Assembly: GCA_029938115.1 (NCBI GenBank)
Contig: JAPYOP010000021.1
Location: 1-64,000 of the forward strand
Direction: 5' to 3'
Source of the DNA: Colwellia sp.
Lineage (GTDB): Bacteria; Pseudomonadota; Gammaproteobacteria; Enterobacterales; Alteromonadaceae
DNA: 64,000 nucleotides
The notes under the pieces were generated by a model, which worked only from the letters and a program-made list of their open reading frames with translations, was not told where the DNA came from and made no database searches. Every line of letters begins with the position of its first letter. Within the stretch, counting starts at the first letter, position 1. This document shows, in pieces, positions 1-64,000 of this stretch. The position numbers and the translations under genes were made by a program.

Positions 1-17
1 AATAAACTCATACGGGA

Positions 18-851
18 TCAATAAACCTTTCTATGCGCTTTTATTATTTTTTGCCAAGGGATATTCTGGTTACCTAAACTAAGAAAATCAGGATTAAGCA
101 GGCTTTCTCTTTTATTGTAGCTGAGCGGATTAAATTCACTGTCTATAATAGTGCCACCGGCTTGTTCTAAAATACATTGACTAGCGCCAGTGTCCCACTC
201 GCCTGTTACGCCAATACGCAAATAACAATCGGCACCACCTTCTGCTATTAGGCAGTTTTTCAAAGAACAACTGCCTAATGCAACATAGTCAAAATCAAAA
301 TCGTTATTTAAATACTGTCCCATCAAATCTAGCTGTTGCCTACGACTAATAGCAATCTTAATTCGGCGCTGTTCTTGATAGGGCGCGACATGAATTTGAT
401 GACTACGACTATTACTTTGAAGATTACAGTCTTTAAAAGCACCTAAGTCATTTTGAGCAAAATAGGTTAAATGATGATCGGGGGCGTGAATAACACCAAT
501 GCTTGGCCAGCCATTTTCAACTAAAGCAATATTTACGGCAAAATCGCCACTGCCAATAATATACTCGCCCGTGCCATCAATAGGGTCCAGCAACCAATAC
601 CTGTCCCATTTTTCACGTTGAGCTAAGGCAACCGTACCGACCTCTTCTGAAATAATCGGGATATCGGGCGTTAACGTTTTAAGTTGATCCATTAAGATAT
701 CATTAGCTGCGATATCAGCACTAGTGACCGGGCTCTCATCTGCTTTTAATTCTGCGGTAAAACTTTTATCGCGGTAATATTTCATTACCTCAACACCTGC
801 TTTTTTCGCGCTATCCAAGGCTATGTTTAATAATTTTTCATCACTCATCAT
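18..851 (-). CDS. cysQ: 3'(2'),5'-bisphosphate nucleotidase CysQ
   Basis: Inositol-monophosphatase-fold phosphatase that hydrolyses 3'-phosphoadenosine 5'-phosphate (PAP) to AMP, recycling the by-product of sulfate assimilation; cytoplasmic or membrane-associated. Metal-binding motifs are visible: SEEVG near residue 68, DPIDGTGE at about 89-96 (D89 and D92 as ligands) and WDTGA near 220. At 277 aa the length is normal for the family. The start overlaps the nudE stop (ATGA-type overlap; two adjacent Met codons, at 851 and 848), so the two genes are translationally coupled. The nudE-cysQ pair beside gsp genes is a common gammaproteobacterial arrangement. Confidence 0.93.
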   Translation of the reverse strand: MMSDEKLLNIALDSAKKAGVEVMKYYRDKSFTAELKADESPVTSADIAANDILMDQLKTLTPDIPIISEEVGTVALAQREKWDRYWLLDPIDGTGEYIIGSGDFAVNIALVENGWPSIGVIHAPDHHLTYFAQNDLGAFKDCNLQSNSRSHQIHVAPYQEQRRIKIAISRRQQLDLMGQYLNNDFDFDYVALGSCSLKNCLIAEGGADCYLRIGVTGEWDTGASQCILEQAGGTIIDSEFNPLSYNKRESLLNPDFLSLGNQNIPWQKIIKAHRKVY

Positions 852-1426
852 GCATTATCCTGACTGGCTAATTTACTTGGTGAAAGGTGATCGACTAATA
901 ACATTAACGCGGCAATACTGCGCGCTTCTTTAAAATCAGGTTGTTGTAACAAAGTTTTATAGTCTTTAATGGGCCATGAAATCACTTCTAAGGGTTCTGG
1001 TTCATCACCTTCTAATTGAGCAGGATATAAATCACTAGCAATAAAGATATCCATTTTTGCATTAAAAAATGCTGGAGCCATCATTACTTGTGAAAGGTGA
1101 TGCAACTGCTTAGTGCCATAGAATATTTCTTCTTGTAACTCTCGATTAGCCGCTTGCTCTGGCACTTCACCAGGGTCAACTAAACCTTTTGGAAAACCTA
1201 GTTCGTAACTATGAGTGCCTGCGCAATATTCACGTACAAGCAATATTGTATCGCTATCAAGCATTGGCACTATCATAACAGCACCATTACCTGAGCCAAG
1301 CATACGCTCATACTGGCGCTGTTCACCATTACTAAAGGTTAATTCAAGCTGCTCAATAGTAAACAAGCGGCTTTTAGCTACTTGCTTTTGACCATTGATT
1401 TTCGGTAATTGATTTTTCCCTATCAT
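848..1426 (-). CDS. nudE: ADP compounds hydrolase NudE (Nudix family)
   Basis: Nudix hydrolase expected to cleave ADP-ribose, NADH and diadenosine polyphosphates; cytoplasmic. The Nudix box is visible from GLVDPGE through RELQEE, with the catalytic glutamates present. The Gly that normally follows (REUXEEXGU) is replaced by Phe (EEIFYG). The 192-aa length is typical of NudE. First gene of a nudE-cysQ unit, divergent from yrfG. Assignment to NudE rather than another ADP-sugar Nudix enzyme rests on similarity plus the cysQ/yrfG neighbourhood. Confidence 0.88.
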   Translation of the reverse strand: MIGKNQLPKINGQKQVAKSRLFTIEQLELTFSNGEQRQYERMLGSGNGAVMIVPMLDSDTILLVREYCAGTHSYELGFPKGLVDPGEVPEQAANRELQEEIFYGTKQLHHLSQVMMAPAFFNAKMDIFIASDLYPAQLEGDEPEPLEVISWPIKDYKTLLQQPDFKEARSIAALMLLVDHLSPSKLASQDNA

Positions 1427-1442
1427 AACTCTTCAAGATTGA

Positions 1443-1471
1443 TTATTAATTCTTTTGATACCAGTTATAAT
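1443..1471 (+). promoter_or_regulatory. possible sigma70 promoter for yrfG
   Basis: A perfect -10 hexamer TATAAT (1466-1471) lies 17 bp after a weak -35-like TTATTA (1443-1448), about 33 bp upstream of the yrfG ATG. Only the -10 is convincing. Confidence 0.3.
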
Positions 1472-1503
1472 GACACGATAAACATCAACTATGGAACCTA
1501 TAA

Positions 1504-2178
1504 ATGCTTAATTGGTCAGAAATATCTACTGTTTTACTCGACATGGATGGAACCATATTAGATTTACACTTCGACACTCATTTTTGGCTAGAGCACTTTC
1601 CTGTTCGTTACAGTGAAAAACATGGTATTAGTGTTGAAGAAGCCAAGCAAAAGCTTATCGGTCACTATCAAGAACTAACCGGAACCATAGAGTGGTATTG
1701 TTTGGATTACTGGACTGAATTTACCCAAATGCCAATTCCGCTTATTAAACGTGAAGTGCAGCATTTAATCCAATTACGTGAAGACGCTGATGAATTTTTA
1801 ACCGCATTAAAGCAAAGTGGTCGAGAAGTTATTTTAGTTACTAATGCTCACCCAGATGCCTTGTCATTAAAAATTGAGCGCACCCAATTAGATAAATACT
1901 TTGACGTGCTTTATTCAACCCATGAATTTGGCGTAGTGAAAGAGTCACAATTACTTTGGCAAAAACTGCAAACTAAGCAAGGCTTTGAACTAGAAAGCAC
2001 CTTATTTGTAGATGATAGTTTACCGGTCTTAGAATCAGCTCAAAAATACGGTATCAAACATATACTGGCGGTAGAGAATCCGGATAGTCAAAAACCAGCG
2101 AATAATTTTAAAAACTTTACTTCTATTTCTGATTATCGTCAGTTAACTAAAGATATATTAGCTAATCCAGTAAAGTGA
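1504..2178 (+). CDS. yrfG: GMP/IMP nucleotidase YrfG (HAD superfamily)
   Basis: HAD-type 5'-nucleotidase that dephosphorylates purine monophosphates; cytoplasmic. HAD motif I is LLDMDGT near residue 12 (nucleophile and acid Asp), motif II VTNAH near 112, and motif IV FVDDS near 168. At 224 aa it matches the YrfG family, and yrfG beside nudE and hslR is classical synteny; here hslR lies beyond the gsp operon. Downstream, an 8-bp inverted repeat (CATGTTAC 2183-2190 / GTAACATG 2224-2231) with a long loop lacks a T-run, so it is not called a terminator. Confidence 0.88.
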   Translation: MLNWSEISTVLLDMDGTILDLHFDTHFWLEHFPVRYSEKHGISVEEAKQKLIGHYQELTGTIEWYCLDYWTEFTQMPIPLIKREVQHLIQLREDADEFLTALKQSGREVILVTNAHPDALSLKIERTQLDKYFDVLYSTHEFGVVKESQLLWQKLQTKQGFELESTLFVDDSLPVLESAQKYGIKHILAVENPDSQKPANNFKNFTSISDYRQLTKDILANPVK

Positions 2179-2313
2179 ATATCATGTTACACATTGATAC
2201 CTGAAGCGAGTATATATTCAAACGTAACATGTTTATAATTAATACAACTAAGGCACTAATAATTAATAATATCAAGGGAACTAAGTTCTTTTTATTAATG
2301 GAGTAATACTAGA

Positions 2314-3543
2314 TTGAATTTTCATACAAAGCATAATAACTTGCATAAATATTTACTAGTTTCAGTTTTTTTCATCGGGTTAACAGGTTGTGGTGGTTCT
2401 TCATCAGAAGAAGAAGTAATAACTCCAGAGCCAACCCCTGCCCCAGAAGTTACTCCTCCCATAGTTGAGTCAAATATAAAAGAATGGTGGGACACAACAA
2501 CACCTGATTTTTCAGAAAATCCTGACAGACCTGTTATTACTCTGATTGATAATCACACGCTATATTTACCCGTTGGTGCTAATTATCAAGAGGTTGGCGC
2601 AACGGCAGTAGATAAGCAAGATGGCGATATTTCAGGGCAAATTGTAATTACCAGCAACTTAAATGTTAATTTAGCTGATGATTATTTTGTTCGTTATTCA
2701 GTTAAAGATAGTGACGATATAACAGCAATTGAAGCAGTACGCATAGTACGAGTAGTAGACGATAAACCGCAAAAATTGACTTCACGTCCTGTGGGCAATT
2801 CATACTCTCATTTAGGTTACATCGAGCATCTACCCGAAAATTATGGAGAAAATCCAGATCAGTTATACCCACTATTTATTTTTAATCACGGCAATGGTTC
2901 AAATGCCGTTATATCAGGCGATGACCCATTAAAATCATTATTACAAATAGGCAGGTTCGATGGTTTACCACAACTAGTCAACTCAAATAACTGGGATGAA
3001 AACGACTCTTTTGTCGCTTTAGCACCACAGTTAGGGCATCCGGGGCAAAATGATCCTATCGAACGAATTGACGCTTTTATAGATTTTGCCATTGCCACGT
3101 ATAAAATAGATCCAGAGCGCGTTTATGTTACAGGCTGGAGTCAAGGTGCTTTTATGACCTATTATTATGCTCAAAAGCATCCTGACAAAGTGGCGGCTAT
3201 TGTCCCTATTTCTGGCGGAATGTATTTAGAAGACATGGTTGCTGAAGAATATTGTAGTTTAGAATCTGTGCCAATATGGGCCTTTCATGGTGCTGATGAC
3301 GCAGTAGTAATAAGCCAACGGGATATTGATACCATAGGTAATTTACAACAAAATTGTAATAATATCGTATTACCTAAAATAACCATCTATCAAGAACGTG
3401 ATCATTTTTATGTCTATCATGGCACATTTGATTTAACTCATTTAGCTAATGGTTCAGAAGATATCATCAGTGATCCGGCTTATGATTTATATGATCAAAA
3501 TATCTATTCATGGCTATTAAGCCATTCGAAAAGTAGAGAATAA
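2314..3543 (+). CDS. secreted lipoprotein esterase with DUF5011 Ig-like domain and PHB-depolymerase-like hydrolase domain
   Basis: Probable surface or periplasmic esterase. The N-terminus is a lipoprotein signal with lipobox LTGC near residue 26, then a Glu/Pro-rich linker. An Ig-like domain of the DUF5011 type (about residues 75-150) precedes an alpha/beta-hydrolase domain with nucleophile motif GWSQG near 274, an acid in GADDAVV and a His in RDHFYVYH. The predicted start is TTG, with a GGAG about 10 bases upstream and no better ATG before the lipobox. It sits alone between yrfG and gspN, a place usually without a gene, so it may be an insertion. Substrate unknown; feruloyl or polyester esterases share this fold. 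Confidence 0.72.
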   Translation: MNFHTKHNNLHKYLLVSVFFIGLTGCGGSSSEEEVITPEPTPAPEVTPPIVESNIKEWWDTTTPDFSENPDRPVITLIDNHTLYLPVGANYQEVGATAVDKQDGDISGQIVITSNLNVNLADDYFVRYSVKDSDDITAIEAVRIVRVVDDKPQKLTSRPVGNSYSHLGYIEHLPENYGENPDQLYPLFIFNHGNGSNAVISGDDPLKSLLQIGRFDGLPQLVNSNNWDENDSFVALAPQLGHPGQNDPIERIDAFIDFAIATYKIDPERVYVTGWSQGAFMTYYYAQKHPDKVAAIVPISGGMYLEDMVAEEYCSLESVPIWAFHGADDAVVISQRDIDTIGNLQQNCNNIVLPKITIYQERDHFYVYHGTFDLTHLANGSEDIISDPAYDLYDQNIYSWLLSHSKSRE

Positions 3544-3595
3544 TACAGCTAAACTAAAGTAGTCACTTGCTTTCTAATTATGTTCACAAAGCCTG

Positions 3596-4348
3596 TTAAA
3601 ATGACAAACGATAGCGTCCTTGGCTATCTTTGTTACCTAAAAAAGGTAAAACATTGTTAAGCACTTGTGGGAATTTAGCGCTAGGTTTTAAAAAGCCATT
3701 ACCTGAGATTTTACCACCTTTGCGTACATAAGCGTTGAAGGTTAAGCCGAGGTCGTTTTTCGGTGAAAGAATTAATGATAGCGCTCCATCCTCACAGCCA
3801 ATATCACCATTAAAGCTACCTAGTTTGATATTTTGTTCTAAAGCTACCACGCCTGCTTTTGACCACACTGCTGAACCATTTGCAGCAATACATTGATAGC
3901 CTTTTTGTAGATCTATTTCAGCGTTAGAAACGTTCAATTCAACATCACCCTGCGCTGACATAGGTAAAGGCAAGGTGAGCTGTTGTGCTATCTCATTCGC
4001 TTTGACTAACACCTTGAGATCACTAAGTTGTACTGTGTTTTGTGAAACTTCTAAGACGAACTCTCCTTCAGGGCCTGCAATAAAAGAGTCGCCAAAGGTG
4101 ATAGATAGATTAGGTGTTAAGGTAAACAAAGACCAAAAACTTAAGCGAGCATTAACTTTTTGAATACTCGTTTCACCAACAACTACCTGCTCAACATTGG
4201 TATTCCACGCACTACCTGTCACCCCGAAAATAGTTAAATTTTTAGGTGTTTCAAACTGATTGAACAACAGGGTTGCTGGTAATGTAGCGATTAAAAAACC
4301 AATATAGGTGATTAAAAAAACACCGCTAATGATGAACTTATTTTTCAT
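3596..4348 (-). CDS. gspN: type II secretion system protein N (GspN)
   Basis: Accessory inner-membrane component of the type II secretion system. One N-terminal membrane segment (about residues 7-28) is followed by a periplasmic beta-rich domain with repeated hydrophobic strands, as in GspN/EpsN. At 250 aa it is of normal length. Last gene of the minus-strand gsp operon, 45 bp after gspM. Present in Vibrio, Shewanella and Colwellia type operons but absent from several others, so probably not always essential. Confidence 0.88.
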   Translation of the reverse strand: MKNKFIISGVFLITYIGFLIATLPATLLFNQFETPKNLTIFGVTGSAWNTNVEQVVVGETSIQKVNARLSFWSLFTLTPNLSITFGDSFIAGPEGEFVLEVSQNTVQLSDLKVLVKANEIAQQLTLPLPMSAQGDVELNVSNAEIDLQKGYQCIAANGSAVWSKAGVVALEQNIKLGSFNGDIGCEDGALSLILSPKNDLGLTFNAYVRKGGKISGNGFLKPSAKFPQVLNNVLPFLGNKDSQGRYRLSF

Positions 4349-4393
4349 TTATTGTCTCTGCTTAACGCTTGTGTGTAGTTAAATTGTAAAAGT

Positions 4394-4879
4394 TTACTGT
4401 CTAGTTAGCTGTAATCGACGAACACGCACTTCGCCTGTTTTATCACCTTGAGTTAAATCAATAGCTTGAACTTGTAAGCCTTCATTGTTTGCCAAGTGTT
4501 CTAACCAAAAAAGTAACTGAGTGAATGGTGCGCTATCAAGCCACACTTGCAAAATTTCACCTTGAGGCTGCATACGAGTAATAGTTAGCTGTTGCTGATT
4601 TGCCGTGCGATTAATAATACTCGACAAACTGCCGGTACTTTTTTTATTGCCGCCTGTAGATCTAACACTTTGATAACGAGCTGTATTGTCCGTAACCCAA
4701 GTTAACAGAGCTTGTCTGCTAGCCAAGCGTTTTTCAGTTTTAGCTAGATTTTCATTTAATGGCATCCATAACAGGCTATAAAGTAAAAAAACTGATACTG
4801 CTGAACCCATAGCTAAAACTAGTCGTTGTTCGCGTAAGTTAAGCCCATGCCACCATGCTTTTATTGCTGATAAATTCAT
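4394..4879 (-). CDS. gspM: type II secretion system protein M (GspM)
   Basis: Bitopic inner-membrane protein that pairs with GspL in the assembly platform. It has a short cytoplasmic N-terminus (WWHGLNLREQRLV), a membrane segment at about residues 21-40, a coiled-coil-like stretch and a ferredoxin-like periplasmic domain. 161 aa is typical. Its start overlaps the gspL stop by one base, indicating translational coupling. Confidence 0.93.
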   Translation of the reverse strand: MNLSAIKAWWHGLNLREQRLVLAMGSAVSVFLLYSLLWMPLNENLAKTEKRLASRQALLTWVTDNTARYQSVRSTGGNKKSTGSLSSIINRTANQQQLTITRMQPQGEILQVWLDSAPFTQLLFWLEHLANNEGLQVQAIDLTQGDKTGEVRVRRLQLTRQ

Positions 4880-6222
4880 TATGAACGCCCCTTACTGCTT
4901 TCTTTACTGGTGATACTAAATGAACCGGTAACTTGTTCGCCTTGGTTGTTTTGTGCACCTTGTTTTACGGTTAAATTAGCCGCATTAAGTGCTCTTTTAA
5001 AACGCTCAAAATGCTGATAATCATCAGCAATAGCTTGCAGGCGAAGCTCTTGCCTTTTGCCATCAAACTTCAAAGACTCCGGTTTCAACTCAGGAACTTT
5101 TGCAAAGGCTGGTTGTACTTTTGACAACATAGTTAAGAAACCCGTTTGATCACTACTGCCACCAAGTTGTGCTATTTTTCTATTCAACTGAGATTTAATA
5201 GTACCAATACGTATTTTTTTTGCGCTTGGAAAAGCTTTTTTATAACGGGCAATTATTTGCGCTTCGACTTGTTCCTGCTGCGCTGAAAGTTGCCATAACT
5301 GTGCACCTTTATAACCAACATTCAACAATAAAGCACAAACTGCAATACCTGCAGCCCAGAGCCAATTATTAACGTTTTTTGAACGACGCTCTTTCAGTTT
5401 AAACTCACCTTGCAGCAAATTAAATTGACTGTTCTGGCAATGTTGCGCGAGCAAAGCTAAAGGCAACTCTGCTTGAGCTTTATTAATTGTTAAACCATTT
5501 TGTTCAGAGATTTCATTAAGATTTGGTAAATCTGAATAGGCATTGATAATAAGATCACTTTGCTCATCAGTTGTACTGCTCTGTATGTCGCTAGCGTGGG
5601 ACTTAGCAATAACATGTTGCAGGGCAAACTGCCACGCGTCACTATCAAGCGTAAAACCTTGCCATTCACCTCGTCGAACCACTATTTGCGTTTCATATGA
5701 CGAAGTATTTGAAGAGCCATCTGAATTTTCAGAAATATTTACTGGTCGAAGTGCAATGGCACTCCATTGGCCATCAACGTAAGGTATCGCAAGAGTTTCA
5801 GGCTGGATCGTTTTCACCTGAATTTCTGCGTCAGCTAACCATGTTTGCCATTGCAACATTTGTGCTTTGTCAGTAATGGCTACAAAACAGTTATAATTAT
5901 CACTATCGCTAGCAATATCTGCATAAGCAAAGAATAATTGGTCAACATCTTGTGCTAATTCATCTTCAAGCATGTAAGGCACAGCAGAGCGTGTTGCACG
6001 TTGTGATTTAGTTGGCACAGTTAAGCGCTTTAATAATACGTCACAGCCCGGCACAAACACCTTAACTAAACGTTGCTGTGCCTTGTCGGTTAACTCATTT
6101 AATTGCTGAGCATTGGCTAATTCGCCACTGGCAATAATTTCTTGCTCTGTAGAGCTAAAGATTAACCAAGACACTTCATCTTGAGCTTGACTACCTAGGC
6201 GTATATATAAAATCTCGGCCAT
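4879..6222 (-). CDS. gspL: type II secretion system protein L (GspL)
   Basis: Actin-like-fold inner-membrane protein that recruits the ATPase GspE to the platform. A large cytoplasmic domain (about residues 1-280) is followed by one membrane segment (NWLWAAGIAVCALLLNVGY, about 286-304) and a periplasmic ferredoxin-like domain. The cytoplasmic part includes a long acidic/Ser-rich insert (NSDGSSNTSSYE). Preceded by a 265-bp non-coding stretch after gspK containing a terminator-like hairpin, so gspLMN may be transcribed partly on its own. Confidence 0.93.
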   Translation of the reverse strand: MAEILYIRLGSQAQDEVSWLIFSSTEQEIIASGELANAQQLNELTDKAQQRLVKVFVPGCDVLLKRLTVPTKSQRATRSAVPYMLEDELAQDVDQLFFAYADIASDSDNYNCFVAITDKAQMLQWQTWLADAEIQVKTIQPETLAIPYVDGQWSAIALRPVNISENSDGSSNTSSYETQIVVRRGEWQGFTLDSDAWQFALQHVIAKSHASDIQSSTTDEQSDLIINAYSDLPNLNEISEQNGLTINKAQAELPLALLAQHCQNSQFNLLQGEFKLKERRSKNVNNWLWAAGIAVCALLLNVGYKGAQLWQLSAQQEQVEAQIIARYKKAFPSAKKIRIGTIKSQLNRKIAQLGGSSDQTGFLTMLSKVQPAFAKVPELKPESLKFDGKRQELRLQAIADDYQHFERFKRALNAANLTVKQGAQNNQGEQVTGSFSITSKESSKGRS

Positions 6223-6345
6223 TATACCATTTCCATTAAGTTAGTTCTCACTCAGAGCTTGTCAGCGGTTTGAGAACAAATAGAATTTGTTTGCATATAG
6301 TTATTCTATATTAAATAAATTCTGTGCGGTTATCTAATCGCTGAA

Positions 6346-6366
6346 AAACTCCCAAAGGGCGAGTTT
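6346..6366 (-). terminator. terminator-like hairpin between gspK and gspL
   Basis: On the minus strand an 8-bp stem with one bulged base (arms AAACTC/GAGTTT extended by CC/GG) and a 4-nt loop is followed by five T residues. It lies in the gap between gspK and gspL, in the direction of operon transcription, and could attenuate read-through. The rest of the 6223-6487 gap is AT-rich with no ORF seen. Confidence 0.4.
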
Positions 6367-6487
6367 AAAAAGGCTTACAGCCTGCGTTATTGATTTCGAC
6401 AAGGGAACAACCATTCTCTTTAATCAAAGCCTTGCCTCTTAGCCTTTTAACTATCGCTGAGAGGGAAGAAACTTAGTGGAATTGGTA

Positions 6488-7507
6488 TTAATTGCGTCCT
6501 ATGGTACGACTGATCACATCAATATATTTATTATTTGTTATTTTCATCACGGAACTCATAGCAAAATAACTGTCATTAAAACTGGCACTAGCTTTTAGTT
6601 TAAAGTATTCGCTATCAACTACAAACTGTTCTTTTTTGTCCTCAAAATTTCTGAGCTTAGTAACTTCGGGTAAACCATAAAAATCGTCTATAGAGGCAAA
6701 GCCTTCTTCTTCTCTAGCACTTAATATTTCCTGTGCTTCATCTAACGTTGAATCAAGTAAAGCTTGTAGCAATTCAGCTTGATCACTTTTAAAGGTGTTA
6801 ATGTTTATTTTATGTTGATGACTCTCTGGAATAACACAAACGTAAGGTTTAATCGCATCAATAATAACAGGTGTAAAATGCTCGACTACTCTTAACTCAT
6901 TGACACTGGCTAAATAATGATTGGCGGCAAGATAGGGGAATTCTCGTGACGCATAATCATTATCTTCGGCGCCACCATTACTACTTATACCGCTGTCTTC
7001 ATCTAACCAATCAGTGAGTGCGTCGGCCATCGAATCTGCTTCAAATTGACTAACACCCTCGATGTGTAAATTCATCAATAACGCTACAAGGGCTAGTCGA
7101 GCAGGTGCTTTTTGATTACTTGAGCGCCCCCCAGCACCCGTAGTGCTTTCTGGTTTAGCACGTAATGCATTAAGATTTAAACAGCTTTGCAGATCCGTTA
7201 TTTCACCTGATATAGTGCCAAAATCAACGGGATAGGTGGTTTCACCCTGTGCCCAAATTTGCCCTAAATGGGTAACTTTATCATCTTTTTCAAACGCAGT
7301 AATTAAGACACGTTTGGTAAAAGCCTCAGCCCCCATAGCATACCAATAGGCTTGTTGATTAAAAGCGATATTTGCGCTGCGCTGCATTTGCATTTGCAAA
7401 CGGGCGGTCATTTGACTCGCAATAACGGCACATAAGGCAACAATTAACATCACGGTAATAAGTGCAACACCTTTTTGCTGGTGATATTTATCTAATCGAA
7501 TTATCAC
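6488..7507 (-). CDS. gspK: type II secretion system minor pseudopilin GspK
   Basis: Large minor pseudopilin that caps the pseudopilus tip with GspI and GspJ. Short basic leader, then the prepilin-type segment GVALITVMLIVALCAVIA, which lacks Glu5 as is normal for GspK. The large alpha domain inserted in the pilin fold accounts for the 339 aa. An acidic, probably Ca-binding stretch is visible (DWLDEDSG, GGAEDNDY). The start overlaps gspJ by 4 bases. Confidence 0.93.
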   Translation of the reverse strand: MIIRLDKYHQQKGVALITVMLIVALCAVIASQMTARLQMQMQRSANIAFNQQAYWYAMGAEAFTKRVLITAFEKDDKVTHLGQIWAQGETTYPVDFGTISGEITDLQSCLNLNALRAKPESTTGAGGRSSNQKAPARLALVALLMNLHIEGVSQFEADSMADALTDWLDEDSGISSNGGAEDNDYASREFPYLAANHYLASVNELRVVEHFTPVIIDAIKPYVCVIPESHQHKININTFKSDQAELLQALLDSTLDEAQEILSAREEEGFASIDDFYGLPEVTKLRNFEDKKEQFVVDSEYFKLKASASFNDSYFAMSSVMKITNNKYIDVISRTIGRN

Positions 7508-8169
7508 GGTTTTGTACCTGCAGCTTGTTTTTTCTTAGCTAAGCCGTCACCTGGAACCAAAAATTGTCGACGAATGACACCGAAATCTTTGGTCTCTATT
7601 TCAATGGCGATAGCTAATGGTAAAGAGTTAGTTGCCCAAGTCTCTTGCCACTTTTTACCATCGTAATACTCAAATAATATCTCGGTAACATCAGTGATCA
7701 GTGGTCTAACTTTTGGTTCTTCACCAACAACAGAGTCAACAAAATTAAAATGTAAACGCTGCAGTGTTTCTTCGCTTATTCTATATGCCACCGCTTGCAT
7801 ATCACTTCTTGGTAGCAATAAACCGGGATTTGTCCAACCGTGCCGAACAAAAGCAATGGCTTGTTCTTCAGAAGCAAAACTATCACTCGCTGTTTGTATT
7901 AATCGCTCTAACGGCGCTTCGCCATCAAGGCGTATAGTACGACGTGATATTTGCGTAATATCACGTTCAATAATTAAAAAAGCGCGTTGCAATTCATTTT
8001 GTCGCTCACTACTCTGCTTTGCTATTGCATCACCTCGTAAAACCGTATCAAATATAGTGAAACTAGAAAGACTAATAATAGAAAAAATGGCAATAGCAAT
8101 CAGCACTTCTAATAAGGTAAAGCCGCTATTGTTTTTTTGCATTAACGATGTGGTATTGCGACTTAGCAC
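7504..8169 (-). CDS. gspJ: type II secretion system minor pseudopilin GspJ
   Basis: Minor pseudopilin of the tip complex. Type IV prepilin cleavage site in SGFTLLEVLIAIAIFS near residue 15, with Glu5 present; the hydrophobic helix runs to about residue 45. A GspJ-type globular domain follows, including the RRQFLVPGDG end typical of this subunit. 221 aa. Overlaps gspI by one base and gspK by four, so tightly coupled in the H-I-J-K block. Confidence 0.93.
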   Translation of the reverse strand: MLSRNTTSLMQKNNSGFTLLEVLIAIAIFSIISLSSFTIFDTVLRGDAIAKQSSERQNELQRAFLIIERDITQISRRTIRLDGEAPLERLIQTASDSFASEEQAIAFVRHGWTNPGLLLPRSDMQAVAYRISEETLQRLHFNFVDSVVGEEPKVRPLITDVTEILFEYYDGKKWQETWATNSLPLAIAIEIETKDFGVIRRQFLVPGDGLAKKKQAAGTKP

Positions 8170-8600
8170 TATTTCTCCACCTTAGAAACATAGGTGGTTA
8201 AACTGCTAATAGCTAATTCATCATCTTCGTTTAACCTTACTTCCATGACAATAGCTCGCATATCTTTATCCGTAGTTTTGATGACTTTTTGTTGCCAAAA
8301 CCAAGCTCGACCTGCTAATTCAACTTCGCCTTTAAAGTTATTCTTAGGAGGCCATTTTTCGTCAACACTTACCGCTACAAGTTGATTTGAAGCAACCCAA
8401 TTAGCAAACATTTTGCTTTCTAGATAACCAATGTTACGCGCATTATTACTTGCTGCACTTAATAGTGCTATACCGGCAATAGCAAACACTGCCATAGCTA
8501 GCATCACTTCAATTAAAGTAAAACCTTTATGCTTAGGTGGCTTGGATGGCTGGTGGCACTTTTGTCGCAGCAAGCTACGACCTACGTTGAGATTAATCAT
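8169..8600 (-). CDS. gspI: type II secretion system minor pseudopilin GspI
   Basis: Minor pseudopilin that nucleates the tip complex with J and K. Prepilin motif KGFTLIEVMLAMAVFAIAG with cleavage after about residue 26; the leader is long (it starts MINLNVGRSLLRQ) because no internal Met codon is available, so a non-ATG start nearer the cleavage site cannot be excluded. The start overlaps the gspH end by 8 bases. 143 aa total, normal for GspI. Confidence 0.9.
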   Translation of the reverse strand: MINLNVGRSLLRQKCHQPSKPPKHKGFTLIEVMLAMAVFAIAGIALLSAASNNARNIGYLESKMFANWVASNQLVAVSVDEKWPPKNNFKGEVELAGRAWFWQQKVIKTTDKDMRAIVMEVRLNEDDELAISSLTTYVSKVEK

Positions 8601-9237
8601 CTAACACCGGACCTTCAACGGTTAAAGGAATGCTATAAATTCCGGTAACGCGATAAGCTAGATCGTCTAAATCATCATAGAGCGATGCTTCTTCGGTGAA
8701 ACTAAAAGTTAAACTAAACGGGGTAATATCACCACCCGATAGAATATAGACTTGCGGTAATAATATTTTTTCTTTTTTAGCGTTCTTTTCTCTTTCTATA
8801 TCATCAAAAGAAAGGTATTCATCATCTGCTGCTTTAAAAACTGATGAGTCGAACAGTAGTGGTTCATCAATGGGTAGGTCATCTAAAGCTAATTTGAAGG
8901 TGACATTTTCAGGCAATGTTTGTGCTGCTAACCAGTCCTGCTCAGGTATGACACTCCATTTAACGCCGTCATACCCCAAAAATTGATAACTTTCTTTATC
9001 AATATATAAACCCAACTCAATATTATTTAGCAAACCATAGTTTGAGGCACTTTCAAAAAGTTCAGCAAATTTATAACTGGTTTTTTTCAACACATCTTCA
9101 GGGCGTTTACCGGAAAAATTAAACTGCACGCTTGAAACAATCAAGCCAATTAACGCAATCACCACTAAGACTTCAAGCAAGGTGAAGCCTTTGTTGTTAT
9201 TGGTTCGATTTGAATATAAAGCGTGGTTTTGTTTCAT
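8593..9237 (-). CDS. gspH: type II secretion system minor pseudopilin GspH
   Basis: Minor pseudopilin linking the tip complex to the GspG fibre. Prepilin motif KGFTLLEVLVVIALIGLIVS after a 17-residue leader; Glu5 present. The globular domain is acidic (many Asp/Glu between residues 120 and 180). 214 aa is within the family range. First gene after the 246-bp non-coding gap that follows gspG, so its expression relative to gspG may be set by the hairpin in that gap. Confidence 0.88.
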   Translation of the reverse strand: MKQNHALYSNRTNNNKGFTLLEVLVVIALIGLIVSSVQFNFSGKRPEDVLKKTSYKFAELFESASNYGLLNNIELGLYIDKESYQFLGYDGVKWSVIPEQDWLAAQTLPENVTFKLALDDLPIDEPLLFDSSVFKAADDEYLSFDDIEREKNAKKEKILLPQVYILSGGDITPFSLTFSFTEEASLYDDLDDLAYRVTGIYSIPLTVEGPVLDD

Positions 9238-9271
9238 GTGTTTTCGATGGTTTTCTTATAATTCCAACTAA

Positions 9272-9295
9272 AAAGAGGGAATAAACACCCTCTTT
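9272..9295 (-). terminator. terminator-like hairpin between gspG and gspH
   Basis: Perfect 8-bp inverted repeat AAAGAGGG/CCCTCTTT with an 8-nt loop. On the minus strand the 3' arm runs into a five-T stretch. It lies downstream of gspG and just upstream of gspH, so it could reduce transcription into the minor pseudopilin genes or stabilise the gspG message end. Confidence 0.5.
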
Positions 9296-9318
9296 GTCGG
9301 ACTAAAGTCCAACCTACA
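9293..9318. repeat. dispersed intergenic repeat, compact copy
   Basis: Contains TTTGTCGGACT (9293-9303) followed by AAAGTCCAACCTACA (9304-9318). The same two words, with one mismatch, recur in the gap at 54172-54249. The GGACT/AGTCC halves form a small hairpin. Likely a genome-wide intergenic repeat of the REP type. Confidence 0.5.
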
Positions 9319-9483
9319 AAGTTATGATAGTTTCAGGCTAAAGTAAGATTGGCCCTTTCAGCAACAAGGTGACCCTACGATAAAAATTTCAGACTAAAAA
9401 GCTCATAGGCAAGGCGCTAAATATGACGTTTAGTCCGCTAAACAAATATTTCGCAACGCAGTATATGAATTTCTTAGGCAAAA

Positions 9484-9924
9484 TTATTGGTAGTCGCCTA
9501 AGTTCCAGTTACCTATATCATCTTCGGTACCTACTTCGCCATCTGGTCCTGAACTAAACACATCCATTCTGCTTTGCTCACCCGGATTTAATAAAAGGTA
9601 TTCATTACCCCATGGGTCTTTAGGTAGGCGCTTGACATAACCACCTTCTGGAAAACGTCGTGGAATAGGCTCGATGTCTGTTTGTTCAGTTAGTGCTTCT
9701 AAGCCTTGCTCTGTACTTGGGTAATCAATATTATCCAATTTGTACATACTTAACGAGTTTTCTAAGGCTGAGATATCTTGCACTGTTTTTTGCAATTTAG
9801 CCGTTTCTTGGCTACCCATTAAATTGGGTACAACCACACTTAACATCATACCGATGATCACAATAACGACCATTACTTCGAGTAAAGTAAAACCTTGCGT
9901 GCTTTGTAATTTATTTCTAACCAT
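9484..9924 (-). CDS. gspG: type II secretion system major pseudopilin GspG
   Basis: Major subunit of the periplasmic pseudopilus. Short leader, then QGFTLLEVMVVIVIIGMMLS with Glu5. The C-terminal Ca-binding loop is evident (DVFSSGPDGEVGTEDDIGNW), as is the conserved DPWGNEY segment. 146 aa, the family norm. 83 bp after gspF and followed by a 246-bp gap holding a hairpin and a repeat. Confidence 0.96.
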   Translation of the reverse strand: MVRNKLQSTQGFTLLEVMVVIVIIGMMLSVVVPNLMGSQETAKLQKTVQDISALENSLSMYKLDNIDYPSTEQGLEALTEQTDIEPIPRRFPEGGYVKRLPKDPWGNEYLLLNPGEQSRMDVFSSGPDGEVGTEDDIGNWNLGDYQ

Positions 9925-10007
9925 AATATTTCCTAACGACTATTTAACTTAAATTTAATTTTACTTATCTATAGCAACTTGTAGATCATTTCATCGATCT
10001 ACAATTC

Positions 10008-11234
10008 TTAGCCACCTACAAAAGTATTCAACTTCAAAATTGGCTCTAATATTGCCATAACAATAAATAATACCACACCCGCCATGACCACCATTAAAGC
10101 AGGTTCAAAAGCTTTTAGTGAGATATTAACTAAGGCTTCAAACTCTTTGTCTTGATTGTCTGCTGCGCGACCTAACATTTGTTCTAGTTGACCACTTTTT
10201 TCACCACTGGCAATCATGTGCAACATCATTGGCGGAAACAATTTAGTTTGCTCTAACGATAAACGTAAACTCGCCCCTTCACGCACTTTATCGGCGGCCA
10301 ATTTTACTTGTTGTTTGATATACAAATTATCAAGCACTTCACCTGAAATTTTCATGCTTTCTAATAACGGTACCGCGCTGGCTGAAAGTATACTTAATGT
10401 TCGAGCAAAACGAGCGGTATTTAACCCTTTAGCCACTTTACCAATACCCGGTAAGGCGATAACACGTTGATGATAAGCCATTTCAAATTTTGGCTTTTTC
10501 AATAGCTGTGAAAACAATAATATTAGCATCGCGACAAACAAAACAATAAAAAAACCATTCGCTTGTAAAAAGTCACTACTAGCTATTAAAAACTTAGTGG
10601 AGCCAGGTAAGTTTGCGCCCATATGCTCAAATTGACCGACAATTTGCGGTACAACTTTGGTCAATAAAATAGAGATAACGCCAATTGCCACAACGGTCAT
10701 AATAACAGGGTAAACCAATGCTTGAATTAACTGTGATCGCATTTGCTCACGTTGTTCGGTGTAATCAGCTAAGCGGTTTAATACTTTATCTAAATGACCT
10801 GATTTTTCACCTGCAGCAACCATAGCGCGATACAAGCGATTAAAAACTTTAGGATATTCAGCCATACTTTCCGCTAAACCATAACCTTCAGTTACCTTAG
10901 TTCGCACTCCCATAACCATACTCTTAATGGCGTTTTTTTCACCTTGCTCTGCAATGGCAACTAATGCTTCCTCAAGCGGTAAACCTGACTCTACCAAGGT
11001 AGCTAATTGACGCGTAATTAACGCTAATTCAGCTGCGGATACTTTGCTTTTGTTTTTTCGGCTACTTGATTTACCAGATTTTGTTTTGTTATTAGCTAAT
11101 GTCGGCGTGACTTCTGTTGGCATTAAACCTTGCTCACGTAAGAACGCCCGTGCTTGTCTTGGGGTATCGCCTTCAATCACCCCTTTGTTAATTTTACCTT
11201 TGCTGTCTACAGCTTGATAATCGTATGCTGCCAT
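10008..11234 (-). CDS. gspF: type II secretion system inner-membrane protein GspF
   Basis: Polytopic platform protein that couples GspE ATPase to pseudopilus assembly. Two tandem GspF domains (about residues 70-195 and 275-395) with membrane segments near 175-195, 225-245 and 378-400. N-terminal [14 protein letters not shown] is characteristic. A Lys/Ser-rich linker (KTKSGKSSSRKNKSK) follows the N-terminal domain. The start overlaps the gspE stop by one base. Confidence 0.95.
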   Translation of the reverse strand: MAAYDYQAVDSKGKINKGVIEGDTPRQARAFLREQGLMPTEVTPTLANNKTKSGKSSSRKNKSKVSAAELALITRQLATLVESGLPLEEALVAIAEQGEKNAIKSMVMGVRTKVTEGYGLAESMAEYPKVFNRLYRAMVAAGEKSGHLDKVLNRLADYTEQREQMRSQLIQALVYPVIMTVVAIGVISILLTKVVPQIVGQFEHMGANLPGSTKFLIASSDFLQANGFFIVLFVAMLILLFSQLLKKPKFEMAYHQRVIALPGIGKVAKGLNTARFARTLSILSASAVPLLESMKISGEVLDNLYIKQQVKLAADKVREGASLRLSLEQTKLFPPMMLHMIASGEKSGQLEQMLGRAADNQDKEFEALVNISLKAFEPALMVVMAGVVLFIVMAILEPILKLNTFVGG

Positions 11235-12787
11235 TAATCTTCTCGAGTAACACGCAACACTTCTTCTAGTGTTGTTTGCCCTAGCATCACTTTGTCAAAA
11301 CCATCTCGACGAATAGAAGCGGTATGTTTACGAACATACTTTTCTATCGCTTGTTCACCATGACCATTATGAATGATCTCTCGAACCGTATCATCAACCA
11401 CTAATAATTCATGAATACCTGTTCGGCCACGATAGCCTTTAAAGTTACATTCACTACAACCTTTAGCGCGATAAATAACTCGCTGGTTGTCACTTGGCAG
11501 CGCTAACAAAATGCACTCTTCTTCATCCGGTAAATGGCTTTCACGACAATGCGGGCAAAGCGTTCGTACTAATCGTTGAGCAAGCACGCCTAACAAACTT
11601 GAAGAGAGTAAAAACGGCTCAACGCCCATATCTTCCATGCGGGTAATAGCACCCGCGGCAGTATTAGTATGCAAGGTAGATAACACTAGATGACCAGTTA
11701 AACTGGCTTGTACGGCAATTTGTGCAGTCTCTAAATCACGAATTTCACCGACCATTACTACATCAGGATCTTGACGTAAAATAGCACGTAACCCGCGAGC
11801 AAAGGTCATATCAACTTTCGTGTTTACTTGAGTTTGGCCAATGCCTTCAATAGCAAATTCGATTGGATCTTCAACCGTAAGAATATTGCGTTCTTTTTCA
11901 TCAATTTGGGTTAGACCTGCGTATAAAGTAGTACTTTTACCTGAGCCAGTAGGCCCTGTAACTAAGATGATGCCATGAGGTTTGTCTATTAATTTGCTAA
12001 AAGCATGACGATTAACTTCGGTCATGCCTAAGTCTTCTAAATCTAATCGTGCGGCATTTTTATCAAGTAAACGTAAAACCACACGTTCACCATGACCTGT
12101 TGGCATAGTGGAAACTCGCACGTCAACAGCACGACCACCAATACGCAGTGAAATACGACCATCTTGTGGAATACGCTTTTCAGCGATATCGAGTTTCGCC
12201 ATAACTTTAATACGCGAGACTAACAAAGAAGCGAGTTTTCTATTGGGTTTCAATATCTCACGTAATACACCATCAACACGAAAACGTATTTGCAGGGAGT
12301 TTTCAAACGTTTCAATGTGAATATCACTGGCACTTTCTTTGATAGCTTCACTCAACATTGCGTTTATAAGCTTAATAATAGGCGCGTCATCTTCATTTTC
12401 TAATAAATCTTCGCTTTCTATCATTTCATCAGCAAGCGAATATAAATCTACTTCATTGCCAATATCTTCCATCATTTGTTGTGCTTCAGAAGAGTCACGC
12501 TGATAGGCTTCAGTTAATAACAATTCAAACGAAGCAAGATCCTGCACATCAAAACTAAACGGTGCTTTAATAATACGGCGTACTTCCAAAATCACATCTA
12601 AACTGATTTCAGCTAAACAATATAAAACATAGTTTTCATCATTTTTGCTGAGCAAGACGCTGTAGCGCTTGGCAAAAGCAAATGGTAAACGCCAAGCTAC
12701 TGAGGTTTCTTCTGGAATAGCCAACACTTCTTGCACTGGCGCTTGTTCAACGGCTATTTCGGTAGCTTCTTTGATTTCCTCAGACAT
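11234..12787 (-). CDS. gspE: type II secretion ATPase GspE
   Basis: Cytoplasmic hexameric ATPase that powers pseudopilus assembly. N-terminal GspL-binding domain, then the secretion ATPase core with Walker [10 protein letters not shown] at about 278-286, Walker [13 protein letters not shown] at about 340-351, and His-box STLHTNTA. The zinc-binding CM domain has CPHC near 411 and a second CxxC (CSEC), as expected for GspE. 517 aa. Overlaps gspD and gspF by one base each. Confidence 0.96.
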
Positions 12788-14940
12788 TAGTCATTATTCT
12801 CTTTAGAAGGTTTTTCTTTTAATGCGCTTTCTTTCTCTTTTTTAATCGAATCTTGGTAATCTTTAAATGAAGGTGGCAGCTCTAATTTGTCACTCCATTC
12901 AGGCAAAATAGGCAAATTTTCATCGCGCATTAACGCTAGACCTTCTTCTTGTTTACGTAATTGGTCCGCTCTAATAAAGTTATACTTTTCCTTCGCCATG
13001 GCATTCATTACACTTGAATCAGTAATAATGGTGGGCTTAAGAAATACCATTAAATTACGCTTGCGGGTACTGTTGGATGTTGATTTAAATAAGTGACCAA
13101 TAATTGGCAGGTCACCAAGTAGCGGTACTTTCTGCACACTTTCTTGCACATCTTCATCAATTAAACCACCCAAAATAACGGTTTGACCGCTTTCGACCAT
13201 AACTGTTGTTTTGATTTCACGTTTGTTAATAGAAATATCAACACCTGTGGCGCCACTAACCGACGAAACTTCTTGCTCAATGGTTAATTGTACGCTGTTG
13301 CCTTCATTAATTTGTGGTGTAACCAATAATTTTATACCAACTTCTTGGCGATCAACGGTTTGAAATGGATTTGAGTTATTACTACCGGTTTGTGAACCCG
13401 TGATAATGGGCACTTCTTGACCTACTAAAAAATAAGCTTCTTCGTTATCTAAGGTAGTAATGCTTGGTGTTGCTAAAATATTAGAATTAACGTCTTGACT
13501 AACGGCTTGTACAATTGCACCCCAATCATTTTTCATAATGCCAAACATACCGCCGCTTACCGAGCCTAGTAGTTGAGCAATAAGGGAATAATCACCTTTG
13601 GTACCCGGTTTCTGATAAGCCTCTTGCACAATTTCACCATTACTAGGACTCAGTACGGCTGGTATCCATTCACCTTCAACCCCCTCAGCTACCTTGCCTG
13701 CCGCGGCTAAACTGCTCACAGGTACTGGTCCATTAGTAAATTGAGTGAATGCGCCTTGATTGTTGTACCATTGCACACCAAGTTGCACACCATCAGTTTC
13801 ATAAACTTCAACAATAATGGCTTCAATATGTACTTGTGCTCGCGGCACATCTAATTGACGTATCACCGCTTCTAATGAGCGTAACATGTCTGGCTGGCCG
13901 GTAATAACTAAGGTATTCGTTGGCTCATGTGCTTCAATACTTGTATCTGTTTTCGCTCTTGAGCTGGATTTTGTTTTGCTGCCAGTTCCTTCTGAAGCAA
14001 TAGTTTTACTAACGCCATCCAGCACCTTTACTAAATCTTCAGCTTTTGAATATTTAAGGTAATAAACTCGAGTATTACCGCTAGTTTCTAACTCACTGTC
14101 TAAGCGTTTAATTAATCGAACAACACGTTCTCGTGCTTTAACTTCACCGCTAACAATAACGCTATTACTGCGATCATCAGCAACAATTTTTGGAATTAAA
14201 AACGTCGGTTGCCCTGCTTTTCCGCCTGATGGTTTATTCATTGCTTCAATAATACGAACCATTTCACCCGCAGAAGCATATTGTAATTTGATGATTTCTA
14301 CATCTTGATCGCCCGCTCTATCAACACGCTCAATAATTTTCACTAAACGATTTACTGTTGCGGCAGTGCCGGTAAGCATAATAACGTTGGCTGGATCATA
14401 GTTAGTTACATTGCCGCCACCGGCTTGATCAGATAATTGACGTAATAGCGGTACTAGTTCACGCACAGTCACATTTTTAACTTCGACAATGCGGGTAACC
14501 ATTTCATCGCCTTTGATTTTACTGTCGCTACCTACCACTGGAATTGAAGCCGTTTTAGCATCTTTATTACGAATAATTTTAATAATATTATTATCCATTG
14601 TCACAGCAGAGAAACCGTAAACCTCTAAGACATTTAGGAAAAATTGATAGTATTGCTCTTCAGATAATAAATCATAACTGCGCACATTAATTTTACCGCG
14701 CACATTGGGGTCAACAATCATGGTCTTTTTTAAGTTTTTACCAACAATGGTGACGAACTCAACCATTTCAGTATTTTTAAAACTAGGTGAATATTGTGCT
14801 GCACTCGCTTGTCCAACAGCAAAAATGCCACTAAAAGCAAGCGCCGTTATCAAAGCCATGCTCAATTGCTTAAGGTGCTTAAGGTGCTTAAACTTGTGGG
14901 ATAATTGCTTAGCCACAAATGCGTTTAAGATGGTGCCCAT
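12787..14940 (-). CDS. gspD: type II secretion secretin GspD
   Basis: Outer-membrane secretin forming the exit channel. Signal peptide ends near AQA/SAAQ; N0 domain ([17 protein letters not shown]) and N1-N3 domains follow, then the secretin core with EVPIITG and the signature segment [12 protein letters not shown]...[13 protein letters not shown]. 717 aa with a charged C-terminal S-domain. The DNA for the signal region has an imperfect 9-bp tandem repeat (14868-14892), giving a repeated HLK in the leader. 78 bp after gspC. Confidence 0.96.
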
Positions 14941-15018
14941 GAAAAATTCCTTATTACTTTCTTTATTATTTATTTGCTAAAACTTGGTAATGTTTATGAA
15001 AATATATTATTTGATCAC

Positions 15019-15999
15019 TTAATTAATACTGAACAATATCTCTATCAATTCATTTTTACGTTCTACTAACAGTGAAATATCACGTTCAGTTTTCAATGCC
15101 GACATTGCTTGCGCCGCTTCTAAAGGCACAAGTAAATCATGACCATTCATTTGTACGGCTATATCACCAGACTTCAAACCTGATAATTTAAAAAATTCTG
15201 GGTTTTTACCCGGTGATAAACGATAACCGACAATTTTACCGCTTTTTCGCGCTGGAGAAATGCGCAAATAATCAGTTATTTTGCCCGGATCATTTTTTAA
15301 ATCTGCTCTTAATCGCTGAGCATTTCTACTTAAATCTTTATTAGAACGATGATCAACAACACTCTTTTTCGATTTATCCGTTAATCTGCGAGGACTATCT
15401 TGTTGCTGTGCTCTACTATTTTTTCTAGTATCAACCTGTCTATCTGACTGTTTATTTGAAACACTTTGCGCTGGTTGGTTATAGTCTGCACCATCAAGCA
15501 TTAATGTTTCTAAACGTCCCGACTGCTTAATGATGACTCGGTCGATTAAAACTTGCTCTAAACTCGCGCGAGTTCCTTGTATTATATCACCTATACCATA
15601 GGTTTCTTGCTTGCCTTTATTTTCAATAATTGCAGCCGCTGTATCAGCCTGATCGCTAGCGACAACACCTGACAATGTAAGCTGTAAACGTGTTTCAGGC
15701 GCATCGGTTATCACTTCGACAACCTCTTTTTGTACCTGTTCATTATACTGACCAAACAGATTCAGCGATTGCACGACCGAAATATTAAAACTTTGAGCGG
15801 CATTATTTTTTTGAACAACATGTTTGGCTGTAGCGGCACTGTTAACAATTGGCTTTTGCGGCACCACCAACCAAGTTATTTTTGCCGCTATAAAAGCAAT
15901 ATAAAATAACAACAACGCACTAATTGCCTGTGCAACTCTTTGCTGAGGTATTTTTGCTAAGACGGTTGAAAATGATGCTAGGTTATCTGTTAATGCCAT
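15019..15999 (-). CDS. gspC: type II secretion system protein C (GspC)
   Basis: Bitopic inner-membrane protein that links the platform to the secretin and helps recognise substrates. Membrane segment at about residues 25-48, homology-region domain at about 85-165 (LTLSGVVASDQADTAAAIIENKG), a long Ser/Arg/Lys/Gln-rich linker (about 175-230), then a PDZ-like domain (SGLKSGDIAVQMNGHDL). First gene of the gsp operon, divergent from hslR across a 261-bp region that should contain both promoters. Confidence 0.93.
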   Translation of the reverse strand: MALTDNLASFSTVLAKIPQQRVAQAISALLLFYIAFIAAKITWLVVPQKPIVNSAATAKHVVQKNNAAQSFNISVVQSLNLFGQYNEQVQKEVVEVITDAPETRLQLTLSGVVASDQADTAAAIIENKGKQETYGIGDIIQGTRASLEQVLIDRVIIKQSGRLETLMLDGADYNQPAQSVSNKQSDRQVDTRKNSRAQQQDSPRRLTDKSKKSVVDHRSNKDLSRNAQRLRADLKNDPGKITDYLRISPARKSGKIVGYRLSPGKNPEFFKLSGLKSGDIAVQMNGHDLLVPLEAAQAMSALKTERDISLLVERKNELIEILFSIN

Positions 16000-16260
16000 T
16001 GACTTATTTTATCTTCTTTATATTCTTTATATTGAAAGCGAGTGTGTAACTAAAATTTTCAATGCTAACTAGGTGTAATTTTTCAGTGCAAGCAACCGAT
16101 AATACTTGACCATAAGCTTTGCAACAAGCAATGTCCTCGGTTTTTAACTATTATTTACAAAAGAAATATAAAAGAGAGCGCAGTTTTAATTGAAATATGT
16201 TATTTTTCTGCAAAATTTAGAGCACTACCATCATTGCATAAGTAAGGCGCATATACCTTT

Positions 16261-16659
16261 ATGGCAGCATTAAATGAAAAAAATTCAACTCGATTAGACA
16301 AATGGCTCTGGGCTGCGCGCTTTTATAAAACCCGCGCTATTGCCAAACAAATGATCGATGGTGGTAAAGTTTTTTATAATGGTCAACGAACAAAATCAGG
16401 TAAAGCCGTTGTTATTGGTGATGTTATTAGAATTCGCCAAGGCTTTGATGAAAAAGAAGTTACCGTGATCGCTTTAGCTGATAAACGTCGCGACGCAACT
16501 TTTGCGCAAACTTTATATGAAGAAGCACTTAAAAGTATCGAAGTGCGAGAAAAAAACAGCTTGGCTCGCAAGCAAGGTATTTTACTTAGCCCGGCAAGCG
16601 ACACTAAACCCGACAAAAAACAACGTCGTAAACTTAGAGAATTTAAAGAAAGGATGTAA
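16261..16659 (+). CDS. hslR: ribosome-associated heat shock protein Hsp15 (HslR)
   Basis: S4-domain RNA-binding protein that rescues 50S subunits carrying stalled peptidyl-tRNA. The S4 domain is at the N-terminus (TRLDKWLWAARFYKTRAIAKQMIDGGKV), followed by a highly basic C-terminal tail (KPDKKQRRKLREFKERM). 132 aa is standard. Five bases upstream of hslO, so the two heat-shock genes form one unit. Confidence 0.95.
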   Translation: MAALNEKNSTRLDKWLWAARFYKTRAIAKQMIDGGKVFYNGQRTKSGKAVVIGDVIRIRQGFDEKEVTVIALADKRRDATFAQTLYEEALKSIEVREKNSLARKQGILLSPASDTKPDKKQRRKLREFKERM

Positions 16660-16664
16660 GCACT

Positions 16665-17561
16665 ATGCCTAAAACTGACATCAGCTCAACCGATAGACTA
16701 AATCGTTATTTATTTGACAATATGCATGTTCGTGGCGAATTAGTTCAGCTAAGTCAAAGCTATCAAAGCATTATTAAAAACCACGATTATCCTGTTAGCG
16801 TTCGCTTGTTGCTAGGTGAACTAATGGCTGCGACTTGCTTACTTACTGCCACTTTAAAATTTGAAGGTGATATTACCGTGCAACTGCAAGGTAATGGTCC
16901 AGTAGGTTATATGTCTGTTAACGGTGATAACAATCAAAAAATGCGTGGTATTGCCAAGGTTGTTGAAACAAAAAAAGCCAGTGAAGCACAATCTTTACAA
17001 GCGCTTATTGGCAAGGGCAACATGATTATCACCATTAAACCCAGTGAAGGTGAAGCATATCAGGGAATAGTTGCTTTAGACCAACCAACATTAGCGCAAT
17101 GCTTCGTTCATTATTTCGAGGTTTCAGCGCAAATTCCAACGCAAGTATGGTTATTTAGCGATGATGAAAAACAGCAAGTTGCCGGAAGCTTAGTGCAACT
17201 GTTACCTGACGGTGATGGCAGCAATGAAAACAAAGCCCAGCAACAGCAAGATTTCGATCACATATGCCAGCTTACCAACACCATTAAAGCGGACGAAATC
17301 TTTTCACTTGAAGCAGAAGCTTTATTATATCGTTTGTACCATCAAGAGAAAGTGAGTTTGTTTGAACCACAAACCGTGAGATACCAATGTGGCTGCTCTA
17401 GTAATAAATGTTTAGCGGCTATTGCTCAAGTTGAATCAAGTGAAATTGAAGCGATTTTAGCCGAGCAAGGCAAAATTTCGATGACTTGTGATTATTGTTT
17501 AACAACTTATGACTTTTTTACAGAACAATTAAAAAGTTTCATTTCGAAAGATAAGCATTAG
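16665..17561 (+). CDS. hslO: redox-regulated chaperone Hsp33 (HslO)
   Basis: Cytoplasmic holdase activated by oxidative unfolding. The zinc-binding redox switch is intact near the C-terminus: a CGC motif then, about 30 residues on, CDYC. The N-terminal substrate-binding core is recognisable (LLGELMAATCLLTATLKFEGDITVQLQGNGP). 298 aa, normal length. Operon with hslR. Confidence 0.95.
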   Translation: MPKTDISSTDRLNRYLFDNMHVRGELVQLSQSYQSIIKNHDYPVSVRLLLGELMAATCLLTATLKFEGDITVQLQGNGPVGYMSVNGDNNQKMRGIAKVVETKKASEAQSLQALIGKGNMIITIKPSEGEAYQGIVALDQPTLAQCFVHYFEVSAQIPTQVWLFSDDEKQQVAGSLVQLLPDGDGSNENKAQQQQDFDHICQLTNTIKADEIFSLEAEALLYRLYHQEKVSLFEPQTVRYQCGCSSNKCLAAIAQVESSEIEAILAEQGKISMTCDYCLTTYDFFTEQLKSFISKDKH

Positions 17562-17911
17562 TCGTAAACTTTCACTTTGCTCATCGACCAGTTTCAAGAC
17601 ACTCTTTTGGATGATTATTACTTAAAAGAGTGTTAAACCTCTACTTTCCCACAGCCCCTATCTCTATTATTGTTGTAATATTACCAAAAAGAATTCTCTC
17701 GCTATTTTCAATATTTTTGTTGCTTATACTGAAAACTTTCATCTTAGGTTATTTTTTACTTTCGTTTTGTGCATTAATCCAATAGAATGTCGAAATATTA
17801 TCACTATGAAAACTTTCAATCTCTATTTCAATAGGGAGTTTAGCCTGTTTTCATAAAGCAAAAAATTAACCAAACTTTAAAATTCGTCATACCTTTAGGA
17901 GTGAATTTGCT
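17562..17911. other. 350-bp non-coding region between hslO and pckA
   Basis: Contains the inverted repeat after hslO, then an AT-rich stretch that must hold the pckA promoter and a long leader. An AGGAG ribosome binding site lies just before the pckA ATG. No small ORF or structured RNA was recognised. Confidence 0.6.
17599..17633. other. inverted repeat downstream of hslO
   Basis: Perfect 10-bp arms ACACTCTTTT and AAAAGAGTGT separated by 15 nt, 38 bp after the hslO stop. A transcript end or processing site is plausible, but there is no T-run after the second arm, so it is not called a rho-independent terminator. Confidence 0.4.
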
Positions 17912-19522
17912 ATGACCGCCCAAGAAAACTCAATTGACTTGTCTCAATACGGCATTAATGATGTTGCAGAAATTGTTTACAATCCATCTTATGAGTTGCT
18001 TTTTAGTGAAGAAACAAAAGCAGGCCTCGAAGGCTTTGATAAAGGCGTAGTTACGGAACTTGGCGCAGTCAATGTTGACACGGGTATTTTTACCGGTCGC
18101 TCACCTAAAGATAAATACATTGTTCGTGATGACGTAACTCGCGACACTGTTTGGTGGTCAGATCAAGGTAAAAACGACAACAAAGCCATGACCCAAGAAA
18201 CTTGGTCACAGCTTAAAGGATTAGTGACTACACAACTTTCGGGTAAACGTTTATTTGTAGTTGATACTTATTGTGGTGCCAATGATGATACCCGTTTAAA
18301 AGTACGTTTCATTACTGAGGTAGCATGGCAAGCACATTTTGTTAAAAACATGTTCATTCGCCCAAGTGATGAAGAGCTTAAAACTTACCAACCTGATTTT
18401 GTGGTAATGAACGGCGCTAAAACCACGAATCCTAACTGGCAAGAACAAGGTTTAAATTCTGAAAACTTTGTCGCTTTTAACTTAACTGAAAAAATTCAGT
18501 TAATTGGCGGCACTTGGTATGGCGGTGAAATGAAAAAAGGTATGTTCTCAATGATGAACTACCTACTACCTCTTAAAGGCATAGCCTCAATGCACTGTAG
18601 TGCAAACGTAGGCAAAGATGGCGATGTTGCCGTATTTTTTGGTTTATCTGGTACAGGTAAAACTACGCTTTCAACAGATCCTAAACGCGAACTAATTGGT
18701 GACGATGAACACGGTTGGGATGATAATGGCGTATTTAACTTTGAAGGTGGCTGTTACGCTAAAACCATCAAGTTAAGTAAAGAAAATGAACCTGATATTT
18801 ACAACGCAATTCGTCGCGATGCATTATTAGAAAACGTAACGGTTAGCGACGACGGCATAATTGATTTTGATGATAATTCACGTACTGAAAATACACGTGT
18901 TTCTTACCCTATTCATCACATTGACAACATTGTTAAAGGGGTTTCACGTGCAGGTCATGCTAAAAAAGTTATCTTTTTAACCGCAGATGCTTTTGGTGTA
19001 TTACCGCCAGTTGCTAAGTTAACTCCTGCACAAACAGAGTATTACTTCTTGTCTGGTTTCACTGCCAAATTAGCGGGTACAGAGCGTGGAATTACTGAGC
19101 CAACACCAACGTTTTCAAGTTGTTTTGGCGCAGCATTCTTAAGTTTACATCCAACACAGTATGCCGAAGTTTTACGTAAACGTATGAATGATGCTGGTGC
19201 TGAAGCTTATCTGGTAAACACAGGCTGGAATGGCACAGGTAAACGTATTTCAATTAAAGCCACTCGCGCTATTATTGACGCTATTTTAGATGGTTCAATT
19301 GATGAAACTGAAACCACAGTTATCCCAATGTTCAACCTAGAAGTTCCTAATACTATTGTCGGTGTTGAAGGTGATATTCTTGACCCAAGAAACACATATC
19401 AAGATGCTAATGAATGGCATGGCAAAGCAGTTGATTTAGCCAAACGCTTTGTAAATAACTTTGATAAGTTTACTGATACTGACAACGGCAAAACGTTAGT
19501 TGCTGCAGGTCCACAGCTGTAA
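17912..19522 (+). CDS. pckA: phosphoenolpyruvate carboxykinase (ATP)
   Basis: Converts oxaloacetate plus ATP to phosphoenolpyruvate, CO2 and ADP: the first committed step of gluconeogenesis. P-loop GLSGTGKTT near residue 248, kinase-1 signature region ([23 protein letters not shown]) and ATP-type family segments are all present. 536 aa matches bacterial ATP-PEPCKs. Monocistronic, ending at a strong terminator and convergent with envZ. Gluconeogenesis fits an organism that also carries a large fatty-acid-type catabolic region. Confidence 0.97.
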
Positions 19523-19540
19523 CTAAGATTCGACGAATTT

Positions 19541-19573
19541 AAAACCTGTTAGTGAAAACTAACAGGTTTTTTT
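19541..19573. terminator. rho-independent terminator between pckA and envZ
   Basis: 13-bp perfect stem (AAAACCTGTTAGT / ACTAACAGGTTTT), GAAA loop and a T-run ending at 19573 on the plus strand. The mirrored A-rich start may let it act on the minus-strand envZ transcript as well. Confidence 0.9.
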
Positions 19574-19579
19574 ATGCTA

Positions 19580-20875
19580 CTAAAACGTCAATGGCAAACA
19601 GACTTTCGCTTGTAAACCACCTTCGTCTTTATTTGATAACTCAACACGACCACCATGAGTATCAACAATACGTTTGATAATAGCTAAACCTAAGCCACTA
19701 CCTTCGCCGCCTCGGGCTGTATCACCTTGAGTGAACGGTTGAAATAAACGCTCGATATCCGCTTCTGGAATACCTTCCCCATGGTCGCTAACAATAAAAT
19801 AAGCACAGCCTTTTTCTGTATCATGACCGGTAATCACTTCAATATCACCTTCGCTATAACGGATGGCATTTTGAATTAAGTTTGCTAAAGCTCGTTTTAC
19901 CGCAACATGTCGCAAAGGAATATTAGGGCAAGCATGAGCAATTAGCTCAATATTTCTATCACTAGGTGTTTCAACATTCAACACCTCATCTACCAAAACA
20001 TTTAAATCACCTAGTTCAGCTTTATCTTTAGAGTCATGACGAATGTAATCAATAAATTGGTCGATAATATTATTCATATCATCAATATCATTCTCAATAC
20101 CTTCTTTTAGAAAGTCATCAAGATCTACCATCATTTCGCTGGCTAACCGAATACGTGTTAATGGCGTTCGTAAATCGTGAGAAATACCTGCCATTAATAA
20201 ATTTCGATCATCTTCTAATTGTTTAATACCTTTTGACATGTGATTAAAGGCTTGAGTTACCGCCATAATTTCAGAAGTACCATGCTCAGTTAATGGCTCA
20301 GGAAAATCTCCTCGACCAACATCTTCAGCGGCTAATTGTAATGATTTTAACGGCCTATTAAGCTGTCTTACAAAAAGCCAACCTCCGGCTACACTAAGTA
20401 CACCAATGATGCCAAGGAAAAAAATTAGTGGGGAAAAATTAGCTTCTTCTAAACCAAGTAAAGGAATTTTAACCCACAAATTAGGCGCTTGTGGTGGCCG
20501 AATCCAAAATAGGTATTCGTCTCCTTGAGAAATTCTAACTTCAGCAGGACCGTCAAGTAACTCAGACATTTGCTCACTGCGATAAGGATAATAACCTGCA
20601 GAAGCTAAACCAAGTTTTAAGGCGTCTTTTTCTCGATAGACACCAATGCCCGTTTCACGATGAAAAGCCTCTGCCATTTTTGGACTTAGTCGAGCATCTT
20701 TAAGATCAATAAAAACAACCCGAACTTGTTTAGCTAATAACTGATTTATTTGCTGCTGGTTTGGCTCTATTACATAAAGTGCGAAAGAAACGTATGAGAC
20801 CACTTGATTTACAAACAGCAAAAAGCCAATTAATAAAACAGTTTGGCCAAAGGCACTACGGGGTAAAACTTTCAT
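19580..20875 (-). CDS. envZ: osmosensor histidine kinase EnvZ
   Basis: Inner-membrane sensor kinase for OmpR. Two membrane segments (about residues 10-35 and 148-170) flank a periplasmic domain; HAMP linker near 175-225. The H-box [11 protein letters not shown] carries the phospho-accepting His at about 233; N-box ([10 protein letters not shown]), DHGEGIP and [11 protein letters not shown]-lid motifs follow. 431 aa. 23 bp after ompR in the same operon. Confidence 0.93.
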
Positions 20876-20898
20876 ACAGGGTACTTCTATCGATAACG

Positions 20899-21621
20899 CT
20901 AAGCTGAAGTGCCATCAGGCACAAAAACATAACCTAATCCCCAAACAGTTTGTAAATACCTTGGCTTGGCAGGATCTTTTTCTAACATACGACGTAAACG
21001 TGAAACTTGTACATCAATACTACGCTCAAGTGCTGAGTAATCACGTCCCCGTGCTAAGTTCATTAACTTATCACGTGACAAAGGCTCTCTAGGATGAGTC
21101 ACTAAGGCTTTTAAAACTGCAAACTCGCCACTGGTTAATGGCATACTAACATCACCTTTTACCATTTCGCGTGTTGCTAAATTCAACTCATACTCACCAA
21201 AAACAATATTGTTTTCTTGCATTGAAGGTGCGCCAGGTGCTTCTTGAATTCGGCGTCTCAACACGGCTTTTATTCTGGCTAATAGCTCTCTTGGGTTAAA
21301 AGGTTTAGGCATATAATCATCGGCGCCAATTTCTAAACCAATAATTCGATCAACTTCATCACCTTTGGCGGTAAGCATCACAATAGGTATATTATTATTT
21401 TGTTGGCGCAAGCGGCGGCAAATAGATAAACCATCTTCACCCGGTAACATTAAATCAAGCACCAAAAGATGAAAATTCTCTCGCTCAAGCAATCGGTCCA
21501 TTTGATCTGAATTAGCTGCACTTCGTACAACAAAGCCTTGTTCAACCAAGTAACGTTCTAATAAAGAACGTAAACGCATGTCATCATCTACTACTAAAAT
21601 TTTTTTTGTTTCTTGGGTCAT
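20899..21621 (-). CDS. ompR: osmolarity response regulator OmpR
   Basis: Response regulator with an N-terminal receiver (acidic pocket DDD at 12-14, phospho-Asp at about 56, conserved Lys in LTAKG) and a C-terminal winged-helix DNA-binding domain ([18 protein letters not shown]...GLGYVF). 240 aa. First gene of the ompR-envZ operon; the pckA neighbour is the usual one in Alteromonadales. Confidence 0.95.
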
Positions 21622-21768
21622 ATTATTCTCACCAGTTTAGTATTTTCTCATCTAATATAAAAACCACTATAAGCGATATAGCAACAGATTCATAAGAGCG
21701 ATTCGTAAATGTTTCAAGCTATTTGTTACAATTTATGAATATAGCTCAGTTACTTAAAACAACAAGTG

Positions 21769-22260
21769 TTATTTAAGATATTGGATCGCTTGCTCGGTAA
21801 CACATTGTGTAAAGCTTTTTTTCCTTTCTTCACGAGTCAGCGACACAATTGCACTTTTCACCAAAGCTTTTTTTTGTAATTGTTCAGCTTTGGGTAAATG
21901 TGCTAACTGTTCATGAAAACATCCTGAAAGACCAAAATTCAAGGCTATTTCAGATTTCATATCATCATTACCAAGACAAATAATAAGCTTTTGAGCTAAA
22001 CGATTTTTGTCCATTTTTAAAACCAGGTTTTTAATTTTATAAGTAACCGGCTCTATTTTTCTCTCTAGATTACAGGAATATAGCATATCTGCCACAGCTA
22101 CAACTGGAATAAGCTCTTGATGTTGTTTACTAAACTTATTCTTTAGCCAAGCATCATGCTTAGCTGTTGAGTTATTATCTATTACTTCATTTGACTGTAC
22201 TTGCACAGAAAAAAGTGTCGTTTGTAATAGAAAAAATAAAGAGGCGAATAGTACTTTCAT
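21769..22260 (-). CDS. small secreted protein of unknown function
   Basis: No family recognised. 163 aa with a clear signal peptide (about residues 1-23) and no further membrane segment, so probably periplasmic. Four Cys in the mature part (SCN, ICL, GCF, QCV contexts) could form two disulfides; the rest is Lys/Gln/Leu-rich and likely helical. It follows the PepSY gene on the same strand after a 148-bp gap, so it may be the tail of the iron-linked set or an independent gene. Confidence 0.5.
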   Translation of the reverse strand: MKVLFASLFFLLQTTLFSVQVQSNEVIDNNSTAKHDAWLKNKFSKQHQELIPVVAVADMLYSCNLERKIEPVTYKIKNLVLKMDKNRLAQKLIICLGNDDMKSEIALNFGLSGCFHEQLAHLPKAEQLQKKALVKSAIVSLTREERKKSFTQCVTEQAIQYLK

Positions 22261-22408
22261 AAAATTGATTTAACTTACTTTTCATAAATTCATGTCATAT
22301 GTAAGCTAAGTATACTGCTTCTATTTGAAGATGCTAGTCTAGCGGGAATTAGCTAATCCATGTGCACATCACGTTATGGATATGGGATGCTATCGGCATA
22401 AATGTCCA

Positions 22409-23188
22409 CTATCGCTTAGCTCTGGCATAGCGAATCCAGATATACACGCCACTTAATGAAAGCAATATTAGTAATATGGCCACTGCATCCATAAATAGCA
22501 CACCAAACAACCCTAAAACTCGACCACTGTGGGCATCTAAAATGATTCGTTCTAACGTTAAAAATTGAGATCTATAGGCAAGTTCTGCATTGGCTTTATC
22601 TTTTGCAGAGGCCTTATTTGGATCTATCCAGTTTGGTTCGATAGCAAAATTAACCTTTTGCCAGTTAAAAAAATCTGTACTTGCTTGAAAATATCCTGCG
22701 GTTGCTTTAACGATTACATTATTTTTATCAACACTCACTGCGCTAATATTTTGTGGCACACCAACTTCTGCGCCTAACTTATCGATTAAGTCACCTTGTT
22801 GATTGGATAAATAAACTTGGTTACTCGTTATAGTCAAAATAATTTTAGCGCTTGAATTTTGAGCTGACGATATGAATGTAGTCGCAATGATATCACTATC
22901 ACTCTCAAGCAATACCTTAGAGTCTAACCACAGTAGATTATTAGTTACTTGCAGTATACCTTGCTGATAAAAGCGCACATCGTTAGGAGAGGCAATGCCA
23001 TAATGGTCAAGTAACCAAGTACTACTTATAGGTTGATGGGCTAACGAGAGTGTCGTTGTATGGTTAAGAGCAACCCCACTGACAGATAAAAATATGATAA
23101 AAAAAGCAGCGATAATGCCGAGTTTTCGATGCCATTCACGCAAGTGTCTAATTAAGCGAGAATGAAGCGATTTAGAAGTTTTTTTCAT
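22409..23188 (-). CDS. PepSY-associated membrane protein
   Basis: Inner-membrane protein of the PepSY_TM type. N-terminal RHLREWHRKLGIIAAFFIIFL membrane segment with the conserved WHRKLG motif, an internal periplasmic domain of about 180 residues, and a C-terminal membrane segment (about 228-250) ending in a basic tail. Such proteins often pass electrons across the membrane to flavin-carrying partners. At 259 aa it is short, with two obvious membrane helices instead of four. 74 bp downstream of the FMN-binding gene and in the same direction as the porin behind a Fur box, which points to iron reduction or uptake. Confidence 0.7.
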   Translation of the reverse strand: MKKTSKSLHSRLIRHLREWHRKLGIIAAFFIIFLSVSGVALNHTTTLSLAHQPISSTWLLDHYGIASPNDVRFYQQGILQVTNNLLWLDSKVLLESDSDIIATTFISSAQNSSAKIILTITSNQVYLSNQQGDLIDKLGAEVGVPQNISAVSVDKNNVIVKATAGYFQASTDFFNWQKVNFAIEPNWIDPNKASAKDKANAELAYRSQFLTLERIILDAHSGRVLGLFGVLFMDAVAILLILLSLSGVYIWIRYARAKR

Positions 23189-23262
23189 TGGTAATAAATA
23201 TGATTGATAGAGTTAGTTTCACTAACCTTATTCTGCCGCATCCTTTTACTATTAGCCAGAAA

Positions 23263-23793
23263 TTATAATTTTGTGTTAGCAACTTTCGCATCTAGCCAAA
23301 GCGCTAAGCGAGCGACTTTTGTTGTGGCTCTTACTGACAACGTAGCGCCGGTAATACCATCAACATGTTGACTCAATTGCTTGTTATCTTTAAGTGACGC
23401 GTTAAAAAATTGCTGAGAGTAAAAGTTATGACGAACTTCATCTCCACGACTTTCTCTAAAAGTAAGCACCTTGAAGTTATTAATTTTATTATCTTTAATA
23501 TGAACGCCGATGGTTATTGGTTTTTCTTTGCCTATTTCATCAAGTACCCAGACAGTTTCATTATTTAACTGCCAATAACGAATGCGCATTCGGTTGTATT
23601 TATGCTTTAATATTTCAGCAATAGTTACTTTATCTTCTTTAGTTAACCATAGCGTTTTTATCTCTGGCTCAGCGCCGACAAAAGCAATGCTGATAAAATC
23701 TTTTGGTGTTTGATAAACCCCTTTAGCAGCATAATTCAGCCCACTAAAAAGTAAGTTCAATACAATAAACAAATAAAATAAAGATTTAGCCAT
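23263..23793 (-). CDS. periplasmic FMN-binding domain protein
   Basis: Signal peptide (about residues 1-22) followed by an FMN_bind domain. The flavinylation motif DGITGAT is at about 145-151; in this family ApbE attaches FMN covalently to the final Thr. 176 aa. No apbE is seen in the window. With the downstream PepSY protein it forms a plausible quinol-to-periplasm flavin redox relay. Co-directional with the upstream porin (86-bp gap) and probably under the same Fur box. Confidence 0.8.
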   Translation of the reverse strand: MAKSLFYLFIVLNLLFSGLNYAAKGVYQTPKDFISIAFVGAEPEIKTLWLTKEDKVTIAEILKHKYNRMRIRYWQLNNETVWVLDEIGKEKPITIGVHIKDNKINNFKVLTFRESRGDEVRHNFYSQQFFNASLKDNKQLSQHVDGITGATLSVRATTKVARLALWLDAKVANTKL

Positions 23794-23879
23794 ATGTACG
23801 ATCCATTATTTACGCAAAAAGTGAATAACGCATTCGCACTATTCACTTACCTTATAAAAATATATTTTAAACAAAAAAA

Positions 23880-25073
23880 TTAAAATTGGTAACCAAAACC
23901 AAGGTTAAATCCTTGAGAATCTTTCGCGCCACCAAGATCTTCATAATCCGCTTTTAATACGACATTTTCATGAATGTAATAATTTACACCAACACTGGTT
24001 GATTCAACAGTTGTTGAGTCACTATTACCGGCATTATTATCATATTCCGCATAACGAGCGAAGACGCCTACTTTTTCATTGAAAGCATATGATGGTTCAA
24101 CATACCAACCTGTTTGCTCATCACGACCTAATGCAGCAGCTTCTTCACCATTAATATCCCAACGTGCATACAAAGCACGCACGGTGAAACTTTTTATTTG
24201 ATAGATTGCATGCGCTTCGAGTAATGTTGCATCTGCAGTATCAATAGGGGCATCAAAATTATTGCCACCTTGAGTAATGTCCGTTTGGTATTGCAGTGTT
24301 GCAGCTAATTCTAGACCCGTAATAGCTGTGTATTTAATACGGCCGGTATACGCTAAATTTTCAGCGGTTGCTTTAGCCACTTTTTGGCGACCATTGCGAA
24401 TTTTAAAATCATCGCCAACTTCTAAACCACTCGTTGCTGCACCATCAATACTCAAACCTGGTGCAGGTTTAAAGTTAAACGCAACACCCGCTTCCCACCA
24501 TGTTGCTGGAATAATATTTTTCTCTACGCCATTTCGTTCAACACCGTAAAATGTTGGTGGCTCATGTGTTTCGTTAATGATGCCAACCGGAATCAAGAAC
24601 AAACCAACTTTAGAGTTTATAGTTTCGTTGATATCAACTTCAACATAAGCTTGCTCAAGCTCTACTTCACCTGCTTTACCATCACCTGCAATAGAATGTT
24701 CTAATTCAAATTCTGAGAAAAAACGAACACTGTCACTAAATTCATGACCGAAAAACAAAACAAAACGATGAAAATCAACTTTCGCATCACTATTATCATA
24801 GTTGTTATAGTGCAATTCACCGTAACCACCAATGGAAGTATTAGCAAAAATACTCGCTTCTTTTTCTACGACTACTTCAACTTGATCAGCGGTGGCATTT
24901 AGCTTTTGATCAGTCTCGTCTAAACGCTTCTCTAAAGATTTTAAAACTTTTTGTTGTTGAGCAATAATTTTACGTAACTCATCAGTTTCTACATTTGCAG
25001 CTTGTCCATTAGCCATAGCATTACCTGCAAAAAGGCCTATTAAAGCAGAGGCTATTAGTGTTTTCTTCATCAT
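23880..25073 (-). CDS. outer-membrane porin, LbtU/OprP-like
   Basis: Signal peptide, then a short coiled coil (about residues 27-70, LRKIIAQQQKVLKSLEKRL...), then a beta-barrel beginning GGYGELHYNN and ending in GFGYQF with C-terminal Phe, the usual barrel signal. The coiled-coil-plus-barrel layout matches phosphate/LbtU-type porins. Behind a strong Fur box and before FMN-binding and PepSY genes, it is most simply a porin for an iron source. Substrate not determinable from sequence. Confidence 0.75.
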   Translation of the reverse strand: MMKKTLIASALIGLFAGNAMANGQAANVETDELRKIIAQQQKVLKSLEKRLDETDQKLNATADQVEVVVEKEASIFANTSIGGYGELHYNNYDNSDAKVDFHRFVLFFGHEFSDSVRFFSEFELEHSIAGDGKAGEVELEQAYVEVDINETINSKVGLFLIPVGIINETHEPPTFYGVERNGVEKNIIPATWWEAGVAFNFKPAPGLSIDGAATSGLEVGDDFKIRNGRQKVAKATAENLAYTGRIKYTAITGLELAATLQYQTDITQGGNNFDAPIDTADATLLEAHAIYQIKSFTVRALYARWDINGEEAAALGRDEQTGWYVEPSYAFNEKVGVFARYAEYDNNAGNSDSTTVESTSVGVNYYIHENVVLKADYEDLGGAKDSQGFNLGFGYQF

Positions 25074-25214
25074 TTTTTGTCATTCCAATAGATGTATAAA
25101 TTAATATGTGAGTGCTAACCTTGTTAGCGGAAATAAGTATTGGAAGACTTTATATTAGTGGAAATTAATAAAAGCACCTTCTCAAAGTTGGTGCTATTAA
25201 ACCACAACCGCAAA

Positions 25215-25229
25215 TGAGAATCAATATCA
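25215..25229. promoter_or_regulatory. predicted Fur box upstream of the porin operon
   Basis: TGAGAATcAATATCA matches 12 of 15 positions of the Fur core TGATAATGATTATCA, with extra flanking A/T symmetry. It lies 142 bp before the porin start, in a 218-bp intergenic region. Suggests iron repression of the porin, FMN-binding and PepSY genes. Confidence 0.65.
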
Positions 25230-25291
25230 TTTGCATTATTGATTAGATTAAATGACTTTTGATTGATCTAGGTCATGATCCTTTTTGATGA

Positions 25292-25957
25292 CTATTGGGT
25301 GACGATACTTCTAGCGCCTTTAATAAACACTTCTTTATCAACATTGATAGGCTCAGGAACTACAATACCTTTTTGAACTGCAGGACGTTGTGCTATTTGA
25401 TCAACCCAGCGCTTTAAATTTGGCAGATTATCTAAACTGACACCTGACCATTCGTGCGTATGAACCCAGCACCAATTTGCCATATCGGCAATGGAATACT
25501 CTGATGTTAAATATTCACTGTCTTTTAATTGAGTATCTAACACTGAAAATAATCTTTTTACTTCATTTTGATAACGGTCTATCACTGGTTGGATTTTTTC
25601 AGGGAAATAGCGGTAGAAAACATTTGCTTGTCCCATCATAGGACCTACGCCACTCATTTGAAACATTAACCATTGCATTACTTGCGAGCGCTCTTTATTT
25701 CCTTGAGGCAAAAACAGACCTGATTTTTCTGCTAAATAAACCATGATAGCGCCAGTTTCAAATACAGAAAAATCATCATTACTTCGATCTATAATCGCAG
25801 GAATGCGACCATTAGGACAAAGCTTTAGAAATGCTGCTGATTTTTGCTCTCCTTTCATTAAATCAATGGCATGCACTTGATAGTCAAAAGCCATTTCTTC
25901 TAATGCAACAGAGGCTTTCCAGCCGTTAGGTGTTGACGAAGTATAAAGATCAATCAT
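25292..25957 (-). CDS. glutathione S-transferase, Ure2p/YfcG-like (Nu class)
   Basis: Thioredoxin-fold N-domain with the TPNGWK active-site region (residues 8-13) typical of YfcG-type GSTs that reduce disulfides, the cis-Pro (GRIPAI) and [11 protein letters not shown] glutathione-binding segment, and an all-helical C-domain with VHTHEWSGV. 221 aa. Cytoplasmic. Followed downstream by the Fur-box region; a second GST gene lies 64 bp upstream. Confidence 0.85.
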
Positions 25958-26021
25958 ATTTTTCCTTATTTTTGTTGTTTTACTTTAGCTGCCTTGCGTT
26001 AGTTACCTTACGCTAGATAAC

Positions 26022-26630
26022 CTAGGCAGTATAACTTGGACGGGCTGAAACCTTTTTATACCAACTAAGCAAGTGCACGTATTCATCGCTCGGTCGTACT
26101 TTGACTACACGAGCAAAATCGATGGCACATAACAAAATGATATCGGCAATACTGAAGTAGTCCTCAACAAGGTAAGTCGACTCTTTGAAATGTTCATTTA
26201 GTTCAGCAAAATAAGCCAAAGCATTTTCACCTGAAATTTTGCCCCACTCGACTACGGGTGTCATGCGATCTTTAAAATAGCCACTCGTATGTTGAAAACA
26301 CATGCCAATAGGAAGCATACAGTGAAATTCAACCCGACGTTGCCACATTTCAACTTGTGCTTTCTCCAAAGGAGTTCGGCCCATTAACGGACTTTCAGGG
26401 TTCATTTCTTCAAAATAACGACAAATAGCGATACTTTCACCAATACAGGTACCATCATCTAATTCTAAAAAAGGAATTTTAGTTGTTGGGTTTTTAGCGC
26501 GCATTTCAGCGGTTAGATTCTCGCCTGCGGCAAGATCAACTTCAACATAGTCCATATCAATACCTTTCTCTGCCAAAAAGATACGCACACGGCGCGGATT
26601 AGGCGCTTTGCTAGTTTCGAATATTTTCAT
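26022..26630 (-). CDS. glutathione S-transferase family protein
   Basis: N-domain begins MKIFETSKAPNPRRVRIFLAEKGI, with the PNPRRV region where catalytic Ser/Cys often sits, cis-Pro (TKIPFLEL) and GESIAICRYFE. Helical C-domain with SIADIILLCAIDFARVV. 202 aa. Substrate unknown; could be a detoxification GST. Same strand as the next GST gene, 64 bp apart, so probably co-transcribed. Confidence 0.85.
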   Translation of the reverse strand: MKIFETSKAPNPRRVRIFLAEKGIDMDYVEVDLAAGENLTAEMRAKNPTTKIPFLELDDGTCIGESIAICRYFEEMNPESPLMGRTPLEKAQVEMWQRRVEFHCMLPIGMCFQHTSGYFKDRMTPVVEWGKISGENALAYFAELNEHFKESTYLVEDYFSIADIILLCAIDFARVVKVRPSDEYVHLLSWYKKVSARPSYTA

Positions 26631-26711
26631 TGAATCATTCCTGAATTTTTATTTGCTAATAACCCTAACAGTAATTTTAATTCGCATAAACAAATTTCAG
26701 GACACTACTAA

Positions 26712-26831
26712 GAAATTGATGCTGGTAGAATAAGCCATGTCGATATTGCAAAGTCAGCGGTTAATCGTCGCTTGAACGGTCTTGAAGATGTACCTTATTG
26801 GGATAAATGTATTGAGGGTCTAAAAGTGTAA
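26712..26831 (+). pseudogene. short C-terminal-like coding remnant
   Basis: After a TAA at 26709-26711 an open frame of 39 codons runs to TAA at 26829-26831. It encodes EIDAGRISHVDIAKSAVNRR then LNGLEDVPYWDKCIEGLKV, with protein-like composition but no Met start and no ribosome binding site. Most likely the 3' end of a decayed gene; family not recognised. Confidence 0.3.
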
Positions 26832-26897
26832 TAACGCTCATTTTAATTGAATCAAACCATCAGGGATTTTCATAATTTGATTCATAAGAGCGGCTAT

Positions 26898-27641
26898 TTA
26901 TTTGCTTAATTGATTATCTAACCAATCAACAATATAACTGGCTAATTGCTGGTCTCGGTCTAATAACGGGTAACCATGATCAGAGCCTTTATAAGCAATA
27001 AATTTACTACTCTCGTTTGTTGTTGTTTTAAAGAGTTTTTGTGCACTTTCATACGTACCCGTATCTCCTTGTGAGGCAATAATCAACGTCGGTTTATCGG
27101 CCAGTATTTTTTTATAACGAGCGATATTTTCATCGCGCTGCCCTGAAGAAAAGAAACCAATAACATTGATGGGGTTATTTTCTGCCAAAGTAATGGCTTG
27201 AGAACCGCCACAACTTGCGCCAACAACACCAACAATACCTTTATCTGATAATTTACTTTTTAAGTGGTTGTAGGCTAATTGCACATCACTTGGCCAATGC
27301 GCTGACATTTTCCCCCAAGCTTTACGACGCTCATCTCTTGGTAGCGCTTGAATTTTCTCAACACTAAATTCATCATTAGTACTTTCACCAAAGCCACGAA
27401 AATCCATACTTAGCGCATCAATACCTTGCTCAGAGAGTTTCTGACCAATGTCGTTATACATGGTGCGGTTATAATTACATTGGTGTAATAATAAAACAGC
27501 ACGATCACTGCTTTTATTACTTTGATAATAACTGGCTTTTAATGCAAAACCCTCTTGGGTTGTTAAAGTTAACTCACCAGCAGAGCTTACTGATGAAAGT
27601 GTCAATAAAATAGTGGTCAACGAGGTTAATAAGAGCTTCAT
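26898..27641 (-). CDS. secreted dienelactone-hydrolase-like alpha/beta hydrolase
   Basis: Signal peptide (about residues 1-21) then an alpha/beta-hydrolase fold. Oxyanion region LLLHQCNYN, nucleophile elbow GASCGG (Cys instead of Ser, as in dienelactone hydrolases), acid in SQGDTGTY and His in GSDHGYP. 247 aa. Stands alone between the GST genes and mocA-like gene, all on the minus strand. Substrate unknown. Confidence 0.75.
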   Translation of the reverse strand: MKLLLTSLTTILLTLSSVSSAGELTLTTQEGFALKASYYQSNKSSDRAVLLLHQCNYNRTMYNDIGQKLSEQGIDALSMDFRGFGESTNDEFSVEKIQALPRDERRKAWGKMSAHWPSDVQLAYNHLKSKLSDKGIVGVVGASCGGSQAITLAENNPINVIGFFSSGQRDENIARYKKILADKPTLIIASQGDTGTYESAQKLFKTTTNESSKFIAYKGSDHGYPLLDRDQQLASYIVDWLDNQLSK

Positions 27642-27753
27642 AAATATTCCTTTTATTTATATTTGCGTTAAAACTATCTAATTGGTCAAACAAATAAAAC
27701 TACAAAGCGTTGAGTTGTCGTTTTTTCACGCTTAAATTTTATGATTGCAACTT

Positions 27754-28389
27754 TCAGTGTGTTTTCTTAAACCAGCGGGTAAGATCTTGTTGAGTATCTA
27801 TATCTATCAGTGCATTTTCCATGATGACTTCATGCAAGTTTTCTTTGTTTTGATGTAAAAGTGCTTTAGCGCCTTTGTCACCGGTCAAATTCATTAACTG
27901 TGTAAAATAACGGCTAGGAAAAATAGCCGGAGGCATTATTTCTTGTGCTGCTTTTGCACAAATTAATTTATTGGGTGTTGCCTGTGACTGTTTAATTAAT
28001 CGAGTGTAATCGTCTATATCTAACGCTATTTGATCTGCCAAGGTGATCATTATATGGCTAGTTTTACTGTCATTGCTGACAATATTTTCGACTGACTGGG
28101 CGATTGTATGCCCTAAACCGTGATGAGCATGTTGACAAAAACTGAGTAAAAAGTTATTGCCAATGCGCTTTTCTATTTCAGCATGATATATGCCTGTTGC
28201 TACTTGCAGCTTATTGACCGCTATATTTAACCCCTTTAAACAGACAGATATTTGCTGTAATACCTGTTCAATTAAAGTGACTGAACTGTCTTTCGGCTCA
28301 ACTTTGGCTAATAGTTTAATATCCTTAAAACGCTCGCTTTTACCGGCAGCGAGCAAAATTATTTTTAAGTTATAGTTTTCATTATTCAT
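27754..28389 (-). CDS. MocA-type molybdenum cofactor nucleotidyltransferase
   Basis: NTP-transferase that likely attaches CMP to molybdopterin for the neighbouring molybdenum hydroxylase. Nucleotide-binding signature LAAGKSERF at about residues 13-21 with KLL just after; the acidic site ITLADQIA stands where MobA/MocA-like proteins have the metal-binding Asp. 211 aa. Lies 14 bp downstream of the iorB-like gene, in the same operon, which supports a cofactor-maturation role. Confidence 0.82.
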   Translation of the reverse strand: MNNENYNLKIILLAAGKSERFKDIKLLAKVEPKDSSVTLIEQVLQQISVCLKGLNIAVNKLQVATGIYHAEIEKRIGNNFLLSFCQHAHHGLGHTIAQSVENIVSNDSKTSHIMITLADQIALDIDDYTRLIKQSQATPNKLICAKAAQEIMPPAIFPSRYFTQLMNLTGDKGAKALLHQNKENLHEVIMENALIDIDTQQDLTRWFKKTH

Positions 28390-28403
28390 ATGAATGAAGC
28401 AAC

Positions 28404-30581
28404 TTATACCGCTAACGGTTTAAACGGTAAATCTCGATAACGTTTACCTGATGCCGCAAAAACCGCATTGCTTAATGCTGGCGCAAAAGGAGCGACGCCA
28501 GGCTCACCTAAGCCCGTTGGCTTTTCATCAGAATCAGTTATATGCACTCTTACATTGGGCATGTCAGTAATGCGCATAACGGGGTAGTTATGGAAATTTG
28601 AGTTAACCACTGCGCCCTCTCTAAAAGTAATTTCAGTGCTTAATGCCAGCGACATTCCCATAACAACAGCACCTTCCATTTGTGCCGTAGCACCGTCAAG
28701 GTTAAGTACTTGTCCGCAATCTATCGCACAATCAACATTTAATACTTTAATGTCTTCGCCTTTAACTTCAACATGTACTGCCATAGCAACAAAGCTTTGG
28801 AAGCTATAATGCACCGCCAAGCCAATACCTTGGCCTTTAGGTAAAGTGCCTCGGTTATGGTAACCCGATTTATCGGCAACGGTTGCCAACGCTTTTTTAG
28901 CTCGTTGAATTTGCGCTTGTTGCTTTTCATTTTTGTTATTATCAAAAAGTTGATTCACAAAAGTTAACGAGTCTTTGCCTGCTTTATTGGCAAGTTCATC
29001 CGCAAAAGTACCAAAAGAAAAACCATAAAATATAGCATAAACAGCCCGATACCAACCAATGCGAGTATGTGCTTTGGCATCACCTGATTCTGTTCTAAAG
29101 TTTTCAACACCAAATAAATGGTTGGTGATATCACCCAAATTTTGCTCTGGAGCTCTGACCAAAGATGGATTAAATAATGTCGCAATAGACGGGAAAGCAG
29201 CTCGATGCAGCCAACCTGTAACATTACCCTTATCATCCATTGATGCTTCTATATACTGCGCATTAATAGAATGATAATAACCAGTTCGCATGTCTTCTTC
29301 ACGACTCCAAATAAGCTGAATTGGTACGCCAGTTTGCTCGGAAATAACCGCCGCTTCATGAACATAGTCACACTTATATTTACGACCGAAAGCACCACCT
29401 GCCATAGCAACATGTACAATAATTTCTTTAGGCTCACGCTTTAAATATTGTCCCAATACTTTTTGAATATCCACAGGGCTTTGCGTTGACGCCCATACTT
29501 CACACGAATCTTTTTGCACCCAAACAACACTAGCATTTGGCTCCATTGGTGCATGTGAAAGATGACCGCCAGTATAAGTAGCAGAGATTTTATGCTTCGC
29601 GGCTTTAAACGCTTTATCAATATCGCCACGTTCTGCTGCTAAGGTGGCCGGTTTTTCAACATTAGCCACTAACTGCTGTTTATATTCTTTGGTGTCATAA
29701 ACGGCATTTTCGCCTAAATTCCATTCTATTTTTAGCTTTTTCACTGCTTGTTGTGCTGTCCAACTATTATCAGCAACCACAGCAACACCGCCAATGGAAC
29801 CAAATGGCACATCAAAACGAGAGATTTCTACAACATCGGTTACGCCTTTAACTTTCAACGCATCGGTTTTATCTAGACTCTTAAGGCTACCGCCGAGTAC
29901 CGGACAATGCACAATTGCTGCATATTTTAACCCAGGTAATTTTGTATCAACCCCATAAACACGTTTACCAACCACCACTTCATTTTGATCATGTCGCGGT
30001 AGTTTAGTGCCAATATAGTTAAAATCGCTTTTCTTTTTAAGCACTGGTTTTTCAGGAACTGGCATATTGGCGGCAATGCTAGCGAGTTCGCCAAAACCCA
30101 GCTTTTGTTGATTGGTTTTATTAATAACAAAATGTGCTTGAGCAAAACAGTTATCAGCTGACGTTTTCCAAACCTTGGCTGCCGCAGCAATTAACATTGC
30201 TTTTGCGGTAGCGCCCGCTTCGCGCATCGGTTGGTACATAACCCGGATACTAGCTGAACCACCCGTTGCTTGAGGGCCAAACTTTTCATCGGCATCACCT
30301 TGCTTAACGGTAACACGCTGCCAATCAGCTTCCATCTCATCGGCGACAACTGAAGGCAAAGCGGTACTTATGCCCTGCCCCATTTCACATCGGCCACAAT
30401 AAAGAGTGGTATCACCATTTTCAGCTAAATGAATAAAAGCATTAAGGCTGGAGCCACTAGCTTTCATTATGCCTTTTTCAGCCAGCGCATTAACAGGTAA
30501 AGCAACCCCCAGAACTAATCCTCCAGTTGTGATACCTGCTGTTTTTAAAAAATTTCGACGACTTACATTTGAAATACTCAT
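28404..30581 (-). CDS. iorB: molybdopterin-binding aldehyde dehydrogenase, isoquinoline 1-oxidoreductase beta-subunit-like
   Basis: Large catalytic subunit of a xanthine-oxidase-family molybdenum hydroxylase that oxidises aldehydes or N-heterocycles. Start set at 30581 because AAGGAGG precedes that ATG and the protein then opens with a twin-arginine signal (SRRNFLK), implying folded export to the periplasm. Key family segments: MGQGISTALPSVVADEMEADW, GGAFGRK, and GLGEPGVAPFAPAL near the C-terminus with the catalytic Glu. About 725 aa. One base after the 2Fe-2S subunit. Whether the substrate is isoquinoline or an aldehyde is unknown. Confidence 0.85.
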   Translation of the reverse strand: MSISNVSRRNFLKTAGITTGGLVLGVALPVNALAEKGIMKASGSSLNAFIHLAENGDTTLYCGRCEMGQGISTALPSVVADEMEADWQRVTVKQGDADEKFGPQATGGSASIRVMYQPMREAGATAKAMLIAAAAKVWKTSADNCFAQAHFVINKTNQQKLGFGELASIAANMPVPEKPVLKKKSDFNYIGTKLPRHDQNEVVVGKRVYGVDTKLPGLKYAAIVHCPVLGGSLKSLDKTDALKVKGVTDVVEISRFDVPFGSIGGVAVVADNSWTAQQAVKKLKIEWNLGENAVYDTKEYKQQLVANVEKPATLAAERGDIDKAFKAAKHKISATYTGGHLSHAPMEPNASVVWVQKDSCEVWASTQSPVDIQKVLGQYLKREPKEIIVHVAMAGGAFGRKYKCDYVHEAAVISEQTGVPIQLIWSREEDMRTGYYHSINAQYIEASMDDKGNVTGWLHRAAFPSIATLFNPSLVRAPEQNLGDITNHLFGVENFRTESGDAKAHTRIGWYRAVYAIFYGFSFGTFADELANKAGKDSLTFVNQLFDNNKNEKQQAQIQRAKKALATVADKSGYHNRGTLPKGQGIGLAVHYSFQSFVAMAVHVEVKGEDIKVLNVDCAIDCGQVLNLDGATAQMEGAVVMGMSLALSTEITFREGAVVNSNFHNYPVMRITDMPNVRVHITDSDEKPTGLGEPGVAPFAPALSNAVFAASGKRYRDLPFKPLAV

Positions 30582-30582
30582 G

Positions 30583-31050
30583 TTAAACCTCCTTGTACAT
30601 AGTGTGAGCAGCTTCTGTAATCGCCTTTTTAATGCGCTGATAAGTACCACAACGGCAAATATTCCCCTGCATTGCGGTATCAATTTCCTGCTCACTTGGC
30701 GCGGTATTAACGGCTAATAAACTAGCGGCATTCATGATTTGGCCAGCCTGACAATAACCACACTGTGGCACGTTATTATTCAACCATGCCTTTTGCAAAG
30801 GATGGTCACCGTTTTCAGACAAGCCTTCAATAGTCGTTATTGTTTTGTCTACTAAAGTATTTACCGGCGTTATACATGAGCGTATGGCTTGACCATCAAC
30901 ATGAACAGTACAAGCACCACATAAACCACTACCACAGCCAAACTTGGTGCCAGTAAATTCTAATCTATCACGCAAAAACCACAGTAGCGGCATATCACCA
31001 TCTACATCAATTTCATGCGTTTTTCCGTTGATAATCATCGACTGTTTCAT
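30583..31050 (-). CDS. iorA: 2Fe-2S subunit of molybdenum hydroxylase (IorA-like)
   Basis: Small electron-transfer subunit with two [2Fe-2S] clusters: plant-ferredoxin-type [15 protein letters not shown] (about residues 39-53) and the helical domain with CGYCQAGQ and CRCGTYQRI. 155 aa, the usual size for IorA-like subunits. No signal peptide; probably exported with the Tat-tagged large subunit. No FAD subunit or cytochrome is encoded next to it. Confidence 0.93.
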
Positions 31051-31201
31051 ACTTAACTATCCTATTTTGTTATGTTCCTAGAGTAGCTGTTTATTGAGTA
31101 TTAAACAAAAGCAAAAGCGATAGACAAGTAAATAACTGCGACTAAATGATAAAAAATTTAGCCTACTTGCTAGAATTCCATCGCTATTGAAGTGAAGTAT
31201 T

Positions 31202-32425
31202 TCAATTTAGGCTTTGCGTATACTCCTTTAATAAAAAGTCTGTATAAGCAATATCACCACGATACCTTGATAAATGCGTAGTATCCCTAAACATATCTGG
31301 GTTAATTTCTTCAATTTCTTGGTGGTCTTTTATCTTAATACCTGTAGCCTCTTCAATCTGCTTTATCGTCTGAGCTAAACGAATTTTTGCCGCTGGCGTA
31401 TAGTGGATATAACGCGTGTTTTTAGGCAACATAATAACTTCCACTTGATCAGAGAAACGTTGAAAGTTTTTCACAATACCGATAAAACTTTCCACCAATA
31501 GGGGCTCAAAATGTAGCTCTTCAATATCAGCAGATCGAATACGGCTGAGTCGATCATTTTTCATTTGTGCATCGGTTTGAGTTGCAGCATAGTATTTATC
31601 AAATACAGCAAGCGTATGTGCAGAGCGTTCTTCTGGAATAGTGCCTGCACCTTGCCAGGCGTAAGACCAATCTTCACCTTCATAGTCAGGATATTCCTTT
31701 TCAAACAACTCATTTAATTCTTTCCCGTAAGTTTGACGATCAGCGATTGTTTGTTCATCATCCTTAAAAGCTCGACTTCGCTGCGGTGGGAATATTTCAC
31801 GACCATAAAAACTGGTAACCATTTCAGCAGAAATATCATTTCGTAAATATTTAATGTTAAACAAGCGGATACCACGGGTAAGATCTTGTTTAGTTATTTG
31901 CCATAACTCTTCATCGCTAGCCAACATGGTGATAAAGGAATCTAGCGTGAATTTTGCTCGGTTCCATCGTGTTGTCGTTGTTTGAAATGGATTAAATTCG
32001 ATTAACGCTAATTTAAGTCTTCTATCTTTATTTTCAAACTGCTCGGCAATACGTCTTGATAACAAATCTTGAAAATAAGGATTTAAACCACCAAAACCAA
32101 AATTAAAAGAGGTGATGTTTTTCCCCATCGCTTTAAGGTCACGGTCAAACTTTCTTGGCGAAAATCCAGCGCCAGTCATCGATGAGCCATAAAACATAAC
32201 TAAATCATTAGGTTCCTCAATTATTCGAGGCAGCGCAGCTTGAGCCTCTGCAACTCGTCCCATAATGCCTTGTTTATTCGCATCATTTAAATCTAAAATC
32301 ACCCTGACTAGACCTATGGCGGCGATCATGCCCAACACAATGGCTAACATCATTTTATGAAATACATATTTATCAGGCATAACTTGCTCTTTGTTTTCGT
32401 TAAAATTGGAAGTAGATGAACTCAT
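31202..32425 (-). CDS. SGNH-fold partner of MBOAT acyltransferase
   Basis: Membrane-anchored extracytoplasmic protein with one N-terminal membrane segment (about residues 26-48). Features of an SGNH hydrolase: nucleophile block FYGSSMTGAGF near 80 and C-terminal DTTHLSRYRGD near 385, so Ser/Asp/His could form a catalytic triad. 407 aa. Its ATG (AGGAG upstream) overlaps the MBOAT gene end by 26 bases. By analogy with AlgI-AlgJ/X pairs, it would accept an acyl group from the MBOAT protein and move it to a polysaccharide or other envelope substrate. Confidence 0.65.
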   Translation of the reverse strand: MSSSTSNFNENKEQVMPDKYVFHKMMLAIVLGMIAAIGLVRVILDLNDANKQGIMGRVAEAQAALPRIIEEPNDLVMFYGSSMTGAGFSPRKFDRDLKAMGKNITSFNFGFGGLNPYFQDLLSRRIAEQFENKDRRLKLALIEFNPFQTTTTRWNRAKFTLDSFITMLASDEELWQITKQDLTRGIRLFNIKYLRNDISAEMVTSFYGREIFPPQRSRAFKDDEQTIADRQTYGKELNELFEKEYPDYEGEDWSYAWQGAGTIPEERSAHTLAVFDKYYAATQTDAQMKNDRLSRIRSADIEELHFEPLLVESFIGIVKNFQRFSDQVEVIMLPKNTRYIHYTPAAKIRLAQTIKQIEEATGIKIKDHQEIEEINPDMFRDTTHLSRYRGDIAYTDFLLKEYTQSLN

Positions 32426-33812
32426 TACTTGGCTCTCCTATAAATAAACAAATGGCTTGCCCTAAAATGATTAAAAACCAAAACAGCCAGGTTTTACCTT
32501 CTAGTTTGTCGGCCGATTTAATCACGTAATAATCCATTACGTGCATCAATAAAACCCAAACAGATGTCATGATGAAAATAGTCCAAGCATGAAGCCCTAA
32601 AACACTTGATGTACCGATAGCATGCAAATTACCAATGATGCTAATGGCGCTATTAATGTCTGTTGCGCGGAAGAATACCCAACCCAACAAAATTAAATAG
32701 AAAGTGATTGCCCACTTAACAAATTTGGTAATAAAGCTATTGTTGGCATTAAATCGACTAAATATTTTTAAATTAGCTAAATAGTGAGTCGCGGTGATGA
32801 TGGAACCATGAAAAGCGCCCCAAGCAACAAATGTCCAAGCCGCACCATGCCATAAGCCACCTAACAACATAGTAAGAAATACATTGCGTGTGCGATGGTT
32901 ATTGCGATTGCCTCCCAATGAAATGTATAAATAATCTTTTAACCAGCTAGAAAGAGAAATGTGCCAGCGTCGCCAAAAATCAACCGGAGATAAAGCAAAG
33001 TAAGGCACTCTAAAGTTAAGCGGAATTTTAAAACCTAATAATAAAGCGAGGCCAATGGCCATGTCAGTATAACCAGAAAAATCGCCATAGATTTGTCCGG
33101 CAAAGGCGATGACACCCGTCCACATTTCCAGTGTGCTAAGTGCTTCTTTTGCTTCAAATGCAGCTTGAACAGGAATTGCTAATAAGTCAGCACCGGTCTT
33201 CTTAATTAATCCAACAGTAATCAATAAAAAACCGTGCTTTACTGCGTTCCACTTTGGCAGAGCTATCGCATGCATTTGTGGCAAAATATGCTTTGCTCTA
33301 AGAATAGGACCGGCAACCAACTGCGGAAAAAAAGATAACGCTGCAACAAATTCAAGCAAACCTTTTCGGGGTTTCATATCACCACGATAAACATCAATGG
33401 TGTAACTTAAACTTTGAAAGGTGTAAAAAGAAATACCAACAGGTAATACCCAAGACAAGGTGGTAAATGATGCTTGATAACCCAGTACCGCAAGTAACTG
33501 CGCCACTGATTCTATGGCAAAATCAGCATACTTAAAGGTAGCAAGAATGCCTAAATTGATGACTAGAGATAATATCAACCAGCGTTTTTTAGACTGCCGA
33601 CTTTGCGATTTATCAATAGCTTGCGCAATATAATAATCAGCAATGCCACTACCAACCAGTAAAGGAATAAAGGCATAATTCCATGCGCCATAAAAGACTA
33701 GGCTACTGATTAAAATCAAATACAAACGAGGTGTTTGTTTTAAAAAAGCAAAGCCATAGAACAAAATGAAGATGCAAAAGAACCAAAAGAAAATGGGTGT
33801 ATTAAAAATCAT
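32400..33812 (-). CDS. membrane-bound O-acyltransferase (MBOAT, AlgI-like)
   Basis: Polytopic inner-membrane acyltransferase with about 10-12 hydrophobic segments. Conserved MBOAT motifs are visible: FWRRWHISLSSWLKDYLYI and the catalytic His in GGLWHGAAWTF. 470 aa, typical for AlgI-like proteins. A strong AAGGAGA site precedes the start. Forms a two-gene unit with the SGNH protein. No alginate or capsule polymerase genes lie nearby, so the acylated substrate is unknown. Confidence 0.88.
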   Translation of the reverse strand: MIFNTPIFFWFFCIFILFYGFAFLKQTPRLYLILISSLVFYGAWNYAFIPLLVGSGIADYYIAQAIDKSQSRQSKKRWLILSLVINLGILATFKYADFAIESVAQLLAVLGYQASFTTLSWVLPVGISFYTFQSLSYTIDVYRGDMKPRKGLLEFVAALSFFPQLVAGPILRAKHILPQMHAIALPKWNAVKHGFLLITVGLIKKTGADLLAIPVQAAFEAKEALSTLEMWTGVIAFAGQIYGDFSGYTDMAIGLALLLGFKIPLNFRVPYFALSPVDFWRRWHISLSSWLKDYLYISLGGNRNNHRTRNVFLTMLLGGLWHGAAWTFVAWGAFHGSIITATHYLANLKIFSRFNANNSFITKFVKWAITFYLILLGWVFFRATDINSAISIIGNLHAIGTSSVLGLHAWTIFIMTSVWVLLMHVMDYYVIKSADKLEGKTWLFWFLIILGQAICLFIGEPSNEFIYFQF

Positions 33813-33991
33813 AACGGTCTCCTTTTACCTTTTGCTTGGTGAGTTAATATTAGTAAATAGTTCATGTTGTACCTTTTTTAGGGTGAGTTCAGCCAACCTA
33901 CTATTTAATAGGCAAAGTTTTCACTCGGGTTTTTAGGCTAAATTTGGCTGTTTAATTAAGTGTTTCGTTAAACTTTATAAAGTGGCTAGGG

Positions 33992-35551
33992 TTAATTAAG
34001 CGCACCGTTTTCAATGAGGAAGTTTTGGATTTCTGTTGTTGGTGCCATATTCAAAGGGCTACGAAGTACGCTACCATCAGATATTCCCGTTCGAACCGAC
34101 AAGTTGACATCAGCACCTGAGTTTATTAATAGCTCAGCCATTGATAAGTACCCTCTTCTTGAAGCATTGATCAATGGCGTTTCATCACGAGGGACAATAG
34201 CATTCACGTTTGCGCCGCTATTAATTAACAACTGTGCGAGCTCAAGGTTATTTGTCATAGCTGCCATAATTAACGGATTGCCATCACCTCTTGATGACTG
34301 GTCAACATTTGCACCTAAATCAATAAGCGCCTGCACCATTGTTGCATTATTTTCTTTAACAGCAATTATTAGCGCAGTACCATCGCCAATTGCAGGTATG
34401 TCTATATCAACACCATCGTTTTGCAACTGCTGAATTTGAGCAATATTATTATTCATCACCGCATTGATCAGCTGCTCACCTTCTGAAACAGGAAGTAATG
34501 AATAGTGTCGACCGTCTGATTTTGTATCATTAATACTAATTTTTGGCGAAAAAAGTTGTGAGGCTTTTATCGTCGTAACAGATAACCCTAAACAAACGGC
34601 TAAAATAACAAACTTGCTTGGGGTTTTTACGGACTTACTTTTTAATACTTCTGAGACACGATTTGATAATTCTTTCTTCTGGCTAAATAAACTCATGGCT
34701 AAAACGCTCCTTTGTTGAGTAATCATTAATTTGGCACAATCAACTAAAGACTGTGCATATTGTTTACTATTTGTTAGTTGTTTTACCGCCCGTAGATCAC
34801 ACGCTAGCTCTCTATCAACATGAATTTTGCTATTCAATAATCGAATAACAGGGCTCCACCAAAAAATCACCGCAATCAACTCTTGAAAATGTCCAAACCA
34901 AATATCATTACGTTGAATATGTGCTAATTCATGCAAGACAATGGGGGCTAATTGGTCATTATTGAGTTGCTCGGTGATATTAAGCGGCAAAATTATTTTT
35001 GTTGAAATCAGCCCGACAACCATAGGCGAGCTAATTAAATCTGAAACATAAATTTCAGTAGGCGAATTGGGAGTTAAGTTTAAAGCGGCTTGCTTGGGTA
35101 GCGGTTTACTCAACTTAATAAGGTTTCTGGTACGTATATATGAATTAACAATGGTAATACTTCGCCAAACACTACCGAAAAACCAAATCACCATGAACAA
35201 ACTTAACAGCTCACTAAACTGAAATACTATTTCACTGGGTGCATGCCAAAGCGCTTGCGATTCTATACCTTGCTCAGCATTTTCAATGAGTGTGCTTTGC
35301 TCAACAAAAGAAGATGTTACTTTTTCACTATCACTGTTTGCATCTATTTGATTAGTTAAAACCGTTGTTGATGAAAATAATGAAAAAGGTACTAATGTTG
35401 AAATAATGAACGCAGTCATCAAAATCCAACTACGCATTTCGGCAGTTGATTTAAATAAAAATTTGAGAAGAGATAGCAACAAAATTAGCAAGCCACCCAC
35501 AATTAAGTGGTGAAAAGCTAAGGTGGTGAATAAGGTATATTCAGTTATCAT
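33992..35551 (-). CDS. BlaR1-like M56 membrane metalloprotease with C-terminal ankyrin repeats
   Basis: Likely signal-transducing protease that inactivates the neighbouring BlaI-type repressor. Several N-terminal membrane segments (about 12-33, 42-62, 112-130); zinc-protease motif HELAH at 207-211 with a downstream DRELACD as third-ligand region; another membrane segment near 313-330. Instead of a penicillin-binding sensor the C-terminus (about 360-519) consists of ankyrin repeats with LIxxGANV-type turns. 519 aa. The repeats follow the last membrane helix, so they would be extracytoplasmic if the BlaR1 topology holds. Ligand unknown. Confidence 0.82.
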   Translation of the reverse strand: MITEYTLFTTLAFHHLIVGGLLILLLSLLKFLFKSTAEMRSWILMTAFIISTLVPFSLFSSTTVLTNQIDANSDSEKVTSSFVEQSTLIENAEQGIESQALWHAPSEIVFQFSELLSLFMVIWFFGSVWRSITIVNSYIRTRNLIKLSKPLPKQAALNLTPNSPTEIYVSDLISSPMVVGLISTKIILPLNITEQLNNDQLAPIVLHELAHIQRNDIWFGHFQELIAVIFWWSPVIRLLNSKIHVDRELACDLRAVKQLTNSKQYAQSLVDCAKLMITQQRSVLAMSLFSQKKELSNRVSEVLKSKSVKTPSKFVILAVCLGLSVTTIKASQLFSPKISINDTKSDGRHYSLLPVSEGEQLINAVMNNNIAQIQQLQNDGVDIDIPAIGDGTALIIAVKENNATMVQALIDLGANVDQSSRGDGNPLIMAAMTNNLELAQLLINSGANVNAIVPRDETPLINASRRGYLSMAELLINSGADVNLSVRTGISDGSVLRSPLNMAPTTEIQNFLIENGALN

Positions 35552-35585
35552 AATTACTATCCTCTATTTAAATTTTCTAGCTGCG

Positions 35586-35966
35586 TTAATCGTCAGCGCG
35601 GTCTATTTCTTTCTGTAACGCAGCCAAGTCATCCATTTCTATATCCGTTTCTTGCATTAAATGTTGCGCTAACACTTCTGGCGAACCACCAAAAAACTTA
35701 TTAAGCAATGACGTTAATGCACCTTTTCGAGCATCTTTTCGAGATACTATTGGCGAATAAATAAATGCCTTACCTTCTTTATGAAAATCGACATAACCTT
35801 TATCAGACAAAATCTTACACATAGTTTGAACTGTGGTGTATGCGGTACTTTTTTCTTGCGAGAGAATATCGGTAATTTCTCTAACTGACGCTTGCTCTTT
35901 TTGCCAAAGAACTTCCATAATATTTTGCTCACTATCCGTGAGCTGAGATGATTTCTTACGAGCCAT
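35586..35966 (-). CDS. BlaI/MecI/CopY-type transcriptional repressor
   Basis: Winged-helix repressor beginning MARKKSSQLTDSEQNIMEVLW, with the BlaI-family segment IMEVLWQKEQASVREI and recognition helix region TTVQTMCKILSDKGYV. A Met codon 20 residues further upstream exists, but the start at 35966 has a GTAGGA site and fits the family N-terminus; the longer start would run into the -10/operator region. About 126 aa. Operon with the M56-ankyrin gene (34-bp gap), controlled by paired palindromes. Confidence 0.9.
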   Translation of the reverse strand: MARKKSSQLTDSEQNIMEVLWQKEQASVREITDILSQEKSTAYTTVQTMCKILSDKGYVDFHKEGKAFIYSPIVSRKDARKGALTSLLNKFFGGSPEVLAQHLMQETDIEMDDLAALQKEIDRADD

Positions 35967-35976
35967 TTTCGTTCCT

Positions 35977-35990
35977 ACTAATGAATTAGT
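35977..35990. promoter_or_regulatory. BlaI-type operator 1 (promoter-proximal)
   Basis: ACTAATGAATTAGT, a near-perfect 14-bp palindrome between the predicted -10 box and the blaI-like start, 11 bp before the ATG. Same sequence class as the second site 49 bp away. Confidence 0.65.
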
Positions 35991-35997
35991 TTTAAAT

Positions 35998-36026
35998 ACT
36001 ATAGAGGGTGTTGTTGACTTTATCAA
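35998..36026 (-). promoter_or_regulatory. predicted promoter of the BlaI-like/M56 operon
   Basis: On the minus strand, -35 TTGATA (plus 36021-36026) and -10 TATAGT (plus 35998-36003) separated by exactly 17 bp. Both hexamers are flanked by palindromic operators, a layout expected for autorepression. Confidence 0.65.
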
Positions 36027-36040
36027 CTAATTAATTAGTT
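36025..36040. promoter_or_regulatory. BlaI-type operator 2 (overlaps -35)
   Basis: AACTAATTAATTAGTT is a perfect 16-bp palindrome at the upstream edge of the predicted -35 box. It shares ACTAAT/ATTAGT half-sites with operator 1; the centres are 49 bp apart. Confidence 0.7.
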
Positions 36041-36335
36041 TTTAGAGGTGCTTGCTTTACACAAGTGACTTAAGCCACTGTTTATAGTTAACAATAATTA
36101 TTTTGTTGATTACTTTTTTTATATAGTTTTGTGGCGAAATTAGGATTGGCATCTATCCATACCACTTAGGTGATAGTAGCAACGCTTACCTTTTTTCTTG
36201 TTTTCTTGTTATCATTAACTCGTTTTATTTCTTCGCGTTTTATACTGAGTCAAAATCCAATCAAGCGCTTAGTAATGAATAATATCTATTTAATTTTCTT
36301 GAATGAGAAGAAACTTAATCAAAATGGTATGAGCT
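36041..36335. other. non-coding region before the lipoprotein gene
   Basis: AT-rich divergent region between the blaI-like promoter and the small lipoprotein gene. A short hairpin-capable stretch (AGTGACTTAAGCCACT, near 36066-36080) is the only structure seen. A plus-strand open frame starting at 36170 overlaps the lipoprotein gene and has no convincing ribosome binding site. Confidence 0.4.
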
Positions 36336-36803
36336 ATGTTTTCAAAAATAATAACAATTGCATTACTGACCTTTTTACTCGGAAGCTGCTCTGGCAGACA
36401 GATCAATATTCTTGATAACAATAAAATTGTTGGAGAGTGTTACGCAGGAGTAGATTGGCATTTTTATGGTATGCAAGACACCATCGATTATATGTTGTAT
36501 GAGTGTGCTAAAGAAGCTATTGAAAAAGGCAATACCATATCAGATAAATCATTGTTAGAACTTGATTTTACGCTACCTACCTTACCTAAAGGTTATACTG
36601 TGTGGAACAAGAAGTTAGCTATGTACCACTATAAGAATGGTGATATTACCGAACAAAAATTGGGGTACATTCTTGCAGCAATAGAGTTGGTTTATATGAA
36701 GATCGTTTGGCCTGCAATGGATGCACTAGCGGAAGGTAAAATGAGTGAAAATGAATTCGATAAAATAGAAAAAAGCGCTAGGCTTATTTGGTTAGGCGAA
36801 TAA
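36336..36803 (+). CDS. small lipoprotein of unknown function
   Basis: 155 aa with an N-terminal lipoprotein signal and lipobox LGSC at about residues 15-18. The mature part has a conserved-looking Cys pair (ECYAG, YECAKEA) and is otherwise helical. No ribosome binding site stands out. Ends 20 bp before the convergent CadC-like regulator. No family recognised. Confidence 0.55.
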   Translation: MFSKIITIALLTFLLGSCSGRQINILDNNKIVGECYAGVDWHFYGMQDTIDYMLYECAKEAIEKGNTISDKSLLELDFTLPTLPKGYTVWNKKLAMYHYKNGDITEQKLGYILAAIELVYMKIVWPAMDALAEGKMSENEFDKIEKSARLIWLGE

Positions 36804-36823
36804 ACTGGACGATAATGAAATCG

Positions 36824-38959
36824 TTAATAAAACTCAATAATGTCTATATTGTGAGTAATAGTTTGAGTGATTAATGCTTTGTTTTTATTGATGTCGCTAA
36901 TATATCTGGCTGAAGGCGATAATCGTTTAATAATTTCAAATTGCTGCGTGCTTAACTGATAACGCCATAACTCTCTTTTGCGATTTATTCCATAAAGAAA
37001 ACCATGTTTCAAGGTTAATCGATTGCCGGCAACTTGGCTGGTTAATGCCGTTATCTTTTCTCCTTGTTGAGTCGGTTCATTGACACTTTTAAGCCAAATA
37101 TCTTTACTCTCATCAATATATATCAGCTTGCTATTTTGAGTTACTCTTGCCCATTTTACTTGGGGAGACATTAAGTTAGTGAAGGTATGATTAATATTTT
37201 CTTTCGCATTTATTCTCAATTGAAAGACTCTATTTATATTATCTTGATTGGCAATAACTACCAATTGATTAGGCTCAGACCACTGCATTACTTTAGATAT
37301 TGGCATGGAAGTGTTAAGCGTTTTAACTTTGCCATCTAGCATGAAAATAAGTAATTTATCTCCTGAGACGGTAGCAATTTCATCACCAGAAGGAGACCAA
37401 ACAAAGTTCATCGATTGTATGCCACTGTCTAAGCGGCTTAATTGTCTACTCGTATTACCATCAAACAACCAAAGTTGTCGGCTACCTGAACGTGTGGAAT
37501 TAAAGGCAATTAGGTGTCCGTTAGGCTGATATTTTGCATTGACATCAAGTGTATTGGAACGAGCAAAACTCGTCGCCTTATTGTATTCAACATTAACAGC
37601 TTCATTCTCTATATTGCTTTTCGGATTTAGATCAATAATGGCAATATCTTGATCGCCACTTTCTTGGATAGCAATAAATTTTTTCTCACTAGGATGAAAA
37701 TCAGGCTCAAATAAATTTCGATGACCAAGGGTTTGAATTTTCTGCATTGAACCATCAAAAAACAATTGGAAAACCCCCATTTCAGTACTCGTTAATAAAT
37801 ACTCACCGCTGGGATGGAAGTAAATATTGTAATACTCATGGGCGGAATTATTATTTGCTAAGACGATTAATGCACTTGATAATACTTCACCACTCGTGGT
37901 TAACCTTTCAACAATATGCTCGTTATCTTTGGTTCTAGCAATAATAGCAAACGTATTGGTTTTGAAAGAGAAGTCGTAACTGTATATTTCATTTTCACTA
38001 GGACTGTATATAGTGGAAAATTGATCCTCACGAATATTATACCCTTGTAAAATATTACCCTGCCTGTCTGTATTATCACTTGTTTGTTTTAGCAGCCCGA
38101 TATTGCCATTAGGCAACCATCTAGCAACAGCCATTCGTTTAGCTGTGCAATTCACCCGAACAGTAGTGGGTTGCGGTTTTTTGATGGCAGCGGCGAAATC
38201 TAAGGTAAGCAATTGCCAGCATGATTTATTATTGAAAGCGGGCAAAGTACTGTCATTTTTAAGGCTGGTGAAAGTTAATTGATTACCATCTTCAGACCAG
38301 TTATGACTGCCATAAAATCCCGATTCTGTGGTGAGTTGGTACTCTTTAAGTGTGGTTAAATCTTTTGCCCAAAGGTGCTGTTGGTAATAATCATGATAAC
38401 GATAAAAAACCACATAACGACCATCAGAAGAATAACGAGCGTTAGCTTCTCTATCATCACTTGCGGTTAATGGTCTGACATAATTAAACTCGAGTTTTGG
38501 TTTGCTCTCTTTGGTTAATGACAGCCATGCCAGTAATGCGAGTACCGTTAACGAACAGCATATTAATACTATTGATTTAAGACTATAGGGTGGCTTTACT
38601 GTCGAGCTGACTGTTAACTGTTCCGCCGAGCTAGTTGTGCTATTAAGCCAGATTACTTCTGCTTCTAAACTATAACCTTGCTTTGCATGGGTTTTAATAT
38701 AAGACTGCTGCTTACTATCATCGCCAAAGGCTTTGCGTATTTGCGCAATACTTCGCTGTAAGGTATTTGGAGCTACTATGCTATTGGTCCAAACTTTTTC
38801 CATTAGTTCATCATGTGAAACTACTGAGCCTGCATTTTCAGCAAGTATGGTTAATACCGCTAAGGCTTTTTTGGGTAAAGGCGTGCTTTGATTCTGATAA
38901 CTGATTTGATTACGCAATTGATCGACTAAGTAGTCATTGACACGATATTGTTTGCTCAT
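36824..38959 (-). CDS. CadC-like membrane transcriptional regulator with TolB-like sensor domain
   Basis: One-component membrane regulator. N-terminal OmpR/PhoB-type winged helix (about residues 5-100, with VSHDELMEKVW and PNTLQRSIAQIRKAFGDD), a membrane segment at about 128-147 and a large periplasmic domain with repeated beta-propeller blades (SPSGDEIATVSG-type repeats). 711 aa. The sensory signal is unknown. Divergent from the NTF2-like/BAAT-like genes at 39.2-40.9 kb, which are candidate targets. The layout is very common in Alteromonadales. Confidence 0.82.
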   Translation of the reverse strand: MSKQYRVNDYLVDQLRNQISYQNQSTPLPKKALAVLTILAENAGSVVSHDELMEKVWTNSIVAPNTLQRSIAQIRKAFGDDSKQQSYIKTHAKQGYSLEAEVIWLNSTTSSAEQLTVSSTVKPPYSLKSIVLICCSLTVLALLAWLSLTKESKPKLEFNYVRPLTASDDREANARYSSDGRYVVFYRYHDYYQQHLWAKDLTTLKEYQLTTESGFYGSHNWSEDGNQLTFTSLKNDSTLPAFNNKSCWQLLTLDFAAAIKKPQPTTVRVNCTAKRMAVARWLPNGNIGLLKQTSDNTDRQGNILQGYNIREDQFSTIYSPSENEIYSYDFSFKTNTFAIIARTKDNEHIVERLTTSGEVLSSALIVLANNNSAHEYYNIYFHPSGEYLLTSTEMGVFQLFFDGSMQKIQTLGHRNLFEPDFHPSEKKFIAIQESGDQDIAIIDLNPKSNIENEAVNVEYNKATSFARSNTLDVNAKYQPNGHLIAFNSTRSGSRQLWLFDGNTSRQLSRLDSGIQSMNFVWSPSGDEIATVSGDKLLIFMLDGKVKTLNTSMPISKVMQWSEPNQLVVIANQDNINRVFQLRINAKENINHTFTNLMSPQVKWARVTQNSKLIYIDESKDIWLKSVNEPTQQGEKITALTSQVAGNRLTLKHGFLYGINRKRELWRYQLSTQQFEIIKRLSPSARYISDINKNKALITQTITHNIDIIEFY

Positions 38960-39151
38960 GCAATCAAATGCCCTATAGGTAGAGTCATAAATGTTTTTAT
39001 TAAGCCAAAAAGAATAGTGATATGGAATAAATCAGTAAAACGTCAGCTTTTTCTCATGTAAGTCAGCTTTATTCTCTCTAAAGTATGCCAAGTTTTCAAA
39101 GCAAAAGAAACTGTCGCTATTGCAGCGTATATAAATTTAATAGGAAATAAA

Positions 39152-39607
39152 ATGAAAAAACATATCCAAAAAACAAGCCTAACTATCAATATCATTTTAA
39201 GTTTAATGCTAACTTTTTCAGTCAATGTAGTCGCAGGCGATGAGCTCTCGTCGGCACGCTTAATCAAGCAAGTAATTGCAGTTACCAAAGCACAAAACAA
39301 AGTGTTAATGCATAGCTCAACAATAGCTGATGCCGAACACCTTTTTACTCTATATAGCGATAACTTCATCTATGTGCATGAGGCTTACGGCGGTGAATAT
39401 AGCAAAGTACATTTATATAAAAACACCGTGAAATACTTGAAATCTGGAGGCTATAACAAAGTTGAAGACAGATATAGCATTGTCAGTTACCTTGCTGGTT
39501 TAAACACAGTAGCAGTTCAACGAAAAGAAAGTAGTGGTGTTATTCACCTTGCGGTATTCGAATTTGACGGCGATAAGGTGTCTAAAATTACTGAATATTG
39601 GCAGTAA
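39152..39607 (+). CDS. secreted NTF2-like (SnoaL/DUF4440-type) protein
   Basis: 151 aa with a signal peptide ending near VVAG (about residue 27). The mature part has the NTF2-like cone: a helix pair, then FTLYSDNFIYVHEAYGG, and a terminal strand FEFDGDKVSKITEYW. These folds bind small ligands or act as isomerases; nothing visible specifies the reaction. First gene of a plus-strand set divergent from the CadC-like regulator. The reverse-strand open frame over it is judged a shadow. Confidence 0.65.
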   Translation: MKKHIQKTSLTINIILSLMLTFSVNVVAGDELSSARLIKQVIAVTKAQNKVLMHSSTIADAEHLFTLYSDNFIYVHEAYGGEYSKVHLYKNTVKYLKSGGYNKVEDRYSIVSYLAGLNTVAVQRKESSGVIHLAVFEFDGDKVSKITEYWQ

Positions 39608-39673
39608 CTTTAGATACAGGATTGCCTCCATTTATCCGCATAGAATAACTATGCCATCATACAAGTACAGGAC

Positions 39674-40576
39674 ATGAAAATGACTTTCAGGCTATTACTA
39701 TTATTTAGCACGCTGATGAGCTTAGCAGTACCAGCAGTAGCCACAAACGCTATACCGGTAACTAATACAGGTTTTGATGCCAATTATTACCCTCAAAATA
39801 CAAACTCTAAAAAAGGCGCTACTGATAAAAAATACGGCATTATTGTTTTAAATGGCTCTTCTGGCGGTAAAAGTGACTTTATGGCAAAGAAGTTAAGTGA
39901 AATGGGCAACCCTGTTTTATCACTTGCCTATTTTAATCGAAAAGACGATGGCAGTATTCCAACATCACTCGAGTTAATACCCCTTGAATATATTACCAAG
40001 GCTAAAGCGTGGCTTATGAAGCAAGCGGATACAAAAAATGATGGCGTGGTAGTTTATGGTTTATCTAAAGGTGCTGAATTAGCGCTAGTGCTCGCTGCTC
40101 ATGATGCAGACTATAAAGGCGTTATCGCCACAGCGCCTAGTGCTGTTATTTGGTCGGGCATACCTAAAGGCGTGAAAGATGATTACTCAAAAGCATCTTC
40201 AAGTTGGAGCTTAAAAGGCAAGCCACTCAATTTTATTCCTTATGTTCATCGCACTGAGTTTCGAACGAATAAACCAACACGTATGTTAGATTGGCATCAG
40301 GCTTCATTAGACAGAGCTAAGAAATTTAATAGCGCACTCATTAATGTGAGCAACATTAATGCTCCCATCTTACTTTTTTCCGGTGGTCAAGATAGCGCAT
40401 GGCCGTCGAATAACATGGCTCAGCTAATCTGTAAGTTAGCCCTAGTGGGGAATAGCTCAAAACCATGCACTCATATAAATTATGAAGATGCGCCTCACCT
40501 GTTAGGCGAAAAAGGCCCTGCTGCTAGAGTAGAAATGGCGAAATTTTTGGCTGAGTTAAATCAGATAAAGCATTAG
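39674..40576 (+). CDS. secreted BAAT-like acyl-CoA thioester hydrolase/acyltransferase (alpha/beta hydrolase)
   Basis: Signal peptide (to about residue 23), then a BAAT C-terminal-type alpha/beta-hydrolase: nucleophile elbow YGLSKGAELAL near 131, acid in SGGQDSAWPS and His in DAPHLLG. 300 aa. Family members cleave or transfer acyl groups from thioesters, but the exported form here suggests a different ester substrate. The Met codon at 39680 has better spacing from AGGA than the one at 39674. Confidence 0.7.
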   Translation: MKMTFRLLLLFSTLMSLAVPAVATNAIPVTNTGFDANYYPQNTNSKKGATDKKYGIIVLNGSSGGKSDFMAKKLSEMGNPVLSLAYFNRKDDGSIPTSLELIPLEYITKAKAWLMKQADTKNDGVVVYGLSKGAELALVLAAHDADYKGVIATAPSAVIWSGIPKGVKDDYSKASSSWSLKGKPLNFIPYVHRTEFRTNKPTRMLDWHQASLDRAKKFNSALINVSNINAPILLFSGGQDSAWPSNNMAQLICKLALVGNSSKPCTHINYEDAPHLLGEKGPAARVEMAKFLAELNQIKH

Positions 40577-40587
40577 TTACAGACTTT

Positions 40588-40905
40588 ATGCAGGCAATGA
40601 ATACCGTTTATCAATCGCAAATGACTCATAATTTTGCATTCATGAGTGCTGACATTGTCGATCACCATGTAAGTTATAACGTGATCCAATCAGGTGAAGA
40701 AGGGCGTAAAAAAGCAAGAGTTGGTTTATTAAATAAAGGGGATGCTAGTATTTCCTATAAGCTGAAAATTGAAAGTATAGCCGTAGGAACAGCAACTGCA
40801 GTAGTCGTCTTTAGTGAAGATGCACATTACTATAAACAAGGTAAAGAAAAACACTTTGTCGGTCGCACCATTTTAGTTTTAGAGTTTAATAAACAGGGAA
40901 AATAG
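40588..40905 (+). CDS. small NTF2-like protein, possibly truncated
   Basis: 105 aa, beta-rich, ending in a strand pair (FVGRTILVLEFNKQGK) reminiscent of NTF2-like proteins. No signal peptide and no ribosome binding site. The frame stays open for 11 codons upstream of the ATG, overlapping the end of the previous gene, so the gene may have lost its 5' part. 11 bp after the BAAT-like gene. Confidence 0.4.
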   Translation: MQAMNTVYQSQMTHNFAFMSADIVDHHVSYNVIQSGEEGRKKARVGLLNKGDASISYKLKIESIAVGTATAVVVFSEDAHYYKQGKEKHFVGRTILVLEFNKQGK

Positions 40906-41094
40906 CTGTTATGAGGCGTTATCAAGATTAGCTATTCTTTCTTACACCAACAAGTCTATTTATCTCTTAGTGTGTCCCTTTGATTTAGCTGCTAAAGGAT
41001 TACCAAAACACCTTATGAATAGTCAGATAAGAGCTGGCTAAGAGACTTGATTAATATGAATAGCCAACTTTTTTAGTAATTCTAACAATAATTG

Positions 41095-41562
41095 CTAGCT
41101 GCTTTTAATTTCTTTGGCGTCATACCAAATGCCATATTTGTCACCTTGCCATTTTAATAAGTGAAATAAGTAAGCGGTAGACAGCATAATTAAGCCTCCA
41201 ACAAGAGCCGCCTCACTAATCAAACCTAAACAGCAAAAGATGAAACCACTTGCATGGGCGATAACTTCAATTTTGATCGCAGACCTTCTACTTGGCCGGG
41301 TTTGCAAAAAATTAAATACAAACCAAACTTTTAATAAGAAGGGTAAGTTTTTCCAGTTATCTGAATTTTTATCTATCATAAATTTCTCCTGATTCAAGGT
41401 TGATATATCAACATCAAGTGCAGCAGCAAGGCATTTAAGAGATTCTAAACTAGCATTTTTACCACTTTCAATTCGCTGAATGGTTCTGACATTTAACCCA
41501 GACATTTGAGCAAGTTGCTCTTGTGAAAAATGGCGACTTATACGTAACTCTTTCAGAATCAT
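41095..41562 (-). CDS. XRE-family regulator with C-terminal membrane domain
   Basis: N-terminal helix-turn-helix of the XRE type (FSQEQLAQMSGLNVRTIQRIE, residues 13-33), then a linker and two hydrophobic segments (about 105-122 and 124-142), making it a membrane-tethered regulator. 155 aa. Similar short HTH-plus-2TM proteins are common in marine gammaproteobacteria; targets unknown. Confidence 0.75.
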   Translation of the reverse strand: MILKELRISRHFSQEQLAQMSGLNVRTIQRIESGKNASLESLKCLAAALDVDISTLNQEKFMIDKNSDNWKNLPFLLKVWFVFNFLQTRPSRRSAIKIEVIAHASGFIFCCLGLISEAALVGGLIMLSTAYLFHLLKWQGDKYGIWYDAKEIKSS

Positions 41563-41721
41563 TAAATTAACCTCTGCACTTAAGAACCATAAGTATTCAT
41601 TACTTTACTTGGTGTCGGTTACGAATTTATCACGACACTTACCCGACAGTATAGAATTTATCAGCAATGACTCAAGAAAAAGGTGAGTAGACATTTTACC
41701 CCCTACTCTTTAATAGACTAA

Positions 41722-41946
41722 TTATAAGCAGCACATAATGGATGTTTTTGTATTCTCAGAATCAGATTTTTTAACCTTTGCCTGTTTAAGTATGCTGGCA
41801 TGCGAGATATACCAACCACCCACCATAAAGATAAATATTATATTAGTTTGCTCATTGCCTTTTATTAGAAATGCTAAAACAAGCATCAATACAGCCCAAA
41901 CAATTGAATGGATAAGTGTGATTTTTTTCTCTTTTGAAATATTCAT
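41722..41946 (-). CDS. small two-helix membrane protein
   Basis: 74 aa starting MNISKEKKITLIH, with two hydrophobic segments (about residues 12-30 and 36-52). The start at 41946 is preceded by GAAGG at good spacing; a longer reading frame from 42024 would cross the inverted-repeat operator, so it is not used. Divergent from the GntR gene over a shared regulatory region, so it may be regulated by it. Function unknown. Confidence 0.5.
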   Translation of the reverse strand: MNISKEKKITLIHSIVWAVLMLVLAFLIKGNEQTNIIFIFMVGGWYISHASILKQAKVKKSDSENTKTSIMCCL

Positions 41947-41984
41947 AAAGTTACCTTCTAGTATTAAATTTGAACCTTTGATTT

Positions 41985-42012
41985 GTTGTACTAGCAGAAC
42001 ATCTAGTACAAC
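41985..42012. promoter_or_regulatory. GntR-type operator candidate
   Basis: Perfect 10-bp inverted repeat GTTGTACTAG / CTAGTACAAC with an 8-nt spacer, located between the divergent two-helix membrane gene and the GntR gene. A degenerate half-site (AGTAGTAC) recurs near 42051. YtrA-type GntR repressors commonly bind such repeats in their own promoter. Confidence 0.6.
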
Positions 42013-42123
42013 TTGTTTGTGCAATATAACTTAGTTGTATTATTAGATCAAGTAGTACATTGAAATATTTTAATGTTATACTGCCGTAGTGAAACAAACG
42101 TCATAAGTAAAAAGAAGTGATAA

Positions 42124-42501
42124 ATGGAAATAGAAATTGACATAAATGATGACACTCCAATATTTTCTCAACTGGTAAATCAGGTTAAGGAAAGTGTTAC
42201 TAAAGGCGTGCTTGCAACGGGGTTTTCTTTACCTTCAATTAGGCAGTTAGCTAATGAATTAGGGGTGAATCAAAATACCGTAGCTAAAGCGTATAAAGTA
42301 TTAGAGCGAGACTCAATTATTGTAGCTAGAGGTTATCGCGGTACTTTTATTCATGAACATGCCAAAGAAAACTGCCAAGTAAACCTCAAAGATAAAGGCT
42401 TAACTATCATGAGTGATTCAATTATTAACATGCAAGCACTTGGGTTAACTGATTCTGAGATCCGGATCATTTTTTCTTCCTTAATGAAGCAATCAAAATA
42501 G
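42124..42501 (+). CDS. GntR-family regulator, YtrA subfamily
   Basis: 125 aa: a winged-helix GntR domain (SQLVNQVKESVTKGV, LPSIRQLANELGVNQNTVAKAYKVLERDSII) with only a short dimerisation tail, as in the YtrA subfamily. Such regulators usually control neighbouring transport or membrane genes. 8 bp before a membrane-protein gene, and next to a palindromic operator. Confidence 0.9.
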   Translation: MEIEIDINDDTPIFSQLVNQVKESVTKGVLATGFSLPSIRQLANELGVNQNTVAKAYKVLERDSIIVARGYRGTFIHEHAKENCQVNLKDKGLTIMSDSIINMQALGLTDSEIRIIFSSLMKQSK

Positions 42502-42509
42502 GCTGAAAT

Positions 42510-43358
42510 ATGACATTACTTAATACCGATTTAATGACCGCAATTATTTATCTAGCACTTATCAGTCAAATTTTAGTCATATCAATTGTGTTTGCAAACA
42601 AGTGGTATAAAAGAAAAGGTATGCTACTAACAAAATATCCACCTTCAGACTACCCAAACCTTTATGTACAAACTTCAGCGGTTGAATTGAGCCGAATTAA
42701 AGTACGAAAATTAATTGATCGTTCCATTACGTTTATTAGTTTAAGTGTGGTTTTGTGCTTTTATCTGACCCAAGCTGATTTAGAAATAGTTGCGTCTTCC
42801 ATGTTAGTTATTGCTGCAATTCAATTATTACCTTGGTTTTTAAGCAGTTATTGGAACAAAGAAAACAACGTATTAATGGCTCAAAATTTTCCTTCCACAA
42901 AAAGAAAAAGTAGCTTTGATAACAGAAAAATTACTGATTTTATCTCCACCACAAAATTAGTATTCACCCTATTAAGTTATGGGGTCACCTTAATTTTTGC
43001 GTTGTATATATTTATTGAACAACTATGGTTTGAGCAATCAAGTAAAGCATTGCTACTATTATTATTGAATACTTTAATGACATTTTATTTAGCGTGGTTA
43101 ATATTCAGCAGTTTATATGGTAAGAAAAAAGACCATTTTATTAACAGTGACGACCGTTTGAAAGTTATCGCTGACAAATGCCAAACACTTACCTCTTATC
43201 TTATTATGTACAACATTTTTATTGCTGGTATTTGTCTTATGAAAACATTTGATTTAAATCAGGTTTATGTTTCTCCAATGACAAGTGTATTTATTCAACT
43301 GATTTTTGTTTTAAGCTTTACTCAAAACATTGATAAAAACTACGATGTATATAAATAG
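42510..43358 (+). CDS. multi-spanning membrane protein of unknown function
   Basis: 282 aa with about six or seven hydrophobic segments (near residues 10-28, 72-88, 92-110, 150-170, 182-203, 232-250, 254-270) and charged loops. No ATPase or transporter motif recognised. Immediately follows the GntR gene, so probably the GntR target. Ends at a strong bidirectional terminator. Confidence 0.6.
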   Translation: MTLLNTDLMTAIIYLALISQILVISIVFANKWYKRKGMLLTKYPPSDYPNLYVQTSAVELSRIKVRKLIDRSITFISLSVVLCFYLTQADLEIVASSMLVIAAIQLLPWFLSSYWNKENNVLMAQNFPSTKRKSSFDNRKITDFISTTKLVFTLLSYGVTLIFALYIFIEQLWFEQSSKALLLLLLNTLMTFYLAWLIFSSLYGKKKDHFINSDDRLKVIADKCQTLTSYLIMYNIFIAGICLMKTFDLNQVYVSPMTSVFIQLIFVLSFTQNIDKNYDVYK

Positions 43359-43400
43359 CCTGAACTTGGCATTATACTAATGGATGGCATAGAACAGCAA

Positions 43401-43448
43401 AAAGGCCATCGTTACTGTGATAGTCTACTCACGGTAACGATGGCCTTT
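43401..43448. terminator. bidirectional terminator between the membrane protein and the TonB receptor genes
   Basis: Perfect 15-bp stem AAAGGCCATCGTTAC / GTAACGATGGCCTTT, extended by a further inner TGTGA/TCAC pairing around an 8-nt loop. A/T residues flank both ends. It sits between two convergent genes. Confidence 0.85.
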
Positions 43449-43479
43449 GTTATTTGTTTACTTAAATTTCAACTGTGTA

Positions 43480-45930
43480 TTAAAATTCGTATGAAACACT
43501 TACCCCATAAGTACTTGGTTGGCTTGGATAGGCACTATAACTTCCGCCTTGAATCGGTGTAGGGAAAGCAGAAGTAAAATATTCATCATTATTTAAATTT
43601 CGTGCCCAAAGTTGTAAATTAACACCGTTTTCTAAGCTAAGACCGGCACTGGCATTAAAGGTACTTACCGTGCGGGTCATAGATTCTGGCACATTTTCAA
43701 TAATGTGGACCTCACTTTCGTAGCGATAATCGGTACGGAGATAACCATACATACCATTACCAAATTCAAAGTTGTAGGTGATTCCAGCAACGATAGTTTG
43801 TTCAGAGATGCCCGCAGGTTTTTTTCCAGATAAATCTATCGGACCATCGACACCTGAGGCGCCCACAAATGAATCATAAACAGGGTCAAGGAAGGTACCC
43901 GCAAACGTTAATGCCCAATTTTCTGCTGGGGTATAGACAGAATCGAATTCGATACCTTGTGTACTTTGTTTTCCGGCATTAGCCAATACAAAACCTGTAC
44001 CTATAAAAGTTGCAGATTGAAAACCTTCGATTGTTTGATCAAATAGGGTGATATTGATTGCCCCTTTTTCAAACCGTGCTTTCATACCAATTTCATAAAC
44101 AGTAGAGTCTTCCGGGCTGGCATAACGGCCACCGTAGGTTTGATTTTTTTGTGCTAAACCAGCGGTTTCAATTGCCTGTTGATCGGCTTGAAATGGACGG
44201 GTATCACGAGACAAGTTCCATGATGACGCTTTGAAACCGGTAGCGGCCGTGGCAAATAAATTAATATTGTCATTTAGCTCATAGGCCAGGCGCAATGACC
44301 AAGTCGTTTGGCTGTCAGAAGATTCATTATCTTCAACCGAGTTAGGCAATTCAAGCATAGGCGGCATAAACTGCATACCTTTTAAAATTGGAATTGCAGG
44401 CGCAAATGGTGTAAGCGGCAGTGGTACCCCATAAAGGGTTAAATCGTTGTCCAAATCAATGGCGGAAAACGTAGAGTTATTTTGTTGCTTTAACCAAACG
44501 TCTTTTTCATCCTTAGTATAGCTGACACCAAAGGTCGCGGTAAAATCGTCAGTAAGACGATAATCAAAATTAGCAAACAACGAATAAGCATCATTATTTT
44601 GCTCAAATTCAGTAGCGACTACTGTGTCTGCTGAAATATATGAACCAGGTGCATCACCATAAACGGCTTCTACTTGTCCTAACAAACCGGGAGCACCACC
44701 AGCGGCACTTAAAACATCAAAGTAGTTCCTCATATCTTGGCCATAAAACAAAGCGTCTTCAGAATCCACTGTTTCTTGAAAGATAAAAGCGCCTACCATC
44801 CAATCAAATCGGTTGTCGCCAGTAGACGTCAATCGGAATTCTTGAGTAAAGGTATCAATTTTGATGTCACCGGTTTCTCGAATAATATCCAAAGAGGTGT
44901 AATCAATATCGTGAATCCAGGTAGATTCATTATTACGCAGCGCAGTAATTGAAGTAAAAGAAAAACTATCAAAATCGATGTCGAGCTGCAAAGAAAAACC
45001 GCCATCTTCCACGGTATTGTTTGGGTCGATATTGAGGGCTGATTGATAAGCAAAAGGTTCTGTATCACTAAGAACAGTACCGCCTAAAAGTTGAACTGCA
45101 CCCGTTGTAGGTCCATTTATAGCCCTAGAAACAGTACAGCATGTTTCATCAATCTCACTGTAGTCAGCAATAAAGCGCAAAGTTACATCGCTGGTTGGCT
45201 CATATAAAGCCTGCCCACGTATGTTCCAGCGGTCACGGTCATTCATGCCACTCAATCCGGTAACACTGTCGGTGTAACCATCACGGGCATTATACCCCCC
45301 AGAGAAGCTAACGGCTAAAGTGTCCGTTATGCCATTAGTGATATAAGCTTTCATCAGTTGTTGATTATAGTTACCAACACCGACTTCCACTTTACCTTCT
45401 AAATCATGTGAAGGAGCCAAAGTGCGTACATTAATAACCCCTGCTGCTGCATTCTTACCAAATAAAGTACTTTGTGGACCACTGAGTACTTCAATTTGTT
45501 GAAGTCTCGGCAAGTCACCAATTTGGGCGGCCGCACGCGAGCGATAAACACCATCAATAAATACGCCTACCGAAGGTTCAATGCCGATATTATTGGCACC
45601 ATTAGCAAAACCACGAATAGAAAAACTAGCGTTAGTAGAGCGTTGCAATGGTGATACCCGCAATGTCGGCACAAGTGTTTGTAGATCACTAACATCTAAA
45701 ACTTTTGTTTGTTCAACAGCAAGACTGCTGACCACGGTAATTGCAATAGGAGACTCTTGTAATCCTTTGAGACGTTTAGAAGCTGTTACCATTATCCGCT
45801 CTATATCCTTGTCATCTTCTTTTGCGTTAGCATTATCTTCTGCAGCATAGGCTGTAGAGCCTAGTGCGCCTACAACCGATAGCGCGAGTAAAGAATGTTT
45901 AAAAAATTTAAATTTGTTAATATTATTCAT
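43480..45930 (-). CDS. TonB-dependent outer-membrane receptor
   Basis: 816 aa. Signal peptide to about residue 29 (AYA/AEDN), then a TonB-box-like region and plug domain (IMVTASKR, QQIEVLSGPQSTLFGKNAAAG), and a 22-strand-type barrel ending in YGVSVSYEF with C-terminal Phe. The start at 45930 is preferred over the TTG at 45942 because GGGGA lies ahead of it. Resembles receptors for hydrophobic or carbohydrate ligands more than siderophore receptors; no Fur box seen. Probably feeds the catabolic genes downstream in the window. Confidence 0.92.
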   Translation of the reverse strand: MNNINKFKFFKHSLLALSVVGALGSTAYAAEDNANAKEDDKDIERIMVTASKRLKGLQESPIAITVVSSLAVEQTKVLDVSDLQTLVPTLRVSPLQRSTNASFSIRGFANGANNIGIEPSVGVFIDGVYRSRAAAQIGDLPRLQQIEVLSGPQSTLFGKNAAAGVINVRTLAPSHDLEGKVEVGVGNYNQQLMKAYITNGITDTLAVSFSGGYNARDGYTDSVTGLSGMNDRDRWNIRGQALYEPTSDVTLRFIADYSEIDETCCTVSRAINGPTTGAVQLLGGTVLSDTEPFAYQSALNIDPNNTVEDGGFSLQLDIDFDSFSFTSITALRNNESTWIHDIDYTSLDIIRETGDIKIDTFTQEFRLTSTGDNRFDWMVGAFIFQETVDSEDALFYGQDMRNYFDVLSAAGGAPGLLGQVEAVYGDAPGSYISADTVVATEFEQNNDAYSLFANFDYRLTDDFTATFGVSYTKDEKDVWLKQQNNSTFSAIDLDNDLTLYGVPLPLTPFAPAIPILKGMQFMPPMLELPNSVEDNESSDSQTTWSLRLAYELNDNINLFATAATGFKASSWNLSRDTRPFQADQQAIETAGLAQKNQTYGGRYASPEDSTVYEIGMKARFEKGAINITLFDQTIEGFQSATFIGTGFVLANAGKQSTQGIEFDSVYTPAENWALTFAGTFLDPVYDSFVGASGVDGPIDLSGKKPAGISEQTIVAGITYNFEFGNGMYGYLRTDYRYESEVHIIENVPESMTRTVSTFNASAGLSLENGVNLQLWARNLNNDEYFTSAFPTPIQGGSYSAYPSQPSTYGVSVSYEF

Positions 45931-46266
45931 GGAAGTCCCCAATGCATACTAATGTTTGTCACATTTTTTTATAATGTTCTTGACGCTTTATGCGCTCTTT
46001 TTGTTCAAGCATCGTTGTAGTGATGATTTAATCACCGAATTCACCCGACTAAACCATGCTAATTGTTGCTTACAAATTAAGCCAATGAATAATACTTATG
46101 ACTTATTATTCTCCAAAATTATAGTTGTCTTAGTAAAAAGAGCCATATCTGGCATTGATACTATTTAGCTTGTGCATAGTTACCTATAAGCATTATTCAT
46201 TGGTTAAATTTTAAAGGTCGATATAGCATGAATATTAAACTGGTGATAAAAAGGAAGAATAAAGTA
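45931..46266. other. divergent intergenic region between TonB receptor and nitroreductase genes
   Basis: 336 bp, AT-rich. Next to the receptor start it holds ATGCATACTAATGTT (45942-45956), whose 12-base parts recur in the upstream regions of the thiolase gene and the MDR oxidoreductase gene. A short GTGAT/ATCAC inverted repeat lies near 46019-46034. No gene seen. Confidence 0.5.
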
Positions 46267-46929
46267 ATGTCTGTTGAAAAATTGTTGCAAAATCGTGTTT
46301 CTATTCGTGCATTTTTAGATAAGCCCATCGCTGAAAAGACTCTGACAAGTATTTTTGAAAACGCACAACTCTCCCCTTCAAATTGCAACGTACAGCCTTG
46401 GCAAATTTGTGTTGTTTCTGGAAAAAGCCTAGACGCACTTAAAGAACAATTTATGCAGACTTTAATGAGTGGCAGTAAGCCTAATCCTGATTTTAATTGG
46501 TTACCCAAATATGAAGGCATTCACCGTGAACGTCAGTTTGGCTCAGCTAACGCGCTATATAACTCTATAGGTGTTGCCAGAGAAGATAAAAAAGCGCGAC
46601 AAATGGCCATGGTGCGTAACTGGCAATTTTTTGATGCGCCTTATGCGGCATTTTTCACTATGGATAAATACTTAGATATTATGGGCGCTGTTGATTTAGG
46701 TATTTATGCGCAAACATTATCGCTATTATTAACCGAGCAAGGAATTGGCAGTTGTATGCAAGGTGCGTTAGGACAGTTTCCTGATCCGGTTAGAAAAGTT
46801 TTAAATTTACCAGATGAGCGCGGCATTTTATTTGGCATGTCTTTTGGTTACGCTGACGAAAATGCAGCGATCAATAAAACCAAAACAGACAGAGCAACAT
46901 TAGAAAGTGCGGTAGCATTTTTTAATTGA
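46267..46929 (+). CDS. nitroreductase family protein
   Basis: FMN-dependent NAD(P)H oxidoreductase, cytoplasmic. Typical NfnB-like N-terminus (LLQNRVSIRAFLDKPI, then SPSNCNVQPWQICVV) and the C-terminal RKVLNLPDERGILFGMSFGY with flavin-contacting Gly. 220 aa if started at 46267, where GGAAG precedes the ATG; a longer frame from 46228 adds a basic stretch unlike the family. First gene of a three-gene plus-strand unit. Confidence 0.87.
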   Translation: MSVEKLLQNRVSIRAFLDKPIAEKTLTSIFENAQLSPSNCNVQPWQICVVSGKSLDALKEQFMQTLMSGSKPNPDFNWLPKYEGIHRERQFGSANALYNSIGVAREDKKARQMAMVRNWQFFDAPYAAFFTMDKYLDIMGAVDLGIYAQTLSLLLTEQGIGSCMQGALGQFPDPVRKVLNLPDERGILFGMSFGYADENAAINKTKTDRATLESAVAFFN

Positions 46930-46966
46930 TTGAAAATGAGATTAAACATGGAGTAGGAACATAAAT

Positions 46967-47878
46967 ATGCAAAATATTGAATTGGTTACGTTAGTAAATA
47001 CACAAGTCATTCCTATTTGCATATTTTTAATTATGATGGGCATGGGTCTATCTCTCACACTTGATGATTTTAAACGTGTCGTAAAATACCCTAAAGCCGT
47101 AACGGTTGGTTTAACCAATCAGTTATTATTTTTGCCGATAATAGGCTTTGCTTTGGCAAACATTATGCCATTAGAGCCAGAGTATGCTGTGGGCGTTATG
47201 CTACTCGTACTCTGTCCCGGTGGCACCACGTCAAATATGTTTTCTCATTTAGCAAAAGGTGATGTCGCTCTTTCAGTAACCATGACAGCTATAGCAAGCC
47301 TGATCACTGTCTTTAGCATTCCCATTGTCCTTAATTTTTCGTTGGTTCATTTTATGGGGCAAGGCAACGAGTTTAATTTACCCATTATTGCTACCATGTT
47401 TAGCTTAATGAAATTGACTATAGTACCCATTGTTATAGGGATGATAATTAATGCTTTTTATCCTAAATTTGCCAATAGTATACAAGTACATGTCTCAAGG
47501 TTCGGCATTTTATTTCTCACACTTTTAATGATCTTTTTAACCTATATTCAGCAAGACATTGTTCTTTCTGCGTTAATTGCAGCAGGCCCTGTCTCTTTGT
47601 TACTTAATCTTTCAACCATGGCGCTTGGTTATTATTCAAGTAAATGGTTTGGTTTAAATATGGCACAAAGAACATCCATAACAATTGAAGTAGGTTTACA
47701 AAATAGTACGCTCTCAATGTTTATGGCGTTAACTCTGCTAGCAAATTACAAAATGTCCTTTACGCCTGCTATTTATACACTCATCATGTTATTTACCGCA
47801 GGTGTGTTGGTGAAGTTTTTACGTGTTAAGTTTAGTTCTACAACCAAAGCAAATGACAAGAACATGATAAATATTTAA
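46967..47878 (+). CDS. BASS-family (bile acid:sodium symporter) transporter
   Basis: Inner-membrane sodium-coupled carrier with about nine hydrophobic segments. Family features: GMGLSLTLDDFKRV near residue 26, LCPGGTTSNMFSHLAKGD in the core, and EVGLQNSTLSM late. 303 aa. Substrates of bacterial BASS proteins are organic acids, including steroid acids and pantoate. 37 bp after the nitroreductase gene and in the same unit, beside a large catabolic cluster. Confidence 0.88.
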   Translation: MQNIELVTLVNTQVIPICIFLIMMGMGLSLTLDDFKRVVKYPKAVTVGLTNQLLFLPIIGFALANIMPLEPEYAVGVMLLVLCPGGTTSNMFSHLAKGDVALSVTMTAIASLITVFSIPIVLNFSLVHFMGQGNEFNLPIIATMFSLMKLTIVPIVIGMIINAFYPKFANSIQVHVSRFGILFLTLLMIFLTYIQQDIVLSALIAAGPVSLLLNLSTMALGYYSSKWFGLNMAQRTSITIEVGLQNSTLSMFMALTLLANYKMSFTPAIYTLIMLFTAGVLVKFLRVKFSSTTKANDKNMINI

Positions 47879-47922
47879 AAATTACGTAATCAATAAAAAC
47901 AAAATCAAGGAAAATTGCCATC

Positions 47923-48831
47923 ATGATAAAAAAAATAATAATATCTATTTGTTTAGTTTTAACCACGCTTATACTTACAGCCGGTTGGTATTTTTCATCG
48001 GTGATACTGCAGCTTAGTATTCATGAATGTAATCAAGAACACTATGTATTTTGTGGTGACCCAAGCACTCAAGACATTGAATTTGAAGACGTTAATTTTA
48101 CCAGTGAGGATGGTTTAACACTACCCGGTTGGTACATGGCTGCTAGTGTCAATAATCATAATAATGACAAAGCTATATTACTTGTGCATGGTCGTGGCGC
48201 AAATCGCACCGAAGGCATGCGCTATGCCAAGCCATTAATTGCCGCAGGTTATAACGTATTGGCTTTTGATATGCGTCATCCCCGCCAAAATCCTAATATC
48301 ATATCAACCATGAGCTTTCATGAGAAAAAAGACGTGACCGCCGCTTTGAACTTTTTAGAAAAAGAAAAAAATATTAAGCAGATTGGTCTGATGGGTTTTT
48401 CAATGGGGGCTGCTACGGGCATTATTGTGATGGCAAAAGATCCACGCGTTAAAGTAGGTGTATTTAGTGGTGGTTATGCACACGGCATGGACGTATTAAC
48501 TGAGCAAGCGAAAAAATTACACGGTTTACCGCGTTACCCATTAATGCCTGTCGTTGAAAAACTGTTTGAATGGCGAGGCGATTTAGACAGTGATGAAATA
48601 AACCCAGAAAAATATATTGGTCAAATATCACCCCGCCCTGTGTATATTATGCATGGCACAGCAGACCAAACTGTTGATTTTAGTCATGGTCAACGCTTAT
48701 TCGCAGCGGCTAAAGAGCCTAAGCTATTTTGGCAAGCAGAAGGTGGACGTCATACCCGTTTATGGCAACACGATAAAGAAAAAGCAGAAAACAGTGTGGT
48801 CGACTTTTTTAATCGTTATTTAAAACAATAA
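47923..48831 (+). CDS. membrane-anchored alpha/beta hydrolase
   Basis: One N-terminal membrane segment (about residues 5-25), then an alpha/beta-hydrolase domain: HGRGANRTEG oxyanion region, nucleophile elbow MGFSMGAATG near 157, acid in HGTADQTVDF and His in GGRHTRLW. 302 aa. Likely extracytoplasmic esterase or lipase of unknown substrate. The gene end overlaps that of the convergent dehalogenase-like gene by 23 bp. Confidence 0.78.
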   Translation: MIKKIIISICLVLTTLILTAGWYFSSVILQLSIHECNQEHYVFCGDPSTQDIEFEDVNFTSEDGLTLPGWYMAASVNNHNNDKAILLVHGRGANRTEGMRYAKPLIAAGYNVLAFDMRHPRQNPNIISTMSFHEKKDVTAALNFLEKEKNIKQIGLMGFSMGAATGIIVMAKDPRVKVGVFSGGYAHGMDVLTEQAKKLHGLPRYPLMPVVEKLFEWRGDLDSDEINPEKYIGQISPRPVYIMHGTADQTVDFSHGQRLFAAAKEPKLFWQAEGGRHTRLWQHDKEKAENSVVDFFNRYLKQ

Positions 48832-49720
48832 AGTTAACCACCACTTCAGCCAAAGACTGACCTTGGTCTTCCTGTAAAAAATGACCACCATTTATTATGG
48901 TGGTATGTTTTTGTCCTTTAGTACCAGGGATAAGTTTTTGCATTAATTTATCGCCGCCTGCCGTAATGAGATCAGAGTCACTAAAAGCCGTCAAAAATGG
49001 CTTATGCCACTGAGACAATACTTTCCATGCGGTATGGTTTTTTCCAGCCGCAGGATCATCTGGGGTAATAGGTACTAACAAAGGAAATTGACGAGCGCCC
49101 TCTTTGTATTTTTCTTCAGGAAAAGGCGCATTGTAAGCGGAAATTACCGCTGCGGATAATGCGGTAGTTGTACCACCGTTTATGATATTTCCCGCAGAAA
49201 ACTCAGGCACTTCTTGTGAATGCTTTTGCCACTTTTTAAAGGCTTCTCCGGGATCATGATCCCCTGTTGGTAGCATAGTATTTGCAGCAACGATACGTGC
49301 ATAACGCTGGGTATCTTCAGCCGCTAAACGTAATCCTATTAAACCTCCCCAATCTTGACATACCAGAGTAATATCTTTTAAATCAAGTTGAACAATCAAT
49401 GATTTCATCCAGTCAACATGACGTTGATAAGTGTAATCAATGCGTTTACTTGGTTTATCTGAGCGACCAAAACCAACCAGATCCGGTGCGATAACGCGAT
49501 GACCCGCTTGCACTAGTATTGGAATCATTTTTCGGTATAAAAAGCTCCAGCTAGGCTCGCCATGTAATAATAAAATAGGTGCTGCTTTTTTAGGACCTTC
49601 GTCAAGATAGTGAACACGTAACTGCCCACCTTCAAAGTCATCAACCATTTGGTAATTAGGTGGAAAATCATAGTCTGGTAAATCATTGAAACAACTATCG
49701 TCTGTTCGTAAAAAGTCCAT
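48809..49720 (-). CDS. dhmA: haloalkane-dehalogenase-like alpha/beta hydrolase
   Basis: Alpha/beta hydrolase of the haloalkane dehalogenase type I (DhlA/DhmA) group. HGEPSWSFLYRK near residue 54, nucleophile Asp with halide-binding Trp in CQDWGG near 125, a second acid in FSDSDLIT, and His in GGHFLQEDQG. 303 aa, cytoplasmic. These residues fit a carbon-halogen-cleaving enzyme, but related proteins act on epoxides and esters, so activity is unproven. Last gene of the minus-strand catabolic series. Confidence 0.72.
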   Translation of the reverse strand: MDFLRTDDSCFNDLPDYDFPPNYQMVDDFEGGQLRVHYLDEGPKKAAPILLLHGEPSWSFLYRKMIPILVQAGHRVIAPDLVGFGRSDKPSKRIDYTYQRHVDWMKSLIVQLDLKDITLVCQDWGGLIGLRLAAEDTQRYARIVAANTMLPTGDHDPGEAFKKWQKHSQEVPEFSAGNIINGGTTTALSAAVISAYNAPFPEEKYKEGARQFPLLVPITPDDPAAGKNHTAWKVLSQWHKPFLTAFSDSDLITAGGDKLMQKLIPGTKGQKHTTIINGGHFLQEDQGQSLAEVVVNFIVLNND

Positions 49721-49744
49721 ATACCTTCCTTACTTATCTAAACG

Positions 49745-51028
49745 TTATTCTTCGCTATTGATTAACAATATCTTGCCCGTACGAATACGTTGAGGATGAT
49801 CGCCCACAGGAATACTGGCAACTTCTTTTGCTTGGTCAAAAGATATCACCGACACTCGGTCTTGTTCACTCACTGATATATAACAAAAACGGCCATCCGC
49901 ACTTTCTGTTGCCCAGTAAGGTTTAGCGCCTAAAGGTGTATCAGATAACTGTATTGTGGTGTATTCAAAACTTTCGCGATCAACAATGGCTGCGTATCCA
50001 GACATAGTTGCCGCAACACAAAGTTTGCTACCTTCGTGATTCATTGCTATACCATGATGAGCAGAATTCAGCTGATAATCGCTGTAGTCCATCTGTTGAA
50101 TTTCGTCAGGGATAGGCAGATCTAATTTGCGAGTTATTTTTTCAAGTTGCATATCGTATTCAAAAAAACCGTGAAAAAATGAAATTTGTAAATAAGCAAA
50201 GCGCTCGTCAGGAGCAATAGCCATTGGTCTTATCGATTTATCAATCCACGGGTTGCCAAATTCTTCAAGCTTTTCACCCATATCAACACGAGATAATACT
50301 TCCATAGTTTTGGCGTCAACAATTTGAAACCAACGATCGCCTTTTAACCAATCTAACCAAGTAGATGAAATGTATACTTTACCAATACTCGCATGATAAA
50401 TACGCTTTCCATCACGTGAATAAGTATTTTCATGAGGTTGGTCACCTGATGAAAATTCGCCAATTATTTTACCTGTTGCGGTATCAATAGCTTGTACTTT
50501 CCTAGCAGTAGAAGCAGAAACTAAAAAGGTTTTTCCGTCAGGAGATAACGCGGCATGATCAGATCTATCTCCTTCAACAGCGGTGCGCCAAACAATCTTA
50601 CCGCTATTGACATCAATAGAGATAACATCAGAAAAGCTAGGGCGTGATGCATAAATAAAGCGCCCATCTTTTGATAAAAACATATCATCAACTAGTTGAT
50701 CATGCCCTTCGCCAATAACTTCATTGATGAAGGTTGATTTTACCCAACGCAGACCAAATGAATATATTTCTTCAAGACGCGCCTCTTTATCAGGAACAAC
50801 ATTAAGTCGTTTAACTAACTCAAAGCTATTAGCATCAATGATATCAACCATGCCATCCCAATTGTTACCAACAATTAGCACATCCCGTAAGGCTATTTCA
50901 TGATTAGGCACATGCGATTGATTGGCAAAAACTATACTAGGGGCCAATGCCATCAGCATAATTGACAAGATTAAATAGCTACAATGCGATGTTATGTGTC
51001 TACTAAACTCTATTATTTTGATGTTCAT
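49745..51028 (-). CDS. periplasmic YncE-like seven-bladed beta-propeller protein
   Basis: Signal/anchor segment (about residues 15-35) followed by repeating propeller blades of the YncE or quinoprotein amine-dehydrogenase-beta type, e.g. [37 protein letters not shown]-like and [12 protein letters not shown]. 427 aa. No catalytic residues are visible. Such proteins often bind ligands or partner periplasmic enzymes; in this cluster it may chaperone or sense the substrate. 24 bp after... upstream of the dehalogenase-like gene and 2 bp after the DUF1295 gene, so co-transcribed. Confidence 0.75.
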
Positions 51029-51030
51029 TG

Positions 51031-51954
51031 TTACTCAACTTCTTTTTTAATAGGCCCAGGAAAAAAAATATTAGTGGTTTGTTGGTAAGCTTTATATTCA
51101 GGGCGTTTTTGCAGAGAATAGTACTCTGAAGGTATTGCACCGGTATAATAAACCAAAGTGGTATACATCATTCTAGAAGCCATTAATGTTCCAACACCTA
51201 ATAAACCCCAGATTATGATAGCCTCCTGCTGATAAAGTGCCAACCATGATGGAATGGCTGCAATAATTAAACCGTTCCACACCATCCATTCAGCAAAATA
51301 ATTAGGGTGACGGCTGTATTTCCATAAACCGACATTACAGACTTTATTCTTTTTACCTACTTTTTTCATTTGTTTTAAAAATGCCAGTTTTTGCATATCA
51401 GCCACAGTTTCCAAAGCAAATGCACTTAGCCAAACAATAATACCAATAAGTTCAAACATCGAGATGTTGGCATCAGGGTTTGTTGCAATTACAAATGCAG
51501 GCATCGCTAGAAAAGAGGCGTTGGCTAAGCCCTGCAATATCGCTTCTACTTGCATTGCTAATGTTGTGTTCGTCTTACCTGACTTTTTCCACCGGCGCTT
51601 TTGGTATTCATAACGTGGGAATTCAGTTTTTAAATAACCTAATTTCCACATTTTTAAGGCACCTAAGCCCATGCGGCTACCGGCAAAAATATAAGCAATA
51701 CTAACAATGGCCACACGAACACTATCACCTTCACCATATACCCACGTCAGTACACCGATTAACGTTAAACCCCATGGCCAACCTATATCGACATATGACA
51801 TGCGTCCTGTACGCCATGCGGGTAAACAGACTACCAAAGCAAATAATACTAATTGTAATAAGCCATTAGTTAAACTTATTGCCGCTAAATTATCGGTGAA
51901 CAAGAGCAATAGCCAACCGGCGATAAAGATAAATAAAGGCGAAAAATATTTCAT
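51031..51954 (-). CDS. DUF1295 (steroid-5-alpha-reductase-fold) membrane protein
   Basis: Polytopic membrane protein of 307 aa with the DUF1295/isoprenylcysteine-methyltransferase-like signature [20 protein letters not shown] near residue 218; about seven hydrophobic segments. Homologous to the C-terminal part of steroid 5-alpha-reductases, so reduction of a double bond in a sterol-like or lipid substrate is possible but unproven. 14 bp after the molybdopterin oxidoreductase gene and 2 bp before the YncE-like gene. Confidence 0.8.
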
Positions 51955-51968
51955 GATAATACCTCTCT

Positions 51969-54083
51969 TTAGGCCACTTTTATTGCCACGGGTGTACCAT
52001 TAAGTGCTGCGTTACCTGTTAATGTGTCTACTCTATTCGCATCGGTTAAGTCGTTAATACTCACCCCAGGCTGCGCTTTTGCTACTGACATTCTAGTGCC
52101 TTTTTGGTTATGTCCCCAGCCCTGTGGCATGCTAACAACGCCTTGTTGAATATCGTCAGTGATCACAACTTCAATTTCAACTTCACCCACTATGGAGCTA
52201 ACTTTTACTCGTTGTCCTTTTTCTATCCCTAGCAATTTAGCATCTTCAGGATGAACTTCTAAGGTACATGGATTTTTACCTTTGACTAAACGTGCTGAAT
52301 TTTGCGTCCAAGTATTGTGACTTTTAACTAAACGGCGACCAATTAAATCAAATGGATAGTTATCATCCCGAGCCGGCTGTGCCATCACCGCATTTAAGCG
52401 CGGTAAATCATCTACATATAACTGAGGGAGCAAATTTACTTTACCATTTGCTGTTTTTATTCGCTCTTCAATACAGGGCATTAATGGGCCAATATCAATA
52501 CCATGCGGGTTATCTATCAGTTTCTGTAAACTCATGCCTTGCGCACCATAGGGACCTTTTGTTAATTCCATATCAAGTATCATTTCTGGGGTGATGTTTC
52601 GCATAGGATCGTCAATAGGTGTATTGCTCATGCGAGCCGATAACTCTGTTAAAATTTGCCAATCACTACGTTGTTCGTCAGTCTTTTCAAATAATGGCGC
52701 TGAATATTTGACCGTATTTCGAACTGAGAATGAATTGAAGAATATATCAAAATGCGAGTTTTCAATTCCCGTTGTAGCCGGTAAAATAATATTGGCATAT
52801 TTGGTGGTTTCGTTTAAATAAATATCAACTGACACCATGTAATCTAAGCCTTCAAATGCTTGCGCTAATTGATGACCGCTCGGTGCTGAAAGTACTGGGT
52901 TACCTGCCACTGTTATCAAGCTTTTTATTTGCCCTTCGCCTGCTGTCTGTATTTCTTCGGCTAACGTTGCGACCGGAAATTCACCATTAAAAAAGGGCAA
53001 TTTTCTCACCCGCGTTGAATGTTGACCAAATGAAGATTTATGGCCTTTTTTATGGTTTCTCAGTAAATCAAAAGCGGGCTGTGGAAACATTGCACCGCCA
53101 GCTCGGTCAAAGTTACCGGTAATAATATTAAAGACATTGGTTAACCATTGACATAATCCACCAAAGGTTTGGGTAGAAGCGCCCATGCGGCTATAACAAA
53201 CGGCTGAATCCGCAGCCAACATTTCATCAACCAAAGTGCGAATACTAATAGCATCAATACCAACAAATTCAGCGACTGTTTCTGGTGAATAGTTTGTTGC
53301 TATGTTTTGAAGTTCATCAAGCCCTTCGACCCTGTTTTCTAAATGACGCAAGTTAACCTTACTGTTAGCAAATACACAGTGGATCATCGAAAAAAGTAAT
53401 AACGCATCTTTTTCAGGGCGAATAAATAAATGTTGATCGGCAATTTTTGCAGTACGTGTACGACGCGGATCAACCACAACAATTTTTCCTCCACGCTTTT
53501 GAATCGCTTTCATACGACCGATCACGTTAGGTGCAGTCATCATGCTGCCATTTGAAACCACTGGATTACCGCCAATAATCAACATAAAATCAGTACGGTC
53601 AATATCAGGCACTGGAATAAGCATACCGGCACCCAACATAAAATTTGAAGCAACATGATGTGGCATTTGATCCGTAGAAGCAGAGCTGAAACGGTTTATC
53701 GTGCCAAGAGACCTCATAAAAGGTTTTAACACCATAGCGTTGCCAAGGCTGTGGGCATTAGGATTACCTAAATAAACAGCTAAGGCATTTTTACCATGCT
53801 GATGTTGAATGCCTTTAAATTTTTCGGTTATTTCAGTGAACGCTTCGTCCCAAGAAATATCTTCCCATCCGGTTGCGGTGCGCCTGATTGGTGTTTTTAG
53901 CCGATCTTTATCCGTATAAAAATCTTGCAGGGCAGTTGCTTTGGGACAATTGTAACCTTTACTAAAGGGATCTTGTTGATCGCCTTTTATCGACAGTATT
54001 TCTTTATCTCGATATTTAATTTCCAAGCCACACATGGCTTCACAAATATTACAGTTTCGATAATGTGTTTTAATTTCGCTCAT
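51969..54083 (-). CDS. cytoplasmic molybdopterin oxidoreductase of the DMSO-reductase family
   Basis: 704-aa molybdo/tungsto-bisPGD enzyme. N-terminal [4Fe-4S] site: NCNICEAMC then a fourth Cys about 27 residues on (GYNCPKA). Signature segments include KIVVVDPRRTRTAKIAD (cofactor binding) and a C-terminal cofactor domain (LEVHPEDAKLLGIEKGQRVKV). No Tat signal, so cytoplasmic; no obvious small subunits nearby apart from the upstream c-type cytochrome, which is periplasmic. Substrate unknown; possibly hydroxylation or dehydrogenation of a hydrocarbon-like compound, by context only. Confidence 0.87.
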   Translation of the reverse strand: MSEIKTHYRNCNICEAMCGLEIKYRDKEILSIKGDQQDPFSKGYNCPKATALQDFYTDKDRLKTPIRRTATGWEDISWDEAFTEITEKFKGIQHQHGKNALAVYLGNPNAHSLGNAMVLKPFMRSLGTINRFSSASTDQMPHHVASNFMLGAGMLIPVPDIDRTDFMLIIGGNPVVSNGSMMTAPNVIGRMKAIQKRGGKIVVVDPRRTRTAKIADQHLFIRPEKDALLLFSMIHCVFANSKVNLRHLENRVEGLDELQNIATNYSPETVAEFVGIDAISIRTLVDEMLAADSAVCYSRMGASTQTFGGLCQWLTNVFNIITGNFDRAGGAMFPQPAFDLLRNHKKGHKSSFGQHSTRVRKLPFFNGEFPVATLAEEIQTAGEGQIKSLITVAGNPVLSAPSGHQLAQAFEGLDYMVSVDIYLNETTKYANIILPATTGIENSHFDIFFNSFSVRNTVKYSAPLFEKTDEQRSDWQILTELSARMSNTPIDDPMRNITPEMILDMELTKGPYGAQGMSLQKLIDNPHGIDIGPLMPCIEERIKTANGKVNLLPQLYVDDLPRLNAVMAQPARDDNYPFDLIGRRLVKSHNTWTQNSARLVKGKNPCTLEVHPEDAKLLGIEKGQRVKVSSIVGEVEIEVVITDDIQQGVVSMPQGWGHNQKGTRMSVAKAQPGVSINDLTDANRVDTLTGNAALNGTPVAIKVA

Positions 54084-54110
54084 GTTTTTCCCTGACTTGG
54101 TTATTAAATT

Positions 54111-54134
54111 TGCCTATGCATCTTGCTCAGTAAA
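54111..54134. repeat. upstream element shared with the SDR gene at 61 kb (copy 1)
   Basis: TGCCTATGCATCTTGCTCAG followed by TAAA (54111-54134) matches 20 of 24 bases of 61086-61109. Each lies about 30-55 bp upstream of a minus-strand gene (molybdopterin oxidoreductase here). Could be part of a shared promoter or operator. Confidence 0.4.
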
Positions 54135-54171
54135 GTGACTTAAGCCCCTTGTAGGGGGTAATTTATTGCCC

Positions 54172-54249
54172 TTTTTTGTCGGACTGCAGGTTTTTTGTTC
54201 CAGACAAAACCTAAGTACCTACATCCTTGTAGGCAAAGTCCAGCCTACA
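54172..54249. repeat. dispersed intergenic repeat, expanded copy
   Basis: Contains TTTGTCGGACT near 54175-54185 and AAAGTCCAGCCTACA (54235-54249), separated by about 50 bp. The same words are adjacent in the gspG/gspH gap. A perfect 7-bp stem TGTAGGC/GCCTACA (54228-54234 / 54243-54249) forms a hairpin. Lies between the cytochrome and molybdopterin oxidoreductase genes. Confidence 0.5.
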
Positions 54250-54255
54250 TAGTCA

Positions 54256-54930
54256 TTAAAAAAGTTCTTCAAACCATTTTTTAGTTAAACCAATGCTAAC
54301 CATGGCTTTGAGTTTAAACAGTGCCATCCAGTCTCCATCCTCAGGTACAGCCTCACCACAACGTGGGTCTGAACGTTGCAGGGCACCGGTCATTTTGTGA
54401 TCGATAGGAATAGGATCACAACCATGACCTGATTCACAGATAAAATCCCACGTTTCCCTAGCAGGTGCATGACATGAAAAACAGTTGCCATCAAAACGGT
54501 TCATCACATCAACAAATCCACGTTTAGCAATGGTTGAACCGCTTTCGTCCACGGTTAATTCAAAGAACTCCCAATCGCCCGTCGCTGGAGATGTACCTGA
54601 TTCACGTTTAACCATCACTTCTGTTGGCACAAGTTGTACAACAGAGCCCGTTGGATAAACTTCGCCTTTCGGGTTATTTGCCGCGGCCAACGTACTGTCG
54701 ATATCACCAAGAAGGTTATCAATATAAAAATGCCGTACGGGTGTCATCTCTCTGATACAGCTAAAACTTTCTTCATCAACTTTAACCACGGTTTTTTCTA
54801 TGCCTGAGTTAATGACTGCGGTTGTATTCTCACTATATTCCATTGTTTCAGCACTAACTGATAATGAAGAGAAACAAAAAACCGTGACTATCGCCATCAT
54901 GTTACTTACTAATTTAAGATGAGTATTCAT
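54256..54930 (-). CDS. periplasmic c-type cytochrome, cytochrome-P460-like
   Basis: Signal peptide to about residue 27 (VSA) and one c-type heme site CFSCH late in the protein, preceded by a P460-type domain (WEFFELTVDESGSTIAKRGFVD...NCFSCH) and followed by further Cys (ICESGHGCDP, PRCGE). 224 aa from the Met at 54930, which has GGAA at proper spacing; an extra Met at 54942 is possible. Family members carry a modified heme and act on nitrogen compounds or as redox proteins; a role in the cluster is unknown. Confidence 0.65.
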   Translation of the reverse strand: MNTHLKLVSNMMAIVTVFCFSSLSVSAETMEYSENTTAVINSGIEKTVVKVDEESFSCIREMTPVRHFYIDNLLGDIDSTLAAANNPKGEVYPTGSVVQLVPTEVMVKRESGTSPATGDWEFFELTVDESGSTIAKRGFVDVMNRFDGNCFSCHAPARETWDFICESGHGCDPIPIDHKMTGALQRSDPRCGEAVPEDGDWMALFKLKAMVSIGLTKKWFEELF

Positions 54931-54966
54931 ATCTATTTCCATTGTAATTCTTATCGATTAACAAGC

Positions 54967-55965
54967 TTATAGCTTGACGATTAACTTGCCTTTATTTTGA
55001 CCAGTAAAAAATAAATTTAAACCGGTCATTGCTGACTCAAGCCCTGTTAGAATATGAGCACGATGTTTAATTTTCCCTTGCATCACATAAGGTGAAAGTT
55101 TGGCTAAAAGTGCTGGCACTTCACCAAAATGGTCAGGCATGGTAAACCCTTGAATAGTTAGACGCTTTTTAATGATAGGGATCCAACTTGGCGCTAAATC
55201 AGGCTCTGCTTTTGGATAATCTGCGATCATGCCACAAACAGCAATACGACCATGGGCATTCATTCGGGCAAAAACATGATGCTGTATTGGTCCACCGGTA
55301 TTTTCAAAATAAACATCGATTCCATTCGGTGTTAATTCAGCTAGTTTAGCCGCTAAGTCATCAGTTTTATAATTAATAGCACCGTCAAAGCCTAAGTCGT
55401 TAACAATCCAGTCTGCTTTTTCGTCACTACCAACAATACCGATAACGGTTAGCCCATCAGCTTTTGCCAATTGACCAACAATTGAGCCAACAGAGCCGGC
55501 AGCACCTGAGACAACAAGGGTTTCACCTCTTTGTGGTTTACCTATACTGTAAAGCCCTTGCGTAGCTGTTAAACCCGGTAAAGCAAATACCGATAAAATA
55601 GCTTCATCTGGTAATGGCGCGGTAACTTTATTTAAACCCGTGCCATCAGTTAAAAAGTATTCTTGCCAGCCCATCATGCCCATAATTCGATCGCCAACAC
55701 TAAAGTCAGGATGGTTACTTTCGACAATTTCGCCTACGCCTGAACTTCGCATCACTGTGCCTAATTCAACCGGAGGAATATAACTTTCAGTGTCAGGACT
55801 CATCCAGCCAAACATGGCAGGGTCAAGTGACATATGATTTTGTTTTACTAAAAATTGCCCTTCGCCAACACTTGGCATTTCTTTTTGAACAACTTCAAAT
55901 AGCTCTGGACCTACGGGGCCTCCAGTTGGACGAGCGACTAAATTAATTGCGGTATAAGTTGTCAT
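54967..55965 (-). CDS. NADPH-dependent MDR oxidoreductase (CurA/YfmJ-like)
   Basis: Zinc-free medium-chain reductase of the leukotriene B4 12-hydroxydehydrogenase group, reducing activated C=C bonds of enones. Nucleotide-binding GAAGSVGSIVGQLAK near residue 153; family segment MSLDPAMFGWMSP near 45; no zinc-binding Cys set. 332 aa, cytoplasmic. Preceded by a perfect 8-bp inverted repeat at 56003-56026, so it may be directly regulated. Confidence 0.87.
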   Translation of the reverse strand: MTTYTAINLVARPTGGPVGPELFEVVQKEMPSVGEGQFLVKQNHMSLDPAMFGWMSPDTESYIPPVELGTVMRSSGVGEIVESNHPDFSVGDRIMGMMGWQEYFLTDGTGLNKVTAPLPDEAILSVFALPGLTATQGLYSIGKPQRGETLVVSGAAGSVGSIVGQLAKADGLTVIGIVGSDEKADWIVNDLGFDGAINYKTDDLAAKLAELTPNGIDVYFENTGGPIQHHVFARMNAHGRIAVCGMIADYPKAEPDLAPSWIPIIKKRLTIQGFTMPDHFGEVPALLAKLSPYVMQGKIKHRAHILTGLESAMTGLNLFFTGQNKGKLIVKL

Positions 55966-56002
55966 TTTGTTATCTCTTTTGTTTATGGTGTTATTTATTA
56001 AA

Positions 56003-56026
56003 ACTAATATTAGTATGCATATTAGT
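56003..56026. promoter_or_regulatory. palindromic operator candidate upstream of the MDR oxidoreductase
   Basis: Perfect inverted repeat ACTAATAT / ATATTAGT with an 8-nt spacer, 38-61 bp before the MDR start. Its minus strand contains ATGCATACTAAT, also found upstream of the TonB receptor. Resembles TetR-type operators. Confidence 0.5.
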
Positions 56027-56027
56027 G

Positions 56028-57086
56028 CTAGGCCAAAAGCTGGCTGATGTTTTTAATACTGTTTATGTTTTGCGTTTGGTAAAGCTGATCAAATGCTTGT
56101 GCAAGTTTTTCACTTTCCTTCATTACTTGTTGCCAATAAGCCATACGCTGCTCTCGTTCCATGATGACAAAATCATTGCGATCTGGAATTTTCTGGTGAG
56201 GCAAAGCGGCAATAAATTTTTCTGAGGGACACACGAGTACCGTATTATCATAGTGTTTCATTTTGACTTTTCTTGGTAAGTTTTTATCAAACCAGCCTGC
56301 TTTCAACGTAGAGCTAAAATGCGGATAAAGCGTTAAGCCTGAATTTTCAATTTCAAAATCAAAATGATAATCAACAATACCACCATCTCGATACATGCCT
56401 TTAGGGCTGCTTTCAATATTATTGATACCTTCCATCACCATAGGAATAGAGCCAGAGGCAAGTAGCGCATTGCGTATATTGGCTGTTGAAAAAGGCAAAC
56501 GCGTCGTTGATATATTTTCGGGATCGTTAAGCTTAAAATCGCTATTGCTCGACTGAAAAATAAATCGTTCATATTGACTATCTAACCGTGAACGGCTGAT
56601 TCGATTATTTAGGTAACTTTGTGCTAAACCTAAACCTTGTATAAATTTATTTTCACTCGCAACCAAGCCCTTACATTTAGCGACAATGAAATGTGCTTTA
56701 AAATAAGCGTTATCAATGATTTCTTGTTCGCCATAGTCACCAAAAATAGCATCCATCATTTCAACTGCTTTAGTGCTAACTTCTTCGGGCTTTGCTTTGT
56801 CTGAGTATGTGGTTTCTAAATAGTTTTTAGCGAAACGCTCTATCGCTACAACAGGATTTTTTTGCGCAAAACACGCGACTCTAAAGGCACCAACACTTGA
56901 GCCAATGAGGTTTATTGTTTGTTGCTTATTTTTAAAAAACTCACTAAATATATATTTATCTAATGCATATAAAGTGAACCATTTAGGCCCTCCACTTGCC
57001 CCAAGAAAGGAGGTAAATAGCTCAGGTGAAAATCCTTTTTCTTGAATGGTTTTTAAGGCGGAATTACCCGCGTATATTTCTAGCAT
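56028..57086 (-). CDS. patatin-like phospholipase
   Basis: Patatin-fold acyl hydrolase. Oxyanion Gly-rich segment LGASGGPKWF near residue 29, nucleophile Ser in GSSVGAFR near 64, and catalytic Asp in YRDGGIVDYHF near 235. 352 aa, no signal peptide, so cytoplasmic or membrane-surface. 26 bp downstream of the acyl-CoA ligase gene, so it may release fatty acids for it or hydrolyse an ester intermediate. Confidence 0.8.
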   Translation of the reverse strand: MLEIYAGNSALKTIQEKGFSPELFTSFLGASGGPKWFTLYALDKYIFSEFFKNKQQTINLIGSSVGAFRVACFAQKNPVVAIERFAKNYLETTYSDKAKPEEVSTKAVEMMDAIFGDYGEQEIIDNAYFKAHFIVAKCKGLVASENKFIQGLGLAQSYLNNRISRSRLDSQYERFIFQSSNSDFKLNDPENISTTRLPFSTANIRNALLASGSIPMVMEGINNIESSPKGMYRDGGIVDYHFDFEIENSGLTLYPHFSSTLKAGWFDKNLPRKVKMKHYDNTVLVCPSEKFIAALPHQKIPDRNDFVIMEREQRMAYWQQVMKESEKLAQAFDQLYQTQNINSIKNISQLLA

Positions 57087-57112
57087 AGTTTCATTTATGT
57101 TTTGTTAATGTA

Positions 57113-58768
57113 TTAGCGAAGTTCTTTTCGTAGCACTTTGCCAACGTTTGTTTTAGGTAATTCGTCGAGAAAAGTAACCAATTTTGGTCGTTTATAGTTG
57201 GTCAGTAATTCTCGACAATGATCAAAAATGTCTTGCTCGACTAAATCAGGGCTTTTACGCACAATAAACACTTTGACTTTTTCGCCGGTTATATCACACG
57301 GTGCCGCTATCGCCGCCGCTTCTAAAATACCTTCATGGCTGACCAGCACCTCTTCTATTTCATTGGGATAAACGTTAAAACCAGACACTATAATCATGTC
57401 TTTTTTGCGATCAACAATTTTAAATAAGCCCTTTTCATCCATTGTCGCAATATCGCCAGTGGCTAACCAACCGTCTTTTAGCACTTCGTCTGTCGCTTCT
57501 TGTCGGTTGTAATAACCTTTCATTACTTGCGGACCTTTTACCCACATTTCTCCCGGATCACCAATAGGGACTTCTTTGCCATCATCGTCAAGCAAACGAA
57601 CATTGGTAGATGATGCAGGCACGCCAATGGTGCCATCATAACTTGCTTGGTTATACGGATTCATCGTCACCATAGGCGCGCATTCTGTTAATCCATAACC
57701 TTCCAATAAACGAACACCCGTCACTTTTTCCCAAAGCTCTGCCACAGGGCGTTGTATTGCCATACCGCCACCAAAGCCAAGCTTTAAGGCACTAAAATTA
57801 AGTTTTTCAAAACCTGGTGTATGCAATAAAGCATTAAATAAAGTATTAACGCCAGTAATTGCAGTAAAAGGATATTTGGCTAATTCTTTGACAAAGCCTG
57901 CCATATCTCGTGGATTAGTAATTAATAAATTGGTACCGCCATAAGCAAGGAAACACAAGCAATTAGAAGTGAGAGCGTACACATGATAAAGCGGCAGTGC
58001 CGTGACCATTATTTCTTTACCTGCTTCAAAAACATGTCGAGTCATTTCATTTGACTGAATAAGGTTAGCAACCATGTTTCTGTGGGTTAGCATTACGCCC
58101 TTCGCGGGTCCTGTAGTGCCGCCAGTATATTGTAAAAAGGCTAGATCTTGTCCGGTGATTTCTACAGGATTAAAAGATTGTTTACTGCCCTTAACCAAAG
58201 CTTGATTAAATCTTACTGAATTGGGAAAATGATAGGTGGGTACTTGTTTCTTAACATATTTTAGTACGCCATTGATTAGTGTGCCTTTAACTGCACCGAG
58301 ACGGTCACCTACACCCGTGGTGATAACATGTTCAACATCGGTTTTATCAATAATTGATGCTAGTACATGAGCAAAATTTTCAAGGATAAGAATACCTTTT
58401 GTACCCGAATCTTTTAATTGATGCTCTAATTCGCGCGCGGTATAAAGCGGATTAACATTCACAACCGTTAATCCGGCCTTGAGTGCGCCAAATAATGCAA
58501 CGGGGTACTGAAGAAGGTTAGGGATCATAATGGCAAATTTATCGCCTTTTTTTAACTTTAAACTTTGCTGTAAATAGGCGGAAAAGTCAGTAGCTTGTTG
58601 AGCGAGTTGTTGATAATTAATACTGACATCCATATTTATAAATGCAGTATTACTTTGATATTGCTGAGTATACTTATCAAATAGACTTACTAGCGAATTA
58701 TATTTATCCGCATCAATTTCAAACTCAACTCCAGGTGGATAACTCTTTTCAAGCCAAATTTTTTCCAC
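57113..58768 (-). CDS. fadD: long-chain acyl-CoA ligase (FadD-like)
   Basis: AMP-forming acyl-CoA synthetase that activates a carboxylate for beta-oxidation. AMP-binding motif YTGGTTGPAKG near residue 213, GYGLTECAP near 355, the ATP/hinge DRKKDMIIVSGFNVYPNEIE near 452 and catalytic Lys region TNVGKVLRKELR at the C-terminus. 551 aa. The gene name reflects similarity only; its place among SDR, MaoC and phosphotransferase genes suggests the real substrate could be a cyclic or branched acid. Confidence 0.85.
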   Translation of the reverse strand: MEKIWLEKSYPPGVEFEIDADKYNSLVSLFDKYTQQYQSNTAFINMDVSINYQQLAQQATDFSAYLQQSLKLKKGDKFAIMIPNLLQYPVALFGALKAGLTVVNVNPLYTARELEHQLKDSGTKGILILENFAHVLASIIDKTDVEHVITTGVGDRLGAVKGTLINGVLKYVKKQVPTYHFPNSVRFNQALVKGSKQSFNPVEITGQDLAFLQYTGGTTGPAKGVMLTHRNMVANLIQSNEMTRHVFEAGKEIMVTALPLYHVYALTSNCLCFLAYGGTNLLITNPRDMAGFVKELAKYPFTAITGVNTLFNALLHTPGFEKLNFSALKLGFGGGMAIQRPVAELWEKVTGVRLLEGYGLTECAPMVTMNPYNQASYDGTIGVPASSTNVRLLDDDGKEVPIGDPGEMWVKGPQVMKGYYNRQEATDEVLKDGWLATGDIATMDEKGLFKIVDRKKDMIIVSGFNVYPNEIEEVLVSHEGILEAAAIAAPCDITGEKVKVFIVRKSPDLVEQDIFDHCRELLTNYKRPKLVTFLDELPKTNVGKVLRKELR

Positions 58769-58892
58769 GAAATTTCCCCTATCAAATTTATTATAAACAG
58801 CATAACTTTAGTAAATTATGGTCATTTTGTTAGCCCTTTATACATAAAGAAAGGACCACTTAAAACGTTCTTTTACCGGTTGGTATTATTTA

Positions 58893-60074
58893 TTAAAGTA
58901 CTTCAAATAATCCCGCTGCACCTTGGCCGCCACCGATGCACATACTGATCACGACATACTTAACACCACGACGTTTACCTTCAATTAGCGCATGCATAAC
59001 CATGCGAGTGCCGCTCATGCCATATGGGTGACCAATTGAAATTGCCCCGCCGTTTACATTTAGGCGATCTTCTGGAATACCTAATTTTTCGGCGCAATAA
59101 AGTACCTGTACCGCAAAAGCTTCGTTAATTTCCCACAAGCCAATATCATCCACGGTTAAACCGTTACGCTCAAGTAACTTAGGAATGGCATAGATGGGAC
59201 CAATGCCCATTTCGTCAGGCTCACAACCGGCAACAACTAAACCTCGGTAAGCTCCTAATGGCGTTAGCCCGCGTTGCTCAGCTAGTTCACGCTCCATAAC
59301 AACAACGGCGGCCGCACCATCAGATAATTGCGAAGCATTTCCGCCCGTAATTGAGCCATTATCTCTTACTGTTTTTAAGCCTGATAAACCGGCTAAATTA
59401 GTTGACGGCCGATTACCTTCATCTTTGGTCAAGGTGACTTCTACTGTACTCGTTTCTCCAGTGATTTTGTCCATCACTAGTTTAGTGCAAGTTACGGGCA
59501 CTATCTCATCATCAAACTTAGCTTCAGCTTGTGCTGCGGCAGTGCGTTGTTGAGATTTGAGTGCGTATTCATCTTGTGCTGCGCGTGATATTTCATAACG
59601 ATTTGCGACAATTTCAGCAGTATCAAGCATAGGCATATATATTGCCGAACGATAGGCTTTGACAATGGGGTCAACTGCGCGGTGCATATTCATTTTGTCA
59701 TTTTGAACTAAGCTGATTGAGTCACAACCACCAGCCACAACAACTTGTGCACCATCACAAACGATGTGATTGGCGGCACTAGCAATAGACATTAAGCCCG
59801 ACGAACATTGACGGTCAATAGTCATGCCCGGTACAGAGACAGGGAGCTGTGTGGCCATCACAACCTGACGACCAAAATTCATACCTTGATTGCCTTGTGT
59901 TAATGCTGCGCCAAAAACACAATCTTCAATCTCATTGACATCAACCCCTGCTCTTTCTACCGCTGCTTTTACTGCAATTGCAGCTAAAGTTGGTGCTGAT
60001 AAGTCATTAAATGCTCCCCGATAGGCTTTACCAATAGGGGTACGGGCGGCTGATACAATAACGGCTTCTCTCAT
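58893..60074 (-). CDS. acetyl-CoA acyltransferase (thiolase)
   Basis: Thiolytic cleavage of 3-ketoacyl-CoA, final step of beta-oxidation. Nucleophile Cys in [11 protein letters not shown] near residue 90, GGGQGAAG with the second Cys (SMCIGGGQG) near 380, and [20 protein letters not shown]. 393 aa, the standard length. Its upstream region, beside the SDR stop, holds CATACTAATGTT, also found before the TonB receptor. Confidence 0.93.
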
Positions 60075-60125
60075 GATAATTCCTAATTTTTCATCTTTTA
60101 TTGTTATGTGTGTTTAACTTGGGGG

Positions 60126-60139
60126 TACATACTAATGTT
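60126..60139. promoter_or_regulatory. shared upstream motif of the thiolase gene
   Basis: CATACTAATGTT (60128-60139) is identical to 45945-45956 upstream of the TonB receptor. It overlaps the SDR stop codon and lies about 55 bp before the thiolase start. Confidence 0.4.
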
Positions 60140-61052
60140 GTTGTGATTTCATAAAAGCCATGGCTTTCATAACAAATTTTTCACCTTGTTTTGCCCCTGA
60201 TGCTAATTCAGCTTGGTTGTCTTGAGCGGTTAATTCATGCCAATTTTCTCGTACTGCTTCTGGACTTTGTTCAGTTTGTGGAATAAAACATCCTTCGGTT
60301 TCAAAAATACTAGCACTTGCATACCCTCCAGCACCTGCACATAAAATAAATCGGCTTGGCGCATCTTCGTCACACAAAGTAAGCATACCTGCAGTAACGG
60401 CTTCAGGAGCAAATGCTTTGACGATTTCGGCTGGCATTAAATCTTCAGTCATACGTGTTCCTGCGGTAGGAGCAAGCGCGTTAATGTGAATATTATTTTT
60501 AGCCCCTTCAAGTACCAAAGTATTCATTAAGCCCAGCACTGCCATTTTAGCAGCGCCATAATTTGACTGACCAAAGTTACCGTACATGCCACTTGAAGAA
60601 GTGGTCATGACAATGCGGCCATAATTTTGTTCACGCATAATGTCCCAAACAGCCTTCGTACAATTAACAGAGCCCATTACATGCACGTCCATCACTAGTT
60701 TAAAATCATCAATGGTCATTTTTGAAAAGGATTTATCGCGTAAAATCCCTGCATTATTGATAAGAATATCGATTCGTCCCCACTTTTCCATAGCCTGTTG
60801 AATCATGTCTTGTACTTCATCAAAATTTGCGACATTCGCGCCATGGCTAATAGCTTCTCCACCCATGTCTTCGATTAAACGAACCACGTCTTGTGAAGCT
60901 TCACTCGATGCACCACTGCCATCACGTGCGCCGCCTAAATCATTCACGACAACTTTTGCTCCACGTTTAGCCAATTCCAAAGCATGAGAACGTCCTAAAC
61001 CGTTACCGGCACCAGTAACAACGGCAACTTTACCCGCAAAACTTATGGTCAT
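60132..61052 (-). CDS. SDR 3-hydroxyacyl-CoA dehydrogenase (17beta-HSD4-like)
   Basis: Short-chain dehydrogenase of about 306 aa, larger than the usual 250 because of a C-terminal extension like that of multifunctional-enzyme type 2/17beta-HSD4. TGAGNGLGRSHALEL at about 14-28, NDLGG for cofactor choice, catalytic Ser in TSSSGMYGNFGQSNYGAAK with YxxxK. Probably oxidises a (3R)-hydroxyacyl-CoA made by the MaoC hydratase upstream. Confidence 0.88.
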   Translation of the reverse strand: MTISFAGKVAVVTGAGNGLGRSHALELAKRGAKVVVNDLGGARDGSGASSEASQDVVRLIEDMGGEAISHGANVANFDEVQDMIQQAMEKWGRIDILINNAGILRDKSFSKMTIDDFKLVMDVHVMGSVNCTKAVWDIMREQNYGRIVMTTSSSGMYGNFGQSNYGAAKMAVLGLMNTLVLEGAKNNIHINALAPTAGTRMTEDLMPAEIVKAFAPEAVTAGMLTLCDEDAPSRFILCAGAGGYASASIFETEGCFIPQTEQSPEAVRENWHELTAQDNQAELASGAKQGEKFVMKAMAFMKSQQH

Positions 61053-61085
61053 TTTAATTTCCTTTAACTTCTTAATAATTTATCG

Positions 61086-61109
61086 TGCCTATGTATTTGG
61101 CTCAGAAAA
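61086..61109. repeat. upstream element shared with the molybdopterin oxidoreductase gene (copy 2)
   Basis: TGCCTATGTATTTGGCTCAG followed by AAAA (61086-61109), 20 of 24 bases identical to 54111-54134. Lies 34-57 bp upstream of the SDR start. Confidence 0.4.
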
Positions 61110-61265
61110 ACACTATCAAATAAGCGCTAATTATTTGTAGGGTGACACAAGCATAGTGAGGCTCGAAAAAGCCTTTTGTCGAGGCAAGAGTTCAATACTG
61201 AGTTAACTACATAACCATGTTATTCATTTTGATATCCATGATATCAATATCGCTACTGTGAACAG

Positions 61266-61727
61266 CTATTTAACCATTTGAACTGAAACCCACTCAGCAA
61301 CTAGTGCCGGTGTATCGCATCCCTCTATTTCAATGGTAACTTCAGTACATAAACGAAACTGCCCTGGTTTTTTCTCTTCTATTGAGAGCGTTTTTGCATG
61401 TGCTCTAATTCGGCTATTTACCGTAACAGGCTGTAAAAACCTTATTTTATCGAACCCCGCATTTAGCCCCATATAAAAGCCATCAATAATGACACTAAAG
61501 CTTTCGGCAAAATGAGACAACATCGATAATGATAAAAAACCGTGTGCTATGGTTGATCCAAACGGTGTTGCTTTTGCTTTTTCTTCATCAACGTGAATAA
61601 ATTGATGATCAAGTGTGCAGTCTGCAAATTGATTGATTTGCCCTTGATCTATTTGATGCCAATTAGTTGGCTCTGCTTGATGTCCAATAAAATCAGTAAT
61701 ATCTTTTTTATTAATTATTGTCGGCAT
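61266..61727 (-). CDS. MaoC-family (R)-enoyl-CoA hydratase
   Basis: Hot-dog-fold hydratase adding water to enoyl-CoA to give (3R)-hydroxyacyl-CoA. MaoC signature FGSTIAHGFLSLSMLSHF near residue 51 with the catalytic Asp/His region (DHQFIHVDEEKA). 153 aa. Its (R)-stereochemistry pairs with the 17beta-HSD4-like SDR downstream, an arrangement typical for side-chain degradation of steroid-like acids. Confidence 0.9.
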   Translation of the reverse strand: MPTIINKKDITDFIGHQAEPTNWHQIDQGQINQFADCTLDHQFIHVDEEKAKATPFGSTIAHGFLSLSMLSHFAESFSVIIDGFYMGLNAGFDKIRFLQPVTVNSRIRAHAKTLSIEEKKPGQFRLCTEVTIEIEGCDTPALVAEWVSVQMVK

Positions 61728-61921
61728 TAGTATCTCTTCTTTTTAGCCATCTCATATCACGGCGTATGCATAAAATATAAGCGATAGCCTATGCTAAGCT
61801 CACCATTGAAATTAAACAAATGAATAGTTTTGATATCTAACTATATGCTTGACGAATTGGTATGATGTTTAACCAAACGCCAATTTGTGATACCTTAAAG
61901 CGCTTAAAAGTGCCGATATTA

Positions 61922-62683
61922 TTAAGCCGCAGAGACACCGCCATCAATAGCGATGCATTGACCTGTCATATAACTATTAGCTGGGGATAACATCATTAAC
62001 ATCATAGCAACCACTTCTTTAGGCTGTGCTAATCGCTTCATCGGTGCACCTTGACTCATTTTAGCCTGCGCGTTGTCATCAGCCATATCAGTGACCATTT
62101 GAGTTAAAGTAAAAAAAGGACAAATAGCATTGATACGAATATTATAACGGCCATATTCAACCGCTCCGGTTTTAGTTAAACCAATAACCGCATGTTTCGC
62201 CATAGAATAAGCACCTACTTTGGCTGCGCCACAAAGACCCGCCATTGAGCTGACATTCAATATAGCGCCACCTTGTTGCTTTAACATTTGTTCAATTTGA
62301 TGACTCATACCAAATTGAACTCCTTTAACATTCACTGCAAATTGACTGTCCATTAACGCTTCGTCAATTTGATGCAAAGCAGTAAATTCATGGGCAATAC
62401 CCGCATTGTTCACGCCAATGTCAACACCTCCAAAGTGTTCAATGGCTATATCAACCATTTTTTTACATTCTTCGTTTTTTGAGACATCACATTTTAAGGC
62501 AAAAACCTCAGCTCCTGTGGCAGCAATATCATCAGCTACTTGCTGAACACCTGCTTCGTTAACATCGCTAATGACTAATTTAGCACCTCGTTGAGCTAAT
62601 TCTTGTGCAAGTAATTTACCAAAGCCTTGTGCTGCACCGGTGATAACGGCAACTTTTCCAGTAAAGTCTAATAATGGATCCAT
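61922..62683 (-). CDS. SDR-family NAD(P)-dependent dehydrogenase
   Basis: 253-aa short-chain dehydrogenase. TGAAQGFGKLLAQEL at about 16-30, NNAGIA, catalytic Ser in VSSMAG and YSMAK (Tyr/Lys). C-terminal YMTGQCIAIDGG is the usual cofactor-side end. Substrate unknown; 12 bp after the phosphotransferase gene, 194 bp before maoC. Confidence 0.9.
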   Translation of the reverse strand: MDPLLDFTGKVAVITGAAQGFGKLLAQELAQRGAKLVISDVNEAGVQQVADDIAATGAEVFALKCDVSKNEECKKMVDIAIEHFGGVDIGVNNAGIAHEFTALHQIDEALMDSQFAVNVKGVQFGMSHQIEQMLKQQGGAILNVSSMAGLCGAAKVGAYSMAKHAVIGLTKTGAVEYGRYNIRINAICPFFTLTQMVTDMADDNAQAKMSQGAPMKRLAQPKEVVAMMLMMLSPANSYMTGQCIAIDGGVSAA

Positions 62684-62695
62684 GAGAAAACTCCT

Positions 62696-63745
62696 TTAAT
62701 TTTTTGTTGTTTTGGTTGTTTCTGCGATAACCTGTAAGGCCATTTTTGCCAGTGGTTCGACAAACGCGCCCACTTTTTTGGCATTATCGTTGGACGCATT
62801 ACCCTGGGAAGCACGCTTAGCCACGCCTTGTGCAATTGCCGCCAATCGGAAAAAGCTGAATGCTAAATAAAATGTCCAGTGATCTATGTTGTCGATGCCC
62901 ATTCGTTGGCAATAACTTGCGACATATTCTTCTTCTGTGGGGATGCCTAAATTGGCACGATTGATACCTTGCAAACCATCAATACTCCCCATACCTGACG
63001 GCATGCGCAATTGCATACATTGATAGGCTAAATCTGCATATGGATGACCTAACGTTGATAATTCCCAGTCAAGTAATGCAATGATTTCTGGTTTGTTTTT
63101 ATCAAACATCATGTTGTCTAAACGAAAGTCGCCATGAACTAAACAAACTCTACCGTCATCATCAGGCAAATGATCTGCTAGCCATTGAGCTAAATCATCC
63201 ATGGCGACTATTTTTTGTAGTTCAGTAACACGGTATTGTGATGTCCAGCGACCTAGCTGACGCTCGAAGTAATTGCCTGCTTTACCGTAACCACTTAAGC
63301 CAACAGCATTTACGTCAACACTATGTAAAGCAACGAGCGTTTTATTCATCGCATCGTACATTTGTGCACGGCGTTCATTATTATCAATTTCAGCTAATGA
63401 GGCACTCCAATAAACATTGCCATCACAAAACTCCATGACATAAAACATTGAGCCGATAATATCGGTGTTTTCACACAGGTGATAAACTTTCGCTACAGGC
63501 ACATTGGTTGCTTTTAAAGCATTAAGTACTTTAAATTCTCGGTCAACGGCATGTGCTGATTTTAATAATTTACCTGGGGGCTGGCGACGTAATACATAAA
63601 CTCCTGATTGCGCAGTTACTTTAAATGTGGGGTTTGATTGACCACCCGAAAATTTATCCATTGTCATTGGACCTTTAAAGCCATCAACATGCGCTTCGAG
63701 GTAAGCGGTTAGCGCTTCAATATTAATAGATAACGTTTTTGACAT
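62696..63745 (-). CDS. phosphotransferase family protein (ACAD10/11 kinase-domain-like)
   Basis: Aminoglycoside-phosphotransferase-fold kinase of 349 aa: N-lobe YVLRRQPPGKLLKSAHAVDREFKVL near residue 51, catalytic loop VHGDFRLDNMMFD near 204 and metal-binding LLDWELSTLGHPYADLAY near 225. In ACAD10/11 enzymes this domain phosphorylates 4-hydroxyacyl-CoA so a dehydrogenase domain can remove phosphate. Here it precedes SDR, MaoC and thiolase genes and follows an acyl-CoA dehydrogenase gene, suggesting a 4-hydroxy acid route. Confidence 0.88.
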   Translation of the reverse strand: MSKTLSINIEALTAYLEAHVDGFKGPMTMDKFSGGQSNPTFKVTAQSGVYVLRRQPPGKLLKSAHAVDREFKVLNALKATNVPVAKVYHLCENTDIIGSMFYVMEFCDGNVYWSASLAEIDNNERRAQMYDAMNKTLVALHSVDVNAVGLSGYGKAGNYFERQLGRWTSQYRVTELQKIVAMDDLAQWLADHLPDDDGRVCLVHGDFRLDNMMFDKNKPEIIALLDWELSTLGHPYADLAYQCMQLRMPSGMGSIDGLQGINRANLGIPTEEEYVASYCQRMGIDNIDHWTFYLAFSFFRLAAIAQGVAKRASQGNASNDNAKKVGAFVEPLAKMALQVIAETTKTTKN

Positions 63746-63780
63746 TGGCCTGATACTCTTGAGATAAATATGTACTAGCC

Positions 63781-63801
63781 CCCTAGATTAAAATCTAAGG
63801 G
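63781..63801 (-). terminator. weak terminator-like hairpin between the acyl-CoA dehydrogenase and phosphotransferase genes
   Basis: Stem CCCTAGATT / AATCTAAGGG with one bulged base and a short loop, 7 bp downstream of the acyl-CoA dehydrogenase stop on the minus strand. No T-run follows, so it may be a processing or pausing site. Confidence 0.35.
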
Positions 63802-63807
63802 ACTCGT

Positions 63808-64000
63808 TTAACTGGTAATTTGTTTTACTAAATCACGCCCTAATTGCATCATATGCACTTGGTCTGGTCCATCTGCTAAACGTAAAGTACGCTGACCTGC
63901 ATAAGCATGTGCTAAGAAAGTATCTTGACTGACACCCACAGCGCCATGACACTGAATAGCTCGGTCAATAACATCAAGTGCCATACTTGGCGCAACAATT
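63808..64000 (-). CDS. acyl-CoA dehydrogenase, C-terminal end (partial)
   Basis: The window end cuts this minus-strand gene; 63 residues remain, ending at TAA (63808-63810). They contain the acyl-CoA dehydrogenase C-terminal segment [20 protein letters not shown] and [18 protein letters not shown], as in ACAD10/11 proteins. It precedes the phosphotransferase gene in the same direction, so together they recreate the two domains of eukaryotic ACAD10/11. Confidence 0.85.

Follow-up and report, generated by a model that had tools for sequence, protein, structure and literature searches.

The 64,000-nucleotide stretch of Colwellia sp. DNA analysed here (the window) contains most of one accessory operon, a gene set conserved in marine bacteria, and this operon probably serves the β-oxidation of acyl chains with an oxygen function at carbon 4, a reading to which a probability of about 0.6 may be given. 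Its substrates would, with similar likelihood, be 4-hydroxy or 4-oxo acyl chains, the 2,3-unsaturated counterparts included; oxidised fatty acids like those of oxylipin or lipid-peroxidation origin would be examples. The region had been taken, in a sequence-only reading, for a large catabolic cluster acting on a hydrophobic, possibly steroid- or terpenoid-like substrate; of this, a single large catabolic region acting on a hydrophobic acyl substrate is supported.

Seventeen genes, from that of a haloalkane dehalogenase (HLD) to that of a histidine-phosphatase-family protein, lie on a single strand with gaps of 2-213 bp. The run extends beyond position 64000, where genes for an OYE, a third SDR, the phosphatase-family protein and a divergent LysR follow, as far as contig base 68885. 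The core operon is collinear in other genera and in a second family, and the type strains of Cognaticolwellia mytili and C. aestuarii (L011 and L013) are among its carriers. The single strand, the small gaps and the order kept in other genera indicate that the grouping exceeds chance. All proteins named in the earlier reading were located in the window at about the positions it gave, by coordinates and profile matches, though the range it listed was incomplete. Absent from it were a nitroreductase-family flavoprotein (46228..46929, plus strand; PF00881, 88.7 bits), an α/β hydrolase (47923..48831, plus; PF12146, 48.1 bits), a predicted exported β-propeller protein (49745..51028, minus; TIGR03866, 66.4 bits against a cut-off of 287; hydrophobic N terminus by eye) and a predicted exported one-haem P460-like protein (54256..54942, minus; PF16694, 26.6 bits, just below the cut-off of 27). 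In the latter, a single CxxCH (CFSCH at 154) and a hydrophobic N terminus were recognised by eye.

The assignment is centred on two adjacent genes. The APH-type kinase (62696..63745, minus), a predicted 4-hydroxyacyl-CoA kinase like LvaA and the N-terminal half of ACAD10/11, has the bacterial chain 3dxp as its best solved match (361 bits), and ACAD11 comes second, with chains 8v3u and 8v3v at 287-291 bits over residues 8-347. Its HGDFRLDN sequence contains the catalytic HxD...N, aligned with that of ACAD11, and retains the Asp of HGDF, at which position the alignment places Ala in 8v3u; the earlier call of an ACAD10/11-type kinase is upheld. Only 62 bp away lies the ACAD11-like acyl-CoA dehydrogenase (ACAD), whose C-terminal end is within the window (63808..64000, minus) and whose gene is whole in the contig (403 aa; C98 63808-65019, or L009:1808-3019). 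It matches ACAD11 at 439-445 bits (445 to 2wbi), and the Asp of its LADGPD motif aligns with the ACAD11 Asp, a position occupied by Glu in 5ol2 and by Asn in 8v3v. The protein also carries the HCMR motif and an upstream Arg, GRLGPGRIHHCMR, and HCMR is absent, in an alignment-based count, from 10 of 10 other genes of the genome with an ACAD N-terminal domain. In PMC12440821, HCMR and the upstream Arg are termed ACAD10/11-specific, with HCMR essential, and two inactivating changes in ACAD11 are described, Asp to Ala in the kinase and Asp to Asn in the ACAD; we infer that 8v3u and 8v3v are these mutants.

Judged by sequence, the kinase and the ACAD are an ACAD10/11 split into two genes. PMC11342911 reports that the halves of ACAD10 can be replaced in vitro by a bacterial kinase and ACAD of the same kind, and that 4-OH-C10 was loaded using E. 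coli FadD; a FadD gene belongs to the same run in the window. Of the 26 kinase loci in the class sample, 11 are accompanied, at no more than 1.5 kb, by an ACAD sharing 46-68% identity with that of the window, and all 11 of these ACADs bear HCMR and DGPD (alignment-based count); at the other 15 no such ACAD lies within this distance.

Known systems offer close parallels. According to PMC9399607, 4-hydroxyacyl-CoA is phosphorylated by the products of the lva operon and then converted to a β-oxidation intermediate. By its published description, the Pseudomonas putida operon (LvaA kinase, LvaC ACAD, LvaD SDR, LvaE ligase) shares with the window a kinase, an Asp-type ACAD, a CoA ligase and SDRs. 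The window operon, however, is much larger, adding MaoC, an MFE-2-type SDR, thiolase, FadD, enone reductases, hydrolases, HLD, a molybdenum enzyme, DUF1295 and LysR. With mammalian ACAD10/ACAD11 the window pair has in common the catalytic Asp in both halves, HCMR and the upstream Arg, but its kinase and ACAD are two separate genes; ACAD10 has a fused HAD domain (PMC11342911), whereas the window operon has the histidine-phosphatase-family protein. Papers of 2024 and 2025 identified ACAD10/11 as the enzymes that break down 4-hydroxy acids via phosphorylation, the small lva operon serving as the bacterial model. The suggestion that the pathway could be new is partly right: its chemistry is already known, but literature searches brought up no description of a gene set of this kind; the set is probably a larger operon built around the known kinase/ACAD pair. 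If this is true, a marine operon of ~17 genes would extend the phosphorylation chemistry to larger oxygenated acyl chains at sea.

The remaining acyl-CoA enzymes are those of fatty-acid oxidation. The FadD-type long-chain acyl-CoA ligase (57113..58768, minus) resembles E. coli FadD (PRK08974, 840 bits, just below the cut-off of 884), and the 3-oxoacyl-CoA thiolase (58893..60074, minus) scores 415.5 bits to TIGR01930 (cut-off 240.6). The MaoC-type enoyl-CoA hydratase (61266..61727, minus; PF01575, 78.2 bits, cut-off 27) is (R)-specific by family. For the MFE-2/17β-HSD4-type SDR (60132..61052, minus), chains of (3R)-hydroxyacyl-CoA dehydrogenase, HSD17B4 or MFE-2 occupy the top four of 20 solved matches (2et6, 400 bits; 1gz6, 273 bits; 3oml, 240 bits). 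The (R)-hydratase/(R)-dehydrogenase chemistry proposed earlier is supported. As in peroxisomal MFE-2 β-oxidation, the hydratase stands beside the (R)-dehydrogenase, although here MaoC and SDR are separate genes, with one short MaoC domain. '17β-HSD4' is a historical name for (3R)-hydroxyacyl-CoA dehydrogenases, and the closeness of the SDR to these enzymes speaks for fatty-acid oxidation. A 601-aa ACAD present in the operons of most relatives is missing here, where the gap between MaoC and the second SDR is 194 bp and the nearest paralogues are 33-36% identical, so that later β-oxidation cycles would need another enzyme.

Since FadD, thiolase, MaoC and SDR belong to fatty-acid metabolism in general, the locus might be taken for an ordinary β-oxidation cluster with unrelated neighbours. 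This is unlikely, as the operon ACAD is of the ACAD11 type, the genome has a second FadD (at C273, 70% identical to that of the operon), the distribution is that of an accessory set (a close kinase in 9 of 39 genomes of the genus, a Mo-enzyme orthologue in 4 of 39) and the collinearity is long, reaching the divergent LysR gene.

Under the preferred reading, β-oxidation of 4-oxygenated chains, the acid would be taken up and freed by the TonB-dependent receptor (43480..45942, minus; PF00593, 104.5 bits; PF07715, 57.8 bits), the patatin-like acyl hydrolase (56028..57086, minus; PF01734, 32.0 bits, cut-off 27.7; GxSxG and DGG motifs present) and the α/β hydrolase. Enones or enals may be saturated by two reductases, both of broad families: the OYE and an MDR 2-alkenal/enone reductase of the CurA/prostaglandin-reductase family (54967..55965, minus; NF058644, 324 bits, cut-off 440), which has 2-alkenal reductase and prostaglandin reductase 1 among its relatives of known structure. 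No aldehyde dehydrogenase occurs among the operon genes. FadD would form the CoA ester, and a 4-oxo group could be reduced to 4-hydroxy, as by LvaD, by the second SDR (61922..62683, minus; an SDR family match with no specific subfamily, collinear in relatives), which may interconvert 4-oxoacyl- and 4-hydroxyacyl-CoA. The kinase would phosphorylate the 4-hydroxyl, the ACAD11-like enzyme would remove the phosphate to give 2-enoyl-CoA, MaoC would hydrate this to (R)-3-hydroxyacyl-CoA, and the MFE-2-type SDR would oxidise the latter before acetyl-CoA is split off by the thiolase. For the kinase/ACAD step the basis is conserved catalytic residues; the remaining steps are assigned by protein family. 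The substrate class is deduced from the enzymes; chain length and source are not given by the sequence. The molybdenum enzyme, DUF1295 and HLD are not required by this scheme, and the operon provides a concrete, testable context for them.

Catabolism of steroids, sterol side chains or terpenoids is, in contrast, very unlikely. The DUF1295 membrane protein (51031..51954, minus; PF06966, 121.9 bits) does exceed the Steroid_dh cut-off (27.9 bits, cut-off 22.6), a profile relation to steroid 5-alpha-reductases; members of the BASS, OYE and MDR families, and an SDR that goes by the name 17β-HSD4, would fit such a route, and against the BaiCD model the OYE reaches 184 bits (cut-off 825). However, KshA (PF19298, KshA_C) and HsaC (NF045631) gave no match in the 99.6%-complete genome, where it should be noted that no control genome exceeded these cut-offs either. 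Of 24 FAD_binding_2 matches in the genome, one of KstD size was classified; it belongs to the PRK12834 dehydrogenases (484.9 bits, cut-off 476) and reaches 61.5 of 788 bits for 3-oxosteroid 1-dehydrogenase. Ligase, SDR and thiolase are of fatty-acid types, the thiolase reaching 269 of 515 bits for the steroid thiolase model. The 17β-HSD4 pairing and the BASS transporter had been read as signs of sterol side-chain degradation; the former loses this meaning with an SDR nearest to peroxisomal (R)-3-hydroxyacyl-CoA dehydrogenases, and the latter reaches no specific model. Another cluster of the genome (C147, L120), which has a lipid-transfer-type thiolase, looks more like a side-chain set. As for DUF1295 itself, its motif RHPNYFAEW is invariant in 30 aligned sequences, and its homologues occur in many unrelated contexts: in 80 of 185 confirmed loci, the neighbours outside the Colwellia-type loci are too varied for a function to follow from context.

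The product of 48809..49720 (minus) is, by sequence prediction, a haloalkane dehalogenase of subfamily HLD-I. It scores 483 bits to PRK00870 (cut-off 265) and 500 bits over 299 residues to 6f9o; DpcA of Psychrobacter belongs to the same subfamily. The motifs D123-W124, FSDSD and GGHF, which we take to hold the catalytic Asp-Trp, Asp and His, are kept as in 6f9o; the window enzyme differs from the HLD-I enzymes it matches in sitting in an acyl-CoA operon. Of 14 readable loci, 11 have HLD within the operon, including the short versions of G022 and G029, which show no Mo enzyme in the stretch read, and HLD occurs in 8 of 24 class-sample genomes with the kinase as against 7 of 249 without it (n=273, uncorrected for kinship). 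These counts favour catabolism of halogenated lipids, in which HLD would replace a carbon-4 halogen by a hydroxyl that the kinase and ACAD then remove. Against it, the kinase is not found within 1.5 kb at the 18 class-sample HLD loci other than that of the window, HLD loci outside the order show no link to the kinase, three operons (G316, L010, G026) have no HLD in the stretch read, and we know of no natural substrate of HLD-I; such a role is quite doubtful. The same tentativeness applies to a wider marine route for γ-functionalised lipids, in which HLD would make the 4-hydroxy acid from a 4-halogenated fatty acid for the kinase and ACAD, and an Asp-ligated Mo enzyme and the DUF1295 membrane reductase would be optional extensions to further substrates. 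Such a route, if true, would provide the HLD-I enzymes of marine bacteria with a natural function.

The DMSO-reductase-family molybdenum enzyme (molybdopterin oxidoreductase; 51969..54083, minus) shares 4Fe-4S and molybdopterin domains with the formate dehydrogenase H family, to which it scores 272 bits (cut-off 666), but has D138-Q139 where 9t1s has Sec-His, D138 aligning with the X (Sec) and being invariant in 11 homologues. Identity as a formate dehydrogenase, which needs Sec or Cys followed by His, is rejected on this ligand residue. An Asp ligand is a feature of hydrocarbon-hydroxylating DMSO-reductase type II enzymes, and some carriers of the operon come from oil enrichments, so degradation of hydrocarbons or alicyclic compounds, hydroxylated without oxygen, was considered. 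It is highly improbable, the enzyme being Fdh-like, with no evident leader and no adjacent partner subunits, and the core operon existing without it in G022 and G029, where the best Mo-family matches are distant.

A TonB gene lies near the operon in G316, G016, G037, G022 and G029. The BASS/SBF-family transporter (46967..47878, plus; TIGR00841, 203 bits, cut-off 326), whose substrate is not predictable, is found together with the nitroreductase also in G316, G037 and L015, and the α/β hydrolase recurs in L015 with 69% identity.

Gene and profile reading of the window found every protein that the sequence-only reading had named there, and the operon continues past base 64000 of the contig (C98; 72,427 bases, in a 5.2 Mb genome that is 99.6% complete). 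Next to the APH-type kinase gene (62696–63745), the same minus strand bears genes for an acyl-CoA dehydrogenase (ACAD; 63808–65019), an Old Yellow Enzyme-family protein (OYE; 65077–66192), a short-chain dehydrogenase (SDR3; 66262–67035), and a histidine-phosphatase-family protein (67097–67825, or L009:5097–5825 in the stretch beyond the window end), beyond which lies a divergent LysR gene (67971–68885). From the haloalkane dehalogenase (HLD; 48809–49720) through the phosphatase, the minus strand carries 17 genes with intergenic gaps of 2–213 bp. This operon is real, conserved, accessory, and catabolic, and its substrates would most likely be 4-oxygenated acyl chains, processed by the ACAD10/11-type phosphate route.

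Among solved chains, the kinase matches ACAD11 with 287–291 bits over residues 8–347, the sole better match being the bacterial chain 3dxp (361 bits), while the ACAD matches ACAD11 with 439–445 bits, the fourth match (4hr3) reaching 408 bits and the fifth dropping to 156. In the alignments, the catalytic Asp of the kinase is replaced by Ala in chain 8v3u and that of the ACAD by Asn in chain 8v3v; both are Asp in the window proteins. Excerpts of PMC12440821 describe two inactivating changes, at the kinase Asp (to Ala) and at the ACAD Asp (to Asn), and 8v3u and 8v3v are presumably these mutants. The same excerpts present the HCMR motif as ACAD10/11-specific and essential and also single out an upstream Arg. 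The window ACAD carries GRLGPGRIHHCMR, which includes both, and HCMR is missing from all ten other genes of the genome with an ACAD N-terminal domain (loci read in six frames). According to passages of PMC11342911, a bacterial kinase and a bacterial ACAD each substituted in vitro for the corresponding ACAD10 domain, the kinase preferred the R form, and 4-OH-C10 was loaded with E. coli FadD. Homology plus the catalytic residues suggest such a role for the window pair.

The neighboring genes can be arranged around this step. The acyl-CoA ligase (57113–58768, minus strand) is of the E. coli FadD type (840 bits, under the cut-off of 884), and a second FadD, 70% identical, is encoded elsewhere in the genome. 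The top four of 20 solved relatives of the SDR at 60132 are a (3R)-hydroxyacyl-CoA dehydrogenase, two 17beta-HSD4 chains, and a peroxisomal MFE-2, so that together with MaoC and the thiolase it makes up an (R)-specific beta-oxidation set. In the lva pathway, as described in part of PMC9399607, the SDR LvaD reduces 4-oxoacyl-CoA ahead of the kinase step, and another SDR of the operon may do the same. The MDR (54967–55965, minus strand) and the OYE come from enone- and enal-reducing families. Among their solved relatives are 2-alkenal reductase, prostaglandin reductase, and 12-oxophytodienoate reductase, but other double-bond, nitroester, or morphinone reductases are the closest. Among 22 stretches bearing the kinase, 15 also have the histidine-phosphatase-family protein (at least 40% identity). 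It could act in recycling 4-phosphoacyl-CoA, as excerpts of PMC11342911 consider for the ACAD10 HAD domain.

The steroid- or terpenoid-like substrate proposed earlier finds no support. KshA_C and HsaC have no matches in the genome, though no control genome exceeded either cut-off, and the thiolase, ligase, and SDR of the operon are fatty-acid types. One of the genome's 24 FAD_binding_2 matches was classified. Third in strength and of KstD size, it proved to be a PRK12834 dehydrogenase (484.9 bits, cut-off 476) that scores 61.5 of 788 bits against 3-oxosteroid 1-dehydrogenase; the two strongest are probably SdhA and NadB. The named records that match the DUF1295 protein best are from Colwellia and Cognaticolwellia. 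Its homologues (59–76% identity) occur, among the matches listed, in many unrelated contexts and in records labelled as several phyla, and thus the protein itself is no pointer to steroids. A second catabolic cluster of this genome, on contig C147 (L120:5193–18050), encodes by profile a lipid-transfer-type thiolase (PRK08256, 547 bits, cut-off 436) and an ACAD; judged by eye from first residues, it also encodes a second ACAD, an acyl-CoA ligase, a CaiB/BaiF-like CoA transferase, a MaoC-like protein, a TonB receptor, and SDRs. It looks closer than the window region to sterol side-chain sets. As for the suggestion that the pathway could be new, it applies to the gene set, a new and larger variant, but not to the basic chemistry, which is already known.

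Gene order was compared in 29 stretches from 26 genomes (two each from G026, G037, and G607). The reference order, LysR/phosphatase, SDR3, OYE, ACAD, kinase, SDR2, a 601-aa ACAD, MaoC, SDR, thiolase, FadD, is complete in seven genomes (G316, G468, G511, G610, G603, G604, G606) and holds up to the end of the stretch in G608; it recurs in G007 with OYE, MaoC, and thiolase broken into pieces, in G443, G542, and G611 without OYE, and in G469 with no thiolase detected. By kinship, the collinear G genomes are spread over several genera within the family of the window and reach into another family of that order. Only parts of the operon were seen in G003, G026, G032, G605, G612, G614, and G615, in some owing to contig ends, and G016 has a partial, reordered set whose sole nearby ACAD is 52% identical. 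Adjoining the operon in a Colwellia locus (L016:15981–20709) is a second, more distant ACAD–SDR–kinase–phosphatase–SDR set (identities: ACAD 52%, kinase 31%, phosphatase 33%). TonB, BASS, and nitroreductase genes appear again at the far end of the G316 locus, and BASS and nitroreductase genes at those of G037 and L015. Relatives encode the 601-aa ACAD between SDR2 (61922–62683, minus strand, in the window) and MaoC, two genes that in the window are separated by 194 bp; the nearest paralogues in its genome are 33–36% identical, versus 71–90% among orthologues, and the gene may be hidden in an assembly gap.

Within the genus, the kinase occurs in 10 of 39 genomes (E <= 1e-20), nine of them with at least 64% identity, including all four that carry an orthologue of the molybdenum (Mo) enzyme (85–100% identity); Fisher's p for co-occurrence is 0.0015, or 0.0066 without the own genome, kinship being ignored. 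All 22 handles picked for the Mo orthologue (L078 for OYE beside DUF1295) have the kinase; by coordinates L016 duplicates G016 and L037 duplicates G542, leaving 20 distinct genomes. In G443, G469, and G542, the kinase operon is distant from the Mo gene or on a separate contig. In a class-wide sample, 25 of 274 genomes have the kinase (E <= 1e-60). Of 26 kinase loci there, the window's excluded, 11 have an ACAD 46–68% identical to the window's no more than 1.5 kb away, always with HCMR and DGPD, and 15 have no such ACAD at that distance; OYE lies that close in two. OYE also adjoins DUF1295 in L078 and a 47%-identical Mo enzyme in L156.

The part worth testing is the link of the operon to the HLD and to the Mo enzyme with DUF1295. 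The Mo enzyme (51969–54083, minus strand) is Fdh-like, with Asp138-Gln139 opposite Sec-His of 9t1s in the alignment and no leader peptide seen on inspection of the N terminus by eye. When the window's sequence was aligned with 10 of the 12 homologues from one cluster (L012 and L049 left out), all 11 had Asp138; Asp ligands occur in hydrocarbon-hydroxylating relatives. DUF1295 adjoins the enzyme in eight of 12 Mo-bearing loci (not in G511, G316, G468, and G026). A MoxR-type AAA ATPase with a VWA/CoxE-like protein is found in seven of the 12 (L010, L011, L013, L015, G316, G468, G511; 85–100% identical to the reference pair, L011:10945–12958), a beta-propeller replaces the pair in four (window, G016, G037, G607), and G026 has neither; the match to PF20030, the MoxR of MoxR-vWA-beta-propeller systems, was under cut-off. 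Between MDR and the Mo enzyme, a predicted exported P460-like protein (54256–54942; score just under cut-off) bears one CFSCH haem motif; it is less conserved (55–87% identity), and none was detected in the G468, G607, and L013 loci. G022 and G029 have TonB, the core, MDR, and HLD, with LysR not in the stretch, and since they are missing the Mo enzyme, DUF1295, haem protein, and patatin, this part looks like an optional insert.

The HLD is present in 11 of 14 loci (window, G511, G468, G016, G037, G022, G029, G607, L011, L013, L015), a count that favors presence because a locus becomes readable as soon as the HLD is seen, and that omits loci whose sequence stops nearer (G611, G542, G443, G469, and G610 among them) as well as G007 and G003, where 1.4–1.5 kb beyond FadD is readable and no HLD was seen. 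It was not found in the G316, L010, and G026 loci, with 4–8 kb readable beyond. Class-wide, 16 of 274 genomes have the HLD (E <= 1e-50); the handles suggest that this is the same sample as for the kinase, and the thresholds here, like those of the genus comparison, were our choice. With the own genome excluded, it occurs in eight of 24 genomes with the kinase versus seven of 249 without (Fisher's p = 4.6e-6, kinship ignored).
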